Shown one piece after another: positions 1 to 64,000 of a stretch of 64,000 nucleotides of DNA (position 1 is the stretch's first letter; every line of letters starts with the position of its first letter). The stretch comes from Spongiibacter sp. IMCC21906. GTDB taxonomy: Bacteria; Pseudomonadota; Gammaproteobacteria; Pseudomonadales; Spongiibacteraceae. The notes beneath the pieces were generated by a model. It had not been told where the DNA came from. It saw only the letters and a program-made list of their open reading frames with translations, and searched no databases. The DNA lies in NCBI RefSeq assembly GCF_001010805.1, contig NZ_CP011477.1, forward strand, positions 124,001 through 188,000, read 5' to 3'. The translations under genes were made by a program, and so were the position numbers.

Positions 1-2
1 CT

Positions 3-206
3 CTGGATCCCGGATCATGTCCGGGATGACTCAGAATTCAGCCTTGGCTTTGACCCTATGCCATTCCTGTTCTACTCGGTAACCGAAATCAACTGCACGA
101 TTGGCTGTCTCACTTCGTCGCGCTGGACTTCGAATCAACTCCGGGTAACTCCATATTTGTCTTCAACTCTGAAGTAACGTCATACCGGGCTTGAACCGGT
201 ATCCAG
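3..206. repeat. Two isolated REP palindromes downstream of urtD
   Basis: An A-type palindrome (CTGGATCCCGG...GTCCGGGATGAC) sits at about 3-30 and a B-type palindrome (GTCATACCGG...CCGGTATCCAG) at 179-206, in a gap with no gene. They are the same two modules that form the large arrays elsewhere, here about 150 bp apart and with an unrelated sequence between them. The hairpins lie just past the urtD stop codon and could act as a transcript end. urtE, which normally follows urtD, is not seen before the window edge. Confidence 0.8.
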
Positions 207-226
207 AAACGGGCTAACAGTTGGCA

Positions 227-973
227 CTAATGTCCCAGATACACCTCGATCACTTTAGGATCTTTTTGCACTTCATCCATGGGGCCTGCCGCCAATATTT
301 TGCCTTGATGTAATACCGTTACCTTGTGGGCAATACGGGCAACAAACTCCATGTCGTGCTCAATCACCAACACCGAACGTCCGGCACTGATCTTGTTTAA
401 CAGCATCGCGGTTTGCTCCCGCTCTTTTACGCTCATCCCTGCGACAGGTTCATCGAGCATCAATAACTCAGGGTCTTGAATCAGCAACATGCCAATTTCC
501 AACCACTGTTTTTGTCCGTGGCTGAGCAGTGCAGACTCGGTATCCAGAAAATCTTCCAGCATGATTTCCTTAGCAACCGCCAATACCTTGTTGTGAACCG
601 TCTCATCCCGTTTAAAAACCAGCGAGCCAAACACGCCCCGGCCTTCTGGATAAGACACTTCTAAGTTTTCATATACCGTCAAATTTTCATAAATTGAGGG
701 TGTTTGAAACTTACGCCCCACGCCGGCCCGAACAATTTCGTGCTCAGCCAGCTTGGTTAGCTCTTTGTTCATAAACTTAATGCTGCCAGACGTGGCTTTA
801 GTTTTACCGCAGATCAAATCCAACACGGTGGTTTTACCGGCCCCATTAGGGCCGATCACCACGTGCAGTTCATTTCTATCCAGATAAAAATTAAGGCTAT
901 CCACTGCCTTAAAGCCATCAAAAGACACCGTCAAATCTTCTACTGAGAGGGTGAAATCTGTATTTGTAGTCAT
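227..973 (-). CDS. urtD: Urea ABC transporter ATP-binding protein UrtD
   Basis: Cytoplasmic ATPase subunit of the urea (branched-chain amino acid type) ABC importer. The 248-residue protein has a Walker A GPNGAGKTT near residue 45, a LSHGQKQWLEIG signature, and a Walker B LLMLDEPVAGM followed by the H-loop VIEHDM. The LSHGQKQWLEIG form of the signature is characteristic of UrtD as opposed to LivG. I chose the ATG at 973, with an AAAGG upstream; a GTG nine bases earlier is also possible. It is the last gene of urtABCD in this window. The partner ATPase UrtE is absent from the visible sequence, because REP palindromes follow directly, so it must be encoded elsewhere or beyond the edge. Confidence 0.93.
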   Translation of the reverse strand: MTTNTDFTLSVEDLTVSFDGFKAVDSLNFYLDRNELHVVIGPNGAGKTTVLDLICGKTKATSGSIKFMNKELTKLAEHEIVRAGVGRKFQTPSIYENLTVYENLEVSYPEGRGVFGSLVFKRDETVHNKVLAVAKEIMLEDFLDTESALLSHGQKQWLEIGMLLIQDPELLMLDEPVAGMSVKEREQTAMLLNKISAGRSVLVIEHDMEFVARIAHKVTVLHQGKILAAGPMDEVQKDPKVIEVYLGH

Positions 974-1020
974 TGCCGACACCTTTCAGAAACTGTTTGA
1001 TACACAAGAGCGTTTATAGA

Positions 1021-2172
1021 CTAGTTGCTACCTTCAAGCTTGCCTTCACTTTCTGAGCTAGCTGACTTCTTAAACAGCCCCGTAATAAAACTCAGTCGAT
1101 TCTTAAGGTGATGACCATAGTCTTCCCACAAACCTGCCAAGCCATTGGGGAAGAACATCACCACCGCAATAAACAAGCCGCCCATGAGGAACAACCAAAG
1201 CTCTGGGAAGGATTCTGAGAAAGCCGTTTTACCAAAGTTAATCAGTAAGCAACCATATACCGCGCCAATCAGGGACATACGCCCGCCAACTGCAGCAAAG
1301 ATAACCATTTCGATGGAAGGCACAATGCCGACAAACGACGGTGACATGAACCCAACTATCAGGGTGAACATGGCGCCGCCAATGGCCGAGATCATCGCCG
1401 CCACGCAGAAGATAAAGATTTTAAAATTAGCGACGTCGTAACCGGAAAATCGCACTCGATCTTCTTTATCTCGCATAGCCAATAACAGGCGTCCAAACTT
1501 GCTGGTCAAAATAAACCGGCCGCCCATTACCACCGCCAATAACAAGAAGCAGTTGATATAGTAGAACAGGGTTTTGGCACTATCGCTGGTGATATCCCAA
1601 CCATTCAGAGTGCGGAGATCGGTAATACCGTTAATGCCACCGGTGTAGCCCTGCTGGCCCACAATTAATACGGTAAGAATCAGCGAAATAACCTGAGTGA
1701 TAATGGCAAAATAGACCCCACCTACTCGACGCTTAAACATGGCCACACCAATCAGGTAGGCAAATATTGTCGGTATCACCAGAATGGCAAGCAAAGTAAA
1801 TGTGAAGCTATTAAACGGTTCCCAAAACCACGGCAGTGATGTGATTTGGTTCCAATCCATAAAGTCGGGAATGCCCGGCGTAGACTGAATCGCAGTGTTT
1901 TCGGGTGAGGATGCTTCCAGCTTCAGAAACATCGCCATGCCATAACCACCCAGGCCGAAGAAAATTCCCTGTCCCAGGCTCAGCGTACCGCCATAGCCCC
2001 AGAGCAAAACCAAACTGACTGCAGGGAAGGCGTAGGTCAGATACTTCGCCACCAAGTTTAAGCGGAAGGCATCTAACACCAGCGGAAACACCACGAGGAT
2101 AATGGCGGCCAAAATCGCAAAGGCGATCGTGCCACTTTTACCGCCCATCAATTTTTCATAAAAGAAGCTCAT
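1021..2172 (-). CDS. urtC: Urea ABC transporter permease UrtC
   Basis: Inner-membrane permease subunit (BPD_transp_2/LivM type) of the urea importer, 383 residues with about ten hydrophobic segments. The sequence around LWGYGGTLSLGQGIFFGLGG near residue 65 and the EAA-like loop around GRLLLAMRDKEDRVRFSGYD are typical of UrtC. An ORF extends 22 codons upstream, but the ATG at 2172 is preceded by GGGAGAGTTCT, a good ribosome binding site, and starts MSFFYEKL. The upstream extension overlaps urtB and is unlikely to be translated. It lies 43 bp after urtB and 47 bp before urtD, consistent with one transcript. Confidence 0.92.
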   Translation of the reverse strand: MSFFYEKLMGGKSGTIAFAILAAIILVVFPLVLDAFRLNLVAKYLTYAFPAVSLVLLWGYGGTLSLGQGIFFGLGGYGMAMFLKLEASSPENTAIQSTPGIPDFMDWNQITSLPWFWEPFNSFTFTLLAILVIPTIFAYLIGVAMFKRRVGGVYFAIITQVISLILTVLIVGQQGYTGGINGITDLRTLNGWDITSDSAKTLFYYINCFLLLAVVMGGRFILTSKFGRLLLAMRDKEDRVRFSGYDVANFKIFIFCVAAMISAIGGAMFTLIVGFMSPSFVGIVPSIEMVIFAAVGGRMSLIGAVYGCLLINFGKTAFSESFPELWLFLMGGLFIAVVMFFPNGLAGLWEDYGHHLKNRLSFITGLFKKSASSESEGKLEGSN

Positions 2173-2215
2173 AGAACTCTCCCAAACATACGTCGAAAGC
2201 GGAGAAAGGCGCGCA

Positions 2216-3139
2216 TTAACGGCGCACCTTGCTGGCAAACAAACCTTCCGGCTTGAACATCAAGATCAATACCAAAGTGAACAAGGTGAAGACCTTGGCC
2301 ATAGAGCCACTGATAAAGAACTCCAGAATGGACTGAGCCTGGGCGATAGAGAATGCCGAGGCGATTGTGCCAAGCAGACTTGCCGCACCACCAAACACCA
2401 CCACCATAAAGGTATCGACGATATAGAGCGCCCCGGTGGTCGGACCAGTAGAGGCAATGGTTGTAAATGCAGCGCCAGCGACACCGGCGATACCGCAACC
2501 CAAAGCAAAGGTATAGCGGTCTACCTTTTTAGTGTTGATTCCGACAGCACTACTCATTAAGCGATTTTGCGTTGTCGCCCGAACCTTTAAACCCCAATCG
2601 GATTTAAACATGAGATAAAAAACACCAAGGGTAATGAACAACGTAAGTCCTAAAACAAACATACCGTTGATAGGAATATCGATCATATCGGTAGGCTGCA
2701 CCGACCCCATCAGCCAGTCTGGCAGTGTCGGGCTAACCTCGCGGGCACCAAATATGGAGCGAAAACCCTGCTGCATAATCAAGCTCAAGCCCCAGGTTGC
2801 CAGCAAGGTATCCAGCGGCCTTTTATAGAGAAATCGTATGAGTGCAAACTCGGCGATGTAGCCCAATATCGCCGAAACAAAAAACGCGGCGACAATGGAG
2901 AAGAGAAAATAGTAAGGCAAAAAACCGGGAAAATATGTCTCGGTCAGGGTAGAAAGCAAATAGGTGGTGTAAGCGCCGGCGGCCATGAACTCGCCGTGGG
3001 CCATATTGATTACACCCATCTGCCCAAAAATAATGGCCAGCCCTAAGGCCATCAGCAAGAGAACGCTAAACAAACTAATGCCTGCAAATCCTTGCATGGC
3101 AAATATCGCGCCCAACTCGTTATATGTATAACCAAACAT
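2216..3139 (-). CDS. urtB: Urea ABC transporter permease UrtB
   Basis: Second inner-membrane permease subunit (LivH type) of the urea importer, 307 residues. The segment LGLAIIFGQMGVINMAHGEF near residue 33 is the hallmark of UrtB/LivH permeases, and RATTQNRLMSSAVGIN is the cytoplasmic loop that contacts the ATPase. The start is supported by TAGGGAGACGCC ahead of the ATG. Some UrtB proteins carry a long periplasmic N-terminal extension; this one is the short form. It follows urtA after 218 bp that contain one palindrome, so the stoichiometric excess of UrtA may be set by partial termination there. Confidence 0.93.
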   Translation of the reverse strand: MFGYTYNELGAIFAMQGFAGISLFSVLLLMALGLAIIFGQMGVINMAHGEFMAAGAYTTYLLSTLTETYFPGFLPYYFLFSIVAAFFVSAILGYIAEFALIRFLYKRPLDTLLATWGLSLIMQQGFRSIFGAREVSPTLPDWLMGSVQPTDMIDIPINGMFVLGLTLFITLGVFYLMFKSDWGLKVRATTQNRLMSSAVGINTKKVDRYTFALGCGIAGVAGAAFTTIASTGPTTGALYIVDTFMVVVFGGAASLLGTIASAFSIAQAQSILEFFISGSMAKVFTLFTLVLILMFKPEGLFASKVRR

Positions 3140-3253
3140 GATGGCGTCTCCCTAGGTATATCGGCTTGCAATGGGAATGAAGTCTTAGAAACGTCATTTT
3201 GAGCTGAAAGCCAGGCTCTTTATGATGCGTCAAGTTAAATACGTTTGATGTTT

Positions 3254-3280
3254 CTGGATCCCCGCTTGCGCGGGGATGAC
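3254..3280. repeat. Single palindrome between urtA and urtB
   Basis: CTGGATCCCCGC-TTGC-GCGGGGATGAC is a 27-bp near-perfect palindrome with a GC-rich stem. It resembles the A module of the REP arrays but has a different core. It could attenuate or stabilise the urtA transcript relative to the rest of the operon. The rest of the 3140-3357 gap holds nothing I recognise. Confidence 0.7.
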
Positions 3281-3357
3281 TGAGGTTTTACTTAGCTAAA
3301 CAGTCTGTTGATATCGCCGACCACCATAAATAAAGCCTGGAGGTCGACGACAAACAC

Positions 3358-4602
3358 TTACTGGTAGCCTTCTGGGAATGGATCTGGCTCAATCAGGTCA
3401 GAGGTAAAGACCACTTCTGCTTGGCCATCTTTCTTCCATTTAGCGACACGTGCCTTGCTCCACAAGTGGTGATTGGGATGCAGTTTCACGTAGCCTTCTG
3501 GTGCCGTCGTCAGCTCGATATCGCCTTTCTCTGATACCGCAACCACTTTATCGACATCGAAAGAACCTGCTTTTTCTACCGCGGCTTTCCACAACCAAGG
3601 ACCAAGATAAGCCGCCTGGGTTACGTCACCGATGACGCTGTCATCGCCCCACATTTCCTTAAACGCTTTAACGAAAGCTTTGTTGTTTTCGTTATCCTGA
3701 CTTTGGAAATATTTCATGATGGAGTAAAAACCTTCGAGGTTCTCACCGCCAATACCCAGCACTTCGTCTTCAGTAACCGAGATGGTCAACAACGTTTGTT
3801 TCTTAGCCGTGATACCCGCCGCTTTCAACTGTTTGAACCAGGCAACGTTACTGCCACCCACCACCGCTGCGTAGATCACATCAGGCTTTTTCAAACGGAT
3901 TTTGTTGATAACGGAGCCGAACTGGGTATCGCCCAACGGCTTGTATTCTTCACCCACAACCTTGCCACCCAGCACGTTTTCAATATGCTTACGGGCAATT
4001 TTCATAGAGGTACGTGGCCAGATGTAATCCGAACCAATCAGGTAGAAGGTTTTAGCGCCCTTCTCTTTAGCTACCCAATCCAAACCTGCAAGAATCTGCT
4101 GGGTCGCTTCCTGGCCGGTATAGATTACGTTGTGAGACTGCTCAAGCCCTTCGTAAAAAGTAGGGTAGTAAAGCAAGCCATTTTCTTTCTCAAAAACCGG
4201 TAGTGCCGCTTTACGAGAGGCCGACGTCCAGCAGCCAAACACTGCCGCCACCTTATCATTCACCAACAGCTTGCGGCTTTTTTCAGCAAAGGTTGGCCAA
4301 TCACTGGCACCATCTTCCTGAATGACTTTAATTTGACGGCCCAATACGCCGCCCATTTCATTGATCTGCTTAATGGCCAGCTTCTCGGCTTCTTGTGCAC
4401 CGGTTTCACTGATTGCCATGGTGCCGGTCAACGAGTGTAAAATGCCCACGGTGACTTCATCGTCTGTCACTGCCAAACCGGTGCTATTCACCTCACTTGC
4501 AAAGGACAGCTGAGATGCCAGCAATGCCCCAACGGGCAGTAAACTCAAAGCCCTGAGGAGCTTACGGCGCCCCCAACGGCTATGATCTTTTTGATCGCGC
4601 AT
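3358..4602 (-). CDS. urtA: Urea ABC transporter substrate-binding protein UrtA
   Basis: Periplasmic urea-binding protein, 414 residues, first gene of the operon. The mature part begins with the type I periplasmic fold VTVGILHSLTGTMAISE, and contains GCWTSASRKAALPVFE and YLIGSDYIWPRT, all typical of UrtA. The N-terminus has a twin-arginine-like signal (WGRRKLLRALSLLPVGALL), so export may be by Tat. The ATG at 4602 is preceded by AGGAGA at good distance; the longer ORF starts at a TTG that overlaps this ribosome binding site and is rejected. A two-component system with a permease-like sensor lies 1.8 kb upstream, divergently oriented across a repeat array, and is a plausible regulator. Confidence 0.95.
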   Translation of the reverse strand: MRDQKDHSRWGRRKLLRALSLLPVGALLASQLSFASEVNSTGLAVTDDEVTVGILHSLTGTMAISETGAQEAEKLAIKQINEMGGVLGRQIKVIQEDGASDWPTFAEKSRKLLVNDKVAAVFGCWTSASRKAALPVFEKENGLLYYPTFYEGLEQSHNVIYTGQEATQQILAGLDWVAKEKGAKTFYLIGSDYIWPRTSMKIARKHIENVLGGKVVGEEYKPLGDTQFGSVINKIRLKKPDVIYAAVVGGSNVAWFKQLKAAGITAKKQTLLTISVTEDEVLGIGGENLEGFYSIMKYFQSQDNENNKAFVKAFKEMWGDDSVIGDVTQAAYLGPWLWKAAVEKAGSFDVDKVVAVSEKGDIELTTAPEGYVKLHPNHHLWSKARVAKWKKDGQAEVVFTSDLIEPDPFPEGYQ

Positions 4603-4765
4603 ATTGTTGTCTCCTAGGATTAACAAGGTCAGATGTCCTGAGCCAGAACACTGCTAGTCTCTATTTGTGCAATCAATAAAGACATTCGCCGGATGCTCCC
4701 CCCAATTACGTCAGATGACGTATATCGCTAACCACCCCATTCACCACTCACACCTAGCACCAGCT

Positions 4766-6256
4766 TCGTTATCCCAGATACCCCTACTCCTCCGTCATTT
4801 CGAACGCTTACTTCCACCCCCGTCATCCCGGACGCACTTACCCCTCCGTCATCCCGGACGCGATAGCGAGCCGGGATCCAGTTACTCGGTGGCATGTTTT
4901 ACCCTAGGCAGATATTCAAAGTGCGGTGGTTTACTGGATACCGGCTCGGGGGCCGGTATGACGACAACGGGGTTACCGACATGCAGAAAGCTTTGCCCAA
5001 ACTTTCTCAGTATCTCAGACACCCCCACCCCCACTTTCCTCATCCCGGACACGCTGAACCCCACCTTCGTCATCTCGGCCACACTTACTCCCCTCGTCAT
5101 CCCGGACGCGATAGCGAGCCGGGATCCAGTTGCTCGGTGAAATGTTTTACCCCAGACAGATATTCAAAGTGCGGTGGTTTACTGGATACCGGCTCGAGGG
5201 CCGGTATGACGAAATAAAACCAATGACCCGCAACCTTCGTTATCCCATACGCGCCGATCCCCACTTTCCTAATCCCGGACGTGCTAACCCCCACCTACGT
5301 CATCTCGGATGCACTCCCCCTCTGTCATCCCGGACGCTATAGCGAGCCGGGACCCAGTTGCTCGGTGAAATGTTTTACCCCAGACAGATATTCAAAGTGC
5401 GGTGGTTTACTGGATACCGGCTCGAAGGCCGGTATGACGAAACAAAACCAAGGGCCCGCAACCTTCGTTATCCCAGATACCCCTACTCCTCCGTCATTTC
5501 GAACGATTACTTCCACCCCCGTCCTCCCGGACGCGCTGATCCCCACCTTAGTCATCTCGGATGCACTTCCCCCTCTGTCATCCCGGACGCGATAGCGAGC
5601 CGGGATCCAGCTGCTCCGGGGAATGCTTTACCCCAGGCAGATATTCAAAGTGCGGTGGTTTACTGGATACCGGCTCGGGGCCTGCCCCGGCCTACGAGCC
5701 GGGGGCCGGTATGACGACAACGGGGTTACCGGCATGCAGAAAGCTTTGTCCAAATTTTCTCAGTATTTCAGATGCCCCCATCTCCACTTACGTCATCCCG
5801 GATGCACTCCCCCTCTGTCATCCCGGACGCGATAGCGAGCCGGGATCCAGCTGCTCCGGGGAATGCTTTACCCCAGGCAGATATTCAAAGTGCGGTGGTT
5901 TACTGGATACCGGCTCGAGGGCCGGTATGACGACAAAAACCAAGGGGCCGCAACCTTCGTCATCTCGGACGCGCCGATCCCCACCTTCGTCATCTCGGCC
6001 ACACTTACTCCCCCCGTCATCCCGGACGCGACAGCGAGCCGGGATCCAGCTGCGCCAGGTAATGCTTTACCCTAGACAGATATTCAAAGTGCGGTGGTTT
6101 ACTGGATACCGGCTCGGGGGCCGGTATGACGAAATAAAACCAATGTCCCGCAACCTTCGTTATCTCGGACGCGCTTACCTCCCACCTACGCCATCTCGGA
6201 CGCACTTCCCCCTCGTCATCCCGGACGCGACAGCGAGCCGGGATCCAGTTACTCCG
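4766..6256 (+). repeat. REPIN-like array 1 (A-spacer-B units)
   Basis: Six full units plus one orphan A module. Units lie at about 4848-4963, 5096-5210, 5324-5439, 5577-5716, 5817-5931 and 6017-6130, with the half unit at 6218-6248. Each unit is palindrome A (GTCATCCCGG...CCGGGATCCAG), a ~50-nt spacer containing TTTACCCCAGACAGATATTC or a close variant, then inverted palindrome B (CTGGATACCGG...CCGGTATGACG). Unit 4 has a longer B with a nested hairpin insert. Linkers contain extra left arms of A such as CTTCGTCATCTCGGACGCG. All apparent ORFs here are translations of the repeat. This fills the whole urtA to sensor-kinase gap apart from about 200 bp at 6257-6450, which hold no recognised promoter. 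Confidence 0.9.
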
Positions 6257-6450
6257 TGGCATGAGGCGGTGTATGCAAAACCCAAACATGGTTCGGCTTT
6301 TGCAGTAATCCTCACAAGATAGTGGCCATAATTCGATCTTAGCTGGGCATAAGCCAGGCAGGGATCTAACCACTTAACGACAAAAATTAGCTTCCATTTT
6401 ATTTATCGAGGGAGCCTGTAACTCGCCAAAGCTCAGGCACATCTTTTTTT

Positions 6451-9400
6451 ATGACTAAGCAGCGCCAGAACAATGCCCCCGCATCTCCCCCGGCGCAGCA
6501 GCGCGTATTTCGGGTGCGGCGCAGCTATAACCGCTGGGTAGCAAACCAAACCCTGGAAGATTACGCGCTGCGCTTTACTGCAAAAAGCGCCAGAAAATGG
6601 TCGCCTTCACGGGTTTCTCATACCGCATTAGGGGCTATTTCTTTCTTAGCATTGGAGGCTATTGGCGGGGCTATCACGCTGAGCTACGGCTTTAGTAACA
6701 CCGTGGCGGCAGTGATGGTGGTCGGGCTAATTATCTTTTTGACGGGCCTGCCAATTTGCTATCACGCCTCAAAACAGGGCGTAGATATTGATCTGCTCAC
6801 TCGTGGTGCAGGGTTTGGTTATATCGGCTCCACCATCACTTCACTTATCTATGCGTCGTTCACGTTTATTTTCTTTGCCATCGAAGCCGCCATCATGGCC
6901 TTGGCGCTGGAACTGACCCTGAACATTCCCTTGGAATACGGCTACTTCATCAGTGCGGTGGTGGTTATTCCGCTGGTGACCCACGGTATTACCCTGATCA
7001 GTCGCTTTCAGGTCTGGACCCAACCCCTGTGGGTTGTGCTGCAATTACTGCCGCTGATATGCATTGCTTTTCAGGCTGACGAAGCCATGAGTAATTGGAC
7101 CAATTTCACCCCCGCCGGTCAGTCATCTGGCTTTAATCTGCTCGCTTTTGGCGCAGCCTCGGCGGTCATTCTGTCGCTGGTCGCGCAAATTGGTGAGCAA
7201 GTCGATTTTCTCCGCTTTTTACCCCACCAAGACAAACCCGATATGCGTTGGTGGCTGTCACTAATTGCCGCTGGTCCCGGTTGGATTATCAGCGGCATTA
7301 TTAAAATTCTGATCGGTTCGTTTTTAGCGGTACTCGCACTGCAGCATGGCATCCCGATAGAAGAAGCCTCTGACCCTAACCGAATGTATCTGATTGCATT
7401 TAGTTATCTCAACGGCAGCCCTCAATTGAGCCTGTTGTTGGTAGGCGTATTCGTGGTGTTGTCGCAGCTTAAGATTAACGTTACCAATGCCTACGCGGGA
7501 TCAATTGCCTGGTCCAACTTTTTCTCTCGCCTTACCCACAACCATCCTGGTCGAGTGGTCTGGCTGGTCTTTAATGTCGCCATTGCTTTGTTATTAATGG
7601 AACTGGGAATTTACCGGGTACTGGAAGAAATTCTCAGCGTCTATTCCATTATTGCCTTGGCCTGGGTGGGTTCATTGGTTGCCGATCTGGTTATTAATCG
7701 TCCTCTTGGGCTTCGGCCTAAAACCATGGATTTTAAGCGCGCCCATCTCTACGACATCAACCCAGTGGGAGTAGGCTCGATGATCATCGCCTCTACCCTG
7801 GGATTTATGGCGCATCAACATCAGTTTGGCGAAATCGCCCAGGCATTGGCCTCGTTCATCGCCCTTGGCAGCACCTTTATCACCGCACCTCTTATTGCCT
7901 GGATCACCAAAGGCAAATACTACATTGCCCGAGAGCCGGTAATATTCAGCGACCGCAAAGATATGCGTTGCTGTATTTGCTACCATCATTTTGAAGTGGA
8001 AGACATGACCCATTGCCCGGCCTATGCCGGAGCTATTTGCTCGTTGTGCTGCTCGCTGGATAGTCGTTGCCACGATATGTGCAAGACCAACTCGCGCTTG
8101 GCCGAGCAGCTCACCAGCACGTTAAGCTTTCTGTTACCTACCAACTGGATCCGTATACTCAACACCCGAATGGGCCATTTTCTGGGTCTGTTTTTGCTGA
8201 ACAGCTTTATGATCGCCGGGGTATTGGGGGTGGTCTATGTACAGATCACCATTGATGAAGGCATGGACGGTGCCGCCGCAGCCAGCGCGCTAAGCAATGT
8301 CTTTTTTATTCTGCTGATTGTTTCCGGCGTACTCGCGTGGATGTTTGCCTTAGTCCATGACAGTCGCCGGGTCGCGCAGGAAGAAACCCAGCGACAGACA
8401 GAGTTGTTGACCACCGAAATTGAAGCCCACATCCAAACCGACCTAAAACTGCAACAAGCCAAGGAAGCAGCGGAAGCCGCGAACAAAGCCAAAAGCCGCT
8501 ACCTAACCGGGATCAGTCACGAGCTGCGCTCACCGCTAAATGCCATATTGGGTTACGCCCAGTTATTGGAAAAAGACCCCGCCATTCCCCGCAATCGCCA
8601 AGAAGCACTTAGCGTCATTCGCCGTAGCAGCGAGCACCTTGCCGACTTGATTGAAGGACTGCTGGATATTTCCCGCATAGAAGCGGGGCGTCTCGACTTG
8701 GCCAGCGGCAACGTTCATCTCGGCAATCTGCTCGACCAAATCGTGAGCATGTTTCAGATGCAGGCCCAAAGCAAAGGGATTCGCTTTCAGTTTGATCGTA
8801 AAACACCACTACCCGAAACCGTCCGCACCGATGAAAAACGGCTGCGGCAAATTCTGATCAACCTCATCTCCAATGCCATTAAATACACCCACCAGGGCAG
8901 CGTGGAATTTACCGTCAGCTACCGCAATCAAGTGGCAGAATTCTCCATTCGCGATACCGGCGAGGGCATTGATAAAGACGATATGGAACGGATCTTTCGC
9001 CCCTTTGAACGAGTCCGCAAAACCGGCGCGGTACATGTTGCTGGCACCGGGCTCGGTCTCACTATCACCCGGCTGCTCACCGACATTATGGGCGGTGACT
9101 TGAGCATTAGCAGCCAACCGGGGCAAGGCACCCACGCCAAGACGATGTTAATGCTACCCAGCAGTAATAAGCTGACCAGCACATCCCCCGCCGAACGCAA
9201 AATATGGGGATATCAGGGCGAGCAAAAAACCGTGTTTGTTGTCGACGACGAACCCAGCCACCGCGGCTTACTCAACGATATATTAACGCCCCTAGACTTT
9301 GACGTAATACAAGCCCCCGACGCTGAAACCTGCTTAGATATGCTGAGCTACTTTGACAATAAACCACAAATTTATCTGCTGGATATTTCCATGCCCGGCA

Positions 9401-9858
9401 TGAGCGGCTGGGAATTAGCCCAGGTACTGAGAAGAGACAATCCCGCTGCTTGTATTATTATGATTTCTGCAGACGCTATTGCCGAGCCACCGCCAGAAAT
9501 TTCCCCGCCGCCCCATAGTGCCTATTTGCTGAAACCCGTGCGCATGGTGGAGCTGCTGGACACCCTCGCCAACCACGCTGGTATTCAGTGGATATACAAG
9601 GCAAGCGATACGCCTCCGGCGGCCACACAAAAAGCCAAGGAAAACACACCCTCCATACGGCAAACCTTAACCGAAGAGCACCGCGCCGAACTATTGCGCC
9701 TCGCTAAAATTGGTTACACCAAGGGAATAAAAAATTGTCTGGAAAAATTGGAAACCGAGTACACTGCAGCACCGGAATCTCTCAGCCAGTTACGCATTCT
9801 GGTCAACAGCTTCCAATACAACGCCGTCATCAAACTACTGGAGGACGAGGTAGCGTGA
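6451..9858 (+). CDS. NCS1 permease-like hybrid sensor histidine kinase/receiver
   Basis: Membrane-bound sensor of 1135 residues. Residues ~55-495 resemble a nucleobase:cation symporter-1 (NCS1) permease with about twelve hydrophobic segments. Residues ~505-550 form a cysteine-rich block (CCIC, HCP, CSLCC, RC, MC; nine cysteines), then two more membrane helices (~575-640) and a coiled coil. The HisKA box is SHELRSPLN with His690. The ATPase has LINLISNAIKYT, DTGEGI and GTGLGLTI. A receiver domain follows (~925-1040; VVDDE, phosphoacceptor Asp978 in LLDISMPG, lysine in LLKPVR). The C-terminal helical tail has no obvious Hpt histidine. The ribosome binding site is poor (an AGG 14 nt away, then T7 before the ATG). 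The neighbouring urtABCD operon suggests it senses urea or another small nitrogen compound; the ligand is inference. Confidence 0.85.
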   Translation: MTKQRQNNAPASPPAQQRVFRVRRSYNRWVANQTLEDYALRFTAKSARKWSPSRVSHTALGAISFLALEAIGGAITLSYGFSNTVAAVMVVGLIIFLTGLPICYHASKQGVDIDLLTRGAGFGYIGSTITSLIYASFTFIFFAIEAAIMALALELTLNIPLEYGYFISAVVVIPLVTHGITLISRFQVWTQPLWVVLQLLPLICIAFQADEAMSNWTNFTPAGQSSGFNLLAFGAASAVILSLVAQIGEQVDFLRFLPHQDKPDMRWWLSLIAAGPGWIISGIIKILIGSFLAVLALQHGIPIEEASDPNRMYLIAFSYLNGSPQLSLLLVGVFVVLSQLKINVTNAYAGSIAWSNFFSRLTHNHPGRVVWLVFNVAIALLLMELGIYRVLEEILSVYSIIALAWVGSLVADLVINRPLGLRPKTMDFKRAHLYDINPVGVGSMIIASTLGFMAHQHQFGEIAQALASFIALGSTFITAPLIAWITKGKYYIAREPVIFSDRKDMRCCICYHHFEVEDMTHCPAYAGAICSLCCSLDSRCHDMCKTNSRLAEQLTSTLSFLLPTNWIRILNTRMGHFLGLFLLNSFMIAGVLGVVYVQITIDEGMDGAAAASALSNVFFILLIVSGVLAWMFALVHDSRRVAQEETQRQTELLTTEIEAHIQTDLKLQQAKEAAEAANKAKSRYLTGISHELRSPLNAILGYAQLLEKDPAIPRNRQEALSVIRRSSEHLADLIEGLLDISRIEAGRLDLASGNVHLGNLLDQIVSMFQMQAQSKGIRFQFDRKTPLPETVRTDEKRLRQILINLISNAIKYTHQGSVEFTVSYRNQVAEFSIRDTGEGIDKDDMERIFRPFERVRKTGAVHVAGTGLGLTITRLLTDIMGGDLSISSQPGQGTHAKTMLMLPSSNKLTSTSPAERKIWGYQGEQKTVFVVDDEPSHRGLLNDILTPLDFDVIQAPDAETCLDMLSYFDNKPQIYLLDISMPGMSGWELAQVLRRDNPAACIIMISADAIAEPPPEISPPPHSAYLLKPVRMVELLDTLANHAGIQWIYKASDTPPAATQKAKENTPSIRQTLTEEHRAELLRLAKIGYTKGIKNCLEKLETEYTAAPESLSQLRILVNSFQYNAVIKLLEDEVA

Positions 9859-10763
9859 GTGTGGTTAAGCGCAAAAAAGATGTGGTACTGATAGTCGACG
9901 ACTCCCCGGAAACCCTGGGGATGCTTAACGACACCCTGGACGAAGCCGGTGTGACAGTGCTGGTTGCACTCGAAGGTAATCAGGCCCTGACCATCGCCGC
10001 CAACATCACCCCAGATGTAATTTTAATGGATGCGCAAATGCCCGTTATGGATGGCTTTGAAGCCTGTCGGCAAATTAAAGCCAACCGGGATTTAGCCCAC
10101 ATTCCCGTTATTTTTATGACCGGCCTTAGCGATACCGAAAGCATTGTTAAAGGCTTTGAAGCGGGCGGCGTAGACTACATCACCAAGCCCATTCGAGGCG
10201 AAGAACTCATTGCCAGAATGCGCGTGCATCTGAGCAACGCCAGACTCACCCTTAGCGCCAGACTCGCGCTAGACTCGGCAGGACAGTATCTGATTTCCGC
10301 CTCGCCAACCGGCAACTTACTCTGGGCCACCCCGCAAGCCTATCAACTGTTTGAAAACGCCGGGCTGGATGAAGACTGGCTGGCCAGCGAACTCCCCACC
10401 CAGTTACGACAAGTACTTGCGCCCCACTACAACAAAGAAAAAAGTCTCAAGCTAAACGCCGGCAACAAGCCGCTGGAAGTACGCTACATCAGCCAAACCG
10501 AACCCGAAGAATTTTTACTGCAAATCATCGACCTTGAACGACCCAGTGATATTGAAATGCTCCGGGCCGCCCTACCCGTCACCGAGCGAGAAGGTGAAGT
10601 CTTACTGTGGATCGCCAAAGGCAAAACCAATCGGGAAATAGGCACCATCCTCGGCACCAGCCCCCGTACCGTTAACAAACATTTAGAACAATTGTTTAAA
10701 AAACTGTACGTAGAAAATCGTACCGCCGCCGCCATTATTGCCCTCAAACACCTGCAAAACTAA
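9855..10763 (+). CDS. Response regulator, receiver plus LuxR-type HTH
   Basis: Cytoplasmic transcription regulator of 302 residues. The receiver occupies ~8-125 (VLIVDDSPETLG, phosphoacceptor Asp in VILMDAQMPVMDGF, lysine in YITKPIRGEE). A middle region without a recognised fold follows, then a C-terminal LuxR/GerE helix-turn-helix (LPVTEREGEVLLWIAKGKTN ... SPRTVNKHLEQLFKKL). I chose the GTG at 9855, which overlaps the kinase stop as GTGA, indicating translational coupling. A longer ORF upstream runs inside the kinase gene and is rejected. It is almost certainly the output partner of the preceding hybrid kinase, and urtABCD is the most likely target by position. Confidence 0.9.
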   Translation: MSVVKRKKDVVLIVDDSPETLGMLNDTLDEAGVTVLVALEGNQALTIAANITPDVILMDAQMPVMDGFEACRQIKANRDLAHIPVIFMTGLSDTESIVKGFEAGGVDYITKPIRGEELIARMRVHLSNARLTLSARLALDSAGQYLISASPTGNLLWATPQAYQLFENAGLDEDWLASELPTQLRQVLAPHYNKEKSLKLNAGNKPLEVRYISQTEPEEFLLQIIDLERPSDIEMLRAALPVTEREGEVLLWIAKGKTNREIGTILGTSPRTVNKHLEQLFKKLYVENRTAAAIIALKHLQN

Positions 10764-10845
10764 ATGCTTTCCTTAGGCCAATGAATGGAGATTGGCGACA
10801 GTTGCAAGGAAACATATTGTTCGGAGGGTTATGTACTCCGTAACA

Positions 10846-11893
10846 CTGGATACCGGCTCGGAAGCCGGTATGACGGCACGATAGTTGTGACGGTAAACTT
10901 TCGCCATCCCAGACACGCCTGCCTCTCGGCACCCCCACGCCTAGCCTCGCTCGCCATCCCGAACGCGCTCTCCACACTCCGTCATCCCGGACGCGTTCTC
11001 CATACTCCGTCATCCCGGACGCGATAGCGAGCCGGGATCCAGCTGCTCGATGGCATGTTCTACCTCAGGCAGATATTCAATGTACGGTGGTTTACTGGAT
11101 ACCGGCTCGGGGGCCGGTATGACCGAAAAAGCAGCGATACGAACTCCTGCGCAACAACGCGCCCTGCTCACCACAAACTCTCTCATCATCCCAGACGCGC
11201 CTTCCCTCTGGCACCCCCAACACTCCTACCCTCGTCATCCCGGACGCGTTCTCCATACTCCGTCATCCCGGACGCGACAGCGAGCCGGGATCCAGCTGCT
11301 CGGTGGCATGTTCTACCTCAGGCAAATATTCAAAGTGCAGTGGTTTACTGGATACCGGCTCGGGGGCCGGTATGACTACAAAAGGAACACGATGATCAGA
11401 AGGTCTTACAAAGCTTTCGTCATCCAGAGTGTACCCTTCACACTTTGTCTTCCCGGACGCACCCTCCACCATGAAAGCCTTCGCACCTTTACCAAAGCCA
11501 GACTTTGTCACCCCAGACGCCCTCCCCACCTCGTCATCCCGGACGCGTTCTCCATACTCCGTCATCCCGGACGCGACAGCGAGCCGGGATCCAGCTGCTC
11601 GGTGTCATGTATTACCTCAGGCAGATACTCAAAGTGCGATGGTTTACTGGATACCGGCTCGGGGGCCGGTATGACTACAAAAGGAACACGATGAGCAGAA
11701 GGCCTTACAAAACGTTCGTCATCCAAGGTGCACCCTCCACACTTTGTCGTCCCGGATGCACCCTCCACCATGAAAGCCTTCGCACCTTTACCAAAGCCAG
11801 ACTTTGTCACCCCAGACGCCCTCCCCACCTCGTCATCCCGGACGCGTTCTCCATACTCCGTCATCCCGGACGCGATAGCGAGCCGGGATCCAC
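10846..11893 (+). repeat. REPIN-like array 2
   Basis: Array in the same A-spacer-B orientation as array 1. It begins with an orphan B (10846-10877), then A/B pairs with A modules ending near 11043, 11296, 11595 and 11893 (the last without B). Spacers contain TCTACCTCAGGCAGATATTC or variants. A block at about 11385-11600 is repeated almost exactly about 299 bp further on, a recent tandem duplication. A linker with CGAAAAAGCAG...GAACTCCTGCGCAACAACG near 11125 recurs near 16310 and 18800 in other arrays. The remaining 11894-12041 holds only the leader of the next gene. Confidence 0.88.
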
Positions 11894-12041
11894 CTGCTCG
11901 ACGCTCAGTTTTACTGATAGCCTATTTACACATCGGTAGCTTTTATCGTCGCTGGCTAAGCCACGCTGTTATTTTTAAAAAGCAGGACAAATAGATTAGG
12001 CTAGGTTTCACGCCCCCTTACAGCAAGAGGCCAAAAACCAC

Positions 12042-12368
12042 ATGAAATACATCTTCGAAGTGCACATTAAACCCGGTCACAGCGCCGAGGAGTATGCCGA
12101 TGCCTGGGTACGGGCGAGTGAGCTGATCCAACAAGCGCCGGGGGCAAAAGGCACCGAGCTGCATCGTAAAATGGACGACCCCAATGTGTTAATTGCCATC
12201 GCTAGCTGGGAAAGCAAAGCTCAGCGAGATGCCATGGAGAGTCAGCCCAACGAAACGATAAAAGCCATTATCCAAAGTGCGGGGCCCTGCTGTGAAGTTC
12301 ATCCAATTGGTGAATTTGACGAGCCGGAATGGGTCGTGATGCCACCCGGAATGAGCCAATCATCGTGA
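12042..12368 (+). CDS. Antibiotic biosynthesis monooxygenase (ABM)-fold protein
   Basis: Small cytoplasmic protein of 108 residues with the dimeric ferredoxin-like ABM fold: N-terminal strand YIFEVHIKPGHSAEEYADAW, a central GAKGTELHRKMDDPNVLIAIASWES, and the following helix SKAQRDAMES. Proteins of this type oxidise quinol-like substrates without cofactor or serve as uncharacterised dimeric alpha-beta barrel proteins, so the substrate cannot be named. A weak AGAGG site precedes the ATG. It stands alone between a repeat array and the convergent trmB gene. Confidence 0.7.
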   Translation: MKYIFEVHIKPGHSAEEYADAWVRASELIQQAPGAKGTELHRKMDDPNVLIAIASWESKAQRDAMESQPNETIKAIIQSAGPCCEVHPIGEFDEPEWVVMPPGMSQSS

Positions 12369-12375
12369 AACAAGC

Positions 12376-12396
12376 GGTGGGCATACATTACCCACC
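12376..12396. terminator. Hairpin between convergent genes
   Basis: GGTGGG-CATACATTA-CCCACC forms a 6-bp GC-rich stem in the 34-bp gap between the convergent ABM-like gene and trmB. No good T-tract follows on either strand, so this is only a candidate bidirectional terminator. Confidence 0.4.
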
Positions 12397-12402
12397 CTGC
12401 TT

Positions 12403-13101
12403 TCAAGAAACGCGTTCAAACAACAAATCCCACACTCCGTGGCCTAGCCTTTCACCACGTTTTTCAAACTTGGTCACTGGCCGATAATCAGGTCGTGGTG
12501 AAAACGCGCCATCCCCGGCTTGGTTGCTAAAACCCTCGGCACTGCCCATCACCTCCATCATATGTTCAGCGTAATTTTCCCAATCCGTTGCCAAATGCAG
12601 TACGCCGCCGATCTTGAGTTTTTGACGAAGCATTTGCACAAACGGGGACTGTATTAAGCGACGCTTATGATGGCGCTTTTTATGCCACGGATCAGGGAAG
12701 TAGATTTGCACCCGGCTTAAACTGGCATCGGCAATACAACGCTCTAAAACCTCAACAGCGTCATCGCAATAGGCGCGCAGATTTTCCAGTTCCGCCTCAT
12801 CAATCAAATGCATCAACCGACCCACGCCGGGACTGTGCACCTCTACACCAATAAAATCCTGATCTGGAGCCGCAGCAGCCATGGTCGCCAATGAATCGCC
12901 CATGCCAAAGCCGATTTCCAGCGCAACAGGCGCCTCCCGACCAAACACCTGCGAAAAATCCTGCAAGCCATTTTCAAGCAACAAGCCTTTGCTCGGCCAA
13001 TGTAGGTCGTAGGCCCGCTTCTGCCCTTCCGTCATCCGACCGGTACGAAGCACAAAACTGCGGATACGGCGCAGGGGTCGTTCTTGTAGTTGTTCAGTCA
13101 T
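12403..13101 (-). CDS. trmB: tRNA (guanine-N7-)-methyltransferase TrmB
   Basis: SAM-dependent enzyme that methylates G46 in tRNA. The 232-residue protein contains the TrmB hallmarks [19 protein letters not shown] near the N-terminus, the SAM site [12 protein letters not shown], and the catalytic/tRNA-binding block [18 protein letters not shown], then [13 protein letters not shown]. The ATG at 13101 shares one base with the stop codon of the upstream DUF423 gene (TAATG), indicating coupled translation. A longer ORF begins within the upstream gene and is rejected. Confidence 0.96.
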
Positions 13102-13478
13102 TAAAATGTCTTCCATGCCGCAACCGCAAGGCAGACCCAAGCCGCCATAAACAACACACCGCCGATGGGTGTTATCGCACCAAGAATACGAATATTGGTC
13201 AGCGCCAGCGCGTACAAGCTGCCACTAAACACCACAATCCCTAAGGCAAACAGCCAAACACAAGCCTTTAACGTAGGATGCTGCACTCCTTGCTGCTGCA
13301 ACAACACCGCCACCCCCAATAATGCGAGCGTGTGAAAAAAGTGGTACTGCACCGCGGTCTGATAAACCGTCATCATCTCAGGGCTGAGCTTGGCCTTAAG
13401 ACCGTGGGCACCAAAAGCCCCTAGCGCAACGGCCAAAAACCCAAAAATGGCGGTAAGAAAAAGGCTAATAGAGGCCAT
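13101..13478 (-). CDS. DUF423 family membrane protein (YgdD-like)
   Basis: Inner-membrane protein of 125 residues with about four hydrophobic helices. It has the conserved DUF423 block [20 protein letters not shown] near the N-terminus and [16 protein letters not shown]. The family has no established function. The ATG at 13478 is preceded by CTGGAATTATC; the upstream in-frame extension lacks a site. It is translationally coupled to trmB. Confidence 0.85.
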
Positions 13479-13589
13479 GATAATTCCAGTGTTTAAAGCA
13501 AAGGCCGCTATTGTAGACAAAATCGCTTAACCAACCAAAAGTCTTTCTGTAATCACGCATAGAGCAGAGCTGGTATGGAGGGGTAATCT

Positions 13590-14302
13590 CTGGATACCGG
13601 CTCGGAGCCTACGAGTCAGTAGCCAGTATGACGATACGATGGCTGTGAAGATAAATCCTCGTCATCCACGGTGCACTCCCCACACTTTTTCACCCCAGAC
13701 GCGCCCTCCACACTCCGTCATCCCGAACGCGCCCTCCACACCCGTCATCCCGGACGCGATAGCGAGCCGGGATCCAGATACTCGGTGGAATGTATTACCT
13801 CAGGCAGATAGTCAACGTGCAGCGGTCTACTGGATACCGGCTCGGAGGCCGGTATGACGACAAAGGAGCACGATGAGCAGAAGGTCTTACAAAACGTTCG
13901 TCATCCCAGACGCCCCCTCTACACTTTGCCATTCTAGGTGCGCCCTCCACACCCGTCATCCCGGACGCGACAGCGAGCCGGGATCCAGTTTCTCGGTGGA
14001 ATGTCTTACCTCAGGCAGATATTCAAAGTGCGGTGGCTTACTGGATACCGGCTCGGAGGCCGGTATGACTACAAAAAGAACACGATGAGCAGAAAGCCTT
14101 ACAAAACTTTCTGCATCCCAGACACGCCTGCCTCTACACCCCCACGCCTAGCCTCGCTCGCCATCCCGAACACGCTCTCCACACTCCGTCATCCCGGACG
14201 CGACAGCGAGCCGGGATCCAGCTGCTCGGTGGCATGCCTTACCTCAGGCAGATATTCGAAGTGCGGTGGCTTACTGGATACCGGCTCAGGGGCCGGCATG
14301 AC
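13590..14302 (+). repeat. REPIN-like array 3
   Basis: Starts with a B module carrying a partial version of the nested insert (about 13590-13633). Three A-spacer-B units follow, with A modules ending near 13777, 13985 and 14221 and B modules ending near 13860, 14070 and 14302. Linkers share GATGAGCAGAAGGTCTTAC with arrays 2, 4 and 5. The orientation is the same as arrays 1 and 2. The array ends a few bases before the rpoH terminator. The other part of this gap (13479-13589) contains nothing recognisable. Confidence 0.88.
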
Positions 14303-14326
14303 AAGAAACACATTTTCTCCAGACAC

Positions 14327-14348
14327 AAAAAACCCCGCCGCAGCGGGG
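14327..14348 (-). terminator. Rho-independent terminator of rpoH copy 1
   Basis: Read on the minus strand, CCCCGC-TGCG-GCGGGG is followed by TTTTTT. This is a strong intrinsic terminator about 32 bp beyond the stop codon of rpoH copy 1. The same element is present after copy 2. Confidence 0.88.
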
Positions 14349-14380
14349 TCTATACTTTTCCTTCAGAAGTGCAACAGACG

Positions 14381-15232
14381 CTATGCTTCCATTGCCGCCC
14401 GAAGTTTTTTCATTGCCGCTTGCTCTAATTGGCGAATCCGCTCAGCAGATACACCATAGCGGTCAGCCAAGTCATGCAAGGTGGACTTGTTCTCGCCCAG
14501 CCAACGACATTGCAGAATATCCCGGCTCCGCTCATCCAGCTCACTCAAAGCATAGCTAAGCTGCTGATGGTTACTCGCTTCCCAGTCGCTGGATTCCAGC
14601 AGGTCAGCGGGGTCATTACTGCGATCCTCAAGATAATGGACGGGAGCAACCGGACCGGTTTCATCATCCGCATCGGCATCAAAACCAATATCAACCGAGC
14701 TGAGCCGACCTTCCATACGGCGGACTTCAGCCACATCCACACCCAAATCTTCTGCAACAGCTTGGACTTCGCTATTGTTCAACCATGCCAGCTGCTTCTT
14801 AGCGCCGCGTAGATTAAAGAACAACTTACGCTGAGCCTTGGTGGTAGCCACTTTTACGATGCGCCAGTTACGCAGCACATACTCGTGAATCTCGGCTTTA
14901 ATCCAATGCACCGCAAAAGACACCAAACGCACGCCTTTTTCGGGATCAAAGCGTTTAACGGCCTTCATCAGGCCCACATTACCTTCTTGAACCAGATCAG
15001 CCTGAGGCAAGCCATAGCCGTTGTAGCTTTTGGCAATATGCACTACAAAACGCAGATGGGACATAACCAGCTGACGCGCGGACTCTAAGTTGCCTTGGTA
15101 AAACAACTCTTCGGCCAGTTCTTTTTCCCGCTCAGCGGTCAGAACCGGAATACTGCTTACAGATTGAATATATGCAGAGAGGTCACCACCTGGCACAAGC
15201 TGCTGTAGCGGCTGCAGTTGGGTGCTGCTCAT
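14381..15232 (-). CDS. rpoH: RNA polymerase heat-shock sigma factor RpoH, copy 1
   Basis: Sigma-32, which directs RNA polymerase to heat-shock promoters. The protein has 283 residues (E. coli 284) with region 1.2/2 ([38 protein letters not shown]), region 2.4, the RpoH box [13 protein letters not shown], and region 4 ([15 protein letters not shown] ... [18 protein letters not shown]). The ATG at 15232 follows AGGAGG with 7-nt spacing; an in-frame ATG 78 bp upstream overlaps the predicted promoter and is rejected. The protein is identical to copy 2 at 17063-17914, while the DNA differs at about 17 sites by my reading, all synonymous. Copy 1 is farther from ftsX and separated from copy 2 by a REPIN array. 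Confidence 0.95.
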
Positions 15233-15281
15233 TGCACATCCTCCTAAATTCGTGTTGTTACCCTTTTCAGGGCGGGCACTT

Positions 15282-15310
15282 ATTAGAGTACCATTTGCCG
15301 CAAAGTTCAA
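15282..15310 (-). promoter_or_regulatory. Predicted sigma-70 promoter of rpoH copy 1
   Basis: On the minus strand, TTGAAC, 17 nt, TCTAAT ends about 50 nt before the rpoH start codon. The same promoter is fully conserved ahead of copy 2, so both copies should be expressed independently of ftsX. Confidence 0.6.
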
Positions 15311-15423
15311 GGGGCACGGGGTTTATGACAGGTAACAACGGATAAAAAAATAACGTATTTTGCCCTTCTGCAACGATCAGAGAATCAGAGCCGATTCAGA
15401 CAGAGTATAAAACCCTTATCATC

Positions 15424-16982
15424 ACGCCCTTCGTCATCCTAGGCGCGTCCTCCACCTCCACACTCTGTCATCCCGGACGCGCCTCCACACCCGTCATCCC
15501 GGACGCGACAGCGAGCCGGGATCCAGCTGCTCGATGGAATGTTTTACCTCAGGCAGATATTCAAAGTGCGGTGGTTTACTGGATACCGGCTCGGAGGCCG
15601 GTATGACAACAAAAGGCAGTAACGAAAAGGCTTACAAGGCTAAAACTTAACCTCTTAAGTTATTCCGATCGCGTCTTCTCTCGTACACTCGCCACCGGAT
15701 ACCATCTCCACTCCTTTCACTTCCCGCGACTAACCTCTTCGTCATCCCCGACGTACCTTCCACACTCCGTCATCCCGGACGCGACAGCGAGCCGGGATCC
15801 AGCTGCTCGGTGGCATGTTTTACCTCAGGCAGATAGTCAACGTGTGGTGGTTTACTGGATACCGGCTCGGAGGCCGGTATGACGACAAAGGAGCACGATG
15901 AGCAGTAGGTCTTGCAAAACTTTCGTCATTCTTGGCGCGCCCTTCAGACTTCGACCCTCTAAGTTCCCTCCACACTCCGTCATCCCGGACGCGACAGCGA
16001 GCCGGGATCCAGCTGCTCGGTGGCATGCCTTACCTCAGACAGATATTCAAAACGTGCGGTGGTTTACTGGATACCGGCTCGGAGGCCGGTATGACGACAA
16101 AGGAGCACGATGAACAGAAGGCCTTACAAAACGTTCGTCACCCAAGATGGACCCTTCACACTTCGATTCCCAAAGCTCCCTCCACACTCCGTCATCCCGG
16201 ACACCACAGCGAGCCGGGATCCAGCTGCTCGGTGGAATGTTTTACTTCAGGCAGATATTCAAAGTGCGGTGGTTTACTGGATACCGGCTCAGAGGCCGGT
16301 ATGACCGAAAAAGCAGTGATGCGAACTCCTGCGCAACAACGACGCCCTTCTCACCACGAACTCGCCCGTCATCCCGGACGCGACAGCGAGCCGGGATCCA
16401 GTTGCTCGGTGGCATGTTTTACCTCAGGCAGATAGTCAAAGTGCGGTGGTTTACTGGATACCGGCTCGAAGGCCGGTATGACGACAAAGGAACACGATGA
16501 GCAGAAGGTCTTACAAAACGTTCGTCACCCAAGATGCACCCTCCACACTTCGTCATCCCAGACCCTCCCTACACACTCTGTTATCCCGGACGTGCCCTCC
16601 ACACCCATCATCCCGGACGCGGCAGCGAGCCGGGATCCAGCTGCTCGGTGGCATGTCTTACCTCAGGCAGATAGTCAAAGTACGGAGGTTTACTGGATAC
16701 CGGCTCGGAGGCCGGTATGACGACAACGGAGCACAATGAGAGAAGGTCTTGCAAAACTTTCGTCATTCTTGGCGCGCCCTTCAGACTTCGACCCCCTAAG
16801 TTCCCTCCACACTTTGTCATCCCAGACGGCGCCCTCCACACCCGTCATCCCGGACGCGGCAGCGAGCCGGGATCCAGCTGCTCGGTGGAATGTCTTGCCT
16901 CAGGTAAATATTCAACGCGCGGTGGTTTACTGGATACCGGCTCGGAGCCTGCCCCGGCCTACGAGCCGGGGACCGGCATGAC
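15424..16982 (+). repeat. REPIN-like array 4, between the two rpoH copies
   Basis: About seven A-spacer-B units in plus orientation, with A modules ending near 15525, 15801, 16012, 16223, 16400, 16639 and 16877. The last B (about 16929-16982) carries the nested GCCTGCCCCGGCCTACGAG insert. The first ~350 bp (15424-15780) recur after rpoH copy 2 at about 18108-18460, so the rpoH duplication includes part of the array. A non-repeat block at about 15640-15730 (TTCCGATCGCGTCTTCTCTC) is shared only with the copy-2 flank. The rest of the inter-rpoH gap, 15311-15423, is the duplicated rpoH leader. Confidence 0.88.
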
Positions 16983-17006
16983 AAGAAACACATTTTCTCC
17001 AGACAC

Positions 17007-17028
17007 AAAAAACCCCGCCGCAGCGGGG
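17007..17028 (-). terminator. Rho-independent terminator of rpoH copy 2
   Basis: Identical stem-loop to that after copy 1: CCCCGC-TGCG-GCGGGG then TTTTTT on the minus strand, about 35 bp beyond the stop codon. Confidence 0.88.
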
Positions 17029-17062
17029 TTCTCTACTTTCCCTTCAGAAGGATAACAGACGC

Positions 17063-17914
17063 TTACGCTTCCATTGCCGCCCGAAGTTTTTTCATTGCCG
17101 CTTGCTCTAATTGGCGAATCCGCTCTGCAGACACACCATAGCGATCAGCCAAGTCATGCAAGGTGGATTTGTTCTCGCCCAGCCAACGACATTGCAGAAT
17201 ATCCCGGCTCCGCTCATCCAACTCACTCAAAGCATAGCTAAGCTGCTGATGGTTACTCGCTTCCCAATCGCTGGATTCCAGCAGGTCAGCGGGGTCATTA
17301 CTGCGATCCTCAAGATAATGGACGGGAGCAACAGGACCGGTTTCATCATCCGCATCGGCATCAAAGCCAATATCAACCGAACTGAGCCGACCTTCCATAC
17401 GGCGGACTTCAGCCACATCCACACCCAAGTCTTCGGCAACAGCTTGAACTTCGCTATTGTTCAACCATGCCAGCTGTTTCTTAGCGCCGCGTAGATTAAA
17501 GAACAACTTACGCTGAGCCTTGGTGGTAGCCACTTTTACGATGCGCCAGTTACGCAGCACATACTCGTGAATCTCGGCTTTAATCCAATGCACCGCAAAA
17601 GACACCAAACGCACGCCTTTTTCGGGATCGAAGCGTTTAACGGCCTTCATCAGGCCCACATTACCTTCTTGAACCAGATCAGCCTGAGGCAAGCCATAAC
17701 CGTTATAGCTTTTGGCGATATGCACTACAAAACGCAGATGGGACATAACCAGCTGACGCGCGGACTCTAAGTTGCCTTGGTAAAACAACTCTTCGGCCAG
17801 TTCTTTTTCCCGCTCAGCGGTCAGAACCGGAATACTGCTTACAGATTGAATATATGCAGAGAGGTCACCACCTGGCACAAGCTGCTGTAGCGGCTGCAGT
17901 TGGGTGCTGCTCAT
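17063..17914 (-). CDS. rpoH: RNA polymerase heat-shock sigma factor RpoH, copy 2
   Basis: Second rpoH gene encoding the same 283-residue protein as copy 1. It has the same AGGAGG ribosome binding site, promoter and terminator. The first half of the gene and the leader are identical to copy 1 at the DNA level. Most of the ~17 silent differences lie in the last ~430 bases, toward the terminator. This copy occupies the canonical position downstream of ftsX and is therefore likely the ancestral one, although a 1.1-kb REPIN array separates them. No amino-acid change between the copies means that both are under purifying selection, the duplication is recent, or gene conversion keeps them alike. Confidence 0.95.
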
Positions 17915-17963
17915 TGCACATCCTCCTAAATTCGTGTTGTTACCCTTTTCAGGGCGGGCACTT

Positions 17964-17992
17964 ATTAGAGTACCATTTGCCGCAAAGTTCAA
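17964..17992 (-). promoter_or_regulatory. Predicted sigma-70 promoter of rpoH copy 2
   Basis: TTGAAC, 17 nt, TCTAAT on the minus strand, identical to the promoter ahead of copy 1 and offset by exactly 2682 bp. Confidence 0.6.
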
Positions 17993-18107
17993 GGGGCACG
18001 GGGTTTATGACAGGTAACAACGGATAAAAAAATAACGTATTTTGCCCTTCTGCAACGATCAGAGAATCAGAGCCGATTCAGACAGAGTATAAAACCCTTA
18101 TCATCAC

Positions 18108-19226
18108 GCCCTTCGTCATCCTAGGCGCGTCCTCCACACTCTGTCATCCCGGACGCGCCCCCACACCCGTCATCCCGGACGCGACAGCGAGCCGGGATCC
18201 AGCTGCTCGGTGGCATGTTTTACCTCAGGCAGATATTCAACGCGCGGTGGTTTACTGGATACCGGCTCGGAGGCCGGTATGACAACAAAAGGCAGTAACG
18301 AAAAGGCTTACAAGGCTAAAACTTAATCCCTTAAGTTATTCCGATCGCCTCTTCTCTCGTACACTCGCCACCGGATACCATCTCCACTCCTTTCACTTCC
18401 CGCGACTAGCCTCTTCGTCATCCCCGACGTACCCTCCACACTCCGTCATCCCGGACGCGATAGCGAGCCGGGATCCAGCTGCTCGGTAAAATGTATTACC
18501 TCAGGCAGATATTCAATGTGCGGTGGTGTACTGGATACCGGCTCGGAGGCCGGTATGACGACAAAGGGGCACGATGAACAGAAGGCCTTACATAACTTTC
18601 GTCATCCAAGGTGCACCCTCCACACTTCAATCCTCAAAGCTCCCTCCACACTTTGTCGTCCCAGACGCGTTCTCCACACTCCGTCATCCCGGACGCGACA
18701 GCGAGCCGGGATCCAGCTGCTCGATGGAATGTTTTACCTCAGGCAGATAGTCAATGTGCGGAGGTCTACTGGATACCGGCTCGGAGGCCGGTATGACCGA
18801 AAAAGCAGTGATGCGACCCTGCGCAACAACGACGTCCTTCTCACCACAAACTCGCCCGTCATCCCGGACGCGATATCGAGTCGGGATCCAGTTGCTCGAT
18901 GGAATGTTTTACCTCAGGCAGATAGTCAATGTGCGGAGGCTTACTGGATACCGGCTCGGAGGCCGGTATGACGACAAAGGGGCACGATGAACAGAAGGCC
19001 TTACATAACTTTCGTCATCCAAGGTGCACCCTCCACACTTCAATCCTCAAAGCTCCCTCCACACTTTGTCGTCCCAGACGCGTTCTCCACACTCCGTCAT
19101 CCCGGACGCGACAGCGAGCCGGGATCCAGCTGCTCGGTGGCACGTCTTACCTCAGGCAGATAATCAAAGTGCGGTGGTTTACTGGATACCGGCTCGGGGG
19201 CCGGTATGACGACAAAGGAGCACGAG
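18108..19226 (+). repeat. REPIN-like array 5, between rpoH copy 2 and ftsX
   Basis: Five A-spacer-B units in plus orientation with A modules ending near 18200, 18478, 18717, 18890 (a mutated core, GATATCGAGTCGGG) and 19128. A block at about 18550-18722 is repeated almost exactly at 18963-19135, a recent 413-bp tandem duplication. The last B module ends three bases before the ftsX stop codon. The array separates two genes that are normally co-transcribed in gammaproteobacteria. Confidence 0.88.
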
Positions 19227-19228
19227 GA

Positions 19229-20242
19229 TCAGCGCGGCTCAATCAATTTCAGTTCCCGCCCCACTACCAGCCAGGCGCCGCCCAACCCCAGCAGTGCACC
19301 AAAGGCCCACATCAGGATCGAGTCGATAAACCCTAAACCCAGCAACGAGAATTGGCTGCCATATAACGCACTTAAATGGCTAACCGGGCCAGAGAGCCAA
19401 ACCAGGCTGCCTTGCACTAATATCCACGCCAGTAATCCTCCGCCAAGCCCATACCACAAACCGGTATAAAGGAAGGGGCGCCTGACAAAGGCATTGGTGC
19501 CACCAACCAGCTTTACCACCAAGATCTCAGCCCGGCGGCTTTCAATGGCCAGTTTGATGGTGTTGCCGACAATCAATAACACCCCCATCCCCAGCATCGC
19601 GGCCAGGGCTAAGGTCATTCGACCCAGTAGTTCGGTGATGCTGTTCAGGCGCTGAATCCACTCCATATCCAGCTTGATCAAATCCACCTCGGACAGTTGC
19701 GAAAAGTCTTTCTCTAACGCCGCGACGGCCTCGGCAGAGCTATGATCAAATGTCGGGCTAATAATCAGCACCCCCGGCAAAGGGTTGGCATCCAGCTCAT
19801 CCAACACCTCGCCAAAGCCAGAGCTTTGCCGAAATTCTTCCAACGCCTGCTCGGGCGACACATAATCCACCTTGGCAATGCCCGACTTTGCTGACAAGGT
19901 CTGGGCGAGCTCTTGGGCTTGCGGGCCTGATACCCCGGCTTTTAAAAACAACGACAGCCGTGCCGCCCCTTCCCAGCCACCACTTAGCGCTTCAACATTT
20001 TTCAAGCCAACATGTAGCCCCGCCGGCAACGCCAGTGCAATGGCAATCACCAGCCAAGTCATTAAGGTCGTAGCAGGACGGCCGGTCATGCGTTTAAGGC
20101 TATCTAAAGCTACTTGGCGATGATGACTGCGGTAACTGGCCAGCCGATCTCGCAACCCCTGCTTACGCATCCGCGCACCGGGAGCGTCTCGCCGAGCAGG
20201 CTTAGGCGCGGTTAACGCGCCAAGGCGACGTTTTTTAGTCAT
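19229..20242 (-). CDS. ftsX: Cell division ABC transporter permease-like protein FtsX
   Basis: Inner-membrane subunit of the FtsEX complex, which couples ATP hydrolysis to activation of septal peptidoglycan hydrolases at the divisome. The protein has 337 residues: a basic cytoplasmic N-terminus, TM1 (TTLMTWLVIAIALALPAGL), a periplasmic domain (~100-200) containing LSAKSGIAKVDYVSPEQALE, and three C-terminal membrane segments (FtsX/MacB-type). It overlaps ftsE by 8 bp, so translation is coupled. The downstream end touches a REPIN array. Confidence 0.95.
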   Translation of the reverse strand: MTKKRRLGALTAPKPARRDAPGARMRKQGLRDRLASYRSHHRQVALDSLKRMTGRPATTLMTWLVIAIALALPAGLHVGLKNVEALSGGWEGAARLSLFLKAGVSGPQAQELAQTLSAKSGIAKVDYVSPEQALEEFRQSSGFGEVLDELDANPLPGVLIISPTFDHSSAEAVAALEKDFSQLSEVDLIKLDMEWIQRLNSITELLGRMTLALAAMLGMGVLLIVGNTIKLAIESRRAEILVVKLVGGTNAFVRRPFLYTGLWYGLGGGLLAWILVQGSLVWLSGPVSHLSALYGSQFSLLGLGFIDSILMWAFGALLGLGGAWLVVGRELKLIEPR

Positions 20243-20906
20243 CTGCCACCCCCGCTGTTATCAGCTGCCCTTGCCGTAGGGTAATCAGCCGATAAGGCAT
20301 ACGGGCGATGAGCCCCAAATCATGACTGGCAATTAATACGGTGACACCTACCTGATTAAACTGCTCAAAAAGACGCATGATTTCAGCAGACAGCTGAGGA
20401 TCCAGGTTACCCGTGGGCTCGTCGGCCAACAGCAACTCGGGCTTATTAACCACCGCCCGGGCGATCCCCACCCGTTGCTGCTCACCGCCCGACAGACTGA
20501 TCGGGTTTTGGCGCTCTTTGTCCAGCAACCCAACTTTATCCAACGCGGCCCGCACTCGGCGGCCCACATCCCGGTGGGCATAACCGGCAATAATCAATGG
20601 CAAGGCGACGTTATCAAACACACTGCGATCAAACAGTAATTGATGGTTTTGAAATACCACCCCCACTTTACGACGCAGTTCAGGAATATGCCGAGCCGAC
20701 ATATTGGTGAGGTTACGCCCACCCACAATCACCTGACCTGACGATGGCCGCTCCATCATCATAATCAACTTCAACAAACTGCTTTTACCCGCGCCACTAT
20801 GGCCGGTTAAAAAGCGCATGTCGCCACGGGGAATATGAAAGCTCAATTGTTTGAGCGCCTCAAATCCTCCAGGGTATCGCTTGCTGACCTGATCAAACTG
20901 AATCAT
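20235..20906 (-). CDS. ftsE: Cell division ATP-binding protein FtsE
   Basis: ATPase partner of FtsX, 223 residues (E. coli 222). The Walker A is [15 protein letters not shown], the signature [20 protein letters not shown], and the Walker [13 protein letters not shown], followed by ASHDLGLI. I chose the ATG at 20906 to match the family N-terminus ([14 protein letters not shown]); a TTG four codons upstream lies next to a GAGG and cannot be excluded. It is normally the middle gene of ftsY-ftsE-ftsX, but here about 1.1 kb of repeats separates it from ftsY. Confidence 0.95.
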
Positions 20907-20939
20907 GTGATTCGCCAATATCCTCGCTTGCTACACTTA

Positions 20940-21625
20940 TTCAATACTGGATCCCGGATCGCTATCGCGTCCGGGATGACACTTGTGGTGATATTGCGTT
21001 GCTTCAGCATGTAGCTTTGAATCCAGTCTAGGACGACAAATATTATGCTAACACTCGCAACACCATTTTCTGTCACACAAGCGAACGTCATGTTTTTCGT
21101 CACCCAGCATCGCTTTGTCATCAACCCGGCTTCACCTTCTTAGTTAGCCCAGCCTCGTTTTCTTCATCACCCCGGCCTCATTTTCTTCGTCATCCCGGCC
21201 CCCGAGCCGGGATCCAGCAGACCTCGCAACCATCCACATCCACTGTGCCACAAGCCAACACCGCAGCAGGATCCCGGATCGCTGTCGCGTCCGGGATGAC
21301 ACTTGTGGCGATTACCTCACTCAGGCCGCTCTTCCCGCCTCTATGCTCTTCGTCACCCAGCATCGCTTTGTCATCAACCCGGCTTCACGTTCTTAGTTAG
21401 CCCAGCCTCATTTTCTTCGTCATCCCGGCCTTGTTTTCTTCGTCATCCCGGTCCCGTTTTCTTCGTCATCCCGGCCCCCGAGCCGGGATCCAGCAGACCT
21501 CGCAGCCATCCGCATCCACTGTGCCACAAGCCAACACCGCAGCTGGATCCCGGATCGCTGTCGCGTCCGGGATGACGCTTGTGGCGATATGGCGTTGATT
21601 CAGTACTTAGCTCTGAACCTGGTCC
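20940..21625 (+). repeat. REP palindromes between ftsE and ftsY
   Basis: Scattered A-type palindromes rather than regular REPINs. Examples are CTGGATCCCGGATCGC...TCCGGGATGAC near 20946-20980, 21268-21300 and 21542-21577, and a variant GTCATCCCGGCCCCCGAGCC near 21193 and 21470. A block containing GTCACCCAGCATCGCTTTGT occurs twice (about 21099 and 21352). Runs of half palindromes, TTTTCTTCGTCATCCCGGCC, are repeated in tandem near 21413-21475. No gene is visible here. Confidence 0.85.
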
Positions 21626-21699
21626 AGGATGGCGCACTTAAACAATCCAGATTTTTCCGATTTGGCTAACGCTGTTCTCCGCCGACCAAACAACGCACC

Positions 21700-22024
21700 A
21701 CTAAACCCATCGGCCTCAGCGCGACCTCCTACACCGCTCCCTGTAGGAGCGGGCGCCGACCGCGACAGCCTACCTCAGCACCACCAAAACCCATCGGTCT
21801 CAGCGCGACCTCCTACACCGCTCCCTGTAGGAGCGGGCGCCAACCGCGACAGCCTACCTCAGCACCACCGAAACCCATCGGCCTCAGTGCGACCTCCTAC
21901 ACCGTTCCCTGTAGGAGCGGGCGCGCCGACCGCGACAGCTTACCTCTGCACCACCAAAACCCATCGGCCTCAGCGCGGCCTTCTACACCGCTCCCTGTAG
22001 GAGCGGGCGCCGACCGCGACAATA
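21700..22024 (-). repeat. Family-2 tandem repeat downstream of ftsY
   Basis: Four copies with periods of 84, 84 and 86 bp, starting at about 21726, 21810, 21894 and 21980. Each contains the 8-bp stem CTCCTACA-CCGCTCCC-TGTAGGAG followed by CGGGCGCCGACCGCGACAG and a conserved linker with CCCATCGGCCTCAGCGCGAC. This repeat is unrelated in sequence to the A/B modules and resembles the GTAGGAGCGGG-type REPs known from pseudomonads. It ends seven bases before the ftsY stop codon and probably acts as 3' end structure for the ftsY mRNA. Confidence 0.88.
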
Positions 22025-22030
22025 AACCGT

Positions 22031-23146
22031 CTAATCCTGCGGTGGAGCAGTTCTCCGCCAACCAAATAAAGCACCGACAAACTCTTCCGCCCGAAAAGGC
22101 CGCAAATCGAGAATCCCTTCACCCACACCGATAAAACGGATGGGCATTTCCAACTGTTTAGAAATCGCAAAAACAATACCGCCTTTGGCAGTGCCGTCCA
22201 ATTTCGTCAACACCAACCCAGTCACGCCAACGGCTTCCTGAAAATGTTTAGCCTGAGACAAGGCGTTTTGCCCGGTGCCCGCATCCAACACCAACATCAC
22301 TTCATGGGGAGCTTCAGGATCAATCTTCTTCAAGACCCGAACCACCTTTTTAAGCTCTTCCATCAAGTTGTCTTTGTTGTGCAGACGGCCCGCGGTGTCG
22401 GCAATCAAAATATCCACACCTCGCGACGTGGCAGCTTGCAGGGCGTCATACAACACTGAAGCACTATCCGCGCCGGTATGCTGGGCGATCACCGGTACAT
22501 CATTACGCTCGCCCCAAACCTGCAATTGCTCAACCGCGGCAGCCCGAAAGGTATCCCCCGCCGCCAACATGACCGAACGCCCGCCCGCCTGAAACTGCTT
22601 GGCCAGCTTGCCGATCGTCGTGGTTTTACCCACCCCATTCACGCCCACCATTAAAATAACGTAGGGCTTATCACTATGGGGAATCACCAGCTCCTGCTCT
22701 GCAGGCTCCAGCAACGCGCTCAATTCTTTTTGCAGGGCAATATACAGCGCTTCAGGGTCAGCCAACTCTTGGCGAGACACCTGACGGGTCAAGTTGCCAA
22801 TAATCTCCTGGGTCGCATCCACGCCCACATCGGCCATTAATAAATGGGTTTCAATTTCTTCCAGTAACTCGTCGTCGATCTCTTTGCGGCCAAGAAACAA
22901 ATTGGCCATGCCCTCGCCAAGCTGGGCACCGGTTTTACTAAGCCCATCGCGAAAGCGCACCAACAAAGAAGCCTGCTCTTCTGGCGATAACTCCAAGTGT
23001 TGCCAGGGAGCAATTTCTTCATCATTAATAAAGCCTTCAGCGGCGGCCAGGTCTTCCTCTGAGCCCACAAAGCTTTCTTTTAGACGCGCAAATAAGCCCT
23101 TTTTCTTTTCTGGGCCTTGAGATAAATCGGTATCCTGATCAGTCAT
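22031..23146 (-). CDS. ftsY: Signal recognition particle receptor FtsY
   Basis: SRP receptor GTPase that docks ribosome-SRP complexes at the inner membrane. The protein has 371 residues with a short acidic A domain and an amphipathic N-terminal segment (KKKGLFARLKESF). The NG domain has the P-loop GVNGVGKTTTIGKLA, AAGDTFRAAAVEQL, DTAGRLHNKDNLMEEL and TKLDGTAKGG. Its start is 214 bp from the divergent rsmD start, the common gammaproteobacterial arrangement. Confidence 0.96.
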   Translation of the reverse strand: MTDQDTDLSQGPEKKKGLFARLKESFVGSEEDLAAAEGFINDEEIAPWQHLELSPEEQASLLVRFRDGLSKTGAQLGEGMANLFLGRKEIDDELLEEIETHLLMADVGVDATQEIIGNLTRQVSRQELADPEALYIALQKELSALLEPAEQELVIPHSDKPYVILMVGVNGVGKTTTIGKLAKQFQAGGRSVMLAAGDTFRAAAVEQLQVWGERNDVPVIAQHTGADSASVLYDALQAATSRGVDILIADTAGRLHNKDNLMEELKKVVRVLKKIDPEAPHEVMLVLDAGTGQNALSQAKHFQEAVGVTGLVLTKLDGTAKGGIVFAISKQLEMPIRFIGVGEGILDLRPFRAEEFVGALFGWRRTAPPQD

Positions 23147-23360
23147 GCAGAGTTAAACATCCTGGGTAACGGGCTTGGCCAACAATGGCAAGCCAAACAA
23201 CAATGATGCCACCAAATCAGTCCAATAAATGCTCGCAAGGCAAGCGTACAAAGGACAAGAACTGGTAGGAGACCTCCCACACCGAGGGCGGCTGGGGGTT
23301 TACAGCAAAAGTAAAAACCGTATGCTACCACTTCTCTCTTTAGCAGGCACTGGAATCACC

Positions 23361-23951
23361 ATGGCCGCCAGGCACAAGCCCCGTAAACCCTCCCAAACTC
23401 AAGGTCAGCTGCGCATTATTGGCGGGCAGTGGCGGGGGAGAAAGCTGCAATTCACCGAAGCAGAAGGCCTTCGCCCCACTGGTGATCGCATTCGTGAAAC
23501 CCTCTTCAACTGGCTGGCACCCTCTATACAAGGTGCCCACTGCCTGGATTTATTTGCCGGTTCCGGCGCATTGGGGCTAGAAGCCCTCTCCCGCGGCGCG
23601 GCCAGTTGCGAGCTCGTTGAGCTTAACCGCAACAGCGCCCAACACATTGCCCACCACCTGCAGACCCTTAACGCCAGCAATGGCAGCGTGCATGTACGCT
23701 CGGCGGAAGCGCATTTGCAGCAAAGCCATTCTCACTACGACATCATCTTTCTCGATCCGCCGTTCAAACAAGACCTGATAACCCAGATCCTGCCATTACT
23801 TGCAAAGTGCTTAAAAAACGGCAGCCTGATTTATTTAGAAACCGCCAAAGATGAAGTCATACCCGCACTGCCCAAAGAATGGCAGCCGCTAAAGCAAAAA
23901 CAGGGAGGACAGGTGGGCTATCAATTGTTCGAGGTTATTGCAGAGTCATAA
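23361..23951 (+). CDS. rsmD: 16S rRNA (guanine966-N2)-methyltransferase RsmD
   Basis: SAM-dependent methyltransferase that modifies G966 of 16S rRNA. The protein has 196 residues (E. coli 198) with the family block LRIIGGQWRGRKL, GLRPTGDRIRETLFNWL, the SAM loop DLFAGSGALGLEALSRGA, and the catalytic motif DIIFLDPPF. I chose the ATG at 23361 because the protein then matches the family length. An in-frame start 132 bp upstream would add a long non-homologous tail. It is divergent from ftsY. Confidence 0.93.
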   Translation: MAARHKPRKPSQTQGQLRIIGGQWRGRKLQFTEAEGLRPTGDRIRETLFNWLAPSIQGAHCLDLFAGSGALGLEALSRGAASCELVELNRNSAQHIAHHLQTLNASNGSVHVRSAEAHLQQSHSHYDIIFLDPPFKQDLITQILPLLAKCLKNGSLIYLETAKDEVIPALPKEWQPLKQKQGGQVGYQLFEVIAES

Positions 23952-23978
23952 CCCCCAGCTCGACAAGCGAACTGGGGG
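23952..23978. terminator. Hairpin between convergent rsmD and the MvaT-like gene
   Basis: CCCCCAG...CTGGGGG forms a 7-bp stem immediately after the rsmD stop codon, in the 37-bp gap between convergent genes. The T-tracts are weak, so it is a candidate bidirectional terminator. Confidence 0.45.
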
Positions 23979-23988
23979 CCGCGCAAAC

Positions 23989-24360
23989 TTATACTTCCAG
24001 AGTTTGCCAATCCACTTTCAATTCTTTAGCCCATGTCTTAATGGTTTTATCCACCTGCGGGGCTTTCGATTTGGTGATTTCGCCGGTTTTAGGGTGCTTA
24101 AATTGACGAACCGGCCGCGGGCTTTGCTTTTTGCGTGCCTTAGGCTTAGCCGCACTTTTAACAGCCCCTTTCGTCGCTGCTTTTTTAGGACGACCTTTTT
24201 TAGCCGGTGCCACCGCACTCTCCGTTAAAATAGCCAACAGCTCGTCTGTGCTTTGACCATGTTTTTTCATTAACGCCTGCAACTCAGAAATAAACTTAAA
24301 CTTTAAGTCGAGCGCTTTATGCTCTGCTTCCAATTGTTTTTGAAGCTGTTCAATATTCAT
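23989..24360 (-). CDS. MvaT/MvaU-type H-NS-like nucleoid protein
   Basis: Small basic DNA-binding protein of 123 residues. The N-terminal ~50 residues form a coiled-coil oligomerisation region (NIEQLQKQLEAEHKALDLKF). A basic linker follows with an AT-hook-like KKGRPKKA. The C-terminal domain VRQFKHPKTGEI ... KTIKTWAKEL aligns well with the MvaT DNA-binding domain (VKQYKNPHTGEV...HKTLKEWKAK). Such proteins silence AT-rich, horizontally acquired DNA. The 300-bp upstream region is strikingly AT-rich compared with its neighbours, which fits autoregulation. H-NS family membership is firm; the MvaT subgroup assignment is by eye. Confidence 0.78.
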   Translation of the reverse strand: MNIEQLQKQLEAEHKALDLKFKFISELQALMKKHGQSTDELLAILTESAVAPAKKGRPKKAATKGAVKSAAKPKARKKQSPRPVRQFKHPKTGEITKSKAPQVDKTIKTWAKELKVDWQTLEV

Positions 24361-24659
24361 CGTTATGGATAACCTTTTTAATTAAAAACCGAAGTCATAA
24401 AGACCATTATCAATTGTAAAAGTGCTTATTTATTGAAAATAATTAAAACAGCGCAATCCTTGCGGCTTTATAATTCGGCCGGATTTTACCGAATAATTTT
24501 ATTAATCACAATTTCAGCTTATTAACTCATTATGCCGAGCTACTAATTATTTAAACGGATTTTTATTTTTTATCAGACAGACCATATCCGCTTCATAAAT
24601 ATTTTTTACTTCAACACTTCATTATTCAGAATAGCCCAGCACTACAATACTTCGCTGTG
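24361..24659. promoter_or_regulatory. AT-rich leader of the MvaT-like gene
   Basis: About 300 bp with long A/T runs (for example TTTAAACGGATTTTTATTTT) and no open reading frame, between the nucleoid-protein start codon and a repeat array. It is the most AT-rich stretch in this half of the window and a likely binding region for an H-NS-type protein. No single promoter could be chosen with confidence. Confidence 0.4.
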
Positions 24660-26571
24660 GTCATACCGGCCTATCTCTTTATACTGGCACCTTTCTTTGC
24701 TTTACACCGTCATACCGGCCTCCGAGCCGGTATCCAGTAAACCACCCAGCGTAATATAAACACCGAGGGTAATTTAACTTCCGAGCGACTGGATCCCGGA
24801 TCGCTATCGCGTCCGGGATGACTAGATACGGCGATAATTCTTTGTCATCATACCGCCCTATCTTTATACCAGCACCTTTCTTTGCTTTCACCGTCATACC
24901 GGACTCTCTCTTTATACCGGCACCTTTCTCTGCTTTACATCGTCATACCGGCCTCCGAGCCGGTATCCAGTAAACCACTCAACGTAATATAAACACCGAG
25001 GATAATTTAACCCGAGCAGCTGGATCCCGGATCGCTATCGCGTCCGGGATGACTAGATACGGCGATAATTCTTTGTCGTCATACCGCCCTATCTTTATGC
25101 CAGCACCTTTCTTTTCTTTACATCGTCATACCGGCCTCCGAGCCGGTATCCAGCAAACCACCCAACGTAATATAAACACCGAGGGTAATTTAACTTCCGA
25201 GCAGCTGGATCCCGGATCGCTATCGCGTCCGGGATGACGAAAAGCTTTGGCAAAACCTCTTCCCAAATTCTGACAGAATGACAAAACACTAAAACGCCTC
25301 TTTGCAGTCATACCGCCCTCTCTCTTTATACCGACACCTTTCTGTGCTTTACACCGTCATACCGGCCCCCGAGCCGGTATCCAGTAAATCACCCAACGTA
25401 AGATAAACACCGAAGGTAATTTAAATCCCGAGCAACTGGATCCCGGATCGCTACCGCGTCCGGGATGACAAAACACTAAGAGGCCTCTTTGCAGTTATAC
25501 CGGACTCTCTCTTTATATCGGTACCTTTCTTTGCTTTACACCGTCATACCGGCCTTCGAGCCGGTATCCAGCAAACCACCCAACGTAATATAAACGCCGA
25601 GGGTAATTTAATCCGAGCAGCTGGATCCCGGATCGCTACCGCGTCCGGGATGACTCATGCAGAGTAGACGCACCCGGAATGACGAAAAGCTTTGGCAAAA
25701 CCTCTTCTCAGATTCTGACAGGATGACAGAGCATTAGGACACCTCTTTGTAGTCATGCCACCCTCTTTATTTATCCCGACACCTTTCTTTGCTTTACACC
25801 GTCATACCGGCCCCCGAGCCGGTATCCAGTAAACCTCCCAACGTAATATAAACTCCGAGGGTAATTTAATCCGAGCAGCTGGATCCCGGATCGCTACCGC
25901 GTCCGGGATGACTCATGCAAAGTAGACGCACCCGGAATGACGAAAAGCTTTGGCAAAAGCTCTTCCCAAATTCTGACAGGATGACAGAGCATTAGGACAT
26001 CTCTTTGCAGTCATACCACCCTCTTTATTTATCCCGACACCTTTCTTTGCTTTACACCGTCATACCGGCCTCCGAGCCGGTATCCAGCAAACCACCCAAC
26101 GCAATATAAACTCCGAGGATAATTTAAATCCCGAGCAACTGGATCCCGGATCGCTATCGCGTCCGGGATGACAAAACACTAAGAGGCCTCTTTGCAGTTA
26201 TACCGGACTCTCTCTTTATACCGGCACCTTTCTCTGCTTTACATTGTCATACCGACCCCCGAGCCGGTATCCAGTAAATCACCCAACGTAATATAAACAC
26301 CGAGGGTAATTTAACTTCCGAGCAGCTGGATCCCGGCTCGCTACCGCGTCCGGGATAACTCATGCAGAGTAGACGCACCCGGAATGACGAAAAGCTTTGG
26401 CAAAACCTCTTCCCAAATTCTGACAGGATGACAGAGCATTAGGACATCTCTTTGTAGTCATACCGGCCTTCGAGCCGGTATCCAGTAAACCACCCAACGT
26501 AATATACACACCGCAGATAATTTAACTTCCGAGCAGCTGGATCCCGGATCGCTATCGCGTCCGGGATGACT
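24660..26571 (-). repeat. REPIN-like array 6, reversed orientation
   Basis: About nine composite units written B-spacer-A on the plus strand, the reverse of arrays 1-5. GTCATACCGGCC...CCGGTATCCAG is followed by a spacer with TAAACCACCCAACGTAATAT and GAGGGTAATTTAACTTCCGA, then CTGGATCCCGGATCGCTA...GTCCGGGATGAC. The B modules lie near 24708, 24942, 25125, 25356, 25543, 25800, 26058, 26246 and 26456. The spacer ends (TAAACCACC and CCGAGCAG) match the reverse complement of arrays 1-5, but its middle is different. Linkers contain CGAAAAGCTTTGGCAAAACC and TCTCTTTATACCGGCACCTT. The array fills the gap up to about 26571; the next 140 bp precede manC without a recognised signal. Confidence 0.9.
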
Positions 26572-26715
26572 CGGGGAGAGCTAGCGGCATCGATGACTTG
26601 GGTAGGGGTAGTCGCCGGGACGACTACAATGGAGAAAAGAATCCAGAATAAGCAAAGAAAAAGGGCGTACCTAGGTTGACGATAAAACACAACAACCTAG
26701 AACAAAGGAACCCCA

Positions 26716-28122
26716 TTACGCCCTACCGTAACGATCCTCAAAACGGACAATATCATCCTCACCCAAATACGATCCCGATTGTACTTCTATCAATTCCAAG
26801 GGGATCTTACCGGGGTTTTCCAAAGCATGGACTTCACCTATTGGAATATACGTTGACTGATTTTCGGTCAGCATAATCGTTTTTTCGCCAATAGTGACCT
26901 TGGCTGTACCCGACACCACAATCCAATGCTCGGCCCGGTGATGATGCATTTGCACCGACAATTTGGCACCCGGTTTTACGGTAATACGCTTAACCTGATA
27001 GCGATCGCCATTGTCAATGGAGTCATAAACTCCCCAAGGGCGATAAACATGACGGTGATGCAAAAACTCACTGCGGTTTTGCGCCTTTAATTCATTAACA
27101 ATGCTTTTTACTTCCTGCACTTTATCTTTGGCCGCGACTAACACCGCATCGTTGGTTTCCACCACCACCACATTATCCAAGCCCACAGTGGCAACCAAGC
27201 GATGTTCTGCACGCACATAGGAGTTTGTGGTGTTATGACTTAACACATCACCGCTAAACACATTGCCCGACGTATCACCTTCACCCACTTCCCATAATGA
27301 AGACCAAGCACCAACATCACTCCAGCCTGCAGATAAAGGCACAACCGCCGCTTTATCAGTTTTTTCCATTACGGCGTAGTCAATAGAATCATCTGGGCAA
27401 GCCGCAAACGCCGCTTTATCTACCCGCAAAAAATCTGCATCGCGGCTCTTGCCTGCATAAGCCTTTTCGCAAGCGTCATAAATATCCGGTCGATGGGCTT
27501 TTAATTCTTCCAAATATAACTGGGCAGAAAATAAAAACATGCCGCTGTTCCAGTAATACTCACCTTCATCGACATAAATCTTCGCCGTCGCTTCATCCGG
27601 CTTCTCAACAAACCGTGACACCACAAAGGCATCATCCGCCAATGCGGCACCACGCTGAATATACCCATACCCGGTATGGGGCGACTCCGGCACAATACCG
27701 AATGTGACGAGCTTACCCGCGTCAGCCTGAATTTTGGCCTTAGCCACTGCCGCATGAAAGGCATCAACATCTTCAATTAAATGATCCGCCGCCATTACCA
27801 GCAGAAGGCAATCACCACCAATAGAATCCAGCGCCTCAAAGGCAGCCAGTGCAATAGCCGGCGCCGTATTACGTCCTTGGGGTTCAAGAATAATAGCGTC
27901 TGAACTCGCACCAAAAGCCTGAGCCTGCTGGGCCACAATAAAGCGATGCTCTTCATTACAAATGACCGACAAACCATCATCATTCAAGCCCGCAACCCGC
28001 TGCAAGGTGGTCTGTAACATCGTCTCATCACCACATAGCGACAAAAACTGCTTGGGATACAACCCCCGACTTGAAGGCCATAAACGACTGCCACTTCCAC
28101 CAGCCATAATTACTGCACGCAT
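26716..28122 (-). CDS. manC: Mannose-1-phosphate guanylyltransferase / mannose-6-phosphate isomerase, copy 1
   Basis: Bifunctional cytoplasmic enzyme that makes GDP-mannose, the precursor of GDP-L-fucose in this locus. The protein has 468 residues. The N-terminal nucleotidyltransferase domain starts [20 protein letters not shown] and contains [10 protein letters not shown]. The C-terminal cupin isomerase domain contains [20 protein letters not shown] and [16 protein letters not shown]. The start is preceded by AGGAGTTATGAT. A closely similar second manC lies at 35604-37019. No phosphomannomutase (ManB) gene is in the window. Confidence 0.94.
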
Positions 28123-28266
28123 ATCATAACTCCTTTAAAAATAGTTTTTGTTCAACGTGTTCCTGTACTGAACCAAGGTGAGCATACAAAAAGATATTTG
28201 CTCTACCTATCGCTATTGGGACTCTTTCATTCCGCGCCAAGTATAAACACCAAATGTTAAACTCAA

Positions 28267-28903
28267 CCCCGAGCAACTGGATCCCGGATCGCTACCGCGT
28301 CCGGGATGACTCATGCAGGGTAGGCGGCCCCGGAATGACGAAAGACTTTGCGCAAAACCTCTTCCCAAATCCTGACAGAATGACAGAGCATTAGGACGCA
28401 TCTTTGTCGTCATGCCCGCACCTTTCTTTTCTTTACATTGTCATACCGACCTCCGAGCCGGTATCCAGTAAACCACCGAGCGCAATATAAACACCGTGGT
28501 TACATTCAACCCGAGCTGCTGGATCCCGCCCGGATCGCTATCGCGTCCGGGATGACTCATGTAGGGTAGGCGACCCCGGAATGACGAAAAGCTTTGCGCA
28601 AAACCTCTTCCCAAATCCTGACAGAATGACAGAGCATTAGGACGCATCTTTGTCGTCATGCCCGCACTTTTCTTTACATCGTCATACCGGCCTCCGAGCC
28701 GGTATCCAGTAAACCACCGGGCGCAATATAAAAACCGCGCTTAAATCCCACCCCGAGCAACTGGATCCCGGATCGCTATCGCGTCCGGGATGACTTGGGC
28801 GGGAGTAGGCACGAAGGTCAGAGGGTAATCCCCCAGTAGGCGCACCTATCCCTTTTCTTACAGCGGTCACCCCGGTCCCCGAGCCGGGGTCCAGTAAACC
28901 AGA
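28267..28903 (-). repeat. REPIN-like array 7
   Basis: Three composite units in the reversed (B-spacer-A) orientation, the first missing its B. The A modules are near 28276-28310, 28521-28556 and 28760-28793. Spacers contain AATATAAACACCG and CCCGAGC, as in array 6. A B-like variant, GTCACCCCGGTCCCCGAGCC, ends the array at about 28867-28893, just past the galE stop codon. A block around AAAGCTTTGCGCAAAACCTC is repeated about 235 bp apart. Confidence 0.85.
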
Positions 28904-28920
28904 GGACTCAAGCCATACTT

Positions 28921-29934
28921 TTACACATAGCCATCGGGGTTCTGACTTTGCCATCGCCAAGTATCTTCCATCATTTTCTCTAAACTGCTATCCGCAGTCC
29001 AACCTAGCAAAGCTTTTGCCTTTTCAGCATCCGCCCAAAACGCTGGCAAGTCACCACCGCGTCGTGGTGCAAATTGATAAGCAATTTTCTGACCAGTGAC
29101 GCTTTCAAAACTATTCACCATCTCAAGCACTGAAACGCCTTTGCCCGTGCCTAGGTTTAATGGGTACAACCCCGGTTCATCCAATAAGCTTAATGCTCGA
29201 CAATGGCCATCGGCCAAATCCATAACATGCAAATAATCCCGTACACAGGTGCCATCCGCTGTGTCGTAATCATTCCCAAAAATCGCCAACTCCGGCAACT
29301 TTCCTACCGCCACCCGGCTAATAAACGGCATTAAATTATTGGGAATTCCCTTTGGGTCCTCGCCAATTAAACCCGACGGGTGAGCGCCAATGGGATTAAA
29401 ATAACGTAGCGCCGCTATCGCCCAGCGCTCGTCGGCAACCGACAAATCCATTAACATCCGTTCGACCATCGCCTTTGATGCCCCGTAGGGACTGGATGGC
29501 TGGCCAAGCGGCATGGACTCTTCATAAGGAACCGGCGCATCGGGCCCATACACCGTAGCCGAAGAACTAAACACCAGCTTAAATACGCCCGCTGCCGCCA
29601 TCGCCTCACACAAGACCAAGGTGCCATGCACATTGGTCTCGTAATACAACAGTGGTTTTTCGACACTCTCACCAACCGCTTTAAGCCCCGCAAAATGAAT
29701 AACCGCATCAATATTGTGGTTAGAAAATATATCCGACAACACTGCAGTATCACGAATATCCCCTTGGATAAAAAAAGGACTTTCGCCGATAATCTTTTCA
29801 ATACGATCAAATACAAGTGCAGAGCTATTTACCAAGCTGTCTAAAACCACCACATCATGGCCTAAAGCCAGCAACTCCACTACAGTGTGGCTGCCAATAT
29901 AACCAGCGCCACCTGTTACTAATATCTTTGCCAT
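28921..29934 (-). CDS. galE: UDP-glucose 4-epimerase GalE
   Basis: NAD-dependent extended SDR enzyme interconverting UDP-glucose and UDP-galactose for the polysaccharide. The protein has 337 residues with the Rossmann motif TGGAGYIGSHT, the strand VIHFAGLKAVGES, and the catalytic YxxxK in SPYGASK preceded by VFSSSATVYG. I chose the ATG at 29934 (AGGTCG upstream); a TTG two codons earlier extends the frame but is less likely. Repeat arrays flank it on both sides. Confidence 0.95.
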   Translation of the reverse strand: MAKILVTGGAGYIGSHTVVELLALGHDVVVLDSLVNSSALVFDRIEKIIGESPFFIQGDIRDTAVLSDIFSNHNIDAVIHFAGLKAVGESVEKPLLYYETNVHGTLVLCEAMAAAGVFKLVFSSSATVYGPDAPVPYEESMPLGQPSSPYGASKAMVERMLMDLSVADERWAIAALRYFNPIGAHPSGLIGEDPKGIPNNLMPFISRVAVGKLPELAIFGNDYDTADGTCVRDYLHVMDLADGHCRALSLLDEPGLYPLNLGTGKGVSVLEMVNSFESVTGQKIAYQFAPRRGGDLPAFWADAEKAKALLGWTADSSLEKMMEDTWRWQSQNPDGYV

Positions 29935-29994
29935 AAACAACGACCTAAACTAAATCTGATAGACATAAACACCTTGGTTACATTCAACCCGAGC

Positions 29995-30552
29995 TACTGG
30001 ATCCCTGATCGCGTCCGGGATGACTAGGTGTGACGATACCTCCTTGTCGTCATACCGGCCTCCGAGCCGGTATTCAGTAAACCACCGAGCACAATATAAA
30101 CACCGTGGTTACATTCAACCCGAGCTGCTGGATCCCGGATCGCGTCCGGGATGACTAGGTGCGACGATACCTCCTTGTCGTCATACCGGCCTCCGAGCCG
30201 GTATCCAGTAAACCACCCAACGTAATATAAACACCGAGGGTAATTTAACTTCCGAGCTGCTGGATCCCGGATCGCTTATCGCGTCCGGGATGACTAGGTG
30301 CGACGATACTTCCTTGTCGTCATACCGGCCTCCGAGCCGGTATCCAGTAAACCACCCAACGTAATATAAACACCGAGGGTAATTTAACTTCCGAGCTGCT
30401 GGATCCCGGATCGCTTATCGCGTCCGGGATGACTTCGGCGGGAATAGGCGCGTCTGGGATGGCTTCGTCGGGAGTAGGCGCGTCTGGGATGGCTTCGTCG
30501 GGAGTAGACGCGTCCGGTATGACGAAGGTTGGAGCAGGCGCCCGAGGATGAC
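29995..30552 (-). repeat. REPIN-like array 8 with a 34-bp tandem repeat
   Basis: Starts with an orphan A (29998-30023), followed by three B-spacer-A units at about 30051-30155, 30180-30285 and 30320-30434. The A cores vary (GGATCGCGTCC and GGATCGCTTATCGCGTCC). The last unit runs into three copies of a ~34-bp repeat containing GGATGGCTTCGTCGGGAGTA at about 30435-30515, which look like amplified half palindromes. The array ends about 27 bp before the ugd stop codon. Confidence 0.87.
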
Positions 30553-30578
30553 GAAAAAGTAGCCTCTACCCTTCGCAG

Positions 30579-31940
30579 TCATCCCTGTTTTGAGCCTGGC
30601 TCCAAAATACTCACACTCCGCCCACGCCCTATTCCGTAATAGGCGATGCCGTAAGACTCAAGCAATTCAGGGTCATAAAGATTTCGTCCATCCACAATGA
30701 CTGGATGCGCTAATGTCTCTTTAATTAAATCAAAGTCAGGCGCTTTAAAAACATTCCATTCGGTGCAAACTACCAAAGCATCCGCTCCATTTAAGGCAGA
30801 TTCCTTTGTTCCCATTAAACTTAATTCTTTTCTATTACCGTAAATACGCTGGGTCTCATTCATCGCTTCAGGATCATAAGCCTGCACTGTCGCGCCCGCG
30901 TCCCAAAGCGCCTCCATCAAGACCCGACTCGGCGCATCGCGCATATCATCGGTATTTGGTTTAAACGATAACCCCCACAATGCAATTTTCTTACCGTTTA
31001 AATCACCATCAAAATATGCAGACAAGTTAGCAAACAGCTTACTTTTCTGACGAGCATTAACATCCTCAACTGACTTCAATAGTACCGGGCTATAACCCAC
31101 TGATTCTGCCGAACGTACCAAGGCCTGAACATCTTTCGGGAAGCACGACCCCCCATACCCACAACCAGGATAAATAAAGTGATAACCGATGCGAGGGTCA
31201 GAGCCAATCCCTTGCCGCACTTTTTCTATATCCGCGCCCAAACGCTCAGCCAGATTAGAAATTTCATTCATAAAACTGATCTTGGTCGCCAACATACAAT
31301 TAGCCGCATACTTGGTCAGCTCAGCCGAACGCACATCCATCACAATCAGTTTTTCATGATTACGATTAAACGGCGCATACAACTCCCGCATACGCTCTTC
31401 GACGTTAGGATTATCTGTACCAATCACAATACGGTCTGGTCGCTGACAATCGGCAACCGCCGCCCCTTCTTTTAAGAACTCGGGGTTTGATACCACATCA
31501 AAACCAATCTCCACACCCCGCTGCGCTAACACAGCGGCCACACAAGCAGAAACCTTATCCGCAGTGCCTACAGGCACCGTGGATTTATTAACAATAATGC
31601 GATGCTCGGCCATATGTGTAGCAATCGTGTTGGCTACAGCCAGCACATACCGCAAATCAGCCGAGCCATCTTCATCAGGTGGCGTACCTACCGCAATAAA
31701 TTGAACGCGGCCATGCTTTACGCCAGCCTCAGCATCAGTAGTAAAGTGCAGGCGACCTGCCTCATGATTTTTTTGCACCAACGGTGCCAAACCCGGCTCA
31801 AAAATAGGCACTATGCCTTTTTTCAGGTTTTCGACTCGCTCAGCGTTCACATCCACACAGACAACAGAGTGGCCGACCTCGGCAAGAACAGCGGCCTGCA
31901 CAAGGCCCACATAACCAATACCAAATACGGTGACTTTCAT
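30579..31940 (-). CDS. ugd: UDP-glucose 6-dehydrogenase
   Basis: Cytoplasmic NAD-dependent enzyme oxidising UDP-glucose to UDP-glucuronate, an acidic sugar donor for capsule. The protein has 453 residues with the N-terminal Rossmann motif [16 protein letters not shown], the catalytic cysteine in [16 protein letters not shown], and a C-terminal UDP-binding domain ([15 protein letters not shown]). Its start has no close repeat element upstream. It marks the 5' edge of the nucleotide-sugar block before the accessory toxin/antitoxin and Fic segment. Confidence 0.95.
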
Positions 31941-32334
31941 TAGAAAACAAGCTCTTATGGTAGGGAAAATGCAATATTAACACGTATAAAGCAGCTTGGG
32001 CCTTCTCGCTGCAACACAAACATCGCAAAAAATGATTGTAGTAACTATCACAACAAACCAAGCTCAGGCCAAGACCTTCCTGCCACTAAAGGCTTATCAA
32101 GTTGCAGCCATTGCGGCATGAAGTCTGCAAAGATCCGGCAGGTTTTCGACATGCTCGGTAAGGGCCTGATGGCACAAGCCTGCGCGATTGAGGATTACGC
32201 CCAACGCAGACCTGCCTTCAATGCAGTGGGCCGTGCCATGGTGGAAACCTTCAGCCGGTCGGCCAACGCCCCCTACACACACTGCCTATAGAATTTTAAT
32301 TGAATTCTCCCGTGCTTCAAATACTCCAATATTT
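31941..32334. other. Gap with an unidentified reading-frame remnant
   Basis: Holds no gene that I can name. On the plus strand an open frame from about 32085 to 32291 reads CSHCGMKSAKIRQVFDMLGK and continues through AFNAVGRAMVETFSRS to a TAG. It has the compositional look of a coding fragment but no start of its own with a ribosome binding site. It may be the end of a lost gene. The rest is short and AT-rich next to the ugd start. Confidence 0.35.
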
Positions 32335-32367
32335 GCCGAATGGTATCATCGGCTGATACCATTCGGC
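32335..32367. promoter_or_regulatory. Perfect 14-bp inverted repeat at the TumE start
   Basis: GCCGAATGGTATCA-TCGGC-TGATACCATTCGGC ends one base before the ATG of the toxin gene. It is the only extended perfect palindrome nearby. It is placed where it could be the autoregulatory operator of the pair or, as RNA, a hairpin that hides the translation start. No Shine-Dalgarno sequence is visible outside it. Confidence 0.65.
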
Positions 32368-32730
32368 ATGGAGAACGATGGCGGAATAGAAAATCTATTA
32401 TTACTGGATGGATCGATCCTAGATCAAGGTGATGGCTACTGGGTAAAAATTGAAGCTCGGCAGCTTGCGCCAAATCAGGACATTCCGCATGGCATTCGGT
32501 ATTCACTGACGCTCCATAACCGTTATGGAACTAGGTTGATTGGTTACGACAATGCCCATGCGGTGAAACCACCAAAAAAATTTAAGTACGCAGGCCAGAA
32601 ACTACCGTACGACCACAGGCACCGTAGCGCAGTTGATAAAGGGGTGCCCTATTTATTTGAAACCGCCCACCAGATGCTGAAAGATTTTTTCAAAGACGTT
32701 GATGACGCCATGAAAAGAGAAAAGAAATGA
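32368..32730 (+). CDS. TumE-type (DUF6516) toxin of a toxin-antitoxin pair
   Basis: Small protein of 120 residues, recognised as the DUF6516/TumE family by GYWVKIEARQL, HGIRYSLTLHNRYGTRLIGY, DNAHAVK, LPYDHRHR and the C-terminal LLKDFFKDVDDAM pattern (here MLKDFFKDVDDAM). These proteins are annotated as toxins paired with a helix-turn-helix partner. The start is the ATG directly after a perfect inverted repeat; upstream in-frame starts would cross this repeat. It overlaps the partner gene by 4 nt (ATGA), as expected for a coupled pair. Confidence 0.72.
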   Translation: MENDGGIENLLLLDGSILDQGDGYWVKIEARQLAPNQDIPHGIRYSLTLHNRYGTRLIGYDNAHAVKPPKKFKYAGQKLPYDHRHRSAVDKGVPYLFETAHQMLKDFFKDVDDAMKREKK

Positions 32731-33077
32731 AGACACTCAAAATTGGGATTATGCCCAAAGACAAAATTCGCGAGCGCACGCTGGCTATCGCCAAAGGCGA
32801 ACTCACACCAAAACCCGGCGACCCAAAAGTATGGTTTACCTCCATGAAATCAATTGCCGAGGTGTTAAGTGACGAAAACAGAGCCCTGCTGCATGTTATT
32901 GCACAGACCGAGCCGAATACGATCGCAGATCTTGCGCGGTCAACAGGGCGCAAACCAAACAACCTATCTCGCACCCTAAAGACAATGGCTAACTACGGGA
33001 TTGTGGAACTGAAAAAGAAGCATAACCGAGTTACTCCTCGCGCGAAGGCGACAGAATTTACCGTGTTAGCCAACTAG
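32727..33077 (+). CDS. TumA-like winged-HTH antitoxin
   Basis: DNA-binding partner of the preceding toxin, 116 residues. The C-terminal half is a MarR-like winged helix-turn-helix: ENRALLHVIAQTEPNTIADL, ARSTGRKPNNLSRTLKTMAN, then a wing with VELKKKHNRVTPRAKATEF. The N-terminal ~50 residues probably bind the toxin. The perfect inverted repeat just ahead of the toxin start is its likely operator. Toxin-first order differs from many type II pairs but is usual for this family. Confidence 0.7.
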   Translation: MKTLKIGIMPKDKIRERTLAIAKGELTPKPGDPKVWFTSMKSIAEVLSDENRALLHVIAQTEPNTIADLARSTGRKPNNLSRTLKTMANYGIVELKKKHNRVTPRAKATEFTVLAN

Positions 33078-33099
33078 CCTAGCCTTTAACGTCTGGCGC

Positions 33100-33393
33100 T
33101 GAACCTGTAGGAGGCCGCTGGCCCAGGCCACCTTCTCTTGCGATGAACCCGCAATTCACCTTGGCCGAGGCCGATGAATTACGCATCGATCCAACCCAAA
33201 CCCCATCGCGGTCGGCCAAGGTGAATTGCGTAGCAAGAGAGGGCAGCCTGGGCTGGCCCGCTCCCACCAAACAGGTACGCTGTAACACATCACGACACGA
33301 TTGGGTGGTTTTGTAGGAGGCCGCGCCCGAGGCCGATAGAATTACGCACCAACCCAGTCCAAAAACGATCGCGGTCGGCGCCGCTTCTACACG
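33100..33393. repeat. Family-2 MITE-like hairpin element downstream of fic
   Basis: Starts GTAGGAGGCCGCTGGCCCAG and contains a 17-bp perfect inverted repeat, CAATTCACCTTGGCCGA at 33152-33168 and its complement at 33212-33228. Outer arms CTCTTGC/GCAAGAG and GCCCAGGC/GCCTGGGC extend the hairpin to about 155 bp. A second shorter copy (GTAGGAGGCCGC...GTCGGCGCCGCTTCTAC) follows, and its end overlaps the stop codon of the fic gene. Copies of the same element lie on the other side of fic at 35.05-35.6 kb. Confidence 0.85.
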
Positions 33394-34943
33394 CTCGGAA
33401 TTGAAGGCTCTGCCTTACCTTCCAAGGCAGCTTGAACAAGTAACCCCAAAAATTTCGTGAAAGGCTCTATGTTTTGGTTTGTGCTGGCCTCTTCAAGTGC
33501 AGCCATGTAATCGTTGCGCTTTTCTAGCGGCACAATCGTCCAAGGGTAACCGCCACTGGCAAGCATCGCATTCATCAAAAAGCGCCCTGTACGGCCATTG
33601 CCGTCCATATAGGGATGAATATAAACAAATATAAAATGCCCTAGCACAACGCGCACAGCGGCATTTTCTTCTGCTTTTAATAACTCAAAAAACGCTGGCA
33701 TTGCATCGCGCACCGCTTCTTTACTGGGCGGAGTGTGCATGGAGCGGCGGATAAAAACGGGCGCATTTCGATAACCCGCCAGATCGGCGGGCTTGTGAAT
33801 GCCAGCCGCTACTCCGGGCGCAAACATTTCGCGATACCATACGCGATGATCGTTATCGACGACTTCCCCTGCATTATGCCCATCGAGTATTTGCTCTATA
33901 CTTTTACGCACGGCTTGATAAGCTTGCCAATAGCCTCGGGCGGCCAAAGCATTCAGCCGCTCTTTATCATCGGTATTTTGTTCTGGGTTCCAGTCTCCAG
34001 TGCGAACGCGGTTGATCAGCTCTGGCGTGACGCGATAGCCCTCAATAGAGAGCGAGTGATAGGCGTCTGTTACATACACATCTTCAATGTGCTTCATGTA
34101 TGCGGTTTTATCAACGGTTAGTGAGGGAGATGCAGGAAAGTGCGCTATCACGGTTTCTCTCATATCCTGCCACATAAGCCGAATACGATTCACAGATGGA
34201 GATTGCTCGCGCCGCGAGAAGCTTAGGCTTGATTGTTGCTCAAACGGGTCTGTTTCGCGCAAATCATACCCCGCCGCGCGCATTGTACCCATAATGTCGT
34301 CGGCAATTTGATTGCGGCCAATATTCCTGAATGCACCCGCCAAGCGGCCAGCAATAGAGCTATGTCCTCCCTCTAGCAATTGCTCCAAGACTTCAGAGGC
34401 ATCACTGACCATGGATAATGCCGCGCGCATATCGGTTGGCTTTTGAGTGAAGCTTTGTTTACTACAGGCAATCAAAGCAGCGGGAAGGCTATACATACGC
34501 AACCCGTTTTTAGTCGTCACCTGAGCCGGTTCAGGGAGTGCAGCGCGAATATCTAATAGTGACGTGCCATGAGGTAATCCGGTTACATTGTTCCGTGCCT
34601 TAGTGGCTCGAACTAATAACTGCTTGGGTACAACCATATTCTCGGTATGAAGCGCGATAGATTGCTCAGGTGACAAGCACCAATCGTCGCCTTTTAAATA
34701 ATTAAGATAAGCTGCACAAAATTGCCAAAAGGACGCATACCAAGCCGTGCTCTCCCCGCGCGTTTCATCAGGGCGTGCAGGCACATACCAGCCCTTGATA
34801 ACCTCCTCAAGAAAGCCATTTTGAACGAGGCGCTCGCGGTGAGTACGCGAGAGATCGGCAGAACGTATGGCAACTGAACCATTTGCCTGAAGGCCGTAAA
34901 GGGCATCTAATGCATCAGCCAGCTTTTCGGAAGGGGTTGCCAT
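33387..34943 (-). CDS. Fic family protein with N-terminal winged helix
   Basis: Predicted AMP- or other nucleotide-transferase of 518 residues. The N-terminal ~70 residues look like a winged-helix DNA-binding domain of the AbiEi type (SADLSRTHRERLVQNGFLEE, GWYVPARPDE). The inhibitory helix motif is SLSIEG near residue 295, fitting [S/T]xxxE[G/N]. The Fic core has IHPYMDGNGRTGRFLMN, a complete HxFx(D/E)GNGRxxR-type active site. The start has a modest GAGAAGAG upstream. Four direct repeats spaced exactly 24 bp lie immediately ahead of it. The stop codon is inside a family-2 repeat. Target protein unknown. Confidence 0.88.
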   Translation of the reverse strand: MATPSEKLADALDALYGLQANGSVAIRSADLSRTHRERLVQNGFLEEVIKGWYVPARPDETRGESTAWYASFWQFCAAYLNYLKGDDWCLSPEQSIALHTENMVVPKQLLVRATKARNNVTGLPHGTSLLDIRAALPEPAQVTTKNGLRMYSLPAALIACSKQSFTQKPTDMRAALSMVSDASEVLEQLLEGGHSSIAGRLAGAFRNIGRNQIADDIMGTMRAAGYDLRETDPFEQQSSLSFSRREQSPSVNRIRLMWQDMRETVIAHFPASPSLTVDKTAYMKHIEDVYVTDAYHSLSIEGYRVTPELINRVRTGDWNPEQNTDDKERLNALAARGYWQAYQAVRKSIEQILDGHNAGEVVDNDHRVWYREMFAPGVAAGIHKPADLAGYRNAPVFIRRSMHTPPSKEAVRDAMPAFFELLKAEENAAVRVVLGHFIFVYIHPYMDGNGRTGRFLMNAMLASGGYPWTIVPLEKRNDYMAALEEASTNQNIEPFTKFLGLLVQAALEGKAEPSIPSV

Positions 34944-34954
34944 AGTGGCTCTTC

Positions 34955-35034
34955 TCGCTTATCGCGCGCACCTATTGCTCGCTTATTGCGTTGTACCATT
35001 ATTCGCTTATTATGTCGAACGATAATTCGCTTAA
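34955..35034 (-). promoter_or_regulatory. Four direct repeats at 24-bp spacing upstream of fic
   Basis: TCGCTTAT occurs at 34955, 34979 and 35003 and TCGCTTAA at 35027 (AAGCGA on the coding strand), exactly 24 bp apart. Some flanking bases are shared, such as TATT before the core. The array begins about 12 bp before the fic ATG. Regular spacing ahead of a gene whose product has its own winged helix suggests an operator bound by the Fic protein. No second gene for a regulator is present next to it. Confidence 0.65.
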
Positions 35035-35048
35035 TGACCGATATGCTT

Positions 35049-35598
35049 TGTAGGAGGCCGCTGGCCCAGACCACCTTCTCTTGCGATGAACCCGCAATTC
35101 ACCTTGGCCGAGGCCGAGGCCGATGAATTACGCACCAATCCAACCCAAACCCATCGCGGTCGGCGCCCGCTCCTACCAAACTGGTACGTTGTATCACATC
35201 ACGACACAATGGGGTGAACCTGTAGGAGGCCGCGCCGAGGCCGATGAATTACGCTCCAATCCACCCCAAACCCCATCGCGGTCAGCCAAGGTGAATTGCG
35301 TAGCAAGAGAAGGCAACCTGGGCTGGCCCGCTCCTTCACGTGGTGATACGGTGCTTTTGTACCATCGCGGTCGGCGCCCGCTCCTACCAAACTGGTACGT
35401 TGTATCACATCACGACACAATGGGGTGATCCTGTAGGAGGCCGCGCCGAGGCCGATCGAATTACGCACCAATCCAACCCAAACCCATCGCGGTCGGCCAA
35501 GGTGAATTGCGTAGCAAGAGAGGGCGGCCTGGGCTGGCTCGCTCCTACGCATTTTGGTGGTTTTGTAGGAGGCCGCGCCTGAGGCCGATCGAATTACG
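35049..35598. repeat. Family-2 repeat array between fic and manC copy 2
   Basis: At least three elements beginning GTAGGAGGCCGC at about 35051, 35222 and 35431, plus a fourth at about 35565, interspersed with GCGGTCGGCGCCCGCTCCTAC ends. Between elements TGGTACGTTGTATCACATCA is repeated exactly (about 35182 and 35393), showing a ~211-bp tandem duplication. Same family as 33100-33393 and 21700-22024. The manC stop codon follows a few bases later. Confidence 0.87.
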
Positions 35599-35603
35599 CG
35601 CCC

Positions 35604-37019
35604 TCACCCCTTGGGAACCCGCCCATACCGATCTTCAAAACGCACTATATCGTCTTCACCCAAATACGAGCCAGACTGTACCTCAATCAATTCCAAAGGT
35701 ATTTTACCGGGGTTTTCTAAGGCATGAACAACGCCAACGGGAATATAGGTCGACTGGTTTTCCGTCAGCATTAATTCTTTATCACCATTCGTGACTTTGG
35801 CAATACCCGACACCACAATCCAATGTTCAGCGCGGTGATGATGCATTTGCACAGACAGCTTAGCACCCGGCTTTACGGTAATGCGCTTAACCTGATAACG
35901 CTCACCATTATCTATAGAATCAAACACACCCCACGGGCGATACACATGACGATGCTGACTCACCTCACTGCGGCCTTGCGCCTTTAATGACTCAACAATC
36001 TTCTTAACATCTTGAACCTGATCTTTAGCTGCAACCAAAATGGCATCATTGGTTTCAACCACAACAATATTATCTAAACCCACCGTCGCCACTAAACGGT
36101 GCTCTGCTCTAATATAAGAATTAGATGTGTTATGGCTTAACACATCACCGCTGCTGACATTGCCAGATGCATCTTGATCGCCAATCTCCCATAAAGAAGA
36201 CCACGCACCCACATCACTCCAACCGGCAGACAACGGCACCACCACCGCCTTATCGGTTTTTTCCATTACCGCATAATCTATCGACTCATCTGGGCAGGCT
36301 TTAAACGCGTCGGCATCAATCCGTAAAAAATCGACATCACGGCTTTTACCCAAATAGGCTTTCTCACAAGCGTCATAAATATCAGGGCGAAAGGCTTTTA
36401 GCTCTGCCAAATACACATCAGCAGCAAACAAAAACATACCGCTATTCCAGTAATAGCCGCCGTCATCCAAATACGATTGCGCTGTTGCTTCATCAGGTTT
36501 TTCGACAAAACGTGAAACCGCATAAGCACCGTCGCCACTTTCAACACCACGCTGAATATAGCCATAACCAGTATGCGGGGACTCCGGCACAATCCCAAAG
36601 GTGACCACCTTGCCAGCCTCAGCTTGTAACTTGGCTACTGAAACGGCAGCATGAAATGCAGCCACGTCTTCTATAACGTGATCCGCAGCCATCACCAACA
36701 ATAACGGCGCAGCACCATCAGAAGAATCCAGCGCATCGAAAGCCGCAAGCGCTATCGCTGGTGCGGTATTTTTGCCTACTGGCTCTAAAATTATTGAACC
36801 TAATTTCTCGCCCATTTCCTGAGCTTGCTGGGCGACTATAAAGCGGTGTTCTTCATTACAGATAACAGAAGTGCTGTTCGACAATCCCTGAACACGAGAC
36901 AAGGTTGCTTGGAGCATAGTTTCTTGATTTGGAATTGATAAAAATTGTTTGGGGTATAAACCACGACTTGAAGGCCATAAACGGCTACCACTGCCGCCAG
37001 CCATAATTACTGCACGCAT
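35604..37019 (-). CDS. manC: Mannose-1-phosphate guanylyltransferase / mannose-6-phosphate isomerase, copy 2
   Basis: Second bifunctional GDP-mannose enzyme, 471 residues, closely similar to copy 1 along its whole length ([49 protein letters not shown]). It differs mainly in scattered substitutions, such as the [20 protein letters not shown] segment. The ATG at 37019 follows AAAGGAATCGCAGT. A 43-residue upstream extension runs into the neighbouring toxin-antitoxin region and has no homology to the family. It lies between fic and a HigBA-type pair, separated from the main glycan operon, so it may be an imported or displaced copy. Confidence 0.93.
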
Positions 37020-37144
37020 ACTGCGATTCCTTTGCAAAAATAATTGAAACAGCCTGAGGTTGTAAGCAAAAGCCGCCCACTTAAAGCGCAGCGAATGCCT
37101 TGCGTCCGACTTCCGATCAGCACGTTTAACATGGCAGCCCCATG

Positions 37145-37450
37145 TCAAATAATAGCTTGCAAGCCCTTGTCAGCAATGACGTTAAGCAGTTTGAGCGCTG
37201 GGCCGGCTGGGCGCGTTTCGCCATGCTCCCACTTGCGTACCGTCGAAGCGGTGGTGTGCAAGTGATGGGCAAATACGGGTTGGCTAAAGTGTAATGCCTC
37301 ACGCAGGTGTTTAATGTCGCTTGCACTGAACTCGCGCACTGGCGGCGGACAAAGTGCGTCAAACTCTCGCATCGTCACTTTGCTAACCGCGCCAGCCTCG
37401 TGCAATGCGGCCAAATCACCCCGCAGCGATTCAATGATTTTACTCGTCAC
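37145..37450 (-). CDS. HigA-type XRE-family antitoxin
   Basis: Antitoxin and probable autorepressor of 101 residues with a C-terminal Xre helix-turn-helix ([40 protein letters not shown]). The GTG at 37450 has GGAGG six bases upstream and overlaps the end of the toxin gene by 11 nt. The longer ORF from 37471 starts before that ribosome binding site and is rejected. The predicted operator is the palindrome at 37835-37851, upstream of the toxin. Confidence 0.82.
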
Positions 37451-37814
37451 AACATACCTCCAATAAAACACCAGCTTGTAATGCTGCTACCAACTCCTTA
37501 GACGAAAGCGCCAGAAATACCTTGCCGACATAGTGCAGCGCTTTTTTCTCGTCCCGTGTAATATTCGCCTTGTCGCGTTTCGGGAACCCATGCAGGAAAA
37601 CATAACGACAACCGACACGGGCCGATAGTAGCGTACGGTAGCCGCCACTCTTACCCGCCCCCGGACGGGCTATCCGCTTTTTGTAGAGATGGCCGCCTAA
37701 ATCGGCATCTATCAGCCCCCGCTCCATCTCCTGGGCCGCCTTGCACAAGACCTCATTGGGCAGCTTTTCGCTCGCCTGCCACCGTGCGAAGTCCTTTCGC
37801 TTTAAGATTGCCAT
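37440..37814 (-). CDS. RelE/HigB-type toxin
   Basis: Type II toxin of 124 residues, first gene of the pair. The sequence GHLYKKRIARPGAGKSGGYR, then CRYVFLHGFPKRDKANITRD with a downstream KVFLALSSKE, is characteristic of the RelE/HigB group that pairs with Xre antitoxins and cleaves mRNA on ribosomes. The start follows GAAGAGAT. It is co-transcribed with the antitoxin from a promoter overlapping a perfect palindrome. Confidence 0.82.
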   Translation of the reverse strand: MAILKRKDFARWQASEKLPNEVLCKAAQEMERGLIDADLGGHLYKKRIARPGAGKSGGYRTLLSARVGCRYVFLHGFPKRDKANITRDEKKALHYVGKVFLALSSKELVAALQAGVLLEVCCDE

Positions 37815-37831
37815 ATCTCTTCAGCCTCAAA

Positions 37832-37860
37832 ACTATACCCGTAACGGGTATTATTATCTA
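37832..37860 (-). promoter_or_regulatory. Promoter and palindromic operator of the HigBA-type pair
   Basis: On the minus strand, TAGATA, 17 nt, TATAGT form a plausible promoter. Between them lies ATACCCGTAACGGGTAT (37835-37851), a perfect 8-bp inverted repeat around one base. This is the expected operator arrangement for an Xre-type antitoxin. The rest of 37861-38027 contains no recognised feature. Confidence 0.65.
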
Positions 37861-38027
37861 CTCCTTGTAAACAGATCGCCACCCAAGCCACCCGTAAAAG
37901 CTACTTCAGCTGCGACGAATCTTGAATCTAATACCACAACCTTTCTCGTCAGTCCTCCAGCATCCGGCGTACTGCTTCTGACCTTCTCGTCAGACTTCCG
38001 ACACCCGGCGTCAGACCTTCTTTTACT

Positions 38028-39317
38028 CTATCGCCAAACTGCCAAGGTATTAAAACCCAAACGCTTTTTCACAAAATAAACCGCAAGTAAATTTTGAGTC
38101 GCTACGGCAATCGCTGTGCCAATCGCAGCACCAACAATACCGAACTGCGCCGTTAAAAACCAAGTGAACAGTAGCGCCAACGTTCCCGAGATTAACGTCA
38201 CATTGCGCATATCTCGTTCGTGGCCAGACATCATCAGCAGAAAACCAACGGAACCCGTCATCGCATTAATAAATTGGCCAATCGCTAAAATCTGCAATAA
38301 TGCGGCACCTTCTGTAAATTCCGCGCCAAATAGACTCATCAAAAATGAAGGGAAAACCAACATGACACCAATAACGGGAAGGGCGAATAAGCCAATCAAT
38401 TTAACCGACTTAATCGCCAAACTTTCTAGCTGAGCCATGTCATTGTTGCGGTACAACTTAGCAAATCGTGGCGCCACAACCAAATTAACCGCTATCAATA
38501 TAAAACTACTCAGCATCGCAGTCCGTTGCGCAACCGCCAATTGCGCTAAAGCCTCACTGCTCACATAGGCGCCCGCCATAAACTGACCTGACCACTGCAC
38601 CATTTGCGACATAATCACAACGACCCATAATGGGCCGCAGCTAGCAAACAACTCACGCCATGAGATCGTTGACCTGCCTTCACGGGGCCGAAACCAATAA
38701 AACAGACTAAAACCGATAGCACCCACCGCAATAGAGGCAAAAGCATATACCCCCGCCAATTGCGCTGCAGATGAATATCCAACCAGATATAAACTAAGAA
38801 TAAGTAATAAATTGATCGCAATATTGAGCACAAAAATAGACGCAGACACACGCCTCAATCCCTGCAATGCCATTGCTGAAATAGTCAATACAGACAGGCC
38901 AACAACCCCGAAAGCCATATATTGCAATACCGGCGCAAGCTCGGGCTTAGAAAAAAGCGTTTCAGCAAACAATGGCGCACAGAAATATAAAACTATCGCG
39001 CTGAATGAGCCAAGTAACAGGATTAAAAATACAGATTTTAACGTTGTATTTACCGCAAGATCCGGTGCACTTCCGGTATAACGCAAAACCGTATTATCTA
39101 AACCAGCACGTGAAAATGCAGAGATAATGGTAATAACAGAGAAGGCTAAAAAATAGTAGCCTGACTCAGCCGCACCTAAATGGCGAGCTATAAAAAAGGT
39201 CGCGGCAAAACCACTTATCGCACCTAAAACGCGGATGACAAAGGCGGCCGCACTACTGACTAATAGGTCTCGATTATCAGCGTTCGCTAAAATATGCTTT
39301 ACTTTTGAAGGAAGCAA
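38028..39317 (-). CDS. wzx: Wzx-type polysaccharide flippase
   Basis: Multi-pass inner-membrane protein of 429 residues that moves lipid-linked repeat units across the membrane. It has about 12-14 hydrophobic helices and an N-terminal MATE/PST-like signature, VIRVLGAISGFAATFFIARH, then AESGYYFLAFSVITIISAFS. The frame opens with a TTG and no clear ribosome binding site, so the exact start is unsure. It lies at the 3' end of the wcaI-gmm-fcl-gmd gene group, the position that wzxC neighbours in the colanic acid cluster. It is more diverged than the enzymes beside it. Confidence 0.85.
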   Translation of the reverse strand: MLPSKVKHILANADNRDLLVSSAAAFVIRVLGAISGFAATFFIARHLGAAESGYYFLAFSVITIISAFSRAGLDNTVLRYTGSAPDLAVNTTLKSVFLILLLGSFSAIVLYFCAPLFAETLFSKPELAPVLQYMAFGVVGLSVLTISAMALQGLRRVSASIFVLNIAINLLLILSLYLVGYSSAAQLAGVYAFASIAVGAIGFSLFYWFRPREGRSTISWRELFASCGPLWVVVIMSQMVQWSGQFMAGAYVSSEALAQLAVAQRTAMLSSFILIAVNLVVAPRFAKLYRNNDMAQLESLAIKSVKLIGLFALPVIGVMLVFPSFLMSLFGAEFTEGAALLQILAIGQFINAMTGSVGFLLMMSGHERDMRNVTLISGTLALLFTWFLTAQFGIVGAAIGTAIAVATQNLLAVYFVKKRLGFNTLAVWR

Positions 39318-39406
39318 AAGGATTACTCATGAAAAAATTAAAAATGCATGTCTAATATTAGCGACTCGGCACCCATCTCATTCAACTAGAAAGCACATAC
39401 TACTAA

Positions 39407-40642
39407 TTAGTCGGAGCAAGACAATCTACATAAACTGAAAATCTCCCTTTCAAAATTTCGTAGAACTTTCTCACAATCGATATTCTCTTGAGCGTAATCC
39501 GCGGCCATTTTATTGGGAGTGTCACGTTTCAAAGCACACTCAATCCCATCAATTAAGGCGTCTACATCTTCCGGCTCAACCAACTCAGCAATTCCCGCGT
39601 ATTCACTGCAAAGTATTCCTAGCTCTGTATCAGCCTCCGCAGTAATAACAGCATTGCCGCCAACAGCTAGTATATTCGTTAATTTAGAAGGTAGCACGGC
39701 ATCAGCTACCCCACGCTTTTGAATCACCAAATGGCAGTCCGCAGATGCTAATAAAATTGGCAACTGCTCAAATGGCAACAATGATGCAAAGTGGACATTT
39801 TTTAAATCTTTACTAGCTGCTAAAGTCTTTAACTTGTCTTTGCCCGCACCATCGCCAACAATTACAAAATCATACGGCTTATCACATAATTTCTCAGCAG
39901 CCTCTATGACTTGCTCGAGTCCTTGCTTATCGCCAATATTGCCAGAGTATAGAACCATTTTATTTCCGGCAGTAACACCTAGCTCACTCCGTAATTGTTC
40001 AGAAGGGGTAACTCCAATAAACTTTGAGGTATCAGACCAATTTGGAAAAAATATAAGCTTCTCTTTAGAAACTCCTTTTTCCAGCGCTTTGCTCATCATA
40101 GAGAGTGAGATTGTAGACACTCGCTCAAAACTACGCAGCACCAAATTCTCAAAAACTCTCGCAAACTTACTAACTAAACCATCATTCGCCATACCAAGAC
40201 CAAACATAGCGTCAATTTCATAGTCTTGAATATGTAAAATACTTTTGGCGCCACACAAGCGAGACACTAACGCACACATAGGCGAGGAAAAGAGCGAAGG
40301 AACTGGATTTATAATAATAGTTGGCCGCCAAAATAACTGACCAAGTAAAACAGGAAACGTAGACAACGCGAAACTAAGCAAATGTATTAGTCGTTTAATT
40401 GTTGTTATATCACTTGGTACGTATATTGGGCAGCGGCGCACATGAACACCATTAAGCACTTCTACTCTATAGCGGAAGCGACTATACGGGTGTTGAATTT
40501 TCCACTGGGGGTAATAAGGTGGCGCGGTAATCACCCTAACTGAATGCCCTTGCTCAGCAAGCCACTCAGCCATCTCGCCAGTATATTTTCCAATACCCGT
40601 CATTTCAGGCGCGTAATTTAATCCAACTATCAGTATTTTCAT
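39407..40642 (-). CDS. wcaI: WcaI-like glycosyltransferase (GT4)
   Basis: Cytoplasmic glycosyltransferase of 411 residues (E. coli WcaI 407). The N-terminus MKILIVGLNYAPEMTGIGKY and TAPPYYPQWKI match WcaI/WbuB proteins, and the C-terminal donor domain contains MVLYSGNIGDKQGLEQVIEA and the acidic GT4 region around GVADAVLPSKLTNILAVGG. In colanic acid synthesis WcaI adds fucose. The gene starts directly after the gmm stop codon (TAAATG), so translation is coupled. Its order after gmd-fcl-gmm copies that of the colanic acid locus. Confidence 0.88.
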   Translation of the reverse strand: MKILIVGLNYAPEMTGIGKYTGEMAEWLAEQGHSVRVITAPPYYPQWKIQHPYSRFRYRVEVLNGVHVRRCPIYVPSDITTIKRLIHLLSFALSTFPVLLGQLFWRPTIIINPVPSLFSSPMCALVSRLCGAKSILHIQDYEIDAMFGLGMANDGLVSKFARVFENLVLRSFERVSTISLSMMSKALEKGVSKEKLIFFPNWSDTSKFIGVTPSEQLRSELGVTAGNKMVLYSGNIGDKQGLEQVIEAAEKLCDKPYDFVIVGDGAGKDKLKTLAASKDLKNVHFASLLPFEQLPILLASADCHLVIQKRGVADAVLPSKLTNILAVGGNAVITAEADTELGILCSEYAGIAELVEPEDVDALIDGIECALKRDTPNKMAADYAQENIDCEKVLRNFEREIFSLCRLSCSD

Positions 40643-41119
40643 TTACGCCTTGCCACAAGCAGTATAAAAGTAGTCTTTACTGTACTGATGAACATCTGGA
40701 CTACTGAGAATTTCATCAGCCGAGCGCCACGTATAATCACTGTGCTGGACAACGGGTAAATTAAGCTTGTCCTTATCCATTACAATTTCATAAGCCAATA
40801 CAACATAATGAGTGCTTACATCCTCACCAAATACACAGTCGTCATAAAAATGCTGAAAAACGCCTACCCAATTGGCTTTTTCTCTAGAAAACACTAAACC
40901 CAGCTCAGTGCCACTTATGCGAAAAAAAGCATCATCTAAACGCTCATTTTTCTGAATCCGCCCTCCAGGTACAAACCAATGATTAGCCGCAGGCCTATTA
41001 CGCCGCCAGCCTAATAAATAGCCGCCACTAGACGCGTCCTTTACTAGTAAGTCAATTGAAACTAAGGGGAGAGTTGCAATGCCTTGGGAGAACACTTGCT
41101 CATCAAGCCAGCCGCTCAC
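40643..41119 (-). CDS. gmm: GDP-mannose mannosyl hydrolase (Nudix)
   Basis: Nudix-superfamily enzyme of 158 residues that hydrolyses GDP-mannose or GDP-glucose and may balance GDP-sugar pools. The recognisable variant Nudix segment is [20 protein letters not shown] followed by SGTELGL, and NHWFVPGG precedes it. Gmm lacks one glutamate of the classical Nudix box, and so does this sequence. It overlaps fcl by 4 nt (ATGA) and abuts wcaI. Confidence 0.88.
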
Positions 41120-42075
41120 AGACGAATATCCGACTCATGCTTCAAAAACCAAGCATAAGTTGAACGCAAACCTTCTTCTAATGATGTTTGAGCCTGCCAA
41201 CCCATAGCCCCTAAACGTGAAACATCCATTAATTTACGCGGTGCACCATCTGGCTTACTTGTATCAAAAACAACTTCCCCTTTAAATCCGACGACCTTGG
41301 CCAAGGTATGTGCCAACTCTGCAATAGTGCAGTCAACACCTGTACCCACATTAATATGTGACAGCATAAGCTGAGTATTAGCATCGTAGGTTTCTTTATC
41401 GAGATTCATAACAAAAACAGATGCTTCCGCCATATCATCCACATGCAAAAATTCACGCATCGGCTTACCCGTGCCCCACACAACAACCTCAGCGGCGTTA
41501 CTTTTAGCAGCCTCGTGAAAACGACGCATCATCGCTGGTATTACATGACTATTTTCAGGATGAAAATTATCATTCTCGCCATAGAGGTTTGTCGGCATCA
41601 CGCTACGATAATCAACACCATATTGGCGGTTGTAAGATTCGCACAATTTAATGCCTGCAATCTTGGCAACAGCGTATGGCTCATTGGTTGGTTCGAGTGC
41701 TCCGGTTAGCAATGCAGTTTCTTGCATTGGCTGCTCAGCCAACTTTGGATATATGCAAGAAGAACCGAGAAACAATAATCGTTGTACACCAGACTTAAAC
41801 GCTGAGTGAATAATATTGCACTCGATCATCAGGTTTTCATAAATAAAATCAGCGGGGTAACTATTGTTCGCCACAATCCCGCCCACTTTTGCCGCCGCCA
41901 GATACACTTCATCAATCTTCTGGGTAGCAAAAAAATCCGCCACCATTTTTTGATTAAGTAAATCCAAAGAGCCTCGATCTGCTGTGACTATGTCATAACC
42001 ACCTAAAGACACTAAACGACGCACAATGGCAGAGCCAACCATACCTCGATGACCAGCAACAAATACGCGTTTCAT
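41116..42075 (-). CDS. fcl: GDP-L-fucose synthase
   Basis: Extended SDR enzyme (319 residues) performing epimerisation and reduction of GDP-4-keto-6-deoxymannose to GDP-L-fucose. It has the Rossmann motif [32 protein letters not shown], and the catalytic YxxxK in [10 protein letters not shown], followed by [20 protein letters not shown] typical of WcaG/Fcl. It follows gmd after 12 bp. Confidence 0.95.
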
Positions 42076-42087
42076 TTAAAAAGCCTC

Positions 42088-43212
42088 TTAGTTTTCACGA
42101 GCAACCGACACATCAAAACCATGGTCTTTTAATAAAGCATGGCGTTTTGCTTTATCAAGATCAGATGCAACCATCTCAGCGCACATTTCTTCAACAGTGA
42201 TCTCAGGAACCCAGCCCAGCTTGGCTTTTGCCTTACTCGGATCGCCTAACAAGGTTTCAACCTCGGCTGGGCGGAAATAGCGAGGGTCAACACGAACAAT
42301 CACATCACCAACTTTAACACCTGGCGCTAAATCCGCATTTACGGCAACAACATTGGCCTGCTCATCTACGCCGCTACCAGAAAATTCAAGCTCAATACCG
42401 GCCTCCTGAGCAGACATACGAACAAACTCACGAACTGAGATTTGCTTACCCGTCGCAATCACAAAATCTTCTGCCTGCTCTTGCTGCAACATCATCCACT
42501 GCATGCGCACATAGTCCTTCGCATGCCCCCAATCCCGCAAGGCATCCATATTACCTAGATACAAACACCCCTCTAAACCTTGGGATATATTTGCAATAGC
42601 ACGAGTGATTTTACGAGTCACAAAAGTTTCACCACGACGCGGTGACTCATGGTTAAACAAAATCCCATTACAAGCATACATACCGTATGACTCTCGGTAA
42701 TTTACCGTAATCCAGTAAGCATATAGTTTCGCAGCGGCATATGGAGAGCGAGGATAAAATGGCGTGGTTTCTTTTTGTGGAATCTCTTGGACCTCACCGT
42801 ACAACTCAGACGTAGAGGCCTGGTAGAAACGTGTCTTCTTCTCTAAGCCCAATAGGCGAATAGCCTCTAAAATACGCAATGTACCTAAAGCGTCGACATC
42901 AGCCGTATACTCTGGACTTTCAAACGACACCGCGACATGAGATTGTGCACCTAAGTTATAAACCTCGTCAGGCTGAACTTCTTTCAAGATACGCGTTAGA
43001 TTAGATGAATCAGACAAATCGCCGTAATGAAGAATAAAGTTCTTATTGTCGGTATGAGGGTCTTGATAGATATGGTCAACGCGCTCAGTATTAAACGAAG
43101 AGGCGCGGCGCTTAATACCGTGAACCTGATACCCTTTTCCGAGAAGAAACTCAGCCAAATACGAGCCATCCTGCCCTGTAACACCGGTAATAAGGGCTAC
43201 TTTTCCAACCAT
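42088..43212 (-). CDS. gmd: GDP-mannose 4,6-dehydratase
   Basis: First committed enzyme to GDP-L-fucose, 374 residues. It has the Rossmann motif [32 protein letters not shown], the catalytic [16 protein letters not shown], and the YxxxK in [10 protein letters not shown], then [19 protein letters not shown]. The Thr/Glu/Tyr/Lys set is intact. It sits 15 bp after the DUF115-like gene in the long minus-strand operon. Confidence 0.96.
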
Positions 43213-43227
43213 AGTAATACTCCAAAT

Positions 43228-44007
43228 TCACTTTTTAACGTTAAAAATTTCTTTTGCTTTATCAAGCGGTATCTTCTCAAAAATCTGTAACTTTCCACCG
43301 ATAGTGGCGTCATAAACTACTCGCCCATCTCGCTCAAATGCATCCCTCGCCATTTGATATTCCACTTCGCTCTGGTCGAGATTAGGAATCCCCCAAAATT
43401 GACCCTTCGCAAAATAATTTGGATCAAAATGATCTACGTCTTCTGTCTTTTTCTTTTCTATATCATGCGGCTTACCTTGGGCTTTAAACGAATGATCAAC
43501 CCCAAAAAGGACGACAGGGTTTGCGCCTGTATAATATGCAAACTGAAGCGCTATGTAAGTGACCGTTGCTGACGATCCAGCCCCCATCGCCAAGTCTTCA
43601 CTAAATTGGTTGTCCGAATTTGCGAGAAAATAATTCATCGCCTTTCGCTGGCTTCGCGGCAAAAAGTGCCGACATTTCCAGCCTATAAACACTGGGACAA
43701 GGGATGACTTAAATGCCTGCCAATTTTGTTGTACAACCAAGTTATTCAAGCAAACAACCAAAGAAGGGCGCCACTTCGTTTTTGAGTAAATCAAGTCGAT
43801 TTTATTCATACCAATCGACGCACACCCTTCAAAATCGTCAAGCGGGGTGTTATTCAGGCTCGGGCCATTTCCTATAATCAGCAGAGGCCGTCCTTCATAA
43901 CAGCCCTTCCACTGCTTAATTTTAGGTATCTCGCGAGGAGCAGGGTAAGTGATCCTATCCCACGCATATCGGATAGGCTTAGTCGCAAAAATCAAGAACC
44001 TAAGCAT
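43228..44007 (-). CDS. DUF115/MptE-like protein in the polysaccharide operon
   Basis: Cytoplasmic protein of 259 residues resembling the 6-hydroxymethylpterin pyrophosphokinase MptE-like (DUF115) group. GRPLLIIGNGPSLNNTPLDD begins a Rossmann-like fold, then SIGMNKIDLIY, MGAGSSATVTYIALQFAYY and VVLFGVDHSFKAQGK. Such proteins occur in glycan and flagellin-glycosylation clusters and some may transfer or modify sugars. The activity here is not known. I chose the ATG at 44007 (MLRFLIF); the longer frame overlaps the preceding glycosyltransferase gene. Confidence 0.65.
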   Translation of the reverse strand: MLRFLIFATKPIRYAWDRITYPAPREIPKIKQWKGCYEGRPLLIIGNGPSLNNTPLDDFEGCASIGMNKIDLIYSKTKWRPSLVVCLNNLVVQQNWQAFKSSLVPVFIGWKCRHFLPRSQRKAMNYFLANSDNQFSEDLAMGAGSSATVTYIALQFAYYTGANPVVLFGVDHSFKAQGKPHDIEKKKTEDVDHFDPNYFAKGQFWGIPNLDQSEVEYQMARDAFERDGRVVYDATIGGKLQIFEKIPLDKAKEIFNVKK

Positions 44008-44038
44008 AATATACCTACCATCTCCAAAAAAATCTTCG

Positions 44039-44962
44039 TCACAATAACCTACGCAAAATTTCACTATGATCAAAGCTAACCCTGCTCGCAGGGTCTACAA
44101 AACCAAGAGGCTCTCCGGCCAACATTTTTCCCAAATACTCAAGCGAAGACAGAGATATTATTTTTTCATAATTCCCATATTGCCTTTCTAAATACCCACC
44201 TTTACGAATAACAACAGGCAATCCTAGCTGCACCGCCCTACCAAATATACCAGACGGCCTGTTCACTGACTGGTCATAGTATGCATAAACGAAGCCAGCA
44301 TTGGCATAAAGAGCCAGAATCTCAGCATCACTCACATATCGATTCACTAATGTAATGTTAGGAATATTCTTTAACTTTTTTTCGTCCTCTAAATCCATCT
44401 TCCCAGCAAAAACCACAGGTATATCCCCAAAGGACGACACACTAGAAATCAACTCATTTTTACAACGCTTTTCATTGAGCGCGCCGAGCACCAAAAGATA
44501 CCCCTTTTGGCCTAGCACCTCGCAAGGTGTCTCAGACTTACTTTCAATAAAAGGAAGATCCCACAATTGCGGATCATATATGCATTTTGTAACGTAACGC
44601 CCCTCATACTGACAGAGCTGCGGATAGTGGATTGATACATAACTTACGCGTTTAAACTTCAAAAGCAACTGTATCAACCGTCGCTTTACCCTTGACTTCA
44701 GGCGACTACCTAATAAATCCTCTGTTCTTACAGAAAGGAATAGTGAAGGCCGCCCCAGCAAAGCCCTCAATATAACAAAAGGAGCAAGCGCCAGATGTTG
44801 GGAATCTCCATCAATAAGAACAAGTGATTCGCAGCCTATGATATCAGCTATATTAGCTGACTCAGCAACATTGCCCTCTCCCGCTAAAGAATGGCATAGC
44901 TCTCCATAACTTTTATAGTGTCCGAGCTTATTTGTTGTAAGAAACAAAAAACCATTAGTCAT
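44039..44962 (-). CDS. Glycosyltransferase-like protein (GT4 fold, divergent)
   Basis: Protein of 307 residues. The C-terminal half has features of a GT-B donor domain: YLLVLGALNEKRCKNELI, PVVFAGKMDLEDE, VNRYVSDAEILALYANAGFV, and SGIFGRAVQLGLPVVIRKGG. The N-terminal half is less typical. The ATG at 44962 lies within the end of the polymerase gene (8-bp overlap) and is preferred to an upstream TTG. The sugar transferred cannot be deduced. Confidence 0.65.
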   Translation of the reverse strand: MTNGFLFLTTNKLGHYKSYGELCHSLAGEGNVAESANIADIIGCESLVLIDGDSQHLALAPFVILRALLGRPSLFLSVRTEDLLGSRLKSRVKRRLIQLLLKFKRVSYVSIHYPQLCQYEGRYVTKCIYDPQLWDLPFIESKSETPCEVLGQKGYLLVLGALNEKRCKNELISSVSSFGDIPVVFAGKMDLEDEKKLKNIPNITLVNRYVSDAEILALYANAGFVYAYYDQSVNRPSGIFGRAVQLGLPVVIRKGGYLERQYGNYEKIISLSSLEYLGKMLAGEPLGFVDPASRVSFDHSEILRRLL

Positions 44963-46217
44963 TTTTATAATCAACCCTAAACAACCACAGACCCTTATTT
45001 GCCATCACACCTACAGCGAGCCCGCTAACAACGGCGATTTCAGGAACAAAAAATATTTCAGTTGTCACAAAGAAGTAAACCGCAGCAACAAAAAACAGAA
45101 AACTAAACCCCCTTCCATCAGGGTGATTAAGTGACAAAGAAAAAATAACCATTCGGTGAAAAACAAAAAAAACGAGAAAAATAGAAGAGATCAATCCGTA
45201 ATGCAAGCTCATATAAAGCACCCCGCTATCTATACTATTTAGCAGAGGGAAATCACTATACAATCTCGGCCCTACAGATCGATCACCAAGACCTATTGGG
45301 AATAAAAAATAATAAATATGCGAAACAAGGTATTCCAAATAATAAAACCGCTGCGAAAACGACTGCTCAGACGCAACTCCACTACCTGAAAACACTCTAA
45401 CCAAAGCATCACTTTTAGCAATAATTTGAGAGTATCTTGCCTCATCATCAAAAATTAAATTATAGACGTAGTCAAAAATACCAACCCTCTCCGAGACCCA
45501 CGCCCCAGATAGAAAAATCGCGACGAGAAAAAATGATTTTTTTGCTGCTCCACTTTTAGATAAACCGCTATAATGCCAAACAGGAAAAACTGACATTGCC
45601 AACAAAAATAGATAAATTCTATAATTTGACAACATAGCAAGATAAAAGAAAAATCCTGACAAAATAATAAATACGATTGGCAACCCTAACCTGGATGCTG
45701 AAACCAACAAAGCAAGCATAAGCAGAAATGGAAGACGGTATTTATTTGAATACTCTTCATTCAATATCACACCTTGGTGATTAATATAGAAAAGCAAATA
45801 CAGCGCGAGAATCCCTGAACCAAAGACCAGAAACCAAACTAAGGAGCGACTATCAATCTCGACTTTTTTCACCAACACAAAAAACACAAAAAAATAAATT
45901 ATCGACCTGACGTGAGAAACTTGATCCGAAAGTGATATCCCATAAAGCAAACCAAGCAAAATAGCCATAAATGGGACAAGAATAAAAGTCGCGTACCCCC
46001 ACAAGGACAACGCTGAAATAAAGCTGCTCAGCACAGCACGACTGTTAGCGAGCACCACAAAAAGAAGCGAAGGAACCAACAGCAGTTCAAGAAAGTAGAA
46101 CCCATTAAAATTCAATAAAAGACGAGGGTAATAGGTTCCCGACAAAAGCGCAGACACAAGAATCAGCAGAAAATACACTCTACCTCTGCCTAAAGATGAC
46201 ACATCAAAGCGCGTCAT
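44955..46217 (-). CDS. Wzy-like polysaccharide polymerase candidate
   Basis: Integral membrane protein of 420 residues with 10-12 hydrophobic helices and one larger periplasmic loop (~265-330, around RYSQIIAKSDALVRVFSGSG and FPIGLGDRSVGPRLYSDFP). Topology and position between glycosyltransferase and sulfotransferase genes fit an O-antigen/EPS polymerase. Primary sequence of these proteins is poorly conserved, so the call rests on topology and context. It is the only polymerase candidate in the locus. The start overlaps the sulfotransferase stop (ATGA). Confidence 0.7.
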   Translation of the reverse strand: MTRFDVSSLGRGRVYFLLILVSALLSGTYYPRLLLNFNGFYFLELLLVPSLLFVVLANSRAVLSSFISALSLWGYATFILVPFMAILLGLLYGISLSDQVSHVRSIIYFFVFFVLVKKVEIDSRSLVWFLVFGSGILALYLLFYINHQGVILNEEYSNKYRLPFLLMLALLVSASRLGLPIVFIILSGFFFYLAMLSNYRIYLFLLAMSVFPVWHYSGLSKSGAAKKSFFLVAIFLSGAWVSERVGIFDYVYNLIFDDEARYSQIIAKSDALVRVFSGSGVASEQSFSQRFYYLEYLVSHIYYFLFPIGLGDRSVGPRLYSDFPLLNSIDSGVLYMSLHYGLISSIFLVFFVFHRMVIFSLSLNHPDGRGFSFLFFVAAVYFFVTTEIFFVPEIAVVSGLAVGVMANKGLWLFRVDYKND

Positions 46218-47050
46218 TCTATGTATCCATATTCTTTCATTTCTTTCCGAAAAGTATCCTCAATCAATCGCACGGATTCTTCAGAAAGATGATCTACCCA
46301 GCCACCGCTAATCCCCTGCCTCATGAACATTATGTCACTTCTAGTATTGGCAACTTCCTTCCATTTTTTTTCTGACTTTTTTTCCGCCTCCTTCATTGAC
46401 TCAAATGAAATTTTCTCAGAAATAATATGAAGGGCTCCTCCGGCAGAGACATCAACTCCGACAAAACTAGCAACCTCTGATATCAACTCCATAGGACGAA
46501 GCCGAATGTCCTCGTATCTAACCAGAAGATATTTTTTACTATTTTTGTTTATAGACGCCCAACTCCCGACATGCTCCGACCAGCTAGAAAAATTATCAAC
46601 CTCTCCATTAACAAAAATCTTGCAAAAATCGTCAATTCCCATTTCGTCCGATATTGCGTAATTTTTCTTTAGATAAAAATAGTACGAAACACATACATCC
46701 CTCGGGTCGCGCACAACATTAATTACGCACTTGTATCTATCATCAAAATATTCATGACTTTTTAAATATCTTCGCCCCGTCATTGCTCTCAATTTGTATT
46801 GGCGAGTTTTATAGACATCAGGGACGTATTTATCTATCGCCTCGATATCAAGCTCCTGCCCATGGTATACCAAGTTTGCAATTAAGTTCCTGAGCCAAGT
46901 ATTTCCAGACTTGGGGTATGAAACCAAGAAAATATCGGTAGGTCGAAAGTCAATATTATTGCGTGCAGCCAAGCTCAAACCAAGCATAGACTTTACGCCT
47001 TGAAAAAAATCATCCATAAACTCTAGAGCTCCATTCTCATGCAGGATCAT
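46214..47050 (-). CDS. PAPS-dependent carbohydrate sulfotransferase
   Basis: Sulfotransferase_1-type enzyme of 278 residues. The 5'-phosphosulfate loop is SYPKSGNTWLRNLIANL near residue 45, and the 3'-phosphate motif VVRDPRDVCVSYYFYLKKNY near residue 112. It is expected to transfer sulfate from PAPS to a hydroxyl of a sugar in the repeat unit or finished polymer. An internal ATG at 47017 (MDDFFQ) is an alternative start. It overlaps the SDR gene by 14 bp and the polymerase by 4, so it is part of the same operon. Few gammaproteobacterial capsule clusters carry such a gene; it points to a sulfated glycan. Confidence 0.87.
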   Translation of the reverse strand: MILHENGALEFMDDFFQGVKSMLGLSLAARNNIDFRPTDIFLVSYPKSGNTWLRNLIANLVYHGQELDIEAIDKYVPDVYKTRQYKLRAMTGRRYLKSHEYFDDRYKCVINVVRDPRDVCVSYYFYLKKNYAISDEMGIDDFCKIFVNGEVDNFSSWSEHVGSWASINKNSKKYLLVRYEDIRLRPMELISEVASFVGVDVSAGGALHIISEKISFESMKEAEKKSEKKWKEVANTRSDIMFMRQGISGGWVDHLSEESVRLIEDTFRKEMKEYGYIE

Positions 47051-47774
47051 GCAACTTACCGCTTATTCCACCTGAAATATCGATTATCGAACCATTTAAG
47101 AATGGACCTGCCTGCTCTATAACAAAATAAGCGATATCAGCCACCTCTGAAGGACGTCCAAGTACCCCCGCTGGATGACATGCCGCTAGCTCTTCATATT
47201 TTTCAGGCGCATCTTTAAAACCATCAACAAGCATTTCTGTTTCAATAGCAGCAGGTGAAATCATATTCACTCGAACCTCCCCAGCCAAATCCACAGCCAT
47301 CGCTTTTGTCATCGTCTCCAATGCACCTTTAGAGGTTGCATAAGCAACAAACTGTTTTTTTGTCAGCCCCGAATGAATACTACCGATATTAAGAATTGCC
47401 CCCTTGTTGAGCTTCAAATTTTCAGCACAAATTTTTGCCAAAAAAAACGGGACAACGACATTCACATTCAATGAGACCTGAAAAGAATGCACACCAAGCT
47501 CAGACAAAGGAGCCAGTATTTGTACTGCTGAATTATTTATAAGCCCTTTAAGCTTATAATTAGAAAGCACATCAGCAAGCCAAGCCTTTGCTTGGCATTG
47601 AAGATCATCATTTTTAGCCAGATGATCAAAGTCGACTTGAAAATACTCTTCGCAGGAAGCTTTATCCGCACTCAACCCAATACCGATTACAGCATAGCCT
47701 TGAGCCGAGAACTTTTCTTTCAAGGCTCGTCCTATGCCACCGTTCGTTCCGGTAATAACCACAGCATTTTTCAT
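47037..47774 (-). CDS. SDR-family oxidoreductase in the CMP-sugar module
   Basis: Classical short-chain dehydrogenase of 245 residues with the cofactor loop TGTNGGIGRALKEKF, the NNSAVQ strand, catalytic Ser in NIGSIHSG, YxxxK in YATSKGALE, and the C-terminal ISGG motif. Substrate unknown. It overlaps its neighbours by 4 nt on one side (ATGA with the hydroxyacid dehydrogenase) and by 14 bp on the other. The cluster of SDR, 2-hydroxyacid dehydrogenase and cytidylyltransferase suggests steps in making an unusual acidic sugar. Confidence 0.85.
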   Translation of the reverse strand: MKNAVVITGTNGGIGRALKEKFSAQGYAVIGIGLSADKASCEEYFQVDFDHLAKNDDLQCQAKAWLADVLSNYKLKGLINNSAVQILAPLSELGVHSFQVSLNVNVVVPFFLAKICAENLKLNKGAILNIGSIHSGLTKKQFVAYATSKGALETMTKAMAVDLAGEVRVNMISPAAIETEMLVDGFKDAPEKYEELAACHPAGVLGRPSEVADIAYFVIEQAGPFLNGSIIDISGGISGKLHDPA

Positions 47775-48703
47775 GCTTTTATGCCCAGGAATTCAGCAAT
47801 ATGCCCAATAGCTTTGAAATTTGTTTTCTCCACAGCATCTTTGGTGTTTGAACTGTTATGGGAGCCGAACACACACAAAGGGTGACTACGCAAATAACTA
47901 TCCATAGGAAGCGGCTCAACTTCAAACACGTCTAAAGCGACTGAATGCACCTTGCCCTCTACCAAGGCCGATTCAAGTGCAGTCTGGTCAATTAGTGGAC
48001 CACGAGCCACATTAACCACTCGAACTCCAGGTTTGCATTTATCGATAACTGACGCATCCAACATATGGAAGTTATGTTTATTAAGTGCACAGGTAAAGAC
48101 TAAGAAATCGCAATCTTCAACACCATCTGGCCAGGATTTCAACGAAGCAACCTCTGGGGCTATATCTTTTACACCTGGATCCCAAACAATCGAGTTCATA
48201 CCACAAGCATTTAGGCGTCTTACAGCGTTAGAGCCGATATCGCCAAAGCCAATGACACCGACGGTTTTACTTTCAAGGGAGATGCCGCGATTTTTAGGCC
48301 AGCGCCCTTCACGAATACCTCTATCAATGGCAAACGTCTCTCTTGCAAGCGCTATCACGTAACCCAGTGCAACATCAGCGACTTCCGCTCCGAACATATT
48401 CGGCGTATTGGTTATTGGTATACCCAGCTCATGGCAAGCGTCGAAATCGACGTTATCTACCCCTATGCCCCACTTAACCGCTGCTTTCAGCTTACCAGCT
48501 ATACCGGCCTTAAAAACTTCGGCGGTCGCAGGGTCATCACCAATAATCCAGCCATCTACGGTAGGCACCAACTCAATAAGCTCTTCCACCGACAGCGTTT
48601 GTGTTACTTCTGGGCATACCGCCTCGAGCCCCATAGATTCCATAATAGGAATAAACTGCTCTTTCATCCCTAGCATCGGCGGGCAAGTTACTAATATACG
48701 CAT
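47771..48703 (-). CDS. D-2-hydroxyacid dehydrogenase family protein
   Basis: NAD(P)-dependent enzyme of 310 residues in the phosphoglycerate dehydrogenase-like family. The cofactor motif is VGVIGFGDIGSNAVRRL. The catalytic Arg lies in VNVARGPLID, Glu in DVFEVEPLP, and His in FGSHNSS. It probably reduces a 2-keto acid or oxidises a 2-hydroxy acid of sugar origin. The position next to the cytidylyltransferase gene (12-bp gap) indicates a role in nucleotide-sugar or glycan precursor synthesis rather than serine biosynthesis. Confidence 0.85.
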   Translation of the reverse strand: MRILVTCPPMLGMKEQFIPIMESMGLEAVCPEVTQTLSVEELIELVPTVDGWIIGDDPATAEVFKAGIAGKLKAAVKWGIGVDNVDFDACHELGIPITNTPNMFGAEVADVALGYVIALARETFAIDRGIREGRWPKNRGISLESKTVGVIGFGDIGSNAVRRLNACGMNSIVWDPGVKDIAPEVASLKSWPDGVEDCDFLVFTCALNKHNFHMLDASVIDKCKPGVRVVNVARGPLIDQTALESALVEGKVHSVALDVFEVEPLPMDSYLRSHPLCVFGSHNSSNTKDAVEKTNFKAIGHIAEFLGIKA

Positions 48704-48715
48704 TGAGACTACCTT

Positions 48716-49390
48716 TTAGCGGTGTTTTAAATGGAGTGCCAAAGCTTCGGCCATAACCCAGTCTTCTGGCTCGTCGATATCTACTGATTCTAAAGCCGAA
48801 GTAATATACATCATCGGTTTTTCGCCAATTCTTGCATTTGTTTTGGAGAAAGACTCGCGGCTAAACAAGTACAGACATGAATTTTCTTCAAACCAGGGTT
48901 CTAAATCCTGAGTACGCACTAGATCTGCCGGATTGTGATTCACAGGCGTGATATCTTCTTTATAAAATCGAGTTTGAATCTTGTTTACGCTAAATAACGA
49001 GTCACTTGCTTTGTCGCGAGCGAAAACCTCAATAGCATCACGTATTGTAGTGCTAGAAATTAACGGATTTGTTGTATGTGTCATTAAGTACAATTCAGAC
49101 TCCACGTTTCTTATGTCGTCTTCTAAAATAAGATTCATAGACACAAAGTCACCGCATAACTCTTGCTTTCTTTCACGGATGATTATTCGATCAGAAGGAA
49201 CTAAGCCATTCTCTAATAAAATATGTTTTGCATCGGTATTAATTACCACACAATCAATTTCAGGGACTGCTAACAAAGCATCTAATATCCATTGAAATAA
49301 TGGCTTACCTGCTAACAATCTAAAATTCTTCCCTTTTACACGCTCACTATTTGCCTTCATTGGCAATAATGCGACTACTCTCTTTTTCAT
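48716..49390 (-). CDS. Acylneuraminate cytidylyltransferase family protein
   Basis: CTP-dependent enzyme of 224 residues that activates a sugar acid as its CMP derivative. It begins VVALLPMKANSERVKGKNFR, the NeuA-type nucleotide-binding motif, and has VVINTDAKHILLEN, LMTHTTNPLISSTTI and YITSALESVDIDEPEDW. I chose the ATG at 49390, which overlaps the upstream glycosyltransferase by 44 bp. No NeuB-type synthase or NeuC-type epimerase gene is in the window, so the activated sugar may not be sialic acid. Confidence 0.85.
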   Translation of the reverse strand: MKKRVVALLPMKANSERVKGKNFRLLAGKPLFQWILDALLAVPEIDCVVINTDAKHILLENGLVPSDRIIIRERKQELCGDFVSMNLILEDDIRNVESELYLMTHTTNPLISSTTIRDAIEVFARDKASDSLFSVNKIQTRFYKEDITPVNHNPADLVRTQDLEPWFEENSCLYLFSRESFSKTNARIGEKPMMYITSALESVDIDEPEDWVMAEALALHLKHR

Positions 49391-50297
49391 ACTCTTCTCT
49401 TTCAATATCTTTCGGGTAGAAGTATCTATACTTCATTTCTTGTGAGGCTTTGCGATGCTCATGGTGACCGCGATACGTACCCCAATATTGCATCAGTCTA
49501 AACAAAATAATGGATGGGAGCTTTTTTACTAGCACTCCTTTGTCTACGGCTGAAGCCATGTCTTGAAGCACACCGGCAAAGTAGAACCGAAAGAGGTCGG
49601 TAAGATTAAAATGCATACCCGGCATGATCTTTTGAAGCGCGTAAGCCTCACGCTCGTAGCGTATTTTTACTTGCCGCCAGCTTTCGTCATGTATGTGGTA
49701 TACCGGCGCATCCGCTCTATACGCCACACACCCACCACCCTCTTCTACTATGCGACGCGCAAGATACATATCTTCCAAGCCCGTCAATTCTTCGTTAAAT
49801 TTATACCGCTGCCATGCGCTGCGACTTACCGCCGCATTCGCATTATTGCAAAAGTAGCCCTCTTGCGGTTGCTTAGAATACTCAGGATAAAATTTATTAA
49901 ATAATTCATTCTCAGAAAATTTTGTTGTATCTCTAGCAACTTGACGGCCGTAGGAATATTCGGCCGTACGATCTCTTAACGGCTGGATTAAATTTTTAAG
50001 CCAATTTTCTGTCGCGGGAATACAGTGCCCACTAATAAATATTAAATAATCACCAGAAGAAAATTCACAACCGATGTTTAATGATCGGCCAAATGTAAAA
50101 TCTTCTTTTTTGATATATGTAATTCGACAACCGAATGATTTTGCTATCTCAATAGTTTTATCTGTAGAGCCTGAGTCAACAAGTACAACTTCAACATCGA
50201 AATCTTCTTTCGACTGATCACGGATAGTGGTTAATAGTTCAGGAAGATAGCGCTCTTCATTTAAGGTCCGAATCACTATGCTAGCTATTTCTTTCAT
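49347..50297 (-). CDS. Family 2 glycosyltransferase
   Basis: GT-A fold glycosyltransferase of 316 residues. The N-terminus IASIVIRTLNEERYLPELL, VVLVDSGSTDKTIEIA and the DxD-like YLIFISGHCIP region are typical of rhamnosyltransferase-like GT2 enzymes, with an acceptor-side motif LTGLEDMYLARRI. It overlaps the SMP-30 gene by 4 nt (ATGA). It is probably involved in assembling the repeat unit; donor and linkage unknown. Confidence 0.88.
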   Translation of the reverse strand: MKEIASIVIRTLNEERYLPELLTTIRDQSKEDFDVEVVLVDSGSTDKTIEIAKSFGCRITYIKKEDFTFGRSLNIGCEFSSGDYLIFISGHCIPATENWLKNLIQPLRDRTAEYSYGRQVARDTTKFSENELFNKFYPEYSKQPQEGYFCNNANAAVSRSAWQRYKFNEELTGLEDMYLARRIVEEGGGCVAYRADAPVYHIHDESWRQVKIRYEREAYALQKIMPGMHFNLTDLFRFYFAGVLQDMASAVDKGVLVKKLPSIILFRLMQYWGTYRGHHEHRKASQEMKYRYFYPKDIEREEYEKESSRIIANEGK

Positions 50298-51139
50298 ACA
50301 GCACCGATTTCAAATTCATCTAAACTAACCAGAAAAGTCTTACCGGAGCAGGGGAACTGTTTCATCTCAATATCTGTCAATCCAACGCTAGCCGTTGTGA
50401 CAAGGATTTTATTCCCCGCAACTGCACAGCTAGTAGGTTGCGGTACCGGTAATTTAAAGTCAGCGACCAATTTACCATCATGTAAACGTCTTTTTGTAAC
50501 CCGCCAGCCACCCCACTCAGCGTTATAGAGGAATCCATTTTCAATAGCTGAACCGTCTGGCGTAGCGCCATTACTTAAACTAAAGAGCTCATGGCGGGAA
50601 CTAGTAACACCAGAATATTCCGCATGAAACATGGTTTGAATGTACGAGTCGGCAAAGTAAATAACTGAACCATCTTCCGGCCAAACGAAAGTGTTTGGTA
50701 TACCTATTTTTTCAATAAGTGTTTCAATAGTGCCGTTTAGATTAATTCTAGAAACCCATCCATTTAGTCCTGAAGGCTCCCACTCCATAACACCAAAAAC
50801 AATACGCCCTATTGAATCAAGACCCGCATCGTTTGTTCTATGAGTATCTGGCAAATTATAAGAGTACTTTACGAAAGAAATCCCCGTGTCTAAGTTAAAC
50901 TCGTAAACACCATTATTAGCGACCAATAAAACAACTGCGCCAGCTTCTCCAAAAGGAATTAATATTGCTGACGCCGTATATTGCAATTTATGAATAGATG
51001 TTGAGGCAGACCCAAGAACTGATTTTTCAAATAGCTTCCGAGAAAGAATATCAAGCCAAACAAACGACTGTCGAGCTTCTATCCAAACCGCACTTTCTCC
51101 CAGCTCACATGAAGTATCATCAAAAATAAAATAGCCCAT
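50294..51139 (-). CDS. SMP-30/gluconolactonase-like protein
   Basis: Six-bladed propeller of the SMP-30/LRE family, 281 residues. Metal-binding features include CELGESAVWIEARQSFVWLD near the N-terminus, RTNDAGLDSIGRIVFGVMEW in the middle, and TPDGSAIENGFLYNAEWGGW toward the C-terminus. Family members hydrolyse aldonolactones and need a divalent metal. No signal peptide is visible, so it is cytoplasmic. Its place directly before the GT2 and cytidylyltransferase genes is unusual and suggests ring opening of a sugar lactone in the same pathway. Confidence 0.8.
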   Translation of the reverse strand: MGYFIFDDTSCELGESAVWIEARQSFVWLDILSRKLFEKSVLGSASTSIHKLQYTASAILIPFGEAGAVVLLVANNGVYEFNLDTGISFVKYSYNLPDTHRTNDAGLDSIGRIVFGVMEWEPSGLNGWVSRINLNGTIETLIEKIGIPNTFVWPEDGSVIYFADSYIQTMFHAEYSGVTSSRHELFSLSNGATPDGSAIENGFLYNAEWGGWRVTKRRLHDGKLVADFKLPVPQPTSCAVAGNKILVTTASVGLTDIEMKQFPCSGKTFLVSLDEFEIGAV

Positions 51140-51141
51140 AT

Positions 51142-52581
51142 TTAGTAAGCGCTTTTACTTGCAAAGCCTCTGAAAATAGTTACAAACACTATTTTTAGAT
51201 CCAACCAAATCGACCAATTCCGAATATAGTAAAGATCAAATTCAATCCTCTTTTCCATCTTACGAATTGTGTCAGTCTCTCCACGCCAGCCATTCACTTG
51301 CGCCCAACCTGTAATGCCAGGCTTGACCAAATGACGCTGCATGTAGCCACTGATTTGATCACGATATAACTCATTGTGAGCAACCGCATGGGGGCGAGGG
51401 CCAACAATACTCATTTTGCCCTGCAATACGTTGATGAATTGAGGGAGTTCATCAAGCGAGGTTTTTCTAATAAATGCACCGACTTTGGTAATGCGCGCAT
51501 CGCCTTTGGTTGCCTGCACCACCACATCGCCATTATCGCAGGTGGTCATGGAGCGAAACTTCCACACGGTAATTTCTTCGCCGTTAATGCCGTAGCGGCG
51601 TTGTTTAAAAATTATGGGGCCTTTTGAGGTGAACTTTACTGCGGCCGCAATAAACAACATTGGTACAGCAATCAAACAGAGGATAACCGAGCTTAACAGC
51701 ACGTCTTCTACGCGTTTAATAACGGCATCAAAAGAGTCAAACGGTGTATCATACACACTGACTACTGGTAGCCCACCTATTTCCTTACTGCGGGCATTGA
51801 GCATTTTAAAAGTGAACACATCCGGGACAATATGCACGCAAGAGGAACTGTTAGCCAATTCTTCTACCAACGTTTTAATAGCTTCTTCTTCCCGCATGGG
51901 CAGGGCGATATAGATATCATCAAAGTCGCCGTTACGGGCCTGCTTTTTGAGTTGATCAATATTCCCCGTAACTTGCAGGTCTTCTTCCAGCAGTGGATAT
52001 TGACCAACTGGGACAGTGTCATCGTAAAAGCCAGCTACCTGTATTCCCATCCAGGGACTACCGATAAGACTAGCTGCCAGGGTCACACCGGGCTCCTTGG
52101 CGCCGACAATAGCAACTTTGCGGGTGTTAACCCCAGCCCGACGGAACTCCCTCAAGACAATCCGAACAGACACCCGGTAAAAACTGACAGTAATCGGTAC
52201 CGCAATGGCCCAACTGACCATGATGGCACCACCGTATTCATCGGTGAGATTAAACAGAAAGGCAACAGTCAGCAACGTGCCAAGAACCACTAACCACGTA
52301 GTAGCTACCGTGCTAACTTCTTTTAATAAGGATTGACCACGCCATGAAAAATACAAACCGTTTTTATGCGCCACAACATGGTAACTAATAGAAGCGACAA
52401 AAGCGGCCACTTGGTAGCACATTTCCCAAGCAATCCCAGCAATGCCAACAAAAATGGACAGCAACCCCCAAATCACCAGTACGTCTGCCAGCTGATGCGC
52501 TGCTGTTAGCATTGAATGATGCTGTTTGATAAATCCACCACTGGCAGTGCTTCCCACTGCGCTGACTGGCTCAGACTTCAC
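51142..52581 (-). CDS. wcaJ: Undecaprenyl-phosphate sugar-1-phosphate transferase (WcaJ-like)
   Basis: Initiating polyisoprenyl-phosphate hexose-1-phosphate transferase of 479 residues that loads the first sugar (usually glucose) on undecaprenyl phosphate. It has four N-terminal membrane helices, a Rossmann-like middle domain (KVAIVGAKEPGVTLAASLIG) and a C-terminal catalytic domain with a membrane hairpin, FKQRRYGINGEEITVWKFRS, KTSLDELPQFINVLQGKMSI and KPGITGWAQVNGWRGETDTI. The GTG at 52581 has GAGGGAA seven bases upstream. It is the first gene of the long minus-strand operon. Confidence 0.93.
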   Translation of the reverse strand: MKSEPVSAVGSTASGGFIKQHHSMLTAAHQLADVLVIWGLLSIFVGIAGIAWEMCYQVAAFVASISYHVVAHKNGLYFSWRGQSLLKEVSTVATTWLVVLGTLLTVAFLFNLTDEYGGAIMVSWAIAVPITVSFYRVSVRIVLREFRRAGVNTRKVAIVGAKEPGVTLAASLIGSPWMGIQVAGFYDDTVPVGQYPLLEEDLQVTGNIDQLKKQARNGDFDDIYIALPMREEEAIKTLVEELANSSSCVHIVPDVFTFKMLNARSKEIGGLPVVSVYDTPFDSFDAVIKRVEDVLLSSVILCLIAVPMLFIAAAVKFTSKGPIIFKQRRYGINGEEITVWKFRSMTTCDNGDVVVQATKGDARITKVGAFIRKTSLDELPQFINVLQGKMSIVGPRPHAVAHNELYRDQISGYMQRHLVKPGITGWAQVNGWRGETDTIRKMEKRIEFDLYYIRNWSIWLDLKIVFVTIFRGFASKSAY

Positions 52582-53347
52582 TGCAATTCCCTCGCATTCC
52601 CGTTCTGCTGCTCATATCAATCAGCACCCATTCCATTTCAAAGCAACCTTGCGTGCTATGGCATTAAACACAAATTAACGAGCTTAACCGTCTTCAATCA
52701 CACGTTTTGGGCATCCGCCTCAATGAGGGGCGCAATTTTGCGCCATTTTCGCGCAAATTCCAACAAAATACGGTAATCGTTAATATCTTGACTTCAGTTA
52801 GTTGGCCAGCAATAGCCACTTAGATACGGAATCTGGCCGTACTAGAGTACTCACCGCAACATAGAGCTAGCAATTAATGCGCCACCAAACCAATTTGCAA
52901 AAGATATCATCACTAAGCAGACCTCAAGCACTTTAATTAAGACATGTATTGAAGCAACACACGTCGTCGCTATTCATTTGAAGGGCAGAATTGTGGCAGC
53001 CCATTGCTACAAAACGATGACGCTAGAGCGCGCCCGCGTTTAATCGCTGGCAGCAAGCCGCTTGAGAATGCCAGCGGCTCAAACCCCAACACCACCCCCG
53101 CTTGCACCACAGCTCCGGTCACAAGAAAGAGGCAACGTTTTTACTCGCTAAGAATATGCACAAACTGCATGCCTTGGCACAATTACTGCTTTTCGTCACC
53201 CTATTGCCCCATATAATGTGACACCAACAAGGTGGCATCCTGACGCCAGTGGCCGTATGATTGCCAAGCTCCATGCCCCGGTGCGCCCGGCTTACCGCGC
53301 TGGTAGGTCATTTAACCAGGTCAAATAAATACGCTCACGGAAGATTT
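52582..53347. promoter_or_regulatory. Divergent regulatory region between wcaJ and wzi
   Basis: 766 bp without a convincing gene, separating the minus-strand glycan operon from wzi. A consensus TATAAT lies at 53212-53217 on the plus strand, although the -35 is poor. At 53300-53319 CTGGT-AGGTCATTTA-ACCAG forms a hairpin resembling the first half of a JUMPstart element (CTGGTAG...TTAA.CCAG). The ops core GGCGGTAG is absent. The rest has no REP modules, in contrast with nearly all other large gaps here. Confidence 0.45.
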
Positions 53348-54811
53348 ATGCTTACATTGCGCTCTCGTTATTGGTTTGCCGCATCATTGATGCTAGCGCC
53401 ACTCTTTAGCCACGCAGCCCCTTGGATAAAAGCCACTGACATTAGTGCCCGCAAACACATCGAGTTTCTGGCGGCCAGTGGGATTATCCACACACCCATT
53501 ACTCAATGGCCTCTGATGTGGGGCAGTATTTTGCCAGATCTGCGGGAGGCACAATATCGAAAGCTCACAGCCCAACAGCAACGAGCTGTAGATCAATTAA
53601 TGTCGCAATTTGATGAAGACCGTGCACCCAAACAACTCAGCATGAGTGCCGGTTGGGCAGACCAAGACAATACGGTGTTTGGCGGCTTCGGCGACAGCAA
53701 CAATACCCCGCAATTTGCCAGCGTGTCGGCCAGCTTTGTAGGCAAACGCTGGGCTGGCGAGCTGAATGTTAGTTACGACATTTCCGACTACCCCAGAGAG
53801 CAACGCAAGCTGGACCAAAGCTATTTAGCCGGCGCCTTTGGCAACTGGGGAATCACCATTGGCGCTATTGATCGCTGGTGGGGGCCAGGTTGGCAATCTA
53901 GCGCGATTCTATCAAATAACGCGCGCCCAGTTCCGGGCGTTTCTTTACAGCGCAACAAAGCCACGCCCTTTGATAGTGCATTGCTTTCTTGGTTAGGCCC
54001 ATGGCAACTCCAAGCGTTTATTGGACAAATGGAATCAGATCGGGCGGTCCCCGAAGCAAAGCTGCTAGGGCTGCGTATTGCCGTCAAGCCTTTGCAATGG
54101 CTTGAGCTGGCTGCTTCACGAACTGCTCAGTGGGGAGGCGACGGCCGGCCAGAGGGTTTCAGTAACTTTGGCGACTTGGTATTGGGTAAAGACAACCGCG
54201 GCAGCAGCGGCATTACCCAAGAAAACGAACCCGGCAACCAGCTTGCAGGACTGGATATTAAACTGGCGTTTGCCGTGCCCTGGGGCACCCAAGGTGCCTA
54301 TGCCCAGCTAATTGGCGAAGATGAAAGCGGTTATGCACCCTCCAGGTACATTTACACGGCGGGATTGGATGGTAGCATCAGGCTTGGCAATAATAGTCTG
54401 CAATGGTTTTTTGAGCGCAGCGACACCCGCGCGGAAGCCCTAAAAAGCGAACAACGTTTTAACTATGCCTATGAGCATGGCGCGTATAAATCCGGTTACC
54501 GATATCAACGCCGAGCGCTAGGAGCCAGTATTGATAGCGACAGCACCATTAATACCCTTGGGCTGATTTTATTACTTCCCAGAGCCGACTTAGTGCAGTT
54601 CAAATGGTCGTCCATTACGTTGAATGCCGACGGCGGCAAAAATACCGGTTTTAGTGGTGAAGGTGACGTAGTGGAGTTGAGCTATCGCACTACGTTATTG
54701 AGTAGCGATATTGAAGTAGGGTATCGCCACATTGATGACAGCATTCGCGCACCGGGCCTTGGCGATAATGGCACCGATACCTTGTTTGTTGAAACAACTT
54801 GGCATTGGTAA
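53348..54811 (+). CDS. wzi: Outer-membrane capsule assembly protein Wzi
   Basis: Beta-barrel outer-membrane lectin of 487 residues (E. coli Wzi 479) that anchors polysaccharide to the cell surface. The N-terminal signal peptide LRSRYWFAASLMLAPLFSHA is followed by an N-terminal helical segment and repeated amphipathic strands such as WGITIGAIDRWWGPGWQSSA. It ends in LFVETTWHW with a terminal aromatic residue, as expected for a barrel. I chose the ATG at 53348 (GGAAG upstream); the longer frame has no signal peptide. It is divergent from wcaJ. Confidence 0.9.
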   Translation: MLTLRSRYWFAASLMLAPLFSHAAPWIKATDISARKHIEFLAASGIIHTPITQWPLMWGSILPDLREAQYRKLTAQQQRAVDQLMSQFDEDRAPKQLSMSAGWADQDNTVFGGFGDSNNTPQFASVSASFVGKRWAGELNVSYDISDYPREQRKLDQSYLAGAFGNWGITIGAIDRWWGPGWQSSAILSNNARPVPGVSLQRNKATPFDSALLSWLGPWQLQAFIGQMESDRAVPEAKLLGLRIAVKPLQWLELAASRTAQWGGDGRPEGFSNFGDLVLGKDNRGSSGITQENEPGNQLAGLDIKLAFAVPWGTQGAYAQLIGEDESGYAPSRYIYTAGLDGSIRLGNNSLQWFFERSDTRAEALKSEQRFNYAYEHGAYKSGYRYQRRALGASIDSDSTINTLGLILLLPRADLVQFKWSSITLNADGGKNTGFSGEGDVVELSYRTTLLSSDIEVGYRHIDDSIRAPGLGDNGTDTLFVETTWHW

Positions 54812-54859
54812 TGAACATAGGCGCTATTGCATTGCTTGGCTCTACTAGCTGCTCATATC

Positions 54860-55745
54860 TTGACTGGATTCCGGATCGCAAAAAGCGCGTCCGGAATGAC
54901 AACGGTTTGCTATTCTCGTCACAGCTCCCTCACTTTCCGTCTTTCCCGCGAAAGCGGGAATCCAGCAATGACATAAAGCCTATTGCACTGCATAGCGCTA
55001 CTGGCTCGTATTTTGACTGGATTCCGGATCGCAAAAAGCGCGTCCGGAATGACGGCGATATTAAGTGCTTTAGCAAGACAGAGCTGGCAGCGCAGGCTCG
55101 GAATGACGACTATGCTGAGCGCTTTAATGAGATAGGAGCAGCAGGGCACGTCCGGAATGACAGCGATTTGGTATTCTCGTCACAGCTCCCTCACTTTCCG
55201 TCTTTCCCGCGAAAGCGGGAATCCAGAAATGACATAAGAGCTATTGCACTGCATAGCGCTACTGGCTCGTATTTTGACTGGATTCCGGATCGCAAAAAGC
55301 GCGTCCGGAATGACGGCGATATTAAGTGCTTTAGCGAGACAGAGCTGGCAGCGCAGGTTTGGAATGACGGCGATGTTGAGCGCTTTAGTGAGATAGGAAC
55401 ATCAGGGCACGTCCGGAATGACAGCGATTTGGCATTCTCGTCACAGCTCCCTCACTTTCCGTCTTTCCCGCGAAAGCGGGAATCCAGAAATGACATAAAG
55501 TCTATTGCATTGCATAGCACTACTGGCTCATATCTTGACTGGATTCCGGATCGCAAAAAGCGCGTCCGGAATGACGGTGATATTAAGTGCTTTAGCGAGA
55601 CAGAGCTGGCAGCGCAGGTTTGGAATGACGGCGATATTAAGTGCTTTAGCAATACAGAGCTGGCAGCGCAGGCTCGGAATGACGGCGATATTGAGCATCA
55701 TAACGAAACGGGACTGGCAACAAGGTGCGTCCGGTATAACAATGA
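54860..55745 (+). repeat. Family-3 repeat array between wzi and wza
   Basis: Four copies of CTGGATTCCGGATCGCAAAA AGCGCGTCCGGAATGAC at 54864, 55017, 55278 and 55539, interleaved with a second palindrome, CTTTCCCGCGAAAGCGGGAATCCAG, near 54943, 55203 and 55464. Later units have a 261-bp period. Short units ending TGGAATGACGGCGAT or CGGAATGACGGCGAT are also repeated. Because 261 is a multiple of three, one frame stays open for 326 codons, but it is translated repeat and not a gene. It fills the 1-kb gap between wzi and wza. Confidence 0.9.
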
Positions 55746-55827
55746 TGCTGAGCACTTTAGTAAGGTGACGGCGCAATGAAGATGCATTCAACTCAATTTT
55801 ATTATTTGGCAGGCAAGGAATAACTGC

Positions 55828-56961
55828 ATGAAAGTTTCAACATTTTTGGCAGGCGCGCTAATTTTAACCACCGCAGGCTGCACGGTGGTGCCTGGTAGTG
55901 ACATGGGGCGGATCAATTCTGTGTGGTTTGATGACACCCCTGAGGACTATAAACCTGCCAGTACAAACATCGATTACATTCCCATTAATGCCACGGTGTT
56001 AAGCCACTTAAAAAGTCAGCCTGACTATATCCCCCAACGCAATGCGGCCTTGGAACAAGCGATAGACAATTATAATTACCGTATTGGCCCTGGCGATGTG
56101 TTAACTATTATAGTTTGGGAGCACCCTGAGCTGACAATTCCCGCAGGTTCATTTCGAACAGCCGCTGAAGGGGGGAATGAGGTTAAAGCAGATGGCACCA
56201 TTTTCTATCCTTATGCAGGCACCATGGCTGTGGCGGGCAAAACCACAGCCGAAGTTCAGCACCTTCTTCGCGATAAATTGAAAGAAGTTATTAAAAAACC
56301 GCAGGTAGATGTTCGTTTAGCTGATTTCCGCAGCCAACGTGTTTATGTTAGCGGTGCTGTACAACAACCTGGAGTGGTTCCTGTTACTGCGGTACCGCTA
56401 ACACTACTGGACGCCATTGAACAGCAGGGTGGCCTGGCTGCTAATGCGAGCTGGCAGAATATTCAATTCACAAGAAATGGTGAAACACGCACGATCTCAC
56501 TTCAAAAGCTGTATGAAAAAGGCAGCTGGTCAGAAAACCTGTTATTACAGAACGGGGATTTAATTCATGTTCCTAGAAACGATGCCGATAAAATTTTTGT
56601 ATTGGGTGAAGTCAATATCCCACAAGGTATGCTGATGTCCCGCAACGGCACCACCTTGGCAGAGGCCCTTGCTACCGCCCGAGGAATTAATGAAAACCGT
56701 GCTGATGGTCGAGGTATTTACGTGCTACGCAACGCAGGTGTCAGTACAGATGAAGATGGCTTGCCCGTCTATAACGCAACCGTATACCATTTGAATGCTA
56801 ATTCAGCAGTCGGCTTTATGTTAGCGGACAGCTTTCCGTTGCAGGCCCGCGATGTGGTCTATGTTGCGCCTGCTCCCATTACCAAATGGAACCGTTTTTT
56901 AAGCCAGTTGCTACCCACTATTTTGGCGACAGATAGTATTGGTGATGTTGAGAATAATTAA
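55828..56961 (+). CDS. wza: Polysaccharide export lipoprotein Wza
   Basis: Outer-membrane export channel subunit of 377 residues. The signal peptide ends in the lipobox TAGC (Cys18). The Poly_export domain has YRIGPGDVLTIIVWEHPELT and DGTIFYPYAGTMAVAGKT, followed by SLBB-type repeats (RVYVSGAVQQPGVVPVT and KIFVLGEVNIPQGML). The C-terminal region ends near ITKWNRFLSQLLPT, the membrane helix segment. AAGGA precedes the ATG. A gene for the phosphatase Wzb, usually between wza and wzc, is absent. Confidence 0.95.
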   Translation: MKVSTFLAGALILTTAGCTVVPGSDMGRINSVWFDDTPEDYKPASTNIDYIPINATVLSHLKSQPDYIPQRNAALEQAIDNYNYRIGPGDVLTIIVWEHPELTIPAGSFRTAAEGGNEVKADGTIFYPYAGTMAVAGKTTAEVQHLLRDKLKEVIKKPQVDVRLADFRSQRVYVSGAVQQPGVVPVTAVPLTLLDAIEQQGGLAANASWQNIQFTRNGETRTISLQKLYEKGSWSENLLLQNGDLIHVPRNDADKIFVLGEVNIPQGMLMSRNGTTLAEALATARGINENRADGRGIYVLRNAGVSTDEDGLPVYNATVYHLNANSAVGFMLADSFPLQARDVVYVAPAPITKWNRFLSQLLPTILATDSIGDVENN

Positions 56962-57074
56962 TACGCTCCTTGTAGGTTACATAGCTATTTTTATGCCTAC
57001 CAATTAAGACAGCGCTGCGCATTTATTAATGGAGAGATTTACAGTATGGATTTTTTTGTAGTTGAGGCTTCTTT

Positions 57075-59324
57075 ATGACAAGTCAGAGCTCGGCGCCAAC
57101 ATCTGGGACGCGTCATCAACAGCAAGACGATGAGATTGATTTGCTGGCACTGTTTGGCACTTTGTGGGATCACAAGTTTTTTATTGCTGCTATCACTGCT
57201 GTATTTATGGTGCTGGGTGTTGCATACGCTCTGTTGGCGGCGCCGGTATACCGATCCAATGCCATTATTCAAGTAGAGGAGCAAAAACCATCTTTGCCAG
57301 GCATGGACGATGTTACCGAAATGTTTGGCGGCGAGTCTGCCGCTGTCACAGAAATTGAGCTCATAAAAAGCCGCGCCGTTATTGGCACAGCGGTGAACAA
57401 GCTCAACCTCGATATCATCACCCAACCCCACTACTTTCCGGTTTTTGGTGCAGCAGTATCGCGCCGATTTAACGGGCTGAACGGCGAAATAGCTTCTCCC
57501 CTCTTTGGTTTGAATAGCTATGCTTGGGGCGGTGAGAAAATTTCTGTCAGCCAATTTGATGTGCCCACCCGCTTATTCAGTGAAGAACATACTCTGATTG
57601 CTGGCGATAAGGGCAACTTCAGTCTTTACTCCCCTGACGATGAACTCATACTTGAAGGCCAGATTGGGCAACTGGCACAAAGCTCGGGCTATGCGCTTTA
57701 TGTCGCCACGCTTCAAGCCAACCCCGGCACTCGTTTTGAGCTAATCCGCAAGCGCCGATTGAGCGCCATCATTGATTTCCAAGCGGCTGTAGGGGCCAGC
57801 GAACGCGGCAAAGACTCTGGCATTATTGCTCTGTCACTGGAGAATACCGACCCCGAAGAAGCAAGCAATATATTAAATGTCATTACAGAAGCCTATGTCC
57901 GACAGAATGTAGAGCGACAATCTGCCGAGGCGGCTAAAAGCCTGGAATTTTTACGGGATCAACTTCCTGGCATAAAGAAAGAGTTAGAGCAAGCAGAAAG
58001 CCAGCTTAATGAGTATCAAGTAAAAGTAGGGTCGGTGAATATTAGCGCCGAAGCCGAAGTCTTACTGGAACAAGTGGTAGAAATAGAGTCTGCTATTGCA
58101 GAACTACAATTACAAAAAGCCGAGCTGGATAGAAAGTACACCTCAGATCATCCCGCCTATCAAGCATGGCGTGAGCAGATGGCCGAGCAAAAATCACGCA
58201 AAGCAGAATTGAGCACGCGTATAAAAGATTTGCCAGAAACCCAGCAAGAGCTCATTGGCTTGAAGCGCGACCTGGAAGTGGGCACAGAAATTTACACGCA
58301 GATGCTCAATAATATTCAAGAGCTGGATATTGTTCGCGCTGGCACTGTAGGCAACGTACGAATCGTTGACGATGCCGCTGTAAATATTGAGGAACCCGTT
58401 AAACCCAAAAAAGCGTTGATTGCAGTTATCGCTACGTTATTGGGTGGCTTTTTGGGCGTCGCCCTTGTATTGGTACGCGCAGCCTTAAATCGGGGCATTG
58501 AAAACCCAGAAGATATTGAAGCGTTAGGGCTACCCGTCTATGCATCTATTCCGCTATCTGACGAGCAAAGAAAGCTAGACCGTGTAGATGACAAAGGCAA
58601 GCGCCTTCGCAAAGCAAAACACTTACACCCCAATGCCTTGCTCGCGCAACGCAACCCAACCGATATTACCATTGAGAGCCTGCGAAGCCTTCGCACCAGC
58701 TTACACTTTGCCATGATGGAAGCACCCAATAACATCATGATGATCTCTGGCCCCAGCCCCAATGTGGGTAAGTCGTTTGTTTCAGGCAACCTTGCCGCCG
58801 TGGTAGCCCAGGCAGGCCAAAAAGTGCTACTGATCGATTTGGACCTTCGCAAAGGCTATATGCACAAAATGTTTGATACCAGTCCAGAAAATGGCGCATC
58901 AGATGTTTTAAGTAAGCGCATTTCATTAGCTGAAGCTATCAAATCCACCAAGGTTGGCGAGCTCTCCTTTTTACCTCGAGGCACTATTCCACCCAACCCT
59001 TCGGAATTATTAATGAGCCAAGGCCTTAGTGATTTATTAAACGAAGTGAAGGATCAATACGATCTGATTATTGTCGATACCCCACCGGTTATGGCCGTTA
59101 CTGACGCGGCCATTGTCGGTCGGCATTGTGGCGTAACTATGCTGGTGACCCGTTTTGCAATGAACCCAGTGAAAGAGCTGGAAGTCACCAAACAACGCTT
59201 TGAACAAAATGGCATTACCGTTAAAGGCGTTGTTTTAAATGCCGTAGAACGAAGGGCATCAGCGTATGGATATGGCTATGGCTATGGCTACTACCATTAC
59301 GAATACAAATCCGATAAAACTTAA
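57075..59324 (+). CDS. wzc: Tyrosine-protein kinase/chain-length regulator Wzc
   Basis: Inner-membrane BY-kinase of 749 residues that controls polymerisation and export. The Wzz domain has TM1 near residues 30-52, a long periplasmic coiled coil (~270-400), and TM2 near 445-465. The cytoplasmic kinase has Walker A GPSPNVGKSFVSGNLAAVVA, Walker A' VLLIDLDLRKGYMHK, and Walker B LIIVDTPPVMAVTDA. A C-terminal tyrosine cluster (YGYGYGYGYYHYEY) follows. GAGG lies ahead of the ATG. No cognate Wzb phosphatase is seen in the window, so dephosphorylation must be done by a protein encoded elsewhere. Confidence 0.95.
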   Translation: MTSQSSAPTSGTRHQQQDDEIDLLALFGTLWDHKFFIAAITAVFMVLGVAYALLAAPVYRSNAIIQVEEQKPSLPGMDDVTEMFGGESAAVTEIELIKSRAVIGTAVNKLNLDIITQPHYFPVFGAAVSRRFNGLNGEIASPLFGLNSYAWGGEKISVSQFDVPTRLFSEEHTLIAGDKGNFSLYSPDDELILEGQIGQLAQSSGYALYVATLQANPGTRFELIRKRRLSAIIDFQAAVGASERGKDSGIIALSLENTDPEEASNILNVITEAYVRQNVERQSAEAAKSLEFLRDQLPGIKKELEQAESQLNEYQVKVGSVNISAEAEVLLEQVVEIESAIAELQLQKAELDRKYTSDHPAYQAWREQMAEQKSRKAELSTRIKDLPETQQELIGLKRDLEVGTEIYTQMLNNIQELDIVRAGTVGNVRIVDDAAVNIEEPVKPKKALIAVIATLLGGFLGVALVLVRAALNRGIENPEDIEALGLPVYASIPLSDEQRKLDRVDDKGKRLRKAKHLHPNALLAQRNPTDITIESLRSLRTSLHFAMMEAPNNIMMISGPSPNVGKSFVSGNLAAVVAQAGQKVLLIDLDLRKGYMHKMFDTSPENGASDVLSKRISLAEAIKSTKVGELSFLPRGTIPPNPSELLMSQGLSDLLNEVKDQYDLIIVDTPPVMAVTDAAIVGRHCGVTMLVTRFAMNPVKELEVTKQRFEQNGITVKGVVLNAVERRASAYGYGYGYGYYHYEYKSDKT

Positions 59325-59381
59325 GGCACAAAGGGCTTGATATGCGGATAGCAAGTTGCGCATTTTGCAATGCAGGCTTGC

Positions 59382-59410
59382 TTGAGGCATTGGGGAAATT
59401 TCGCTAGTAT
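59382..59410 (+). promoter_or_regulatory. Predicted sigma-70 promoter of coaD
   Basis: TTGAGG, 17 nt, TAGTAT ends 29 bp before the coaD start codon. This suggests that coaD and the ferredoxin gene are transcribed separately from wzc. Confidence 0.55.
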
Positions 59411-59439
59411 TCCCCGCCCATAGCCCTTAGGCTGAACTT

Positions 59440-60188
<749 letters not shown>

Positions 60189-60235
60189 GCCGATTGCCTT
60201 CTGCTGCTACCTACGGCCTGATTTATTGAGCCTCC

Positions 60236-62420
60236 GGGATGACGGGGGTAGCGTGTCGCCATTTTCCCTAATGTCGTCATACCGGCCTCCGAGCCGGTAT
60301 CCAGTAAACCACCATGCCATAAATATTCTCTGAGGTTGAATTCAGGTCCGAGCAACTGGATCCCGGCTCGCCTGCGGCGTCCGGGATGACAGGGGGGTAC
60401 ATCCGGGATGGACTATGGCGAGGCCCCGAGGGTCAGGATGACGGGGCGCTACAACCACCCTTGTCGTCATACCGCCCCCTCTACGTCATACCGGCCTCCG
60501 AGCCGGTATCCAGTAAACCACTGTGCCATGAATAGTCACCGCGGTTGAGTTCAAGCCCGAGCAGCTGGATCCCGGATCGCTGCGCGTCCGGGATGACGGG
60601 GGGGAGTTGGTACACCCGGGATGAACCATGGCTAGGCCCCGAGGGTCAGGATGACGGGGCGCTACAACCACCCTTGTCGTCATACCGACCCCCGGCTCGT
60701 AGGCCGGGGCAGGCTCCACTCCGTCATACCGGCCTCCGAGCCGGTATCCAGTAAACCACTGTGCCATGAATAGTCTCTGAGGTTGGATTCAAGCCCCAGC
60801 AGCTGGATCCCGGCTCGCTGCGCGTCCGGGATGACGGGAGGGGGAAGTTGGTACGCCCGGGATAAACTATGGCTAGGCCCCGAGGGTCAGGATGACGGGG
60901 CGCTACAACCACCCTTGTCGTCATACCGCCCCCTCTACGTCATACCGGCCCCTCTACGTCATACCGGCCCCTCTACGTCATACCGGCCCCTCTACGTCAT
61001 ACCGGCCTCCGAGCCGGTATCCAGTAAACCACTGTGCCATGAATAGTCTCTGAGGTTGGATTCAAGCCCCAGCAGCTGGATCCCGGCTCGCTACGCGTCC
61101 GGGATGACGGGAGGGGGAAGTTGGTACGCCCGGGATAAACTATGGCTAGGCCCCGAGGGTCAGGATGACGGGGCGCTACAACCACCCTTGTCGTCATACC
61201 GCCCCCTCTACGTTATACCGGCCTCCGAGCCGGTATCCGGCAAACCACTGTGCCATGAATAGTCACCGCGGTTGAGTTCAAGCCCGAGCAGCTGGATCCC
61301 GGATCGCTGCGCGTCCGGGATGACGGGGGGGAGTTGGTACATCCGGGATGGACTATGGCGAGGTCCCGAGGGTCAGGATGACGGGGCGCTACAACCACCC
61401 TTGTCGTCATACCGGCCCCTCTACGTCATACCGGCCTCCGAGCCGGTATCCAGTAAACCACCATGCCATGAATAGTCCCCGAGGTTGAATTCAAGCCCCA
61501 GCAGCTGGATCCCGGATCGCTACGCGCCCGGGATGACGGGATTTACAGCATCTCTTTGTCGTCATACCGACCCCCACTCCGTCATACCGGCCTCCGAGCC
61601 GGTATCCGGCAAACCACTGTGCCATGAATAGTCACCGCGGTTGAGTTCAAGCCCGAGCAGCTGGATCCCGGATCGCTGCGCGTCCGGGATGACGGGGGGA
61701 GTTGGTACATCCGGGATGGACTATGGCTAGGCCCCGAGGGTCAGGATGACGGGGCGCTACAACCACCCTTGTCGTCATACCGCCCCCTCTACGTCATACC
61801 GGCCCCTCTACGTCATACCGGCCTCCGAGCCGGTATCCAGTAAACCACCATGCCATGAATAGTCCCCGAGGTTGAATTCAGGTCCGAGCAACTGGATCCC
61901 GGCTCGCTACGCGTCCGGGATGACGGGAGGGGGAAGTTGGTACGCCCGGGATAAACTATGGCTAGGCCCCGAGGGTCAGGATGACGGGGCGCTACAACCA
62001 CCCTTGTCGTCATACCGACCCCCGGCTCGTAGGCCGGGGCAGGCTCCACTCCGTCATACCGGCCTCCGAGCCGGTATCCAGTAAACCACTGTGCCATGAA
62101 TAGTCTCTGAGGTTGGATTCAAGCCCCAGCAGCTGGATCCCGGCTCGCTGCGCGTCCGGGATGACGGGAGGGGGAAGTTGGTACGCCCGGGATAAACTAT
62201 GGCTAGGCCCCGAGGGTCAGGATGACGGGGCGCTACAACCACCCTTGTCGTCATACCGGCCCCTCTACGTCATACCGGCCTCCGAGCCGGTATCCAGTAA
62301 ACCACCGTGCCATGAATAGTCCCTGAGGTTGAATTCAGATCCGAGCAACTGGATCCCGGATCGCTACGCGTCCGGGATGACGGGAGGGGGAAGTTGGTAC
62401 GCCCGGGATAACAGGAGGAA
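60236..62420 (-). repeat. REPIN-like array 9 with long tandem linkers
   Basis: Ten B-spacer-A units in reversed orientation, B modules starting at 60276, 60485, 60723, 60996, 61212, 61425, 61581, 61812, 62053 and 62269 (period 156-273 bp). The spacer is a third type: TAAACCACTGTGCCATGAAT then GAGTTCAAGCCCGAGCAG. The linkers between units are themselves conserved (GGTACGCCCGGGATAAACTA and GGCCCCGAGGGTCAGGATGA), so whole ~210-270-bp blocks have been amplified. At 60921-61000 a 19-bp half unit (GTCATACCGGCCCCTCTAC) is repeated four times in tandem. Nested B inserts are at about 60683 and 62011. All ORFs in this stretch are repeat translations. The remainder of 62421-62593 holds degenerate half palindromes and AT-rich sequence. 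Confidence 0.9.
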
Positions 62421-62593
62421 GTTGGCACGTCTGGAATGACGGCAAGTTTGGGTGGGGCGCTGCACGTCCGAAATGAAGGAAGATTGAGAGCATTTCTACA
62501 CGTCCGGAGCAACAAAATATTGAAGCGATGACTACCGTATTTGAGTAAAAAATAAAAAGTAAGGATTTAAATCAAAAAAATTTACAGATTTCT

Positions 62594-62621
62594 TTGCAAA
62601 TTCTGACACGGCGTCTATATT
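62594..62621 (+). promoter_or_regulatory. Predicted promoter of the Rsm/Csr-type sRNA
   Basis: TTGCAA, 16 nt, TATATT, preceded by an AT-rich tract at 62540-62590 that could act as an UP element or a nucleoid-protein site. Transcription would start near 62627. A perfect GacA-type box was not found. Confidence 0.55.
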
Positions 62622-62626
62622 CTTAA

Positions 62627-62733
62627 GGTGGCTTAGGATGAGCCTTTGGCATGGAAGGCACTCTCAGGACGAGAGGTCAACACGGGATGGTTTGGCGTTG
62701 CCAAGGAGGCGACTGCTTTTCTGCCACCTTTTT
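62627..62733 (+). ncRNA. RsmY/RsmZ/CsrB-like regulatory small RNA candidate
   Basis: About 107 nt between a predicted promoter and a T5 tract. GGA motifs fall in hairpin loops: GGCT-TAGGATG-AGCC, CTCTC-AGGAC-GAGAG, AAC-ACGGGATG-GTT, and TTGCC-AAGGA-GGCGA; an ATGGA lies in GCCTT-TGGCATGG-AAGGC. The 5' AGGTGGC can pair with the 3' GCCACCT preceding the T-run. Repeated A(N)GGA loops are the defining feature of RNAs that sequester CsrA/RsmA. No ORF covers the region. The family call is from this structure alone; no CsrA gene or GacA site is visible in the window. Confidence 0.6.
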
Positions 62734-62838
62734 ATTAGCCGGCTTCTTTTAACAAGAAGCTTACGCACTTTGCTTTACAACATCTGACATAATTATCTGC
62801 CCCTGCTTGATCCTTCGCTTTAGCAAGGAGGCTAGCGT

Positions 62839-63126
62839 ATGCATCAACCTGCTGTTTATATTTTGGCCAACCGCCGAAATGGCACTTTGTATACTGGGGT
62901 GAGCGCCGATTTGCCCGGCCGGATTTGGCAACATAAACAGCATTTGGTAGAAGGATTCAGTAAACGCTATCAAACACATTTACTAGTGTACTTTGAATGC
63001 CATAGCTCTATGTATGAAGCGATTGCCAGAGAAAAACAATTAAAGCGATGGCGGCGGCAATGGAAGCTGGAATTAATAGAAACAATGAATCCTAATTGGC
63101 AAGACCTGTACGACACCTTATTTTAA
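62839..63126 (+). CDS. Single-domain GIY-YIG nuclease family protein
   Basis: Small protein of 95 residues made only of a GIY-YIG fold: AVYILANRRNGTLYTGVSAD supplies the motif (VYI...YTG), the catalytic Arg follows in LPGRIWQHKQ, and the Glu is in AIAREKQLKRW. It belongs to the UPF0213/YhbQ-like group, whose cellular role is not well defined. AAGGAGG lies nine bases before the ATG. It sits between two large REPIN arrays of opposite orientation and downstream of the sRNA candidate. A structure-specific nuclease acting on hairpin DNA would fit this setting, but that is inference. Confidence 0.85.
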   Translation: MHQPAVYILANRRNGTLYTGVSADLPGRIWQHKQHLVEGFSKRYQTHLLVYFECHSSMYEAIAREKQLKRWRRQWKLELIETMNPNWQDLYDTLF

Positions 63127-63305
63127 GGCCTTTCCCGAATTTTAATGTATTACCCACTGCCATTATTTCTTTAAAAGGCTTCAGGCTAAAACACTAAGAC
63201 CTCGCCACATCGAAGGACTAGACAATACACAAAGACCCCGTCATCTCAGCCGGGATATAGATACACTGCGCTAAACTAACTCCCCATGCCCTTTTCTCGC
63301 ACAGT

Positions 63306-64000
63306 GGTTTACTGGATACCGGCTCGGAGGCCGGTATGACGACATTAGGGAGGATCGGCAACATGCTCCCTTCGTCATCCCGGACACCGCAGGTGAGCCG
63401 GGATCCAGCTACACGGTGCTAAACTAACTCCCCATACCCTTTCCTGCACGGTGATCTACTGGATACCGGCTCGGAGGCCGGTATGACGACATTAAGAAAA
63501 ATCGGTGACACGCACGTTCCTTTCGTCATCCCGGACGCGACAGCGAGCCGGGATCCAGCTGCTCGGGCTTGATTCAACCTCGGGGACTATTTATGAGACG
63601 GTGGTTTACTGGATACCGGCTCAAAGCCTGCCCCGGCCTACGAGCCGGGGGCCGGTATGACGACATTAAGAAGAATCGGTGACACGCTCCCTCCGTCATC
63701 CTGGACGCCGCAGGTGAGCCGGGATCCAGCTACGCGGTGCTAAACTAACTCCCCATGCCCTTTTCTCGCACGGTGGTTTACTGGATACCGGCTCGGAGGC
63801 CGGTATGACGACATTAGGGAGGATCGGCAACATGCTCTCTTCGTCATCCCGGACACCGCAGGTGAGCCGGGATCCAGCTACACGGTGCTAAACTAACTCC
63901 CCATGCCCTTTTCTCGCACAGTGGTCTACTGGATACCAGTTCAAAGCCTGCCCCGGCCTACGAGTCGGGGGCCGGTATGTCGACATTAAGAAGAATCGGT
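63306..64000 (+). repeat. REPIN-like array 10 (continues beyond the window)
   Basis: Plus orientation again. B modules lie at about 63310, 63451, 63610, 63780 and 63925 and A modules at about 63375, 63525, 63692 and 63842. The spacer is a fourth type, containing GCTAAACTAACTCCCCATGC, and the linker between B and the next A is CGACATTAGGGAGGATCGGC or a variant. Two A cores differ (CACCGCAGGTGAGCC and CGCGACAGCGAGCC). Nested B inserts occur near 63626 and 63946. One unit (63525-63630) carries a spacer related to array 9. The gap at 63127-63305 holds nothing recognisable. Confidence 0.88.

Follow-up and report, generated by a model that had tools for sequence, protein, structure and literature searches.

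The window analysed here is a 64,000-nucleotide stretch of the genome of Spongiibacter sp. IMCC21906. It contains arrays of a palindromic repeat unit (palindrome A, a spacer and palindrome B), together with two tandem copies of rpoH and one copy of galE (Table 1). All 23 core-pattern units between 4.8 and 19.2 kb run from A to B and have a TACCTCAGGCAGATATTC-type spacer middle. In comparison, all 13 core-pattern units between 24.7 and 30.4 kb run from B to A and have a AACGTAATATAAACACCGAG-type middle. An initial, sequence-only reading had described this difference in the spacer middle. That reading took 4766..30552 to be a region of A/B arrays. The arrays in this interval do have this organization, but the unit at 21.47-21.58 kb is A/A, and arrays are also located at 54.9-55.7, 60.3-62.4 and 63.3-63.9 kb. 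A palindrome similar to dRS3 of Neisseria is found in the 54.9-55.7 kb array.

Table 1. Repeat arrays and associated genes, in window coordinates
Positions	Strand	Feature
4848..6248	+	Array, A to B; 5 core-pattern units, a variant unit (5,342-5,423) and a trailing A; between divergent genes
10846..11893	+	Array, A to B; 3 units, leading B and trailing A palindrome
13590..14302	+	Array, A to B; 3 units and leading B; downstream of rpoH copy 1
14381..15310	-	rpoH copy 1 (sigma-32)
15455..16947	+	Array, A to B; 7 units between the rpoH copies; hybrid of upstream and downstream arrays
17063..17992	-	rpoH copy 2
18114..19217	+	Array, A to B; 5 units between rpoH copy 2 and ftsX
21465..21576	.	A/A homodimer unit; 49-nt spacer, unrelated-looking
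24709..26570	-	Array, B to A on + strand; 9 units, AACGTAATATAAACACCGAG-type spacer
28277..28894	-	Array, lineage as 24709..26570; 2 core-pattern units and partial ones; one side of galE
28921..29940	-	galE (UDP-glucose 4-epimerase), between two arrays
29966..30433	-	Array, lineage as 24709..26570; 2 core-pattern units and degenerate ones; other side of galE
54864..55692	.	Array, third palindrome type (ATTCCGG stems, C/C); 3 core-pattern units; outside 4766..30552
60276..62381	-	Array, B to A; 8 core-pattern units; outside 4766..30552
63312..63942	+	Array, A to B; 4 core-pattern units; outside 4766..30552

Structure of the repeat unit

The unit has the layout CGTC-hairpin A-CCAG, a spacer of about 52 nt, and CTGG-hairpin B-GACG. 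With a looser core pattern, 37 A-spacer-B units are found within 4,766-30,552 and 52 over the whole window. A stricter full-unit pattern finds 33 and 42, respectively, and these 42 units measure 112-117 bp, of which the spacer takes up 49-54 nt. The whole genome has 125 unit-pattern matches and none for the pattern read backwards, which excludes chance. A/B heterodimers make up 113 of the 121 retrieved units. The earlier description of a REP-like unit of about 115 bp, with palindrome A paired to a different, inverted palindrome B, agrees with these observations.

The unit palindromes have ATCCCGG and ATACCGG stems, and start and end with AT. By eye, palindrome B has an 8-bp stem and a loop of about 6 bases. 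In palindrome A, the outer stem measures 7 bp and the loop is longer. Of 242 palindromes, 240 have a complementary third stem pair (C-G in 138, A-T in 98 and T-A in 4). C precedes GTCAT in 75 of 104 units, and G follows ATGAC in 86 of 105. As candidates for tandem copies of half-palindromes, outer arms without a simple partner are seen in the retrieved DNA for A (9 of 118) and for B (13 of 110), several of the latter being long-loop forms.

The palindromes are far better conserved than the spacers. Among 22 array representatives, the mean pairwise identity is 0.89 for A, 0.81 for B and 0.485 for the spacer. RNAalifold analysis of 22 units gives a covariation term of 0.94, with no trustworthy helix inside the spacer middle. 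The whole window has no Rfam match. At isolated units, no target-site duplication of the kind expected for a MITE of a DDE transposon is visible by eye.

Spacers, dispersal and rearrangement

Spacer identity is 0.84 within arrays and 0.51 between arrays, which is matched by none of 2000 shuffles, and 101 of 109 units have their nearest spacer within their own array. The spacer lineages are alike beyond shuffled controls, with common ends, in 22 of 24 cases, while the other two (at 2,061 and 2,581 kb) have no clear relation to the rest. Read from A to B, CTGCTCGG adjoins A and GGTGGTTTA adjoins B. For the 22 array representatives, identity is 0.57 over the first 8 bases, 0.39 in the middle and 0.58 over the last 13. 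The conserved spacer ends and the several spacer lineages recognized in the sequence-only reading are thus confirmed. Spacer clusters mixed across the genome, or a similarity no better than random, would have argued against that reading, and neither is observed.

Homology beyond the unit was measured, without gaps, for pairs more than 20 kb apart, with a spacer identity of at least 0.75 defining the same lineage; these pairs are not independent. The median is 2 bases on the left and 4 on the right for 227 same-lineage pairs, and 1 on either side for 2,884 different-lineage pairs. As distant units of the same lineage have only the unit and these few bases in common, most appear to disperse as modules. 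However, pairs within arrays have medians of 4 and 6 by the same measure, so that little flank is common even there, and distant pairs stand out less than it first seems. Some distant pairs share up to 41 bases on the left and 150 on the right (139-143 versus 803 kb, 340 versus 558/575 kb, and 230 versus 2,105 kb), and these represent segment copying. The isolated unit at 1,784 kb has about 14 bases on the left and up to about 35 on the right in common with a unit at 230 kb.

Of the 27 loci, 15 are located within 166 kb, compared to at most 9 in 5,000 simulations. After loci within 10 kb are merged, 4 of 16 are in this cluster, a number reached by 1,721 of the 5,000 simulations, and the regional clustering may therefore be only local spread. 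Within 400 kb of dnaA lie 20 of the 27 loci, or 9 of 16 after merging (p = 0.004), with a cut-off chosen after the positions had been seen.

A single full-length rpoH match is found in each of 17 congeners, compared to two in tandem here. The two copies differ at 19 of 930 bases and encode an identical protein. The ends of the duplication lie in arrays. The middle array is 96% identical to the upstream array at its start and has the terminator region of the downstream array at its end, the hybrid that would be expected from unequal crossing-over. The repeat arrays have probably duplicated this heat-shock gene. This hybrid, together with the unit-limited homology of distant pairs, is in accord with the earlier proposal of whole-unit spread combined with local amplification. 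The gene galE is absent between its flanking genes in the congener G014.

The exact unit pattern has no match in the 17 congeners, compared to 125 here. Congeners without these repeats would be too strong a description, however, as a looser single-palindrome pattern has matches in 5 of the 17 (35 in G014 and 14 in G002). G011 also bears CGTC repeats, while 12 genomes of the genus have no match. Two orthologous intergenic regions in G014 hold CGTC repeats of that genome, so they are no novelty in this lineage. A small array site at 1,438 kb has 785 bp here and about 231 bp in G014. Three window sites have 860, 1,236 and 2,456 bp here (the last including galE), compared to about 300, 150 and 110 bp in G014, as given by tblastn match ends. 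The site at 10763-12403 is longer in G014, owing to other DNA. In a draw of 369 gammaproteobacterial genomes, the next highest unit-pattern count is 13. There is no match to the core unit pattern in viral contigs, to a 1.1-kb array stretch in plasmids, or to the spacer-end pattern in a genome-contig collection, which may leave out this genome itself. The second contig (12.7 kb) has no unit. By the counts here, in the congeners and in the gammaproteobacterial draw, the repeats look expanded in a single species, whose genus appears to be Zhongshania.

Relation to known repeats

The units match head-to-head heterodimers of CGTC-tagged REPs, not the GTAG REPs linked to RAYTs. In the survey of Di Nocera, De Gregorio and Rocco (2013, PMC3733652), CGTC REPs have a CGTC, TGTC or CCTC outer tag, an 8-9 bp stem with A-T as its first two pairs, a loop of 4-5 bases, and a short inner tail of unpaired CCA. 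Heterodimers predominate in families 2 and 3, and the head-to-head heterodimers of the super-family "apparently lack a dedicated transposase". The survey found no transposase genes flanked by CGTC REPs, left their mover open, and suggested that these REPs may be going extinct. The present units likewise have the CGTC outer tag, stems starting with A-T, a conserved spacer length and predominantly head-to-head heterodimers, and a transposase gene was not found in association with them. The CCA(G) tail is also present, although the inner CCAG ends were demanded by the search pattern and are found in retrieved units by construction. There are differences as well. Clusters of CGTC REPs are rare outside Neisseria and Wolbachia, whereas the units here are mostly in tandem arrays, with at least two core-pattern units at 21 of 27 loci. 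Many spacer lineages are present in this one genome, the loop of palindrome A is longer, and the host is a gammaproteobacterium, while CGTC REPs were mostly described in alphaproteobacteria. The arrays had been called unusual on first reading. Their density and tandem clustering are indeed so, but two palindromes per unit are not, as CGTC families 2 and 3 are mostly heterodimers.

In the REPINs of Bertels and Rainey (2011, PMC3116915), an inverted REP pair is also the spreading unit, and tandem clusters include flanks. However, REPINs are GTAG-type and have a cognate RAYT beside their clusters. The tag here is CGTC, and no RAYT gene was found with REPs of this type around it. The largest such cluster given there for SBW25 contains four REPINs, compared to 13 core units here in a 5.7-kb stretch with two genes. 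The Neisserial intergenic mosaic elements (dRS3 and RS) have palindromes bounding inserts of about 50 bp in several families, arrays of hundreds to thousands of bases, and a proposed role in rearrangement. Identity with these elements was rejected, as the dRS3 motif is ATTCCC(N8)GGGAAT and the unit stems are ATCCCGG/ATACCGG. In addition, the A and B palindromes differ here, and the inserts appear by their similarity to share an ancestor. A CRISPR combines near-identical direct repeats with spacers that are unique and unrelated, and was rejected because spacers within an array here are 0.84 identical.

The mover and competing explanations

The genome has three Y1 genes (L001, L002 and L003), and a GTAG-type RAYT (a Y1/HUH transposase) could move the units in trans, which would make them ordinary REPINs. 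The units resemble REPINs in form and size (PMC3116915). The Y1 gene L002 is broken, and a fragment of it approaches the single unit at 751.5 kb to within 87 bp, from one side only, a weak lead for the mover. By eye, GGGGTCAG and GGGGACAG near L001 and L002 fit the GGGGWSAS motif reported for TIR-associated transposases (PMC3733652). However, the only Y1 gene above the NCBIfam REP-transposase cut-off, a canonical RAYT at C1:222,344, adjoins GTAGGAGC-type REPs, which are GTAG-type; L003 is the Y1 gene beside GTAG-type REPs. The search for a RAYT proposed in the sequence-only reading therefore yields a canonical gene, but beside another REP type. L001 has no CGTC palindrome within its 3.3-kb locus, and none of the three Y1 genes is flanked on either side alike by CGTC palindromes in its locus of about 3.3 kb. 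In the 2013 survey (PMC3733652), no transposase gene was flanked by CGTC REPs. Moreover, Y1 presence and CGTC repeats do not track across the genus. PF01797 is found in 12 of 18 genomes but is absent from G002, which bears CGTC arrays and has no Y1 gene detected at E ≤ 0.001, and several genomes have Y1 without CGTC matches. RAYT was rejected as the mover on these grounds, and its action in trans is rather improbable. The link to RAYT-mobilised pseudomonad REPINs drawn at first is not supported, in view of the CGTC tag, the other REP type beside the canonical RAYT, and G002.

The integrase of the Nf1 prophage is IS110-like. By analogy with its proposed action on dRS3 in Neisseria, a phage or IS110-type recombinase might act on the palindromes. 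dRS3 is classed as a CGTC-1 REP (PMC3733652) and is the integration target of Nf1, with integrase-driven rearrangement suggested (PMC3898611). Among recombinase families, PF02371 was searched. It is found in 9 of 18 genus genomes, but it is absent from G014 in spite of the 35 CGTC matches there, and is present in CGTC-free genomes. The IS110-type recombinase was rejected, and an explanation of this kind is very improbable. Pfam matches at E ≤ 1e-8 were obtained for 31 of the 40 distinct array-flanking ORFs outside the window, and no transposase is among them. The other 9, without a match, include the fragment of the broken Y1 gene (NCBIfam). Within the window, the scan covered part of the array-flanking genes. 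The two ORFs of 309 aa that lie in arrays, taken at first for possible insertion sequences, both encode rpoH. As a mobiliser was not found, we infer unit movement from the boundaries only.

The units could also be old, vertically inherited repeats, spread solely by recombination, gene conversion and segmental duplication. The arrays clearly recombine, some distant arrays have long flanks in common, related palindromes occur in congeners, some at orthologous sites, and the long-loop form of B is present in six arrays with unlike spacers. Such a history without transposition is nonetheless unlikely, as homology in most distant pairs of one lineage is limited to the unit and about 2-4 bases, an isolated unit is present at 1,784 kb, and several array sites are much shorter in G014.

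The best explanation overall, which we consider probable, is that CGTC heterodimers were copied as whole units and amplified locally, with the arrays then recombining. An activity recognising the hairpins would copy whole units to new intergenic sites, most likely acting on single-stranded DNA in the way that RAYTs act on GTAG REPs, though with another enzyme as its source. Unequal recombination or replication slippage would amplify each founder locally along with some flank, so that spacers stay alike within an array. The spacers would drift, as it is chiefly the palindromes, together with the length and the ends of the spacer, that count. The arrays would afterwards provide homology for rearrangements.

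More tentatively, the CGTC heterodimers may be live miniature elements, copied whole by an enzyme that is neither Y1/RAYT nor IS110, with the arrays as recombination hubs that duplicate or insert adjacent genes (rpoH, galE). With the near-exact edges, the shorter orthologous sites and congeners that have few copies or none, a comparison of gene content across the genus could help to find the mover. The rpoH pair with identical proteins, embedded in arrays, suggests that such repeats can alter the copy number of a core regulator. If these are live elements, a mobile repeat would shape gene content and the dosage of such a regulator.

Unit structure and likeness to CGTC REPs

The genome (3.48 Mb) consists of two contigs, and the window covers 124,001–188,000 of contig C1. 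Its genus is taken to be Zhongshania, as relatives of one window protein (74–77% identity) are encoded at five loci, each in a Zhongshania record. Each unit is made up of GTCAT-hairpin A-CCAG, a spacer, and CTGG-hairpin B-ATGAC, with an outer C before the first element and an outer G after the last. The stems have the form ATNCCGG/CCGGNAT, N being C in palindrome A and A in palindrome B. With one pattern, the base facing N is complementary in 240 of 242 palindromes (C-G in 138, A-T in 98, and T-A in 4), and the other two have an A opposite C at this third stem pair. Since a C precedes GTCAT in 75 of 104 units and a G follows ATGAC in 86 of 105, the outer tag is CGTC.

The unit pattern GGNATCCAG-N44-60-CTGGATNCC finds 125 matches genome-wide, the same pattern reversed finds none in the genome, and a stricter A/B pattern finds 116. 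With a slightly wider spacer range, 121 units were retrieved from fetched stretches of the genome: 113 A/B heterodimers, 4 A/A homodimers, 3 C/C and 1 C/A, where C is a third palindrome type. The spacer is 49–52 nt long in 109 of these 121 units (full range 44–54 nt). They group into 27 loci, 21 of them with at least two units, these locus counts covering core-pattern units (variant units beyond the pattern also occur, for example at 1,438 kb). Most units (91 of 121) are located within 65–233 kb. The genes on either side, as called with a simple ORF finder, are co-directional at 18 loci, convergent at 5, and divergent at 4.

Conservation was compared by part in 22 of 24 array representatives, two being left out because the full-unit pattern failed on them. 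The mean pairwise identity is 0.89 for palindrome A, 0.81 for palindrome B, and 0.485 for the spacer (0.57 for its first 8 bases, 0.58 for its last 13, and 0.39 for the middle). This much stronger conservation of palindromes than of spacers would be expected if recognition depended on the hairpins, the ends and the length.

CGTC REPs, as described by Di Nocera et al. 2013 (PMC3733652), carry the tag CGTC (or TGTC, CCTC), stems of 8–9 bp with the first two pairs nearly always A-T, loops of 4–5 bases, and a CCA-type tail. They occur mainly as head-to-head dimers, and families 2 and 3 are typically heterodimeric. Most spacers measure 20–100 bp, those of head-to-head dimers being generally conserved; clusters are uncommon except in Neisseria and Wolbachia. 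Compared with this description, the present units agree in tag, stem start, tail and dimer type, but the loop of palindrome A is longer and clustering is common. Among tandem systems are 16 REPIN clusters, flanks included, in P. fluorescens SBW25, the largest of four REPINs (PMC3116915), and Neisseria NIMEs, formed by dRS3 and RS elements of 30–160 bp in arrays of 200–2,700 bp and with a suggested role in gene insertion and rearrangement (PMC3898611). PMC3733652 classes dRS3 as CGTC-1; PMC6006769 also belongs to the comparison literature. Among the open-licence papers listed, those on repeats in Zhongshania included, no title describes such a case.

The arrays of paired palindromes noted in the sequence-only reading are confirmed, and the repeats are of the known CGTC REP heterodimer kind. 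What is new here is that they are array-forming, spacer-diversified, and expanded in one species.

Spacer lineages and spread

That reading had also described spacers as locus-specific in the middle and shared at the ends. Among 113 A/B units (24 loci), spacers of one array share 0.84 identity (392 pairs) and those of different arrays 0.51 (5,936 pairs), a difference reached by none of 2,000 label permutations, and the closest spacer belongs to the same array for 101 of 109 units. Between locus representatives (276 pairs), mean identity is 0.549, compared to 0.427 for shuffled spacers, and 199 pairs exceed the 99th percentile of shuffles. As 22 of 24 lineages (all except those at 2,061 and 2,581 kb) lie more than 2 s.d. 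over shuffled spacers, the differing middles look like one diverged ancestral spacer.

The TACCTCAGGCAGATATTC spacer type is found at 129–143 kb and again at 803–804 kb, a second recurring lineage at 340, 558 and 575 kb, and a third at 231, 1,784 and 2,105 kb. Homology past the unit edge was determined by ungapped extension for the 102 of 113 units whose edges could be delimited. In the 227 pairs that share a lineage and are separated by over 20 kb, its median is 2 bases to the left (75th percentile 6, maximum 41) and 4 to the right (75th percentile 4, maximum 150). Copies far from each other are therefore mostly near-exact units, and for a few array pairs a longer segment was copied. The medians are 1 and 1 for different-lineage far pairs (n=2,884), and 4 and 6 within arrays (75th percentile 23 and 35). 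By eye, no target duplication was seen at isolated units, which is weak evidence.

Palindrome A loop types mostly track the spacer lineage. Six arrays whose spacers are dissimilar contain a long-loop B (~36 nt), in two of three units of one array and in a single unit of each of the others (seven units in all), and B modules may thus be swapped between lineages.

Arrays around rpoH and galE

Features of the window
Feature	Position (nt)	Observation
rpoH, first copy	14,381–15,310	same protein as second copy
rpoH, second copy	17,063–17,992	same protein as first copy
GTAG-type REPs (GTAGGAGCGGGCGCC)	21,695–22,021 and 35,151–35,546	separate family, matching canonical RAYT gene at C1:222,344
Polysaccharide genes	26–60 kb	guanylyltransferase, galE, sugar dehydrogenase, Wzi-like, Wzc-like; arrays on flanks
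galE	28,921–29,940	over NCBIfam cut-off; between two arrays of one lineage
326-aa ORF	54,799–55,779	overlaps third-type array; without convincing family; probably spurious
Third-type palindrome array	54,888–55,649	tandem, ATTCC stems; also contains TTTCCCGCGAAAGCGGGAATCCAG palindrome resembling dRS3

Each of the 17 congeners has one full-length rpoH match, compared to two here; an extra match in three of them is only ~42 bases. The gene order around rpoH is the same in congener G014. Over 930 nucleotides there are 19 differences between the copies, all silent as the encoded protein is identical, and both copies therefore look constrained or converted. It would be uncommon for a second gene for the heat-shock sigma factor to persist. 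At its start, the middle array resembles the one upstream of rpoH (96% over ~500 columns, also counting unique sequence between units); at its end, it resembles the downstream array, with the terminator region shared. Unequal crossing-over between arrays would be expected to give such a hybrid.

In G014, the guanylyltransferase and sugar dehydrogenase genes that flank the galE site are ~110 bp apart, and arrival of galE by recombination is possible. GTAG arrays adjoin exopolysaccharide genes in Thauera, according to PMC3733652.

Relatives and candidate movers

The exact unit pattern has no match in the 17 congeners. A looser single-palindrome pattern, whose variable gap may count one site twice, finds 277 sites in this genome, with counts of 35 in G014, 14 each in G002 and G011, 2 in G007, 1 in G003, none in the 12 other congeners, and 16 in a same-order genome outside the family (G050). 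Draft assemblies may lose arrays; the three single-contig congeners give 35, 14 and 0. In G011 (repeat period ~97 bp) and G002, B is combined with a palindrome whose third pair is G-C, and G014 has mainly T-A third-pair palindromes, in units with other spacing. A B-like palindrome is thus common to the genus, its partners differ, and one form has expanded in this species. Among 369 gammaproteobacterial genomes drawn, 32 match the unit pattern (125 matches here, next highest 13), and many single matches look like chance in coding sequence. Between ftsE and ftsY in G014, T-A-type CGTC palindromes flank a small ORF region that, by eye, resembles a GIY-YIG-type endonuclease.

This genome encodes three Y1 transposases. 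The gene at C1:222,344 scores 141.7 bits against the NCBIfam REP-associated transposase cut-off of 80 and adjoins GTAGGAGC..GCGCC-type REPs, which also occur in the window at 21.7–22.0 and 35.2–35.5 kb; the other two are below this cut-off (70.0 and 67.5). CGTC units on both sides were found for none of the three. One Y1 gene (C1:749,932–751,618) is broken into two fragments and has GGGGACAG-type ends; one isolated CGTC unit lies 87 bp past the second fragment. Neither Y1 (PF01797) nor IS110-type (PF02371) genes track the CGTC repeats across the genus. The statement in PMC3733652 that CGTC repeats are without associated transposase genes agrees with the present genome. These arrays are of value as a system in which candidate mobilisers of CGTC repeats can be tested.
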